This document shows, in pieces, positions 1 through 28,087 of a stretch of DNA of 28,087 nt. Under the pieces are notes generated by a model. The model searched no databases, was not told where the DNA came from, and worked only from the letters and a program-made list of their open reading frames with translations. Numbering within the stretch: position 1 is the first letter of the stretch; each line of letters starts with the position of its first letter. Made by a program: the position numbers and the translations under genes. Source of the DNA: a virus; IMG/VR virus record IMGVR_UViG_3300023223_000118, positions 1 to 28,087 of that record; one strand, 5' to 3'.

Positions 1-17
1 TATCATTAGTAGTTACA

Positions 18-25
18 TTTATATG
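18..25 (+). promoter_or_regulatory. TATA box of the leftmost plus-strand operon
   Basis: The sequence TTTATATG is centred about 27 nt before the ATG at 49. This matches the spacing of the other TATA boxes in this window and suggests a leaderless or nearly leaderless transcript. Seen by eye only. Confidence 0.5.
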
Positions 26-48
26 TTACATCATTTAAAGATTCATCT

Positions 49-456
49 ATGGCAATGCGAATATCTGCAAACTTTCATAGTAAATGTTTAGAATGTGATG
101 AAGAATGGGAGAAAGGAGAGAAGATATATTGGGATCCAGATACTAAAAATAAGAAAGGTAAGGCACCTACATGTATAACTTATCATTGCTATCAGGCTCA
201 AGGCGGAGAAGATATTAATGAAGAACAAAAAGATGGTAAACTAGATTTAACATTTAAAATACCAGCGTTTAGTAAGGCATATGATTTGGCATTACAGCCA
301 CTTGAAAATGTATTAGATAATTTTATCTATAGAGCACATTATAAAGTAAAAGATTTATATCCATTACTAGATGAAAAGTCTCAAACATATGGTATGATTA
401 GAAACGCCTTCATTGATAAGTACATAGATTTATATACTCATAGAAATAACAAGTAA
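49..456 (+). CDS. zinc-finger protein, 135 aa
   Basis: The N-terminal 50 residues form a compact metal-binding module. C13 and C16 (KCLEC) are followed by a KGEKIYWDP segment and then C42, H46 and C47 (CITYHC). The pattern resembles treble-clef fingers of the 'GKC..C...I..GE.I.W' type often found on small archaeal and phage DNA-associated proteins; that family link is from memory. The remaining 85 residues have no recognised domain and are probably helical. It is the first gene of a packed plus-strand operon, with a TATA box about 27 nt upstream. The start could also be the second ATG at 55. A nucleic-acid-binding or regulatory role is inferred, not shown. Confidence 0.75.
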   Translation: MAMRISANFHSKCLECDEEWEKGEKIYWDPDTKNKKGKAPTCITYHCYQAQGGEDINEEQKDGKLDLTFKIPAFSKAYDLALQPLENVLDNFIYRAHYKVKDLYPLLDEKSQTYGMIRNAFIDKYIDLYTHRNNK

Positions 457-458
457 TA

Positions 459-659
459 TTGTCTCATCGAAAGAGAAATCAAGATGGATATATCCTCCCC
501 AAGTATGGAGCTTCGGCAAGAACTATCAAACGCTGGGATGCTAGACATGATTATAGTAAACCTGAAGACGCGGGCTTTAAGAAACTTAGCAACCTTCATG
601 AATCCACGGATGATATGGCCGTTTCTTCTTTTAAACCGATGAAGAAGGTTGAACTATAA
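459..659 (+). CDS. small basic protein, 66 aa
   Basis: This reads from a TTG codon two bases after the preceding stop. TTG starts recur in this genome (1559, 4993, 7595), which supports the choice. The N-terminal half is strongly basic (SHRKRNQDG, then SARTIKRWDARHD), and the SARTIKRW stretch could be a recognition helix of a small helix-turn-helix, although I cannot assign a family. The C-terminal part is more neutral and ends in MKKVEL. The stop overlaps the next ATG (TAATG), so translation is probably coupled. Function unknown; DNA binding is a guess from charge. Confidence 0.6.
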   Translation: MSHRKRNQDGYILPKYGASARTIKRWDARHDYSKPEDAGFKKLSNLHESTDDMAVSSFKPMKKVEL

Positions 660-799
660 TGGATATGTTAGGACTTAAAAATGATTTACACACTACATCG
701 GGAAGAATATATGGTATGTATCTTTATTATGACACTGGAAAAAATAGTACAACAAAGAGAATATTATCGAGGATAAGTGAAGGGTTAAATGGCCTGTAA
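659..799 (+). CDS. hypothetical protein, 46 aa
   Basis: This short frame begins with the ATG in the TAATG overlap at the end of the preceding gene and stops at 797-799. It overlaps the next small gene by 11 nt. The product begins MDMLGLKNDL, has a Tyr-rich middle (GMYLYYDTG) and a basic end, with no signal peptide or recognised motif. The case for a real gene is its exact place in a chain of five overlapping frames on one strand, not the sequence itself. Confidence 0.5.
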   Translation: MDMLGLKNDLHTTSGRIYGMYLYYDTGKNSTTKRILSRISEGLNGL

Positions 800-887
800 A
801 TCATGTATGCCTACTCATATGAGTGAGAGTGTTACTATGTATGTTAAGTGTAGATGTGTATGTCATAGTATATTAAGAGCAGACTAA
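789..887 (+). CDS. zinc-finger microprotein, 32 aa
   Basis: A 32-residue product beginning MACKSCMPTH and containing CxxC near the start and a CRCVC cluster near the end, enough ligands for one zinc site. It overlaps the previous frame by 11 nt, and its stop overlaps the next ATG (TAATG). It resembles the other Cys-paired microproteins in the window (1431, 4258, 4386, 5712) in size and ligand layout. The specific role is unknown. Such minimal zinc proteins in viruses often act as small regulators or adaptors, but that is inference. Confidence 0.55.
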   Translation: MACKSCMPTHMSESVTMYVKCRCVCHSILRAD

Positions 888-1075
888 TGAATGATAGATT
901 TTTAAACTTTAAACTATTACATTTTACAGAAGATATATTTAGTAACAGACATGCATTTAAAATAATAGATAAAAGTTCTTGGGCACCTACTACATTATAT
1001 AATCTAGAACAGTTTATAGATAAATTGATAACTAGTATAACTACTAAACCAAATCAATTAGTACGTTCATCATGA
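887..1075 (+). CDS. hypothetical protein, 62 aa
   Basis: The last gene of the left plus-strand operon, starting in a TAATG overlap. The product (MNDRFLNFKLLHFTEDIF...) is mixed-charge and aromatic, with a probable C-terminal helix (NLEQFIDKLITSIT). No domain is recognised and there is no predicted membrane segment. Its 3' end runs 22 nt into the 3' end of the convergent RNase H gene, leaving no intergenic space. Confidence 0.55.
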   Translation: MNDRFLNFKLLHFTEDIFSNRHAFKIIDKSSWAPTTLYNLEQFIDKLITSITTKPNQLVRSS

Positions 1076-1434
1076 TATAATTTTTCTAATACATGCCCCG
1101 CCAAATTCTTCTCTCTTGGACACCATAATATCTTGATGTCAGGCGTCATTAAATCACGGCATCTAAACATCTCTTCAAATAAATCTTGATTATTGGTTAC
1201 CCAACTACCTACTACCTGATTAACTACTAGTTTACTATCAGTAAATATCTGTATCTTCTCACTTCTATACTCATCATTGGAATATTTTAATGCCCTCTGT
1301 AATGCCTTATATTCTAAATAGTTATTAGTTAATTTATGACCATGTATTTTATCTATAATAAATCTTTTTGTACGCTCATCGTAGACACATATTCTATTCT
1401 TAAAAGTACCTGCATCACTATAGATACGTATCAT
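1054..1434 (-). CDS. RNase HI-like protein lacking one catalytic Asp
   Basis: A 126-residue RNase H-fold protein. Such enzymes cut the RNA strand of RNA-DNA hybrids, and viral versions remove primers or process R-loops. The conserved carboxylates are visible as D7 (YSDAG), E41 (YLEYKAL) and D66 (FTDSKLV). The last motif reads REKNLAGHVLE, with G113 where most family members have Asp (typically N..AD). The active site is therefore incomplete at the fourth position, although the adjacent H114 or a later residue may compensate. Length is typical for a minimal RNase HI. The start ATG overlaps the stop of the zinc-finger microprotein upstream. It could be active, or a nucleic-acid-binding remnant. 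Confidence 0.85.
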   Translation of the reverse strand: MIRIYSDAGTFKNRICVYDERTKRFIIDKIHGHKLTNNYLEYKALQRALKYSNDEYRSEKIQIFTDSKLVVNQVVGSWVTNNQDLFEEMFRCRDLMTPDIKILWCPREKNLAGHVLEKLYHDERTN

Positions 1435-1559
1435 TTTGGATTATTTCTAATGTATTCTTTACGGCAGTCATTATTACAATACAATCTAGCCCTACCTTTA
1501 TACCTATCGGGCAACGTATGATTACAATTAAGACAATGCCTATCTTCTGCTCTTCTCAA
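1431..1559 (-). CDS. zinc-finger microprotein, 42 aa, TTG start
   Basis: This short frame begins at TTG 1559. It has CLNC near residue 9 and CNNDC near residue 28, i.e. CxxC...CxxxC separated by a basic loop (PDRYKGRARLY), and ends EYIRNNPK. The pattern resembles FCS/MYM-type or transposase-associated short fingers that read 'C..C...yC...C'. A TATA box at 1581-1590 places the transcript start close to the TTG, which decides the start. The stop overlaps the RNase H ATG (ATGA), so the two genes are probably translated together, suggesting a nucleic-acid role. Confidence 0.65.
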   Translation of the reverse strand: MRRAEDRHCLNCNHTLPDRYKGRARLYCNNDCRKEYIRNNPK

Positions 1560-1580
1560 ACAGATCTAGTTGTAGTTAGG

Positions 1581-1590
1581 TATATATAAG
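1581..1590 (-). promoter_or_regulatory. TATA box for the zinc-finger/RNase H pair
   Basis: On the minus strand this reads CTTATATATA, centred about 26-27 nt before the TTG at 1559. It sits in the 34-nt gap after the 411-aa gene. Confidence 0.6.
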
Positions 1591-1593
1591 GGC

Positions 1594-2829
1594 TTAATCT
1601 TTATGTACACCGAAGAGGCGTCGTGACTCCGCTATCTTCTGCTCATCAAACTCTTCTTGAGTCACAGTATATCTAATACCATAGCGTGAATTATATTTAT
1701 TTCTAATCTGTGCCTTTCTCTTTTCGTCTCCATGTACAGGGTTTGTTACTCCTACACTTGCACTAGTTAATCCATCTTTTGATTTATCATGTTCTTCGTC
1801 AGTATGTGATGCTCCACACACTGAACAAGTTTTCTTCTCATCCTCATGCATTTTCTTTGGCATGTATCCCACTCTTACTTCTTCTGCTCTATCTTTAGGA
1901 TCATCTGGATGTCTTGCGGGTGAATTACCTGCGGCAGCAATCTCTTCTTGTGCTCCACTTAATTTATCATCAGTTATAGTCTCTTCATAATCCGGTGTAG
2001 CGTCGAAAGGGGTGTCTGTGACCACACCTCCGTAAGCTCCATGTTCAATGTCTGATTTTGTCTCAAGGGACTCTCCCTCATGACCTTCTCTGTCATTGTC
2101 GCCAACAATTGCGGCACGATTTTGTCTTTCTTTTTTAACTTTACCATCTTCATCTTCGCCTACAATACCTTCAGGGTTTACCTTTATATCAGTCTTTCCA
2201 AGTGCCGGTGCTCCGGGGGCATCAGTAGATTGAAATACATGTGGGTTATTAAATTGATCTCTCCAACTTTTTGATTCATCATCTCTTGTCATACCGGGTT
2301 CTCTTCCAGCGAATCCACCACCAGAAGGTTCAGTCCAAGCACCATTACTAGCTTGTTCTTTAAGAATATGTCTTAATGATGTTGGTAAATCAAACCAATC
2401 TCTTGCAACGAAATCTTTTACAGGAACTTTTGCTTTACCTAATAAATTTGTCCTCATTTCCATACTAGTTTTATCCCATATTCGTTGTTCAATATCAATT
2501 ATAATATCATCCTTAAATATAGTCTCTCCTACTGGAACTGTAATATGTTTATCTAAATCCATATCATATATTTTTAACATATATCCATTCTTTCCAACCA
2601 CTGTTACTTCTTTACCATTATGCATTACAGTATCTCCTACCTTAGTTCTTGTAATTCGTTTAGTATCTATAGTCTTTCTATTACTACCCGGTTCTGTATA
2701 CATAGTATCTGGCACCATCTTTTTATCGTCAACTGGATTATCATTTTCTTGGTTATATAAATTACCATTATGATTAGGCGTAGTAAATGCCTGTTCTAGA
2801 AATTTAATCTTTGGTGCTGGTACATCCAT
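1594..2829 (-). CDS. unknown 411-aa protein of the packaging region
   Basis: I do not recognise a family. Residues about 60-110 look like a small beta domain (KVGDTVMHNGKEVTVVGKNG). About 120-165 is a more conserved-looking helical stretch with DFVARDWFDLP. From about 165 on, the protein is long, acidic, Gly/Asp/Glu-rich and probably disordered, with a CSVCGASH zinc-knuckle-like pair and a basic C-terminus (RRLFGVHKD). It directly follows the large terminase, the usual portal position, but length and sequence do not fit a portal. The low-complexity tail with an embedded Cys pair resembles the C-terminal half of the prohead protease at 25563-27191. A virion or capsid-assembly role is inferred. 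It has its own TATA box just inside the end of the terminase gene. Confidence 0.8.
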   Translation of the reverse strand: MDVPAPKIKFLEQAFTTPNHNGNLYNQENDNPVDDKKMVPDTMYTEPGSNRKTIDTKRITRTKVGDTVMHNGKEVTVVGKNGYMLKIYDMDLDKHITVPVGETIFKDDIIIDIEQRIWDKTSMEMRTNLLGKAKVPVKDFVARDWFDLPTSLRHILKEQASNGAWTEPSGGGFAGREPGMTRDDESKSWRDQFNNPHVFQSTDAPGAPALGKTDIKVNPEGIVGEDEDGKVKKERQNRAAIVGDNDREGHEGESLETKSDIEHGAYGGVVTDTPFDATPDYEETITDDKLSGAQEEIAAAGNSPARHPDDPKDRAEEVRVGYMPKKMHEDEKKTCSVCGASHTDEEHDKSKDGLTSASVGVTNPVHGDEKRKAQIRNKYNSRYGIRYTVTQEEFDEQKIAESRRLFGVHKD

Positions 2830-2854
2830 GATATATAATGATTCGGGGGCAATA

Positions 2855-2863
2855 CTAATAAAG
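2855..2863 (-). promoter_or_regulatory. TATA box for the 411-aa gene
   Basis: The minus strand reads CTTTATTAG about 30 nt before the ATG at 2829, adjoining the terminase stop codon. The start codon is preceded by TCATTATATATC, close to the TTATATATGG element seen at other leaderless starts. Confidence 0.6.
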
Positions 2864-2864
2864 A

Positions 2865-4265
2865 TTATCCAAACATAGTCTTCTCAAATGCATCACTCAT
2901 CTCTATTACATGCCATTGAGCACCCATTACTACACTACTTGCTGCCAAGGCAAAGGCATCAGCATAATCATCTCTAATTTTATCATCCTCTGTTTTAACT
3001 TTCATCTTACCCTCCTCTGTGTATTCTCTTCTAAGGTAAGAGAGTTGATGGAAGAGTTTATCAAGGCTCTTGAGTTTGACCCGATGATTCTCAAACAACG
3101 CTCTAACGTTACTAAAGATCTTAGACTTTTCCGATAAACTAAAGGTGACCCCTCGAACCGGTAGATCTTGTTTATGACAGAGATCGATAAGCCCTCCACC
3201 CAAACCAGTTTCGTCAACATATATCATCTCAAGAGGACGGAGCGGATTGCGACTATATTCCCCGATCTTCCCTGCCACATCAACGAGGTTGCTTTGTCCT
3301 TCGGCATAATAGTCGACGACAAAAACATTTTCGTGCTCGTCAACAGCAATAACAATGAAAACGGTTTCGTCACGACCGGTACGTGCGACGTCCACTCCCA
3401 TATAATATCTTGTATACCCTGACGGTTTTTTATCACTTAAAGCATCTCGTAGTAGATTGTAGGGTATGAGGGCGTTACCAATATCAAGGAACTCTCCTTC
3501 GACTTCTTGTTGATAGGCATCGGCACTAAGATTTTTAATGAAATTTTGGAAGAGAGGATTCCCCTTGGACATTGGGTTGTCGGTAGATTTAACATGGAAC
3601 TCTTTCCACATTCCTTTTGGATTACTAGGTCGCGAATCAGTATGTTGTTTGTAGAAATAGTTGTTTTTTCCGAAAGGAGTACTCGTAAGCCAGACTCTAG
3701 CATGGGTAGCAAACCCGGATGGAAGAAGGGCCTCCATGATGGACTCCTTGATGAATGCAGTCTCGTCAACGATGATAATGCTGGGTGAATATCCTCTGAT
3801 CTGTGATCCTGTCTCACCAGTTGCTCTTGTAATGATTCTACTAACTCCTGTATCATCCAAATATCGAACCCAGATTTCTGTTTGGGTGTTCTTAACAATA
3901 TAACCTGATAAAAAGGCACTCTCCTGTATAAGTGTTCGTATTCTATCAAACATAATACTAGATTGGTTCTGTGTAGGTGCCACTATAAGTATAGTAAATT
4001 CTTTAGGGTTCTTTTCTCTACTATATAGGGGAGCAAAGAAGGCACCATGTATTGCCTTAACTGCTGTACTACTAGTCTTACCTGCCTGTCTACCAGATCT
4101 ATACATTAAAAATTGTCCCTTATCATCTGCATACGCAGCATTATAATCATGTAGTTTATAATCTAAAAACAGCTCACTAAATAATGAAGGCTTGTCAGCA
4201 CTATCTATAATTTGCTGTAAGAATTTCTTTCTCGCCTCTACTACATCTTTATTAGGTCTAGCCAT
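2865..4265 (-). CDS. terL: terminase large subunit
   Basis: The ATP-driven DNA-packaging motor with headful nuclease, 466 aa, normal length. The ATPase domain shows a Walker A-like P-loop at residues 56-65 (RSGRQAGKTS), Walker B at 163-168 (IIIVDE) and a TSTP coupling motif at 194-197. The C-terminal RNase H-like nuclease shows D292 (MGVDVARTGRDE), D351 (YVDETGLGGG) and D432/D433/D436 (RDDYADAFAL). It has one cysteine only. The ATG lies inside the end of the upstream zinc-finger gene (ATGGCTAG overlap). Codons in roughly the last two thirds of the gene are visibly more GC-rich than in the first third, giving long shadow frames there. Confidence 0.97.
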   Translation of the reverse strand: MARPNKDVVEARKKFLQQIIDSADKPSLFSELFLDYKLHDYNAAYADDKGQFLMYRSGRQAGKTSSTAVKAIHGAFFAPLYSREKNPKEFTILIVAPTQNQSSIMFDRIRTLIQESAFLSGYIVKNTQTEIWVRYLDDTGVSRIITRATGETGSQIRGYSPSIIIVDETAFIKESIMEALLPSGFATHARVWLTSTPFGKNNYFYKQHTDSRPSNPKGMWKEFHVKSTDNPMSKGNPLFQNFIKNLSADAYQQEVEGEFLDIGNALIPYNLLRDALSDKKPSGYTRYYMGVDVARTGRDETVFIVIAVDEHENVFVVDYYAEGQSNLVDVAGKIGEYSRNPLRPLEMIYVDETGLGGGLIDLCHKQDLPVRGVTFSLSEKSKIFSNVRALFENHRVKLKSLDKLFHQLSYLRREYTEEGKMKVKTEDDKIRDDYADAFALAASSVVMGAQWHVIEMSDAFEKTMFG

Positions 4266-4386
4266 CTTTTAAACACTCATCACATTTATTTGATGTACAG
4301 CCACATCCTGCAAGATAATTATCACTTCCCATATTATCAAACTCCCTCTTACATTTTACACAATAGACAGACCCAGTATAACACAT
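4258..4386 (-). CDS. zinc-finger microprotein, 42 aa
   Basis: A 42-residue product with CVKC at 9-12, a CGC pair around 28-30 and CDEC at 35-38, so up to two zinc sites. The ATG is in the TAATG overlap with the preceding microprotein, and the stop overlaps the terminase ATG, placing it immediately upstream of terL in a fully coupled cistron. No family is recognised beyond a generic zinc ribbon. Its position suggests a packaging accessory, but there is no direct evidence. Confidence 0.6.
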   Translation of the reverse strand: MCYTGSVYCVKCKREFDNMGSDNYLAGCGCTSNKCDECLKDG

Positions 4387-4487
4387 TAGCCATCAATATA
4401 CCTTTTACAGTCACATCCAGCACACCCATCTTCAACATGTAATGCCTTATGATGTTCACATTTAACACAGTAGTTTAACTCTATCAT
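4386..4487 (-). CDS. zinc-finger microprotein, 33 aa
   Basis: A 33-residue product reading MIELNYCVKCEHHKALHV and then CAGCDC, i.e. CxxC plus CxxCxC with nearby His residues, the size of a single zinc finger. It starts in an ATGA overlap with the end of the 169-aa gene and ends in a TAATG overlap with the next microprotein. Both its ends are shared with neighbours, which supports a real coupled cistron. Function unknown. Confidence 0.6.
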   Translation of the reverse strand: MIELNYCVKCEHHKALHVEDGCAGCDCKRYIDG

Positions 4488-4993
4488 ATTGAACCCTTAC
4501 TTGCTCTCAATGTTCTGAACAATCCCTTCAATTCTCCTGCCTTATCAAACTCTGCCTCTTCTGATACAACTATCTTACTATTCATTTCATTTATTATCTT
4601 AACTATATTTAATAAGTTATTTACTTCACTTCTAGTATTTCTATCTGGTATATTACCATCCATTTTAGATTGTGCGAAGGCAATCATGACGTTTTCCATG
4701 GACTGTTTAGATAGGAAGTCAAGTAATGCCTTAAGGTCGTCCGGGTTGCGTGTATCAAGCTGCTTGAGGAATTTCTGAATATCTTTTCGTACACCACAAG
4801 CGGCATCCTTCTCATATTTGCTGCATTTTCCATTACCTCCTTCATCAACTGACCTATAAATACAGTCATTACATAAGGCAGGTAGCTTGGCAAATTTAAG
4901 GGATTTGGCTGAGTTATGAGGAGATATAGTTTTACGTTTATCTATCTTGACCACGGGTTTTTCATGATCTAAATTCAATACGTGTTCAGTCAA
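4484..4993 (-). CDS. possible terminase small subunit (zinc-binding)
   Basis: 169 aa. A Cys4 site lies at C41, C44, C57 and C66 (CNDC...C...C), preceded by a basic N-terminus and followed by a mostly helical C-terminal two thirds. In tailed viruses the small terminase usually lies just upstream of terL, and only two microprotein genes separate them here. The helical oligomerisation-like part fits that role, but there is no motif that proves it. It starts at TTG overlapping the preceding stop (TTGA). Alternatively it is a zinc-containing regulator. Confidence 0.55.
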   Translation of the reverse strand: MTEHVLNLDHEKPVVKIDKRKTISPHNSAKSLKFAKLPALCNDCIYRSVDEGGNGKCSKYEKDAACGVRKDIQKFLKQLDTRNPDDLKALLDFLSKQSMENVMIAFAQSKMDGNIPDRNTRSEVNNLLNIVKIINEMNSKIVVSEEAEFDKAGELKGLFRTLRASKGSI

Positions 4994-5208
4994 TCTTCTG
5001 GATCCTCTAGGTAGGTGACAATATGGGGGGTAATATTAATATCAAACTTATCATCTATTAATTTCTTATTCTTTCTAACTAATTTTAATGCCCTAACAAA
5101 ATCTACTATCTGTCTCTGTATCATATCATCTCTAAATGGTTTATACTCGTCTGTAATTAGAGCTGAAAGAATCTTGATTTTAGTATTAAGGAAGGCTTCT
5201 GCACCCAT
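4990..5208 (-). CDS. hypothetical protein, 72 aa
   Basis: The first gene of the packaging unit. The product is charged and probably helical (MGAEAFLNTKIKILSALI, then RQIVDFVRALKLVRKNKK), with an acidic end (YLEDPED). No family is recognised. The ATG lies about 30 nt from the palindromic TATA box at 5237-5244. Its stop overlaps the TTG of the next gene, so it is coupled to the possible small terminase and could be its partner. Confidence 0.6.
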   Translation of the reverse strand: MGAEAFLNTKIKILSALITDEYKPFRDDMIQRQIVDFVRALKLVRKNKKLIDDKFDINITPHIVTYLEDPED

Positions 5209-5236
5209 TTTTGTACAATTATTGATACAAACATTA

Positions 5237-5244
5237 TTATATAA
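5237..5244. promoter_or_regulatory. palindromic TATA box between divergent operons
   Basis: TTATATAA is a perfect palindrome. It lies about 32 nt from the minus-strand ATG at 5208, and about 13 or 22 nt from the plus-strand ATGs at 5254 and 5263. It could serve either or both directions. Confidence 0.5.
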
Positions 5245-5253
5245 GGATTATTA

Positions 5254-5391
5254 ATGGTATATATGAAAGATTTTAGTACGTTTATAGCTGAAATATATTG
5301 TAAAACAGACATCTCTTTTAATACTATGTGGAATTATAATAATCATAAAATAATTAATATTCATAGAGGGTTAAAGGGGTGGAAGCAATAA
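5254..5391 (+). CDS. hypothetical protein, 45 aa
   Basis: The first of five packed plus-strand frames. The product is rich in Asn, Ile and Tyr, with one Cys and a basic end (RGLKGWKQ); no domain is recognised. Two starts are possible: ATG 5254, or ATG 5263 (residue 4), whose spacing from the TATA box suits a leaderless transcript better. Its stop is one base before the next ATG. Confidence 0.45.
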   Translation: MVYMKDFSTFIAEIYCKTDISFNTMWNYNNHKIINIHRGLKGWKQ

Positions 5392-5392
5392 T

Positions 5393-5584
5393 ATGTTAAA
5401 CTTACCAGATAAATATATTTATCAGGGAGATTTTAGAGATATTAGAAATGGAGTAATGATTGAGTCACATAGCGTTGGATATATGGATTATAGTTCTAAC
5501 ACTTATTATAGAAATAAGTATATGAAAGATGGTTTCTGGCCACCACGTAAATTATGTAGAATAGAATTGTGGAGAGTAAAATGA
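5393..5584 (+). CDS. hypothetical protein, 63 aa
   Basis: Begins MLNLPDKYIYQGDF and contains many Tyr, Arg and Lys residues, ending RIELWRVK. There is no signal peptide, membrane segment or recognised motif. The stop overlaps the following ATG (AAAATGA), consistent with a coupled operon of small early-type genes. Confidence 0.55.
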   Translation: MLNLPDKYIYQGDFRDIRNGVMIESHSVGYMDYSSNTYYRNKYMKDGFWPPRKLCRIELWRVK

Positions 5585-5715
5585 GAGACTGGTTTGATAT
5601 AACTAATTTTTACCCCATTCATGATAAAATATTAGAGAAATGTAGAATGCATGCATTCATACAATATAATAAAGTAAATAAAATATATGGTATACAACGG
5701 GGATTAAGACAATGA
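5581..5715 (+). CDS. hypothetical protein, 44 aa
   Basis: A short frame starting in an ATGA overlap with the previous gene and ending in an ATGA overlap with the next. The product begins MRDWFDITNFYPIHDK and ends with a basic stretch (IYGIQRGLRQ), with no recognised motif. Support is positional: both ends interlock with neighbouring frames. Confidence 0.45.
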   Translation: MRDWFDITNFYPIHDKILEKCRMHAFIQYNKVNKIYGIQRGLRQ

Positions 5716-5870
5716 TTAAATGTAGTATCTGTGGTGGTAATAAAAGAATACCTAGATGTGATGCTCATCCTAAGACTATGGATAGATGTTATGTATGTCA
5801 CCTTAAGACACCAGTATCAGAGGGTGGGCATACTATTATTGATATTCCCCCCGAAGGTCAGAGAGCATAA
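5712..5870 (+). CDS. zinc-finger microprotein, 52 aa
   Basis: The product starts MIKCSICGGNK and has a second pair at CYVCH (residues about 26-30), so two CxxC half-sites (plus C16) form a probable zinc ribbon in the first 30 residues. A flexible tail follows (VSEGGHTIIDIPPEGQRA). It overlaps both neighbours by a few bases. It resembles generic viral zinc ribbons with possible nucleic-acid or protein-contact roles. Function not assignable. Confidence 0.6.
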   Translation: MIKCSICGGNKRIPRCDAHPKTMDRCYVCHLKTPVSEGGHTIIDIPPEGQRA

Positions 5871-6064
5871 TGTTAGTTGATGATAGTATTAAAATTAAAA
5901 CTGGTAGACTATTATTTAATGAATATTATAAAGCTAAGTTTATAGAGAGCAAACAGTATGAGAAACACGGATTATTCTATGCATTGTATGATGTTATTTG
6001 GCATAATTTTCTTCCAAGATCCCTAAAGAATGAAACATCGGTCTATAATAGAGAGCATGAGTAA
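5870..6064 (+). CDS. hypothetical protein, 64 aa
   Basis: The last gene of the second plus-strand operon, starting in a TAATG overlap. The product (MLVDDSIKIKTGRLLFNEYY...) is probably helical and aromatic-rich, with no recognised domain. Its final 71 nt run antisense to the end of the TGT-like gene on the other strand, an unusually long convergent overlap for such a short gene. That overlap lowers confidence that the whole frame is used. Confidence 0.45.
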   Translation: MLVDDSIKIKTGRLLFNEYYKAKFIESKQYEKHGLFYALYDVIWHNFLPRSLKNETSVYNREHE

Positions 6065-6743
6065 TCTTAAGTAATGAGTTATAATCTCCTTCAATTACCG
6101 ACTCCTCTTTTACCTGACATTCTTCTAGCTCGTCTTTATGATTCGATAGTATCTGTCTTAAACGAGATTGTTCAGATATTCCTTTTCGTCCAAAAGTAAT
6201 AGGGGCACCGTCGTAAACATCAGTCTTCCGCCCGCGTACCCCTGATAACCACGCAGAGCTATCAACTGAGGTAAGCATGTGGTTCTTAATAAATCTTCCT
6301 TTCGCAAGACCATGATACTTATGTAATAATGGTAGTTTTTTTATCTGTTCTTCCTCTTCTATTCTACCCTGTAATTTACCCAAACATATATATGTAGACT
6401 CTTCAAGTTTTAATTGAGATAGATGTGAGAGATAATTTCTTGTCAGAACTGGTGTTAACCCATCATCCTTTCCTTTCAAATAATATTTCAGTGTCAATTC
6501 CAAATTCATTGGTACATCGTACTGCACGGCTAGCGTTAATGAATCTAAGTATGTCTTTACATAGGAATAATAGGGATCTACATTTTCTATCGCCCCAGAA
6601 ACCATTACAATATTCTCAAAGTCTTTATGTAATTTCGAGATCGAATTCTTCAAATATTTATAGGAGACTAGAATATTCTTTACGCCTACTTCGGTCAAGG
6701 CTTTTAACTGCGTTGAGTTGTTGGCATTAAAATAGAATTTCAT
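5994..6743 (-). CDS. TGT/DpdA-like TIM-barrel protein
   Basis: 249 aa. The layout resembles small phage relatives of tRNA-guanine transglycosylase, the superfamily that exchanges guanine for 7-deazaguanine in tRNA or, as DpdA, in DNA. Visible cues are an opening strand and helix (MKFYFNANNSTQLKAL), NILVSY at about 23-28, ICLGKLQG at 119-126, YHGLAKG at 143-149 and SVDSSAW at 159-165. The Asp in the last motif (D161) sits where the nucleophile would be. It lies downstream of a Cas4-like nuclease and has a GGAGAGA ribosome binding site. No other 7-deazaguanine gene is visible in the window, so a DNA-modification role is inference. The fold call is from remembered motifs. Confidence 0.55.
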   Translation of the reverse strand: MKFYFNANNSTQLKALTEVGVKNILVSYKYLKNSISKLHKDFENIVMVSGAIENVDPYYSYVKTYLDSLTLAVQYDVPMNLELTLKYYLKGKDDGLTPVLTRNYLSHLSQLKLEESTYICLGKLQGRIEEEEQIKKLPLLHKYHGLAKGRFIKNHMLTSVDSSAWLSGVRGRKTDVYDGAPITFGRKGISEQSRLRQILSNHKDELEECQVKEESVIEGDYNSLLKITHALYYRPMFHSLGILEENYAK

Positions 6744-6809
6744 CTATTATCTCTCCATATCTTACCCCAATAAGAACAATGTTTATTACACCAGTTTTTA
6801 TTTAGGGCG

Positions 6810-7595
6810 TTATAAACTATCAGTGAACTTATTACGGTTATCTTGGAAACATTTGGTTGCATAATCACACATTCCATCACATAAATAGTTCTTAGTTCGT
6901 CCGGGTAATACACCCTTGGTCATAAAATCATGAATCTTACCTGCTCTCTCTTTCATTATTGGTTCAGTGATTTCTAACTTTTCTAATTTAAATGGTATTA
7001 CAATAGGTTTTTCTTTAGTCTCTTTACTAACACAGTTATCAATATATATATTTACACCCCATTTTATATCCTTATTGAATACCTTATTATATAATACTCT
7101 ATACATATTTAACTGGGCTACATGTCCTTCATTCTTTTTAAACCTACCAGAATATACAGATTTAAAATAATCTATACTACCAGTAGTTTTCATATCAACT
7201 AGTACATCTTCATCCTTTACTTGAACTATATCATCTATACTACCACTAATATAATACCATGGGTGTTCTTCAAGACCAGCTAACTCTGACTTTAATGTAG
7301 TTTTTAGATCAAAAGCTTTATCATTAATATAATTCCATAGTAAAGGAACTTCATTTCTTTTATCTAATTGTATTGCCTTATGTAATAATTGACCGAAGAA
7401 CAGAGACTTCTGAGATTCAGAGTTGGTACTTCTCCATTCTTCAGGCCATATTTTAGAGTAAATAACATTTCTATTACATGGTTTAATTAAATCACTGACA
7501 TGTATACAATTTAATCTATCAGTATGTAATACCTCTTGTTGTGCCTTTCTATATCTAAAATAAACCTCTTCTTCTATGTCACTTTTGAGTACCAA
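6810..7595 (-). CDS. Cas4/RecB-like PD-(D/E)XK nuclease with Fe-S cysteines
   Basis: A 261-aa single-domain nuclease. Active-site residues are visible as H72 (GQLLHKAI), D121 (SGSIDDIV), D134 and K136 (LVDMKTTG), and Q161...Y165 (AQLNMYR). Four cysteines at C40 and C239, C243 and C249 (CDGMCDYATKC) match the 4Fe-4S staple of Cas4 and AddB-type nucleases. Viral Cas4-like enzymes are thought to act in recombination or replication end processing. There is no cas1, cas2 or CRISPR array nearby, so adaptation is unlikely. It starts at TTG, chosen because a TATA box lies about 25 nt upstream. Confidence 0.88.
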   Translation of the reverse strand: MVLKSDIEEEVYFRYRKAQQEVLHTDRLNCIHVSDLIKPCNRNVIYSKIWPEEWRSTNSESQKSLFFGQLLHKAIQLDKRNEVPLLWNYINDKAFDLKTTLKSELAGLEEHPWYYISGSIDDIVQVKDEDVLVDMKTTGSIDYFKSVYSGRFKKNEGHVAQLNMYRVLYNKVFNKDIKWGVNIYIDNCVSKETKEKPIVIPFKLEKLEITEPIMKERAGKIHDFMTKGVLPGRTKNYLCDGMCDYATKCFQDNRNKFTDSL

Positions 7596-7615
7596 TAGTT
7601 AAATTTCAATAGGCC

Positions 7616-7625
7616 TTAATATAAA
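7616..7625 (-). promoter_or_regulatory. TATA box for the Cas4-like gene
   Basis: The minus strand reads TTTATATTAA, centred about 25 nt before the TTG at 7595, in the 44-nt gap behind the structural operon. Confidence 0.6.
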
Positions 7626-7639
7626 TCTAACGATATTAG

Positions 7640-8509
7640 TTATGTTTTGATTATGTACAACATTGCAACAAAAGCAGGTATATTAGTGTGTGAACAAATA
7701 GCTGATATAGGAGCAGATATTACACCACCTGTATTACTAGTAGCCGATGCTATATGGCAGGCACCACCAATAGTGGTTCCACAAGAAAGAGCGTCATGAA
7801 CTCCTCCATGAACGTGAGTTTGAACACCTGACTGATTCCCTGTTAAAGTAACAGCATCTACACCACCAGTACCACCGGGTTGACAACAAGCAGGTGCTCC
7901 TCTAGAGAATTTAGCTTGTAAATCTGGTAAACAAAAACAACAACACATTCCACCAAACTGAAATCCTATTACATCAAATAATCTTGCACATGTAGTTGTA
8001 CTTCTTGTTGAACCGTCAGCTAATAGCCATCCAGTAGGTATTGTGGTTAAAGTTCCACCAAACATAGTTATACTCCCAGTTGGAGAACCGTCAGTTATAG
8101 CCTCTAATTGTTTTAAAGTATTGTCTACAGAAGTAACAGTACTACAATTAGTTGTAGCAGATCCTATTACTTGTGCCTCACAGGGAGCACACCCAGTAGT
8201 ATTAGTAGCAAATGTAAAATTACATGGTCTACACATGGCATCCCTATTTAATTGAATATATACAAATGTAGTCATACATGCAGCTAAACATGTAACAGAA
8301 CATGTTATAGTATTCTCAACATATAATCCACATTGTCTACCTTTACCAGTTGCAATATTTGCGGCTAATATATTAGGACATTGTGCAGCTAAACAAAATC
8401 CAGTTACAATATAATCATTTATTATATCAGAAAAATAACTTTCAAAATCTGTAGATGATACAGTTTTGGCAGAACAACATGGGCCTCTTGGTATGAGTAC
8501 ACGGGTCAT
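7640..8509 (-). CDS. tail collar-domain protein, cysteine-rich
   Basis: About 289 aa, the last gene of the structural operon. A phage tail collar domain is clear: GSITMFGG, IPTGWLLADGS, ARLFDVIGFQFGG and CLPDL, then HVHGG, ending in a typical HTNIPAFVAMLYIIKT strand. Such proteins cap fibres or bind receptors. There are about 23 cysteines, including CCCFC just before LPDL, where relatives usually have a Gly/Ser/Thr loop and FNLPDL. I start at ATG 8509, which overlaps the upstream stop (ATGA), although GTG 8524 would add five residues. Likely exposed at the tail tip. Confidence 0.85.
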   Translation of the reverse strand: MTRVLIPRGPCCSAKTVSSTDFESYFSDIINDYIVTGFCLAAQCPNILAANIATGKGRQCGLYVENTITCSVTCLAACMTTFVYIQLNRDAMCRPCNFTFATNTTGCAPCEAQVIGSATTNCSTVTSVDNTLKQLEAITDGSPTGSITMFGGTLTTIPTGWLLADGSTRSTTTCARLFDVIGFQFGGMCCCFCLPDLQAKFSRGAPACCQPGGTGGVDAVTLTGNQSGVQTHVHGGVHDALSCGTTIGGACHIASATSNTGGVISAPISAICSHTNIPAFVAMLYIIKT

Positions 8510-9006
8510 AGACTCAACTGCCACTCTACAATGGCTCGTTTACTACTGTCTTTTACTAGTGGTGTACAATCTACTTGTCTTGCCCATAAGGCACCAGTTG
8601 GGGGATCACCATTACTATCTCCCAATCCCAGTTCATTCCATGTAAAGTTTGCACAAGAATATCCAAAATCAACTGATATAAATAGTGTAGGTCTAATGTA
8701 TACCTTACACCCTGTTGCTATAGTTTTCCATAATATCATACACCCAACTAAATTAGTCTGACATAATGCGGCGGGGGTACTACTATCACCAGCACCTATT
8801 TTTTGAGCAAATCCAGAATCAGTACAACAGGCAATTAATGGGCCGCCTAAATATTTTAATATACTATCCTTACCTACATTAACAATAAGGTTTTTAATAG
8901 TATGATCATGAACCATCACTTCTCCACCATTTTTTAATTTCTTCCATGCCCTAACTCTAACATGACCTTTTAATGGAATTACCTCTTCTCTAGAATTTAT
9001 GCCCAT
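8506..9006 (-). CDS. tail fibre-like structural protein, 166 aa
   Basis: Resembles small tail-tip or fibre proteins that begin with a short beta domain (VRVRAWKKLKNGGEVM) followed by NLIVNVGKDSILKYLGG, a GAGDSSTPA loop and a C-terminal NELGLGD...VEWQLSL beta part. The assignment rests on position and general pattern. It has about 7 cysteines, including ACC and a GC before a beta strand. A GAGGATG ribosome binding site lies about 10 nt upstream of the ATG, and the end overlaps the collar gene. Confidence 0.6.
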   Translation of the reverse strand: MGINSREEVIPLKGHVRVRAWKKLKNGGEVMVHDHTIKNLIVNVGKDSILKYLGGPLIACCTDSGFAQKIGAGDSSTPAALCQTNLVGCMILWKTIATGCKVYIRPTLFISVDFGYSCANFTWNELGLGDSNGDPPTGALWARQVDCTPLVKDSSKRAIVEWQLSL

Positions 9007-9392
9007 GCTATAACATCCTCTTCTTTTATATTTATATATTCATTTACCCCTTCATAATTATATGTAGTACCTGATAGATTAGTTTCTTTTCTTCCATTTT
9101 GTATTGAGTTTTCTTTTAATGGTACTATTTTCCCCCCGAATTTGTTAATAATTCTCATAACCTTTGGTTCATCTGAACTGGCAAATGCCACTTGAGCTAT
9201 GGTATTCCTATGAAATATTGGATGTTTTCTCCATGTTATATTTGATCTGATATATCTATAAGAACTATTTAATTGAGTACCTCTTGCAAATGCATCCCTT
9301 AATTCTTTCTGTGGAGTAAGACCAAAATCTATTGCCATCTTCTTCCAATTATTTTGATTAGAACTTACTCTTCTAGTATGATATTTACTCAT
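8997..9392 (-). CDS. cysteine-free tail-region protein, 131 aa
   Basis: A basic N-terminus (MSKYHTRRVSSNQNNWKK) is followed by a mixed alpha/beta region with FGGKIVPLKE. No domain is recognised. It has no cysteine, in sharp contrast to the genes on both sides, which suggests an internal, chaperone or connector role rather than an exposed one. It overlaps both neighbours and has GAGG about 10 nt upstream of the ATG. Confidence 0.65.
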   Translation of the reverse strand: MSKYHTRRVSSNQNNWKKMAIDFGLTPQKELRDAFARGTQLNSSYRYIRSNITWRKHPIFHRNTIAQVAFASSDEPKVMRIINKFGGKIVPLKENSIQNGRKETNLSGTTYNYEGVNEYINIKEEDVIAWA

Positions 9393-10027
9393 TTATTATA
9401 GGCCTCCATATATCTTATCCTTGAGTTTTTGGTTCCTGCTGCCCTTGAACGACCTTGAAATGCTGGTTGCATACGAACATCAGGTAGAAAAGTAGTTCTT
9501 GTTGCCTCTACTGTACCATTAACAGCCAATGTTACACAACATGCATCAACAATACATATTTTATAAGTAGTCCAACATGTATCTCTTGGTGTACATGTAG
9601 CTGTACTACCTTGACAACTTGCAGCAGTATTGGCAGTTGCTAATATTTTATTACAACCAGCTTCACCAGTATCATCTGTTGCTATTGCATATGCACAGTT
9701 ACCAGTAAATAAAGAACATCCTTCATTAAAACCAATTGCTGTTTGAGTATCAGTAGTAACTCTTCTAGTTACTGCAATCATAACTGCTGAATCATCACAA
9801 TAATGTCGTATTCCACAAAAATTAATAATACCTCTTTCTCCATTGAGATTAGTTAAAATCTCAAATCCCTCATCTATTGCGTCTACCATTTGAAATGTGG
9901 GAGTAGAAACATCACATTGTGTAGTCCATCTAGGATGTAGGGTATCCCCATCAAACCAACACCACATTCTAGTCTTACGTACAGTACAAAGAACATCAGT
10001 TACTTCATATACACTAGGAAAGGTCAT
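9389..10027 (-). CDS. fibre/adhesin-like protein A, cysteine-rich
   Basis: 212 aa, paralogous to the products of 10024-10659 and 11000-11686. The shared layout is a short N-terminal lead ending in a VRKTRMWCWFDGDTL-type strand, then MVDAIDEGFEI, INFCGIRHYCDDSAVMIAV, and a conserved close RIRYMEAYN. It looks like a concanavalin/lectin-like beta sandwich, but no exact family is recognised. There are about 14 cysteines (6-7%). C in INFCGIRHYC aligns with N in the third paralogue (MNFNGIQHYD). It has a GAGGCG ribosome binding site. Likely exposed and host-interacting by inference. Confidence 0.7.
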   Translation of the reverse strand: MTFPSVYEVTDVLCTVRKTRMWCWFDGDTLHPRWTTQCDVSTPTFQMVDAIDEGFEILTNLNGERGIINFCGIRHYCDDSAVMIAVTRRVTTDTQTAIGFNEGCSLFTGNCAYAIATDDTGEAGCNKILATANTAASCQGSTATCTPRDTCWTTYKICIVDACCVTLAVNGTVEATRTTFLPDVRMQPAFQGRSRAAGTKNSRIRYMEAYNK

Positions 10028-10659
10028 GTATTATACGCCTCGTAATAAATCAAATCTATACTCTTAGCCCCTGCTGACCTTGCCCTTGTAAACATTCCCG
10101 GCTGTAATTTAGTAGTAGGTAAGTTAGTAGTCTTTGTAACACATACACACCCACCATCTATAGTCCATTCATTATTACACATATTCAATGCAACCTTATG
10201 TGAGTGGGCACTTGTATCTAATGCCACACAAGAAGATTGATATGAAGAACACGTACCATCAAATGTAAACATATTAAAACAACAGGCATCATTAAATGTA
10301 TCTGTTCCTACAATAGAAAATGATGTACCACCCGCAACATCACCAAATAAACCACCCTGAAGTTGTTGAGAAACTGTACCCACAAGTTTGAAAACTGTTA
10401 TGAATACAGAAGCACAGTCACAATACTGTCTTATATTACAAAAATCTATTTCAGAACTATTACCGTTAGTAGCACCACTTGAAACTCGTACACCACCATT
10501 TACTGCATCATTCATTGCCACAGTACCACCACATCCAGATATTTGTGAAAGTGTCCATCTATCAGCACATAATATGTCTCCATCAAAGTGTTCTACCACC
10601 CTCTGTTTCATTACAGTAGTTAGTGGAAATAAATGCTCATATAATGATGCTTCTACCAT
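10024..10659 (-). CDS. fibre/adhesin-like protein B, cysteine-rich
   Basis: 211 aa, paralogue of the neighbouring fibre-like genes. The common blocks are KQRVVEHFDGDILCADRW, MNDAVNGGVRV, IDFCNIRQYCDCASVFI and the ending LIYYEAYN. About 12 cysteines include CDC and CC pairs. It starts in a TAATG overlap and ends in an overlap with paralogue A. The tandem arrangement indicates duplication and divergence of an exposed tail component, although receptor binding is not shown by the sequence. Confidence 0.7.
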   Translation of the reverse strand: MVEASLYEHLFPLTTVMKQRVVEHFDGDILCADRWTLSQISGCGGTVAMNDAVNGGVRVSSGATNGNSSEIDFCNIRQYCDCASVFITVFKLVGTVSQQLQGGLFGDVAGGTSFSIVGTDTFNDACCFNMFTFDGTCSSYQSSCVALDTSAHSHKVALNMCNNEWTIDGGCVCVTKTTNLPTTKLQPGMFTRARSAGAKSIDLIYYEAYNT

Positions 10660-10985
10660 TAGAGTTTATCATACTCCGCTTGAATACCATCTATTTTTTC
10701 CTGTTCTAATTTTGCATTATAGTTTTCTTTTGCCTGATTACGTTTTATTGTTTCTGGGTCTGGTACTGGGTCAGGTTCAGGTGAAGGTATTGTAAAATCA
10801 TGTTTAGCAATTATTTCTGTCGTACTCTGTGCGTTAGTTTTAAACTCATCAATTAGTATGTCAGTAGCAGCAGTTATAGTAGCCTCCTTTGGGTCTGTAC
10901 TATTATGCCATGTTATGCTAACACCTTTAGGTATTTTAATATTCTTTTGTGCCGTATGTCTGTCAACTCTTGCTTGTCTTGCCAT
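10659..10985 (-). CDS. cysteine-free tail accessory protein, 108 aa
   Basis: The N-terminal half reads MARQARVDRHTAQKNIKIP followed by a short beta region. The C-terminal half is Pro-rich (SPEPDPVPDPE) and then a long charged helix (RNQAKENYNAKLEQEK), suggesting a linker or coiled-coil arm. I start at ATG 10985 because GGTGA lies 5 nt upstream; a GTG at 10997 is possible. It has no cysteine, and it interrupts the paralogous fibre genes. Perhaps a fibre chaperone or attachment arm. Confidence 0.6.
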   Translation of the reverse strand: MARQARVDRHTAQKNIKIPKGVSITWHNSTDPKEATITAATDILIDEFKTNAQSTTEIIAKHDFTIPSPEPDPVPDPETIKRNQAKENYNAKLEQEKIDGIQAEYDKL

Positions 10986-10999
10986 ATCATTCACCACCG

Positions 11000-11686
11000 C
11001 TAAGTATTATATACCTCCAAATATCTAATACGACCTTCTTTACCTGCTCCTCCACAACGATTAAAGATTCTGAATAAAGGGTTTTGTCCTACCGTTGGTA
11101 CTAGACCACACCTTGTCGCAGCAGAACAGGCACTACAATCAAAAAAAGCATCTATTGAAGTACACATATAATCTAATTTAACAGTCCTGAAGTTTGTACA
11201 AATAGCAACACATGTACAAATAACAGTATTACAAGTACCATCATCAACATTTAATATCCAACAAGTTTGAGCAGTATCATTAGATAACATTGCATACTGA
11301 GCAGCCCCACCTAATGAAGTGATAGAACTTAACCCAATTTGGGCAGCAGAGGCAGCACCTACTCTTTGTGCAACAGCAATGAAGCATAGACTATCTTCAT
11401 CATAATGTTGTATACCATTAAAATTCATATTAGATGAATTATTAGCAGTAGTTCCAGCAGTTATACTAAATCCTTGGTCTATACCATCTGACATAGCAAA
11501 TGTTCCAGTACCAGCACAGCATGTTTGATTCCAAATAGAAGATAAAGAAGTACCACTAAACCAACATACAAATCTTTGTTTTTGTACTGTAGTTAATGCC
11601 TGTTTAGCCTCATATATAGAAGCAAATGGGCAACAAGAAGGACAACATACTTCAAATCTAGATGGATTAATAACGTAATTACTCAT
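11000..11686 (-). CDS. fibre/adhesin-like protein C, cysteine-rich
   Basis: 228 aa, third member of the paralogous set. After a unique N-terminus (SNYVINPSRFEVCCPSCCPF) come KQRFVCWFSGTSL, MSDGIDQGFSITAG, MNFNGIQHYDEDSLCFIAV and the closing RIRYLEVYN. There are about 18 cysteines, nearly 8%, including two CC pairs in the N-terminal tail and CTC and CSAC clusters. It starts in an ATGA overlap. A lectin-like beta sandwich exposed at the tail tip is the likely reading. Confidence 0.7.
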   Translation of the reverse strand: MSNYVINPSRFEVCCPSCCPFASIYEAKQALTTVQKQRFVCWFSGTSLSSIWNQTCCAGTGTFAMSDGIDQGFSITAGTTANNSSNMNFNGIQHYDEDSLCFIAVAQRVGAASAAQIGLSSITSLGGAAQYAMLSNDTAQTCWILNVDDGTCNTVICTCVAICTNFRTVKLDYMCTSIDAFFDCSACSAATRCGLVPTVGQNPLFRIFNRCGGAGKEGRIRYLEVYNT

Positions 11687-12459
11687 GTTCTTGTACCTAT
11701 AATATATACCTTAAGTCCTGCACCTGCAACACAGCATCCAATTATATCTACATCAATGGTCATTTGTGCATCATCAGCCAATGAAGTATCTGATACAACT
11801 GGTGTCATACATGCGGTAGTAGATGTAAATTCTGTTGAATCAAATTCTATTTTACAACAAGCCATTATAGTAGTACCAGTTTCATGTATATCTACTGTTA
11901 ATATTGCAGCTCCTACTGGGGCTGTAGTTACACTACCTCTTACTGCTGACACTGTAAATGCATATGGCATACGGAATGTTACCTTTGCTGTTCCTGTAGT
12001 TAAGGCTGTAGTTTCATCTCCTACTGCTACAACGAATGATTCTGTTGGTTTTATTTCTGCAAAAGCAGGTGCTACACCAACACCACCTGATCTAAGAAAA
12101 TGTCCTACTGTTCCAACTGCTACTGTAGCAGCTACAGCCATACAATTCCATGTTATTAATTCTCCATCTGTGGCATTGGCTAAATTGGATACGACTAGAC
12201 ATCTATTAATTGTAAGGTTTGCATCTGGTACAGTTACAACTCTTGTAATACAGGCACATATACAAGGACATACATTAAATCTAATTCTCTTTGAAGTATC
12301 ACAGGCATCAGATACACTGAATATAGTATCTCTAACTAATACAGGACAACATCCAGTAATGGCTTTTCCATTGAAAAACTGCATTACTTTTAGTAAATCT
12401 GGGGCACCATAAATTACTGCTGTTCCGGGGCAACAATCAGTAGCTTCTTTAAACGCCAT
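11683..12459 (-). CDS. tail fibre-type structural protein, 258 aa
   Basis: The C-terminal half (about 155-258) matches a beta domain common in phage structural proteins: TGTAKVTFRMPYAFTVSAVRG, TTAPVGA, TVDIHETG, EFTSTTA, ISDTSLADDAQMTIDVD-like text and a closing GAGLKVYIIGTR. The N-terminal half is beta-rich and unassigned. About 16 cysteines include CPCICAC and IIGCCVAGAG, where relatives usually show Ser/Thr. It has both an upstream TATA box at 12481-12490 and a GAGGAG ribosome binding site, so it can begin its own transcript or be read through from the hub gene. Confidence 0.7.
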   Translation of the reverse strand: MAFKEATDCCPGTAVIYGAPDLLKVMQFFNGKAITGCCPVLVRDTIFSVSDACDTSKRIRFNVCPCICACITRVVTVPDANLTINRCLVVSNLANATDGELITWNCMAVAATVAVGTVGHFLRSGGVGVAPAFAEIKPTESFVVAVGDETTALTTGTAKVTFRMPYAFTVSAVRGSVTTAPVGAAILTVDIHETGTTIMACCKIEFDSTEFTSTTACMTPVVSDTSLADDAQMTIDVDIIGCCVAGAGLKVYIIGTRT

Positions 12460-12480
12460 ATATATATCTCCTCATTTGAA

Positions 12481-12490
12481 TCTTATATAG
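12481..12490 (-). promoter_or_regulatory. TATA box for the fibre operon
   Basis: The minus strand reads CTATATAAGA about 26-31 nt before the ATG at 12459. The start itself is embedded in GATATATATATGG, and GAGGAG precedes it by about 7 nt. Confidence 0.55.
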
Positions 12491-12491
12491 A

Positions 12492-15400
12492 TTATACATA
12501 TGCATCGTTCCCATCATAAGTTGTAGTACAACACATTTCATCGTAAACGGCATCAAACATTTCTGTTACACAAACTGTATCAGTAATTCCTAAACACTCT
12601 GTAAATGATGCATCATTATTTGCAACAGTTACTACATCACTCAATGCCAATAATTCTTCTGGGCCTTCAAAGTCTCTAAGATCTTTAATTGTAGAGATGG
12701 CACTTTCCAAATCATGTATCTTTCTGGCAATCTGTTTATCAAATTCAAAGTCGTCGAATGTATATTCTCCAACAGTTAATGTAGTTTTAAATTCAGGGTA
12801 TTCCCACTTGAGACTTTTAATTACAAATGTACTATCTATTTCTTTAATACTATTAATCACACGTATTACATCATTCTCTCTTAACGATGATAATAAAAAT
12901 GGGTGATCTATAATCAAATTCTTCCGTATATCATTATATCTATTAAGGTAACCATTCATAAAATTAAGACCATCAGATCTTGTTTGTATCCAAGATAACA
13001 CAAGTCTCTTTGCATGCACACCAAATTTATCTATACTTGATTGTGATTTACTTCTCATAAATAATGGTCGTTCAAATTCATATGCTACTAATATATTACA
13101 CATACCACAAGCAGGAGCACAGGCAAATGTTAATAATCTTCTTTGTGGATTAACTGCAAAGTCTACTTCTGCCAATAATTCTGTACCAACAGGATGTTCT
13201 ACTCTTGTTGATATTGCCGGTTCTGCCAAACAATATACAAAAGATGAACCATCACCGTCTAATAATTCTATTTTTTGATAACGTTTGTTTTCACCAAGTA
13301 CAGTTAAATCATTAACTAACTCAGTATCGTTAAACTTTGTTTCAAATACACTAGTATTACATCCATGTCTAAATACATTAGGTTTAATACTAAATTCTCT
13401 TAACACACAGAAGAATAATTTCTGGGCAGTAGTATAAAATGTGGCACCAAATAATGTAAGTAAATCATCTACTATATCAAACAGTTTTCCATCTGCAAAA
13501 TATTGTGTTATAGTTATACCAGATCTACCATTAAAAGGTACTGATATGAAATCTGTATTGTTTACTATTAAATCATGCACTATAAATTCCGGTGATCTAC
13601 AATTATATAATGTAGGTCTTACTTCTACTTCTGCCAGTGATTTACCAAATGATTGTGCCACTACTTTCTTTGCTGTTATCATTTTATTAATCTTAGTAGC
13701 TCTACCTCCAAATTTGTCTATACTTATGGGATTAATTACGTTAAATAAACTACATACTTCAGTATTAATAACAGTACCACCTGCATACCATCTAACTGAA
13801 TCTAAATTACCATCAAAGAAACAAGTTCTATTATTACATGTGGCAAATTCTAATGGAGTTTCTACTGTGGCATCAGTGGCATCAGTACAACTATCTTGTA
13901 ATACATTATCAACATATAGAGATATTAAATTACATGCATCTTTTCTTACTCTAAATTGATGATAACAACAATCTACCACATCAGTAGTTGAAGTTAATGT
14001 TGTACAGTTATGTCTATATGTAAGTGTACATAAACCTACGGCACCAGTAGTTGTAAATCCAGATGCAGTAAATCCACTAGATGTAAATCCCGGCCCTGCC
14101 GTTGTGGCACATTCTAATATTAACTCTATACCGTTACATGAGGCAGTAGATTTAGTAAACACTTTTCTATCACAACAATTCTGTGTTGCCTTTATCCATC
14201 CAACAATTTCATACTCACCAGTTAATTGTGAAAATGTACCATTATATAATGCCTTACCTGCAAATTCTGTTAGACAAGTATTCCAAAATCTTATACAATC
14301 CATTAACCCACAAAAATCACATGCTCCTGCATTACCTCCTCCAATAGATGCAGTAAGACAATTAGTTATAGTACTAGTTATTGCACATGCAGTAGTGCTA
14401 ACTGTTTCTACACCATCAATAATTAAACTCATACCAGCATTATCTCCTCCACCATCATAGACTGCCAACACATGATGCCATTCACAAGAAGGTAAACTAC
14501 ATGCTGCACCACTTACACTATATATACACGTACCATCTGATATTTGAAACACAGGTCTACAACATGTATTATCAAAATGTAAACTATATCCTCTAGATCC
14601 AGCAGTTAAATCAAGACGTTTTGAAAATATAATATCATTACCTGCTGCACACATACCAACATTTATCCACCCACCAAATGCAAATGGTAGAGTTTTAGCA
14701 AAACTAAAATCTGCGGAACAACATAAATTAATTCTAGTACAACCATTAAAACTAAAGGCCTTACAGTCAATTATAGATGCAACAAATGTAGTACATCCAG
14801 TAACAGTTCCACAATGACACCCATCTGTTCTATCATCTGTTACAACACACTCAAATTTATATTGTGCCACTAATGAACCAAATCTAGGATCTGGGGGAGC
14901 CTTATCTTCAACAGTAACATGACCAGCCACACCATCAAATTGTGCAGCATTACCCCATTTACCTTCTACATATGATATACTACCTCTATCATATATGGCC
15001 TTAACTTGTCCTACTGTTAATGTTTTATCTTTAAAGATATAAACATCATCCATTCTACCAGTATATTTACATCCTGCAACGGAAGAGGCACCAAGAGTTA
15101 CACTACAACAATTAATTACGGGAGTACCTATTACCATACATGTACCAGTAGTATCTAATAATCCATTGATATATAATTTCATTCCACTTCTATTACTTAA
15201 GGCATTAAATGTTGCTGCCACATGTGTCCACATACATAATGGTATAGTACACATGGATGTTATATTATTCTCTGTTACATTGGTTGCTATATCAAACTGT
15301 ATATTATTACAGGCGTTTATTTCTAAACTATAACCACCATCACATGTAAATGCATCTCTCTTTACAACTAACCCTTGATTTGCACATGCCACTGTAGGAT

Positions 15401-15881
15401 ATATCCATAATGCAATACTCCATTTTTGATCTTGTCTAAAATCAAACTTACATTCACACGGTATTATTAATGAAGAACATCCATTAAAACAGAATGCCTT
15501 ACATCCAACTTTACTACATGATGTATATACATTAGTTCCACAACCACAAATTACAGCAGTTAATGGAAGAGTTGCAGTACTAATATTACAACATCTATCA
15601 AATTCATATCTTATTAGGGCAGATGGTATATTAACTAAACCTGCACCATGATGTTCGTATCCACTTTCATCACCTGTATGACAATCAAATGTCCACATAC
15701 CTTTAAGATTAGTTAAGTCAACTATGTCTTGTATATAGTGTAGATCATTATCTACTTCAACATTAATAGTATGTGGTATAGTAAAACATGCCTGATCTAT
15801 TGCCCTACATCCTTGTTTTGTTACAATTGATTTAACTAATTGTTTTTGGGCGCCATTAATAAAGAATTTTGCTCTAGCCAT
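12492..15881 (-). CDS. baseplate hub/tail protein with inserted LamG domains
   Basis: 1129 aa. Residues 1-60 (FINGAQKQLVKSIVTKQG, then YIQDIVDL) and about 718-1129 (a beta-rich region with SIDKFG twice, FIVHDLIV and FEFDKQIARK) look like one hub or Tal-type protein. Between them sit a LamG domain (about 65-305, with MWTHVAATF and MKLYING), a second (about 335-550, with CEWHHVLAVYDGG), and a third, weaker one (about 555-710) containing a GFTSSGFTASGFTTTG repeat. There are about 66 cysteines, some 55 of them in the LamG region. It follows the distal tail gene, as expected for a hub. The LamG insertions probably bind host surface glycans (inference). Confidence 0.75.
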   Translation of the reverse strand: MARAKFFINGAQKQLVKSIVTKQGCRAIDQACFTIPHTINVEVDNDLHYIQDIVDLTNLKGMWTFDCHTGDESGYEHHGAGLVNIPSALIRYEFDRCCNISTATLPLTAVICGCGTNVYTSCSKVGCKAFCFNGCSSLIIPCECKFDFRQDQKWSIALWIYPTVACANQGLVVKRDAFTCDGGYSLEINACNNIQFDIATNVTENNITSMCTIPLCMWTHVAATFNALSNRSGMKLYINGLLDTTGTCMVIGTPVINCCSVTLGASSVAGCKYTGRMDDVYIFKDKTLTVGQVKAIYDRGSISYVEGKWGNAAQFDGVAGHVTVEDKAPPDPRFGSLVAQYKFECVVTDDRTDGCHCGTVTGCTTFVASIIDCKAFSFNGCTRINLCCSADFSFAKTLPFAFGGWINVGMCAAGNDIIFSKRLDLTAGSRGYSLHFDNTCCRPVFQISDGTCIYSVSGAACSLPSCEWHHVLAVYDGGGDNAGMSLIIDGVETVSTTACAITSTITNCLTASIGGGNAGACDFCGLMDCIRFWNTCLTEFAGKALYNGTFSQLTGEYEIVGWIKATQNCCDRKVFTKSTASCNGIELILECATTAGPGFTSSGFTASGFTTTGAVGLCTLTYRHNCTTLTSTTDVVDCCYHQFRVRKDACNLISLYVDNVLQDSCTDATDATVETPLEFATCNNRTCFFDGNLDSVRWYAGGTVINTEVCSLFNVINPISIDKFGGRATKINKMITAKKVVAQSFGKSLAEVEVRPTLYNCRSPEFIVHDLIVNNTDFISVPFNGRSGITITQYFADGKLFDIVDDLLTLFGATFYTTAQKLFFCVLREFSIKPNVFRHGCNTSVFETKFNDTELVNDLTVLGENKRYQKIELLDGDGSSFVYCLAEPAISTRVEHPVGTELLAEVDFAVNPQRRLLTFACAPACGMCNILVAYEFERPLFMRSKSQSSIDKFGVHAKRLVLSWIQTRSDGLNFMNGYLNRYNDIRKNLIIDHPFLLSSLRENDVIRVINSIKEIDSTFVIKSLKWEYPEFKTTLTVGEYTFDDFEFDKQIARKIHDLESAISTIKDLRDFEGPEELLALSDVVTVANNDASFTECLGITDTVCVTEMFDAVYDEMCCTTTYDGNDAYV

Positions 15882-15886
15882 TTAGA

Positions 15887-16543
15887 TCACGGACATGTTT
15901 CTGCTGGCTGACAACTTTCATCAACTGTTAATAATCTTTCTCCAACTACCATAGATAAGTTTGCAGTATATGTAACAGGAGTTGCCGATGATTTACTTAC
16001 AACTAATTTACTAAGTTTTGCATGACGTCTAAATTCTGAAGATGAGTTAAATGCTGTGTTAGATTGAGCATCTGTAATTACTGGCATACAGGCACCGGGA
16101 GCAACACATAATTGCATACACATATTATCGTCTTGATAATCACTATCACCTACAAAGAAATCCCATTCATGGTTAATTCCTCTATTCTCCATAGTATTAA
16201 ATAAGAAATCTATTTGTGAACATACTGTTAATACCGGGCCTTCTCTACCACAATTACCATCTAATTCGTCTACCATAGTAACAATATTACCTGTCTCATT
16301 AATTATTGTCCATGATACGTTCATAGTTTGTGCATTACCCTGTGTCTTAATAACAAATGTACATTCTGCTCCCTGTTGTGGTAATCTAATAATATCTATT
16401 GGAGTATCTAAGTCAATACTAAAAGATGCCAAGTTAGGTATATGATATGTTAGGTTTGGATAGGCAGCAGGAGTTAAACACATACCTTGAAACTTTACTG
16501 TATTACAACAACGACTACGCCATCTTAATATAAAATCAGACAT
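15887..16543 (-). CDS. probable distal tail protein (Dit-like), 218 aa
   Basis: Called by position, directly between tape measure and hub, and by an N-terminus (MSDFILRWRS) leading into a beta-rich body consistent with a Dit-type ring protein. No diagnostic motif was found. It has about 13 cysteines, many in pairs or near ends (RCCN, NMCMQLC, ETCP). The ATG follows the tape measure stop directly (TAGATG), with GAGGAAT upstream. An alternative is another tail-tip ring protein. Confidence 0.55.
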   Translation of the reverse strand: MSDFILRWRSRCCNTVKFQGMCLTPAAYPNLTYHIPNLASFSIDLDTPIDIIRLPQQGAECTFVIKTQGNAQTMNVSWTIINETGNIVTMVDELDGNCGREGPVLTVCSQIDFLFNTMENRGINHEWDFFVGDSDYQDDNMCMQLCVAPGACMPVITDAQSNTAFNSSSEFRRHAKLSKLVVSKSSATPVTYTANLSMVVGERLLTVDESCQPAETCP

Positions 16544-18325
16544 CTACGTTATTCCTCTATTAGATTTTAATTCGTTTAACCATCTGAATACCATTGGTTT
16601 TACCATTGTTTCAAATTGGTCGGGGTTAACACCAGTAATATGAAAGTGTGCAACAAAACTATCTCCTCCACCACTACCACCAATTCCGGGAGTTACTGTC
16701 TCGGCACCTTGTTCACCTAACATGTATGGTCTTCCACTACGTAAACCTCTACCAACTACAGGTTCATTTATAACCCCTCCTTGTGCTAATGAAAATCCAC
16801 CTATACCTCTTAACACTCCTGCCATTTGACTATCTCCCATACCTGCTAACATTTTTAATGTATCATCATCTAATTGTGACATTTCATTATTTCTATATAA
16901 TTTTTGATATGCACCTTCACCTAATGCAGCGTTATACTGTATTATGGCATTAATTGTTGATCTATATTTTGCAATGGCTTTTCCTCTATCACCTGTATCT
17001 ATAATACCTGATTGAAATCCACCTTCGGGAGTTAATAAATCAGTACCCTGTGATAAAATCTGTTGTGCCAATTTTGCAGATGAAGAAGTTTCTCCACTTG
17101 ATTTCTTACTTGCTGCTAATGCCCTAAGTCTGGAAATGATATTTTCTTCTGCCTGTTTAAATATATCGGCAATATTTATTATGGCATCACTGGCAGATAT
17201 ACCTGCGTTACGTGCTGCTATATATCTACGTGCAATTTGTATCATCATATTTTTAGCTGGATCTGCTCCTTGTGATAATGATTCTTCTGCCAAATCTTTT
17301 ATGGCCCCGAATTTTGCACTCATATCTATCATGTTTAATGTTGATTGTTCTGCTGATTCTAGTTGTTTCTGTTCTTCTTTATCTTTTTTATCTAGATTTG
17401 CAAAATTTTCAATAGTAGCTGGGTCATTTTCACCTAGAAATTTCTCCATCCATTTCTTTTTATATTCGTCTGGATCATTTATTAAATCTATATCTTCTTG
17501 TGTTGGGGGATTATCTATAGCATGTTGTTCCCAAGGACGTATATCAGTCTTAGTTGCTTCATCTCTTGCATCCTCTTGTGCCTGTTCTATTTTTTCTTCA
17601 TCAGTTGGCTCATCTTTTCTTCTATAACCAACAAACATAGGTAATGGAACCTTAAAGTCAAATATATCAGCAACCCATGTCAATAACATATCTCCTATTC
17701 CTTGTCTTATTGCACCAGTCAAAGGATTACCTCCTCCTGCAAATACGGTTGTTAACCACTTACCAAGGTCAAATTCACCTTCTTCATTGGTACCTGTTAA
17801 TCTCTCTGTAAACGTACCTACTGCTGCTAATGCATTGGCACCACCAAATAATTTATAGAAATGAATGGCATGCTTTAACATTAAGATAAGGAATGGTCTA
17901 AGTAAGAATCCAATAAAATCTCCAAATGGTCTTAAGAATAAAGTGAAGGCCGTGTTACCTATCTTTGCCATGGCCTGTAACAATGGAGATGAATCTATTA
18001 GGGCAGTTCCTATTTGTCTTAAGGCTGCTAACCCCATAGTGATACCTGCCAACTTCATTATACTAGGGCCGAACTTTCCCATCCAACCTTTCTTTTGTGT
18101 ACGCTCTGACATCTCTGCTTTTTTAACTTGTAGTTCTAATAGCTTATGCATTTTATCAAACATTTTTTGATTTTGTCCGGGAGTGAATCCTGCTCCTCCC
18201 ATTCCACCAGAAGCTCCTCCACCACCAGTAAATAATTTACCCATATTTACTTTACCTAATGCGGCCTGTAATTGTGTTCTTAGTTGAGAAGGATCTACTT
18301 GGACTTTAAGAGTATACTCTGCCAT
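16544..18325 (-). CDS. tape measure protein
   Basis: 593 aa. It has the typical order: a short N-terminal helix (MAEYTLKVQVDPSQLRTQLQ), a Gly-rich linker (TGGGGASGGMGGAG), a long hydrophobic segment (about 90-175, with MKLAGITMGLAALRQIG and FGDFIGFLLRPFLILMLK) that may insert in membranes, then long charged helices and a Gly-rich C-terminus with a QGADPAKN helix region. A tape measure of this length suggests a rather short siphovirus-like tail (inference). There are no cysteines, unlike the surrounding exposed proteins. It lies directly after the frameshift extension of the chaperone, as in lambda-type operons. Confidence 0.9.
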   Translation of the reverse strand: MAEYTLKVQVDPSQLRTQLQAALGKVNMGKLFTGGGGASGGMGGAGFTPGQNQKMFDKMHKLLELQVKKAEMSERTQKKGWMGKFGPSIMKLAGITMGLAALRQIGTALIDSSPLLQAMAKIGNTAFTLFLRPFGDFIGFLLRPFLILMLKHAIHFYKLFGGANALAAVGTFTERLTGTNEEGEFDLGKWLTTVFAGGGNPLTGAIRQGIGDMLLTWVADIFDFKVPLPMFVGYRRKDEPTDEEKIEQAQEDARDEATKTDIRPWEQHAIDNPPTQEDIDLINDPDEYKKKWMEKFLGENDPATIENFANLDKKDKEEQKQLESAEQSTLNMIDMSAKFGAIKDLAEESLSQGADPAKNMMIQIARRYIAARNAGISASDAIINIADIFKQAEENIISRLRALAASKKSSGETSSSAKLAQQILSQGTDLLTPEGGFQSGIIDTGDRGKAIAKYRSTINAIIQYNAALGEGAYQKLYRNNEMSQLDDDTLKMLAGMGDSQMAGVLRGIGGFSLAQGGVINEPVVGRGLRSGRPYMLGEQGAETVTPGIGGSGGGDSFVAHFHITGVNPDQFETMVKPMVFRWLNELKSNRGIT

Positions 18326-18342
18326 ATATAATAGGATTAGTG

Positions 18343-18812
18343 TTAACCTATTTTAATTTTCTGGGAACGTATTAAATCTGAGATGTTTTTGAGCCAGTGG
18401 ACGGGCTGTTTGTCGGTTTGCTCTTTATCCCATCCGAAGGTTGCGGCGCAGAAGGCATAGATTCCGAAATAAATTGTGTCAGATTCTCCGAACCTAGCAA
18501 TGTTTTCATCCATCCCTCTAAAAAAATGCCCATTGCATAGTCGTCCATCACATGATCAATGAGTGTTACAACAGTCCTTCCGGGTAGTTCATATATTTTT
18601 TTAATTATATGGAAGTCAAATGGTGCCTTTGTAATTACCTTTTGTAATACGGCCATTTGATAATCTGGTATATTTACTTTACTTTGCATTGGATTACTGG
18701 CATCTACATTGTTTCTTAAAATCGGGGCAATAATACCATATTCAACATCTGATTCATATTCTACGATTTCTTTCTTACCTTTATAATCTATTTCAAAAGT
18801 CTTTAATACCAT
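18343..18812 (-). CDS. tail assembly chaperone long form by -1 frameshift (GT-like)
   Basis: If ribosomes slip at T TTT TTA (18525-18519), 98 residues of the chaperone are joined to a 58-residue -1 extension, giving about 156 aa. The extension begins RGMDENIARFGESD and contains GIYAFCAATFGWDK, PVHWLKNISDLIRS and a basic end; it stops at 18343, 18 nt before the tape measure ATG. In lambda, G and GT are made this way and GT recruits the tape measure. The 0-frame tail over the same DNA is Pro/Ser/Thr-rich and low in complexity, so the -1 frame looks like the constrained one. Expression is inferred, not shown. Confidence 0.75.
18372..18812 (-). CDS. tail assembly chaperone, short form (G-like)
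   Basis: 146 aa. Residues 1-95 form a compact domain (MVLKTFEIDYKGKKEIVEYE, then LPGRTVVTLIDHVMDDYAMG), followed by a disordered Pro/Ser/Thr tail (PSAPQPSDGIKSKPTNSPST). It lies between the tail tube and tape measure genes, the standard site for chaperones such as lambda G. It has no cysteines in this frame. It has its own TATA box at 18831-18841. GC is clearly higher over the last 150 nt, where two frames overlap. Confidence 0.75.
   Translation of the reverse strand: MVLKTFEIDYKGKKEIVEYESDVEYGIIAPILRNNVDASNPMQSKVNIPDYQMAVLQKVITKAPFDFHIIKKIYELPGRTVVTLIDHVMDDYAMGIFLEGWMKTLLGSENLTQFISESMPSAPQPSDGIKSKPTNSPSTGSKTSQI
18519..18525 (-). promoter_or_regulatory. slippery heptamer T TTT TTA
   Basis: On the minus strand the chaperone reads ATG GGC ATT TTT TTA GAG. 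The run of seven T followed by A gives the canonical X XXY YYZ heptamer in the correct frame for -1 slippage. No obvious downstream pseudoknot was found by eye. Confidence 0.8.
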
Positions 18813-18830
18813 ATTATTAATACCATTAGA

Positions 18831-18841
18831 CTATTATATAA
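18831..18841 (-). promoter_or_regulatory. TATA box for the chaperone gene
   Basis: The minus strand reads TTATATAATAG, about 24-28 nt before the ATG at 18812. The start context is TTAATAATATGG. Confidence 0.6.
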
Positions 18842-18844
18842 GGG

Positions 18845-19876
18845 CTATGGCTCTGCTGAGTTAGCATTGATGGCACTAACTACGGCACTTCTAGCTTGCC
18901 AATTAAGTGTTTCAAATATAGGTTCAACTGGTTCTGCGGCAGTATTATGATCTCTTAATAGAATACCAGTAAATGCAAATGTAATTGTTCTGGCTGCGGC
19001 CCCTGCACCACCGTTAGTTAATACTATAGTTAGTGTTGGATCTTCACGGGCAAATGTCGCACAGTTATCTTCAATCTGAGCATATATTTTATCAAGTTGA
19101 CTATAATCAATCCACGGTGCCTGAAATGAGCCAGTCATTTCAAATACTTTACGGTATGCTGAACTGGCATGATTACAACCATGAGCAAACAAAAGGTCTG
19201 CATTTTGGTTAAGTGATATATCAAATGATTGTAGTTCTGCTATAGTTACACAACAACAACTGTTACATACTGTTAATGCTCCATGAGCAAATGTATATGG
19301 TTCAAACTGACATGCGGCTCTACCAACAGTTTCGCTTGTTGGACTTACATCAGCGATTGCACTACTAGTCTCTGTGGCATATGCTATATCGGCTGTTGCC
19401 CTAACTGGTTCTCCTATTGAACTTCTTAATGTAATAGAATTTGCTATTGCTCCTCCTATAGTTCTTACGGTATCCATACATGCAACTTGTTGTTCAACAC
19501 CTACTTCTATAGACATTGATTCTACGGTCTTAGTACAAGTTGATGCAGTACTACACCAAGTATACGTAAATGGTGCTGGGCATCCTGATGGGAATAAACA
19601 GGCCATACAATTTCTATCAAATATAGTTGACAGGAACCAAGGATTGCTAACAACATAATCTAAACTTAAAGAACCTCTGGCCTGACCATAGGCATATGTC
19701 TTAACTTCTACACTACCTAATTGATTTAATATAATTGGAGAATTTGTCCAAGTCCATCCAGATACCTTTTGTTCTAGTCCCCATACCTTATTTCTACAGG
19801 AAACACATGTGGCTTCATCAAAATTTGTCTCAAAATCATATTGGACATATGCATACGCACCAGTCTGAACTACCAT
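18845..19876 (-). CDS. major tail tube protein, 343 aa
   Basis: The N-terminus reads GAYAYVQYDFETNFDE and is followed by a beta-rich tube-type body (SVEVKTYAYGQARGSLSLDY, FEPYTFAHGALTV, FDISLNQNADLLFA, FEMTGSF). Length, beta content and position upstream of the chaperone fit a tail tube monomer that polymerises around the tape measure. About 15 cysteines occur, including NSCCCV and RNCMAC. Conserved-looking strands are mostly free of them. It has its own CTTTATAAA promoter. Confidence 0.8.
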   Translation of the reverse strand: MVVQTGAYAYVQYDFETNFDEATCVSCRNKVWGLEQKVSGWTWTNSPIILNQLGSVEVKTYAYGQARGSLSLDYVVSNPWFLSTIFDRNCMACLFPSGCPAPFTYTWCSTASTCTKTVESMSIEVGVEQQVACMDTVRTIGGAIANSITLRSSIGEPVRATADIAYATETSSAIADVSPTSETVGRAACQFEPYTFAHGALTVCNSCCCVTIAELQSFDISLNQNADLLFAHGCNHASSAYRKVFEMTGSFQAPWIDYSQLDKIYAQIEDNCATFAREDPTLTIVLTNGGAGAAARTITFAFTGILLRDHNTAAEPVEPIFETLNWQARSAVVSAINANSAEP

Positions 19877-19897
19877 ATTATACTATCACGCCTATTT

Positions 19898-19907
19898 GTT
19901 TATAAAG
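19898..19907 (-). promoter_or_regulatory. TATA box for the tail tube gene
   Basis: The minus strand reads CTTTATAAAC, about 26-30 nt before the ATG at 19876, immediately behind the tail terminator gene. The start context is GTATAATATGG. Confidence 0.65.
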
Positions 19908-19908
19908 T

Positions 19909-20355
19909 TTATACAAAAGTAAAGGAGTTCACATCTCTATATTTTACGGTTAAAACTGTTCTATATTTATTCCTCATCTCTGAACTCATATCTTCTGATC
20001 CAATAATTATCACATCTAAGAATCCCTCTGTACCTCTTCTAATTATATTCTTTAATGTATTTGATACAGTTTTAATTATATTATTATGGTTCTCTAATCC
20101 CTTATAGGATCTTACATCTACCTTTAACACTAATTCATGCCAATGTGCATCTCCATGTAATTGAAATGGTCTTATAGATTCTGGCATAGGAGTAATATAT
20201 ACTCTAGCTCTAGTACCTCCTCCAAATCCTGCACTTTTAACATCCCATATAATTTGAATATCAGGTTTCGGGGCACTATTAATTTTATTTTTATTCCAAT
20301 CTGTAGCCATCACACTTTTTAAATCATTCACTACATCATAAGTAATTACGGTCAT
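19909..20355 (-). CDS. tail terminator/completion protein, 148 aa
   Basis: A helix-first alpha/beta protein (VVNDLKSVMATDWNK, then PDIQIIWDVKS and WHELVLKVDVR) ending in long strands. The order adaptor, gp10-like, this gene, tail tube matches the tail terminator position in siphoviruses. It has no cysteine. It starts in an ATGA overlap with the previous gene, with a GGTGA ribosome binding site. Confidence 0.7.
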   Translation of the reverse strand: MTVITYDVVNDLKSVMATDWNKNKINSAPKPDIQIIWDVKSAGFGGGTRARVYITPMPESIRPFQLHGDAHWHELVLKVDVRSYKGLENHNNIIKTVSNTLKNIIRRGTEGFLDVIIIGSEDMSSEMRNKYRTVLTVKYRDVNSFTFV

Positions 20356-20855
20356 AATTTTTCACCTGTTATTTTAGAAGTTATATAATCTGCAAATGGT
20401 AATGGTGAATCACCAGCAAATATAATATCTTTAAATGACATTTCTGGAATACCTACACCTGATTCCCATCTTGATAATACGGCATCAACATACCATATAG
20501 GATCTATTCCCTTATCTTTTATTTTTTTTGCAACTCTCCATGCAATACCATTAATTTCACTATCAGACATATTTACATTCTTTCCACCATCTTTAGTATT
20601 TCTTACCCAATCTCTAATGTTATCTATATTTGGCATTGTACCGGGTATCATACCCTGATTGATTGTAGCTGGTGCCCATTTAGTACTACCGACTACGGCA
20701 TCATCTTTATACCATTTAATATCATCTGCGGCACCATCATAGTGTTTTTTAATTTGTTGTATCTCTTTTTGTAGATCATCTAATAGATCAAATCCTATGT
20801 CTTCCATAAGCTTCTCCTTAAACATTTCCCAATCTCCATCTAGTATTTTAAACAT
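20352..20855 (-). CDS. HK97 gp10-like head-tail joining protein
   Basis: 167 aa. It shows the usual pattern of the family: an N-terminal helix bundle, a GSTKWAPATINQGMIPGTMP loop, a DWVRNTK helix, and RVAKKIKDKGIDPIWYVDA followed by an amphipathic C-terminus. Such proteins form the neck or tail-completion ring between adaptor and tail. It contains no cysteine. The ATG abuts the previous stop (TAGATG), and it overlaps the tail terminator gene. Confidence 0.75.
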   Translation of the reverse strand: MFKILDGDWEMFKEKLMEDIGFDLLDDLQKEIQQIKKHYDGAADDIKWYKDDAVVGSTKWAPATINQGMIPGTMPNIDNIRDWVRNTKDGGKNVNMSDSEINGIAWRVAKKIKDKGIDPIWYVDAVLSRWESGVGIPEMSFKDIIFAGDSPLPFADYITSKITGEKL

Positions 20856-21509
20856 CTATGTGGTAATTACGTATATCTCCTCTCTATTACGTATTATTCT
20901 ATCGACATCTGATTGCCATCTGTTAACAATTTTATCTATATCTAATTGATTTTCTGCACCTAATGGTAATTGATCCATACGGAAGGATGATGTTAAGAAT
21001 TCTATTGCCGTCAACTTTACGGCAGCCTCTTCTATATCTTCTGGTATTGGAATTGATAGTGGACAATCTCCCGGTTCTCCTCCATATCTATATGTAAATC
21101 TTAATCTGTTTTTTCTCATTACACTAAACAAAAATCCTCTGAAATATATTTCTCCTCTTTCTGGAATTTGTTCATATCTACCACCTATTTGATCTGTAAC
21201 ATCACTGAAACTTCCAGATGTACCACCCCATATTTCTATTTTATCACCTGCACAAGCATCTAAAGATTGTGCCATTCTATGATGTAATGAAACTAATGTA
21301 CCCCATCCAAAATTATAAATCAAAGGCATATCATGATATTCATGAGTTATTGTTCTTAATCTCCAAGCATGACCTGTTCTACGGTCAATCTTATCTTGTG
21401 CCCTTTCAATTAATTTTACTACTTGATCATCATTTGGTACGGTTGTTGCACATATAGGTATTCTTAAGAAATCTGCAATGTCTTCAACTGAGGCATATGT
21501 AGCTACCAT
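20856..21509 (-). CDS. head-tail connector/adaptor protein
   Basis: 217 aa from ATG 21509, chosen because GAGGAG lies about 8 nt upstream and the ATG overlaps the previous stop (TAATG); the longer frame to 21572 is unlikely. The opening ATYASVEDIADFLRIP and LIERAQDKIDRRTGHAWR is characteristic of phage gp6-type adaptors: a short helical DNA-packaging domain, then a beta insertion and a C-terminal helical region (AAVKLTAIEFLTSSFR). It joins portal to neck. It has three cysteines only. Confidence 0.8.
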   Translation of the reverse strand: MVATYASVEDIADFLRIPICATTVPNDDQVVKLIERAQDKIDRRTGHAWRLRTITHEYHDMPLIYNFGWGTLVSLHHRMAQSLDACAGDKIEIWGGTSGSFSDVTDQIGGRYEQIPERGEIYFRGFLFSVMRKNRLRFTYRYGGEPGDCPLSIPIPEDIEEAAVKLTAIEFLTSSFRMDQLPLGAENQLDIDKIVNRWQSDVDRIIRNREEIYVITT

Positions 21510-21874
21510 TAGAAACTCTCCTCTACGGTAAACCCGAATGAACCAGACTGATCTGATACAACACACATACAATCAAGATATTCTACTTCTCCTTCCCATA
21601 TACCTGCTTCACAAATAGTATTAACATCACATGCTCCCAAGGTATAAGTAATTACTCCCCCGGCTCTACATGAATATACTATTGCCCCACAAAATAATGA
21701 AACTCCACTAGGCCTCCATACTTTCCAAGTACCAGTATTAAATGTACAGACACATGCCATATTTACTGCACATCCTGTATCTGGACAGTTTAATGTTAAA
21801 GTTAATGTTTTTCTAGAACCTACTTTTACGGTATAGTTTACATCATGTCTTTTCATATTGATAGACCCGGCCAT
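21509..21874 (-). CDS. Ig-like/BppU-type structural protein, 121 aa
   Basis: A single beta-sandwich: HDVNYTVKVGSRKTLTLTLN, TGTWKVWRPSG, GVITYTLGA, GIWEGEVEYLD, and SDQSGSFGFTVEESF. This pattern resembles the Ig-like N-terminal domain of baseplate upper proteins and related capsid or tail decorations. About 10 cysteines fall in loops (CPDTGCAVNMACVC, LDCMCV). It lies among head genes, so it may be a head decoration. Start at ATG within TTATATATGG. Confidence 0.65.
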   Translation of the reverse strand: MAGSINMKRHDVNYTVKVGSRKTLTLTLNCPDTGCAVNMACVCTFNTGTWKVWRPSGVSLFCGAIVYSCRAGGVITYTLGACDVNTICEAGIWEGEVEYLDCMCVVSDQSGSFGFTVEESF

Positions 21875-21888
21875 ATATAATACTATAT

Positions 21889-22770
21889 TTACTGCGTTCT
21901 ATTTATTGATTTAGAAACATCTTTACTTGATGTGGTGTTAGAAGCATCTCCTATAGATATAGAATTAGAAACATCTTTACTTGATATAATATTAGAATTA
22001 TCTCCTCTAGATATAGTTCTTGTAATGTCTTCACTAGAAACGAATTTAGTTGGGGCACAAGAAGGTGGAAAATCAAAAGGTAAATCTACATACTTTATTC
22101 CCGATCCCACATTATATAATCTAAGTATATCACATGAAGTTAATTCTATACTCCATATATTTACCTCATCAATATCACCGCATATTGGTCTAGTTAATGT
22201 CTCCCCTGCTCCTATTGACACTTGCCTATTATTTACTCCACCTGTATAAGTACCTGATGTAACAATACACATTCCTACTATTCCATCAACATACAGAGTT
22301 GAACAGGCTGGTGCCGTACTAGCTGGTTTAGTTAAGGCTACATGGTGCCAACATCCATCAAATACACCTGTCATACATATTCTAATTGAACCTATTCCAA
22401 AACATGAATTCTTCATACCAAATTCTATTCTGCAACATCCTGTTAACCTATTTCCAAAATACCACCCGGCATCAAGAGAACCTAATTGAGTAGATTTTCC
22501 TATTATAAATTGCTCACCATCTACAGAACTTTTAACCCATGCCGACATACTAAAGGCATTAGCTGGACTAATTATATCAAAATTACATTCATTCGCTAAA
22601 AGTATTACACTACATCCATCAAAACGTGCCGCCATACATGTACACATTGGAGTACAGTTTGTATATGTTTCTGTACCTGTCCAAGTTCCATTATTACAGG
22701 CAAAACAATCAGTGGCAACTCCCTCTAATCCAATCCACGATATTAACATACAGTCAGTAAGACACGCCAT
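21889..22770 (-). CDS. LamG-domain structural protein with C-terminal repeats
   Basis: 293 aa. Residues about 10-225 are a LamG/concanavalin domain (LISWIGLEG, NNGTWTGTETYT, AARFDGCS, WHHVALTKPA, STLYVDGIVG, DEVNIWSIEL), a fold used to bind glycans. Residues 245-293 are 18-residue repeats (SSEDITRTISRGDNSNII type). There are 19 cysteines, including CTC and GCCRIEF, at loop sites that are usually Ser, Asn or Asp. It lies between decoration genes and the adaptor, so a head fibre or decoration is plausible. It has its own TATA box and TTATATATGG start. Confidence 0.75.
   Translation of the reverse strand: MACLTDCMLISWIGLEGVATDCFACNNGTWTGTETYTNCTPMCTCMAARFDGCSVILLANECNFDIISPANAFSMSAWVKSSVDGEQFIIGKSTQLGSLDAGWYFGNRLTGCCRIEFGMKNSCFGIGSIRICMTGVFDGCWHHVALTKPASTAPACSTLYVDGIVGMCIVTSGTYTGGVNNRQVSIGAGETLTRPICGDIDEVNIWSIELTSCDILRLYNVGSGIKYVDLPFDFPPSCAPTKFVSSEDITRTISRGDNSNIISSKDVSNSISIGDASNTTSSKDVSKSINRTQ
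21892..22038 (-). repeat. 54-bp tandem repeat in the LamG gene
   Basis: Two full copies and one partial copy of an in-frame 54-bp unit encode SSEDITRTISRGDNSNII, SSKDVSNSISIGDASNTT and SSKDVSKSINRTQ. The copies diverge at nucleotide level but share the SSKDV and GDxSN blocks. Confidence 0.75.
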
Positions 22771-22793
22771 ATATAATGAATTATATCTATTGT

Positions 22794-22803
22794 CTTAAAT
22801 ATA
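22794..22803 (-). promoter_or_regulatory. TATA box for the LamG gene
   Basis: The minus strand reads TATATTTAAG, about 25-30 nt before the ATG at 22770, at the end of the upstream gene. The start context is ATTCATTATATATGG. Confidence 0.55.
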
Positions 22804-23085
22804 TTATTCGAAAACTATAACTATTGTACCAACCGTGCCGGCACCAATATCAACAAAAATACCACAATTCATAGGTTTATTGATGTAGGGCATACTTATT
22901 TCACCACTGGTGGCTCCAACTAAATCAACAGTCATTACGGCAGTTCCACAAGCATCTACTCCATTTCTTATAACCCAATCTCTATCACCTGTTTGAGATG
23001 TATAAATTGACTTCAGAATCGAATGACCTGTTTTAACAAGAACGTCACACATACCGACTTCGACTATATTATTCTTATCGCCCAT
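22804..23085 (-). CDS. small structural protein, 93 aa
   Basis: A beta-rich small protein (GMCDVLVKTGHSILKSIYTS, then ISMPYINKP and TVGTIVIVFE). No family is recognised. It sits between head genes with its own TATA box and a TTATATATATGG start, so it is probably an independently expressed capsid or decoration component. It has three cysteines. Confidence 0.65.
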   Translation of the reverse strand: MGDKNNIVEVGMCDVLVKTGHSILKSIYTSQTGDRDWVIRNGVDACGTAVMTVDLVGATSGEISMPYINKPMNCGIFVDIGAGTVGTIVIVFE

Positions 23086-23109
23086 ATATATAATGAATAA
23101 TGCTATTGA

Positions 23110-23118
23110 TTAATAAAG
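23110..23118 (-). promoter_or_regulatory. TATA box for the 93-aa gene
   Basis: The minus strand reads CTTTATTAA about 28-32 nt before the ATG at 23085. Confidence 0.65.
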
Positions 23119-23127
23119 TTTATAATT

Positions 23128-23529
23128 TTAGAATCCAGTTACGTGAAATCTATGAGTTGAACATTGAACATCTGCGGCACAAGCTGGTATTTCATCTAAA
23201 GGTGTAGCGACTACTGCTCCTGTTTCAAAGAAATGAAGTGTTCCTGTAGCTGCGGCATCACAGGCTGCAAATCTATATTCTACTGCATATCCATCTATGT
23301 TACATGCTCCATCGGAATGATTTCCAACTTGAACAGTTAATAAAGTAGTAATTCTTCCACCTGCTGATAAGTCAACTGCGTACCCTGCGGCACATGCTGG
23401 ATAAGCACAGGCTCCAATGGCAAAGCAAATAACTGCTTCTTTAATTCTACTAGTTAAAACCGATTGTTTACTCAGAGTCTTTCCAGTTATACTTTGGAAA
23501 TTTGAGTTCACTGTTGATACAAGTGCCAT
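23128..23529 (-). CDS. probable capsid decoration protein, 133 aa
   Basis: The gene directly downstream of the major capsid gene. An N-terminal helical lead (STVNSNFQSITGKTLSKQS) is followed by a strand-rich body with ICFAIGACAYPACAAG and RITTLLTVQVGNHSD. About 9 cysteines in 133 residues, one of the densest. The position suggests a decoration or minor capsid protein; no fold is recognised. It has a CTTTATAAA promoter just after the capsid terminator, so it is transcribed separately. Confidence 0.6.
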   Translation of the reverse strand: MALVSTVNSNFQSITGKTLSKQSVLTSRIKEAVICFAIGACAYPACAAGYAVDLSAGGRITTLLTVQVGNHSDGACNIDGYAVEYRFAACDAAATGTLHFFETGAVVATPLDEIPACAADVQCSTHRFHVTGF

Positions 23530-23550
23530 ATAGATATAGGTTATCGTTTT

Positions 23551-23561
23551 GGTTTATAAAG
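23551..23561 (-). promoter_or_regulatory. TATA box for the decoration gene
   Basis: The minus strand reads CTTTATAAACC, about 26-31 nt before the ATG at 23529, and 16 nt beyond the T-tract of the capsid terminator. Confidence 0.7.
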
Positions 23562-23576
23562 ATTGTGTGTGGTAAT

Positions 23577-23607
23577 AAAAAAACTCTTCAAACCCATCTT
23601 CAAAGAG
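23577..23607 (-). terminator. stem-loop plus T-tract terminator behind the capsid gene
   Basis: On the minus strand a 9-bp stem (CTCTTTGAA pairing with TTTGAAGAG, two G-T wobbles) closes a GATGGG loop at 23607-23584 and is followed at once by seven T (23583-23577). It lies 36 nt after the capsid stop codon and just before the next promoter. Confidence 0.75.
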
Positions 23608-23642
23608 GCTAGTTTTCAAATGCTGAGATAGTACTATAGATT

Positions 23643-24890
23643 CTATAGGCTAATATCTCGGATCTTACCTTGCGACCTAAAGTGTCGACAAACGGTTTGA
23701 CCCATTGTCCTAAAGAGTCCTTCTTCTGCAAATCTACCAGTGATATAAGGATATCCCGGTGTACGTCTTGTTGCTTCATAGTATTCAGTTGGTATGTTTA
23801 TCATGATACCCAATCTTGGATAACCATATCCTTCTGCATCAGATGTATCTAATGCAAATAGTCTTCCAATCTCATTGGCGTCACAAGCATTGCTTGGTGC
23901 GTCTTTGGATGGAATGAATGGAACTCCATAAATAGAGTCTACATGAATACCTACTCCGGTTCCCTTGAATGTTTGGATTCCGTTTACGTCAATCTGTACT
24001 AGGGCTTCGCCATATGGGTTCGCAATACGAACACTTGGCATGTACAATCCTTGAACTTCGGAATAAACTTCGTGTGAACCGAGGAATACGTTTGGATCTT
24101 TGCCTGCTTGTACTCTGATTGTTCTTAAGAATGTTCTTAAGGTATCATCAGTTAGTACGCCATTTGTACCAATAGTTCCACTTGGGGAAATAACGGTTGT
24201 ATCAAATGCGGCACTTACAGCGTCTCTATCTATTACAGTTGTGTCAGGTGTCCATGGATCATAGAAGCCAGAGCCTCCTCCACCAGTTACATCTTCCTCT
24301 GCATCAGATGAAACAATTCTATCAAGTGTTTCCCAATCGTCAGTACCTAGATAAGCACAGCAACATGCGGCTGCTTCTGCTTCTACGTCTGCGAGTAACA
24401 TTCTATTAAGTAGTTCTTTATGTTGAACTGCTCCGAACAATCGTAGTGAACCTAGTCCACCCCATATGTCGTCTTTAGAATGTGTTGCTAACCATTCCAT
24501 TACTTCTGAAACGGCTATTGGATATTGTACTGTTCTTGGTTTAATATCTATTTCTGCAAATGTTGGAAGTACTGCGTCGGCAATAATTCCGCCTTCTGGG
24601 GTACCACCTAATACGGTGACACAACAGTTCATGCAACAAAAGTCAATACTATCTGCTTTGGCGGTAATAACCCTCCATCCAGATTTATCCCAAGGATACT
24701 TTGGTAGAATACCAAATGCGTTTGCTTCAAGATTAAGCTGTGCCCATGCATATGCGCCAAATACGGCGTTAAATGTACCAGTTGTACAAGTTTGCAATCG
24801 TGCATCAGCTTTTTGTAGGAAGTTTCTATTCCATCCGTAGTGAAGTGCCTCTAACTCATCAATTGTGGTGAGTTGATATGGGTTTACCAT
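23643..24890 (-). CDS. major capsid protein, HK97-fold
   Basis: 415 aa, in the protease-scaffold-capsid order. The N-terminus reads MVNPYQLTTIDELEALHYGW. Central text includes WRVITAKADSID, VLGGTPEGG, IADAVLPTFAEIDIKPRTVQYPIAVSEVMEWL (spine-helix and P-domain-like) and a C-terminal YGVPFIPSKDAP...IPTEYYEATRRTPGYPYITGRF. About 10 cysteines form small clusters (DFCCMNCC around 84-90 and AACCCAYLG around 175). GC content and codons are richer than in most neighbours, as expected for a very highly expressed gene. It starts at ATG in an overlap with the scaffold, with a GAGGT ribosome binding site. Confidence 0.9.
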   Translation of the reverse strand: MVNPYQLTTIDELEALHYGWNRNFLQKADARLQTCTTGTFNAVFGAYAWAQLNLEANAFGILPKYPWDKSGWRVITAKADSIDFCCMNCCVTVLGGTPEGGIIADAVLPTFAEIDIKPRTVQYPIAVSEVMEWLATHSKDDIWGGLGSLRLFGAVQHKELLNRMLLADVEAEAAACCCAYLGTDDWETLDRIVSSDAEEDVTGGGGSGFYDPWTPDTTVIDRDAVSAAFDTTVISPSGTIGTNGVLTDDTLRTFLRTIRVQAGKDPNVFLGSHEVYSEVQGLYMPSVRIANPYGEALVQIDVNGIQTFKGTGVGIHVDSIYGVPFIPSKDAPSNACDANEIGRLFALDTSDAEGYGYPRLGIMINIPTEYYEATRRTPGYPYITGRFAEEGLFRTMGQTVCRHFRSQGKIRDISL

Positions 24891-25528
24891 AGTGGTACCT
24901 CTTTTTCGGTTGGGACATAGTATTTACCTTTCATTATATTACGTGCAATTTGTGACAAGCCTTCATAACCAACTGCTCTTGCATCAGCAAGAACTGGATT
25001 TGGATTTGCTTCACCATCGGCAATTGCTTTCTCAACTCGTTGATAAGCGCTTGGTCTTGGTGTTGAAGTTTGTGTAGTTGCTCGTTTTACAACGTCCTTA
25101 GATTTATTTATCTCTCTGCTTTTCTCTTGCATGCTTAGTTTGGCTGGATCAGTCTCAATTGAATTTTGAGGATCTGAGTCGTCAATAGAAGCTTGCTGGG
25201 AATTGCTTTGATAGGTGTCAGGAACTTTCGTCTTGTCACCAATATCTTCGGAGTCAGTGAGTTTTGGTTTGAGAGGTAAATCAGTTGGCTCTTCCATTGC
25301 CTTGATTTTCTCGTCTTGTTTTACAATACGTGAATCAAGTTTTTCAATGGCTGCTGTGATTCCCTTTAGCGTGTCTAGAACTGATTTATTCTCTGGTTCT
25401 TTTTTACCAGTAGGTTTGTTGTCTAGTTCGCTACGGTTATCCTCTTCAGACTTTTTCTCGTCTTCAGGTTTTTTCTCTTCCTCTTCTGCTTTCTTTTCCT
25501 CTTCAGGTTTTTTTTCTTCTTCTGTCAT
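24884..25528 (-). CDS. probable scaffolding protein, 214 aa
   Basis: A very charged N-terminal Glu/Lys repeat (MTEEEKKPEEEKKAEEEEKK), then a coiled-coil candidate (VLDTLKGITAAIEKLDSR), a charged linker, and a C-terminal helical part (LADARAVGYEGLSQIARNIM) that may contact the capsid. Position between protease and major capsid gene fits a scaffold. It has no cysteine. It overlaps the capsid gene by 7 nt. Confidence 0.75.
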   Translation of the reverse strand: MTEEEKKPEEEKKAEEEEKKPEDEKKSEEDNRSELDNKPTGKKEPENKSVLDTLKGITAAIEKLDSRIVKQDEKIKAMEEPTDLPLKPKLTDSEDIGDKTKVPDTYQSNSQQASIDDSDPQNSIETDPAKLSMQEKSREINKSKDVVKRATTQTSTPRPSAYQRVEKAIADGEANPNPVLADARAVGYEGLSQIARNIMKGKYYVPTEKEVPLW

Positions 25529-25560
25529 AATAAGTCCTTATTATAAGAAGGACTGAGGAT

Positions 25561-25570
25561 GTTTATATAG
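25561..25570 (-). promoter_or_regulatory. TATA box for the scaffold-capsid unit
   Basis: The minus strand reads CTATATAAAC, 33-42 nt before the scaffold ATG at 25528, giving a short leader containing AAGGAC. A second AT-rich candidate (CTTATAATAAG) lies near 25538-25548. Confidence 0.5.
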
Positions 25571-27191
25571 ATTTTAATGCCAATAGCTTTAATCGAAGTT
25601 TAACTGTTTCTAAATCTGCTACTTTACCTAAGCTATAACCATCATCTTCATGTCCGGCAGATGTAGTAGTTTCATCACGTCCATGTTTAGTTTGTTTTGG
25701 TTTTTGTTCACGGGCACTTATCTGTCTATTGTCACCGGGATCTTGTTGAAACGTTTCATATGAGCCTTTAACACCTGATACCATAATACCTTCTTTATTT
25801 AATCCTTCAGGGTCAGCATCAGCATCTCTTAAGGCTTCTGCCGTTCCATCAATACCAACTCTAACTTTTCCTTTAATTCCATCTTCACTATTGGCACCAC
25901 TCATTGTTTGAGCTTGTATACCACCTTCTTTCTTTTTTGGTTTAATTGCATCTTCTATTGGTTTATCACAATCATGACCTTCATGTATACCAACATTACA
26001 ATATTCTGCTGAACCATATTTATCTAAGTTACTACCATCAACACAGTGAAGATAAGCCTTTCCTTGTATGGGATCAAATCCACGCTCTCCACCAGTTCCT
26101 CTAATTCCCCTAATAGGTTTCTCTGTGACAAGGTTCTCGCCGGGAGTAATTGTTTTTTCTTTGCCCTCGTCGTCGTCGAGAATTTCATGTTTATCGTCAC
26201 TACCAATCATATCCTGATAACTACTTGATTCTGGTGATATAACTTCTTGAACTTCATTTTTTGGATTAAGTGCATCTTTACCAATACCTCCAATACCCAT
26301 ACTGTTTGATGTCTCTCCTAGACTGCCCTCCCCTCCGGGTGCCCCTAATCCAGTACTGTGCATCGTTGTGCATTGTCCTAATGGATCCTCCTGTTTACCG
26401 GCCGTGATAGTATTAGGCTTATGTTTAGGTTTACTAGCTTTAAAGGCAGGGGGATCTTCCTGAAACGGATAGGGTTTGTTGTTTCCATCAGTCGTAGTCC
26501 ACTCCTGACCCTCTGGGTGGTCGGGTTTATCTTCAACTCCAACTCGCTTGGGATCTTTGTCAGTATACTTTGTGTCCATCCACTTATCAACATAGCAACC
26601 GAACTTAGTACACCTGATACAAACATTACCATTTCCTCTCTGAGTGAGATTTGTATTCTTGGTTATATTAGCCTTTGCAATTCTATTGATATTAGTAATT
26701 AGGGCCAATGGTACTGCTGGATCTTCACATACGGCAACCTCATAATGTTCTAAATCTGATAGGGCATATGATATACTACCATCTTTATTTCTAACTGGTT
26801 GTCTATCTGATCTTGTTGCCCCTCCAAATGATAGTCCCTTATATTCTCCTGATTTAATCTTCTCCCATATCTCATTATCTAATTCATAGTCTTTGAATAT
26901 CTCTGCCTGTATTAAAATCGCGGGATAAGTAACACCATTATCCTCTACGGTAGTCTTTTGAAAGTTTAATCCTTTACCAATAATTCTATTACTATGAGTA
27001 TCTGATATAGGTGCTCCTCTTGCAGACCATAAAGGTAAGGCCTTCATTAATTCATCTACAATAGTAATTTCATTCTGTTTATCAACCATTTCTACGGTCA
27101 ATAATCCTTCAAATAATCTTCTATCACTATCTGTAACAGTCAGATCTTTAGTTATAGTTTTAAAAAATTGTACCTTCTGTCTTTTAGCCAT
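25563..27191 (-). CDS. prohead maturation protease with long acidic extension
   Basis: 542 aa. Residues 1-170 match XkdF/U35-type prohead serine proteases: H66 (ISDTHSNRI), S121 (YKGLSFGGATR) and a closing LEHYEVAVCEDPAVPLAL where the third residue (H149 or E151) lies. Residues about 185-215 hold CIRCTKFGCYVDKW, a likely zinc knuckle. The rest is Gly/Asp/Glu/Lys-rich and probably disordered, with a second Cys/His region (LHCVDGS, YCNVGIHEGHDCDK) around 385-415, then a C-terminal helix (ETVKLRLKLLALK). The extension may act as a tethered scaffold. Own CTTTATTAA promoter. Confidence 0.88.
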   Translation of the reverse strand: MAKRQKVQFFKTITKDLTVTDSDRRLFEGLLTVEMVDKQNEITIVDELMKALPLWSARGAPISDTHSNRIIGKGLNFQKTTVEDNGVTYPAILIQAEIFKDYELDNEIWEKIKSGEYKGLSFGGATRSDRQPVRNKDGSISYALSDLEHYEVAVCEDPAVPLALITNINRIAKANITKNTNLTQRGNGNVCIRCTKFGCYVDKWMDTKYTDKDPKRVGVEDKPDHPEGQEWTTTDGNNKPYPFQEDPPAFKASKPKHKPNTITAGKQEDPLGQCTTMHSTGLGAPGGEGSLGETSNSMGIGGIGKDALNPKNEVQEVISPESSSYQDMIGSDDKHEILDDDEGKEKTITPGENLVTEKPIRGIRGTGGERGFDPIQGKAYLHCVDGSNLDKYGSAEYCNVGIHEGHDCDKPIEDAIKPKKKEGGIQAQTMSGANSEDGIKGKVRVGIDGTAEALRDADADPEGLNKEGIMVSGVKGSYETFQQDPGDNRQISAREQKPKQTKHGRDETTTSAGHEDDGYSLGKVADLETVKLRLKLLALKSI

Positions 27192-27214
27192 ATATAATAA
27201 AAAAGGGGTGAGAA

Positions 27215-27223
27215 TTAATAAAG
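27215..27223 (-). promoter_or_regulatory. TATA box for the protease gene
   Basis: The minus strand reads CTTTATTAA, about 27-32 nt before the ATG at 27191. The start context is TATTATATATGG. Confidence 0.7.
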
Positions 27224-27237
27224 ATTCTCTTCTTTCT

Positions 27238-27519
27238 CTAATTTCTTAGCTTGTTACCAACTTTAACTAGGCTATTACCTATTGCGGCTCCACCAAAGAT
27301 TGCTAGGAACACAGGAATAGCGTTTGCTTCAGTTACAATCCCGTTAAATTGGGTTTGAACTACTGCTAATCCTGATACCGTTGCTAAACCAAGAGCATAG
27401 ACGAATTTCTTCACCTTAAACTTGGTTTCTGTGGATGCCAATGCTGCCAGACCGGATATAACTCCGCCTGTCACCAAAGTAATTAACAGTGTGTTGGCCA
27501 ATGCACTTTCGAATACCAT
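27238..27519 (-). CDS. small multi-span membrane protein, holin-like, 93 aa
   Basis: Three hydrophobic stretches are visible: about 7-27 (ANTLLITLVTGGVISGLAAL), 38-53 (FVYALGLATVSGLAVV) and 66-84 (AIPVFLAIFGGAAIGN), with a basic end (KVGNKLRN). Size and topology resemble class I holins, but any small membrane protein could look alike. It lies next to another membrane protein and before the protease, and has its own TATA box. No lysin is visible in the window. Confidence 0.6.
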   Translation of the reverse strand: MVFESALANTLLITLVTGGVISGLAALASTETKFKVKKFVYALGLATVSGLAVVQTQFNGIVTEANAIPVFLAIFGGAAIGNSLVKVGNKLRN

Positions 27520-27540
27520 GGGTTGTCATCAACATCCCAC

Positions 27541-27548
27541 TATATTAA
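27541..27548 (-). promoter_or_regulatory. TATA box for the holin-like gene
   Basis: The minus strand reads TTAATATA about 22-29 nt before the ATG at 27519. Confidence 0.5.
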
Positions 27549-27553
27549 CATTT

Positions 27554-27859
27554 CTACTTATTATTGTGCTCAAATACGGCTCTAGTCAATAATTCTTTGG
27601 CAATGTCCTCTAATTCTGTATGAGGTTCATTTGGATGTAATCTTTTAGTTCCAGTATCTATTATTGTTGCCATAATAATTAATGTTCTATTCATTTGCCA
27701 TACTTCATCTCTTAATGCTTTAAGTTTTTTGGCAAATTCAGTAGTTTGTTTGGATTTATTACGATAATGGTTGATACAATATGCTAATCCACCTATTACG
27801 CCGACAACAATTAATTCTTCAATGAGAAAACTAATGTCACTAAGAAAATCAAACTCCAT
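27554..27859 (-). CDS. membrane-anchored protein with coiled coil, 101 aa
   Basis: One N-terminal membrane segment (about 11-28, ISFLIEELIVVGVIGGLAY) is followed by a basic patch (HYRNKSKQ) and a helix (FAKKLKALRDEVWQMNRTL) with heptad character, then a charged tail ending EHNNK. It starts 11 nt inside the end of the upstream gene, which suggests coupling. It may pair with the holin-like protein, or be a spanin-like or minor virion membrane component. Confidence 0.6.
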   Translation of the reverse strand: MEFDFLSDISFLIEELIVVGVIGGLAYCINHYRNKSKQTTEFAKKLKALRDEVWQMNRTLIIMATIIDTGTKRLHPNEPHTELEDIAKELLTRAVFEHNNK

Positions 27860-28087
27860 ACTCTTCAGTCACCGGTACTAATTCCTTATTTTTAAGTAAT
27901 GCCAGTAAAATTGTTGGTTCTAATTGAACTGCAAATACAAATGGGTCTGGAATTGGTGGCCATATTCTAAATTTACTGTCTCTCCAACAAACTCTTATTA
28001 AAAATTCGTGATACCTATATTTTAACATTTTTTTATCACACATAGGACATATATCTGGATCGAAATCAGGTCTTGCCTTATCATCAT
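27849..28087 (-). CDS. zinc-ribbon-like protein, 5' end outside window
   Basis: The frame is open to the window edge and continues upstream, so the first internal ATG at 28043 is probably not the start. The visible part contains CPMC and then C about 17 residues later in a VCWRDSKF context, followed by WPPIPDPFVFAVQLEPTILLALL. Only three of the usual four ligands are visible. Function not assignable; a head-region or early virion protein is possible. Confidence 0.55.
   Translation of the reverse strand, partial: DDKARPDFDPDICPMCDKKMLKYRYHEFLIRVCWRDSKFRIWPPIPDPFVFAVQLEPTILLALLKNKELVPVTEEYGV

Follow-up and report, generated by a model that had tools for sequence, protein, structure and literature searches.

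Cysteine sites turn over rapidly in the outward-facing virion proteins of an archaeal tailed virus lineage

The window analyzed here is the whole of a 28,087-base virus record, which may be a fragment of a larger genome. It encodes a terminase large subunit (TerL) matching phrog_2, an HK97-type major capsid protein (MCP) matching phrog_24667, a tail tube with a Phage_tube_2 domain, and a tape measure module, as found in Caudoviricetes. The closest match to its TerL is in Halogranum tailed virus HGTV-1 (30%), and that to its MCP is in HCTV-1 (25% identical); the lineage is one of archaeal tailed viruses. The genes that bear on the analysis are as follows.

2865..4265, minus strand: TerL, 1 Cys in 466 aa (phrog_2, E 2e-46); 5-8 Cys in most distant relatives
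7640..8524, minus strand: collar-domain fibre protein, 23 Cys in 294 aa (7.8%; Pfam Collar, E 2e-11)
8506..9006, minus strand: tail-tip/fibre protein, 7 Cys in 166 aa; 5 in 167 in relative L012
9389..10027, minus strand: fibre paralogue, 14 Cys in 212 aa; 3-5 Cys in relatives L026 and L028
10024..10659, minus strand: fibre paralogue, 12 Cys in 211 aa
11000..11686, minus strand: fibre paralogue, 18 Cys in 228 aa (7.9%)
11683..12459, minus strand: fibre protein, 16 Cys in 258 aa; part-homologue in L011 with 4 in 641
12492..15881, minus strand: tail hub with inserted LamG domains, 66 Cys in 1129 aa (Pfam Laminin_G_3, E 8e-39); 1 in 673 in L011, of clade C
15887..16543, minus strand: distal tail-type protein, 11 Cys in 218 aa; L011 homologue 0 in 274
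16544..18325, minus strand: tape measure, 0 Cys in 593 aa (internal contrast)
18372..18812, minus strand: tail assembly chaperone, 0 Cys (internal contrast)
18845..19876, minus strand: tail tube, 15 Cys in 343 aa (Pfam Phage_tube_2, E 2e-10); L011 orthologue 0 in 330
19909..20355, minus strand: tail terminator, 0 Cys
20352..20855, minus strand: gp10-like connector, 0 Cys
20856..21509, minus strand: head-tail adaptor (phrog_17057/442), 3 Cys in about 217 aa from the probable start; L002 orthologue 217 aa
21509..21874, minus strand: Ig-like beta-sandwich virion protein, 10 Cys in 121 aa; 0 Cys in 14 relatives, some of them near-copies
21889..22770, minus strand: LamG protein, 19 Cys in 293 aa (Pfam Laminin_G_3, E 1e-13)
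22804..23085, minus strand: small virion protein, 3 Cys in 93 aa; enlarged in L002 (774 aa, 61 Cys)
23128..23529, minus strand: decoration-like protein, 7 Cys in 133 aa; L011 orthologue 0 in 130
23643..24890, minus strand: MCP, 10 Cys in 415 aa (phrog_24667, E 1.5e-21)
24884..25528, minus strand: scaffold, 0 Cys (internal contrast)

The true start of the adaptor is probably at MVATYASVEDI rather than at the mechanical ORF start (20856-21572), which lowers its Cys count from 5 to 3. Fourteen outward virion proteins, so classed by homology and gene order rather than by structure, contain 231 Cys in 4114 residues (5.6%, counted from the translations), against 29 in 4217 (0.7%) for the remaining genes tested. 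Heterogeneity across 34 genes gives a chi2 of 204, where the maximum in 10,000 permutations was 71. The protein at 21509-21874 has the highest fraction (10/121, 8.3%), and 55 of the 66 hub Cys fall in residues 1-720, the LamG region, with 11 in the rest. A sequence-only reading of the window had proposed that exposed proteins are rich in Cys and internal ones poor, and the translations reproduce that split. Its figures agree with ours for the collar/fibre protein (23, in 294 aa), two fibres (14/212 and 18/228), the LamG protein (19/293), the tube (15/343), and the first 720 residues of the hub (55), as does its report that Cys is absent from the tape measure, chaperone, scaffold, terminator, gp10-like protein, and the genes at 8997 and 10659, with a single Cys in TerL. 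For the decoration-like protein it gave 9/133, where 7 are present; its other counts are right, and four further rich proteins were missed (21509-21874, 11683-12459, 15887-16543, and MCP). In-frame TGY codons reach 5.6% in the rich genes and 0.7% in the others, and the other reading frames lack such a contrast. A contrast confined to the coding frame indicates selection on the protein, and codon or base bias, already discounted in the sequence-only reading, is thereby ruled out. Reassignment of the TGY codon was also rejected, since the residues found opposite Cys sites are diverse (S, T, D, A, G, and others).

About 110 related records were gathered by scans with MCP and TerL. Clades were drawn from the MCP tree, taken without a known root and thus without a direction of Cys change. 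Virion Cys is almost absent in clade C, the large group that holds most relatives, intermediate in clade B (MCP 2-8 Cys), and extreme in clade A, which comprises the window, L002, L033, and L034 (MCP 10-13 Cys). The virion genes of clade C are nearly Cys-free (tube 0-4, hub 0-4, decoration 0-1, MCP 1-2). L003 and L012 (TerL 80% identical) are Cys-rich to a lesser degree (hub 36/883, tube 9/343). Compared with Cys-poor orthologues, the window has 15 vs 0 Cys in the tube, 7 vs 0 in the decoration-like protein, 10 vs 1 in MCP, and 10 vs 0 in the 21509 gene. An equal Cys content in the tape measure and chaperone of homologous viruses, which the earlier reading had named as evidence against its proposal, was not seen: the internal genes of relatives are Cys-poor (0.5-0.7% for internal proteins in clades A and B), and the virion genes of clade C lack the Cys. 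Scaffold, chaperone, and tape measure are almost Cys-free in clade C too, so the absence of Cys from these contrast proteins is not by itself avoidance. Cys-rich fibres were also sought in unrelated viruses with a fibre-motif scan, and the only hits were clade B contigs that were already known. In L002, a Cys-bearing repeat module of about 110 residues is inserted in two virion genes whose window counterparts are short (L002:3652-5976 and L002:6846-7547).

The hosts may be ammonia-oxidising archaea, as suggested by an amoC-like gene in one of 16 relatives (G006:C1:37549-38139; AmoC match E 1.5e-15, with one stop inside). MCM and Rad51 in G010, a long clade B relative, also underlie this assignment, and two genome scans for a provirus gave no match. 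The relatives are probably marine, judging by published work on their MCP group, in which the HVTV-1 MCP was grouped with MCPs of marine archaeal viruses (PMC8651126), rather than by sample records; a search of papers by IMG number found no sample metadata. Among the relatives, L013 is a 9 kb contig whose two divergent sets of TerL/4484/TGT-like genes face opposite ways, either a chimera or a real duplication. By eye, the clade C virus L006 encodes a flavoprotein resembling tryptophan halogenase (L006:3220-4548) and a protein that bears the metalloprotease motif HExxHxxGxxH (L006:8621-9406).

The outward proteins gain or lose Cys together. Across records, the Cys fraction of MCP correlates with that of the tube (rho 0.77), hub (0.83), collar (0.84), adaptor (0.83), decoration (0.64), 15887 gene (0.90), and 8506 gene (0.93), in comparisons made without phylogenetic correction over few clades with near-copies included, for which p-values are descriptive. 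For tube, hub, and decoration, the correlation persists among MCPs with at least 3 Cys. No correlation across records was seen between MCP and scaffold, chaperone, or gp10, and Cys in tape measure and terminator rises slightly between clades while staying low. Cys in TerL and the TGT-like protein runs opposite to that in MCP (-0.75 and -0.84, n = 11). TerL has 6-8 Cys in clade C vs 1-4 in clades A and B, and the TGT-like protein likewise has fewer where virion proteins are richer. The latter gene is short (window 5994-6743, phrog_887), is kept in relatives, and may be linked to 7-deazaguanine DNA modification.

Within proteins, the extra Cys occupy permissive positions. In MCP they lie nearly all in variable loops (window residues ~78-93, 168-184, and 200-212) or at residue 336, as do 8 of the 10 in the window; C401 is invariant, and a few further sites are scattered at 35, 110, 196, 231, 234, 281, and 406, with some at 214-230. 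Where window Cys align to Cys-poor homologues, the partner is mostly S, T, D, A, or G and never aromatic, and 40% align to gaps, vs a background of 21%. Structural mapping is weak, with a single usable small model, that of the 21509 protein (pLDDT 72), and an MCP model at pLDDT 30 that is unusable; the former folds as an Ig-like beta sandwich, places most Cys in loops, and matches Ig-like folds of phage baseplate, tail, and connector proteins. Strict co-occurrence of loop-1 Cys with Cys336 was not seen in MCP, and this loose co-occurrence disfavours, without settling, an HK97-like cross-link between the two. Even Cys counts are not favoured, 7 of the 14 rich proteins being odd. Neither CxC (16 vs 13.2 expected in the window) nor CxxC (12 vs 13.1) is in excess, clade B likewise shows no enrichment, and His is no commoner than expected near Cys. 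An excess of CC is confined to the window. Met adjoins Cys more often than expected in the window (MC 14 vs 5.5, CM 15 vs 5.5), a feature of clade A that is absent in clade B.

The main new result is the lability of outward Cys sites. Turnover, defined as Cys lost or gained per occurrence, was measured in orthologue pairs 80-97.5% identical. In 67 independent pairs of outward proteins, it is 65/359 (0.181), the highest of all residues and 2.24 times that of the mean residue (95% bootstrap 1.6-2.9). In 73 pairs of internal or enzyme proteins, it is 13/363 (0.036), or 0.41 times the mean residue (0.21-0.66), and the two classes differ (Fisher 1e-10). MCP pairs that are 88-96% identical show 2-6 Cys sites among 18-48 differences.

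The virus-wide surface excess of Cys sits in permissive sites, which site hardly matters, and the outward proteins move together. Given labile sites, random parity, and no excess of CxC or CxxC, these data point to selection for bulk surface thiol rather than for fixed bonds or metal motifs, and site-independent selection of this kind is the probable reading of the sequences. What such selection would serve is a more tentative matter, and we suggest stapling with some reserve. Flexible Cys-bearing loops on symmetric neighbouring subunits would cross-link redundantly once an oxidant or soft metal ions are encountered by the virions. Capsid, tail, and fibres would then be stapled in a position-degenerate way, such that no single pair needs conserving; scaffold, chaperone, and tape measure, which have to slide or come away, are Cys-free. 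The whole mechanism, bulk selection together with redundant surface stapling whose chemistry we infer, has somewhat less than an even chance of being correct. We consider it an even bet that these viruses carry a “thiol coat”, a site-independent Cys load over the whole exterior (with adjoining Met in clade A) whose level is determined by the chemistry of host or habitat, adjusts fast in a dozen genes at once, and involves no fixed bond or metal site. The thiols may be bonded, metal-loaded, or free, and no thioredoxin, Erv, or Dsb-like protein was found by Pfam in the ORFs scanned of G010. Of the earlier reading, which suggested disulfide- or metal-cross-linked armour, the split between exposed and internal proteins is borne out; a fixed disulfide armour is not supported, Cys being the fastest-changing residue and even counts not being favoured, and CxC/CxxC spacing of the metal type is not enriched.

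An unlikely, though the least unlikely, alternative is a soft-metal shell, where exposed thiols, joined in clade A by adjacent Met, would take up Cu(I), Zn, or Fe to protect the virion, bridge subunits, or exploit host metal uptake. Ammonia oxidisers are copper-dependent, and such hosts, suggested by the amoC-like match in one relative, would suit this model, as would the Met directly beside Cys in the window and the metallothionein-like ORFs, small and acidic with CxC/CxxC, of two clade B records. These ORFs are L117:5734-6414 (G010; 39 Cys in 226 aa) and L098:528-719 and 722-985 (13 Cys in 63 aa and 13 in 87 aa). However, the Met enrichment is absent in clade B, the sites are labile, and the virion proteins lack the CxC/CxxC enrichment and nearby His typical of metallothioneins or zinc fingers. 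The Ferrojan-horse hypothesis, as discussed in PMC11705849, also posits exterior metal binding, with tail-bound iron in fibre sites of marine phages; the window lineage differs in bearing Cys over its whole exterior with no metal motifs.

Attachment through surface thiols or mixed disulfides, which would stick virions to host surface proteins or particles, is improbable. The highest Cys contents include those of the fibres and LamG domains, but tube, MCP, decoration, and neck proteins rise alongside the fibres, and receptor binding needs none of these.

Slightly less probable still is a fixed, site-specific disulfide network of the kind solved for Agrobacterium phage Milano, whose structural proteins have 2.1-2.4% Cys vs 1.4% for the remaining proteome (PMC10491603, PMC10811340). 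Like the window, Milano, 7-7-1, and OLIVR4 have Cys-enriched capsid, neck, tail, and baseplate proteins and a tape measure without Cys, and the enrichment of structural proteins over the rest also holds in the window (5.6% vs 0.7%), where the mean of the 14 proteins exceeds the Milano values. The Milano group belongs to another virus lineage and another host domain. Milano Cys are conserved and mostly bonded, whereas those of the window lineage are the fastest of all residues to turn over. Structural proteins of Milano and 7-7-1 (omitting the Milano MCP, which had no match), compared in like manner as a positive control, gave a Cys turnover of 0.039 at 76% identity, the lowest of all residues. 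The lack of an even-number bias also argues against a fixed network. Intracellular disulfides are described for hyperthermophilic archaeal viruses (Menon 2008, cited in PMC4187194; PMC3177088). Those viruses share with the window lineage an unusual use of Cys, but the viral proteins reported to have disulfides there include intracellular ones, while here the intracellular proteins are Cys-poor and even counts are not favoured. Druskaviridae (HCTV-1/HVTV-1) and marine thaumarchaeal and MGII viruses (PMC8651126) are related to the window through MCP; HCTV-1 has 1 Cys in 460 residues of MCP and 0 in 620 of tape measure, and only clades A and B are enriched in Cys.

Non-adaptive drift, in which Cys does no harm in loops and a mutation or translation bias raises its count, would account for permissive, labile sites, but we regard it as a poor candidate. 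The excess is found in frame only and in outward proteins only, the enzymes TerL and TGT-like change in the opposite direction, and 100 of 117 unshared Cys codons between the window and L002/L012 differ by 2-3 bases. It is highly improbable that Cys anchors a bulk S-linked modification, glycan or lipid: position independence and a presumed surface location fit, but no candidate modifying enzyme was identified, and avoidance of N-glycosylation, itself rejected as an explanation, gave no clear signal, with sequons not specifically avoided beyond composition.

Cys is normally rare, with conserved positions, but this lineage has much of it, at mobile sites and in step across many unrelated structural genes. 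Other phages are known to have disulfide cages that are fixed, unlike the shifting outward sites seen here. A chemical pressure on virions may in this way become legible in sequence, and Cys-rich, intermediate, and Cys-free relatives of the same virus allow comparison. Should stapling or metal loading prove true, it would be a new way of making virions robust without exact bond geometry, and would mark the redox or metal conditions that these archaeal viruses meet.
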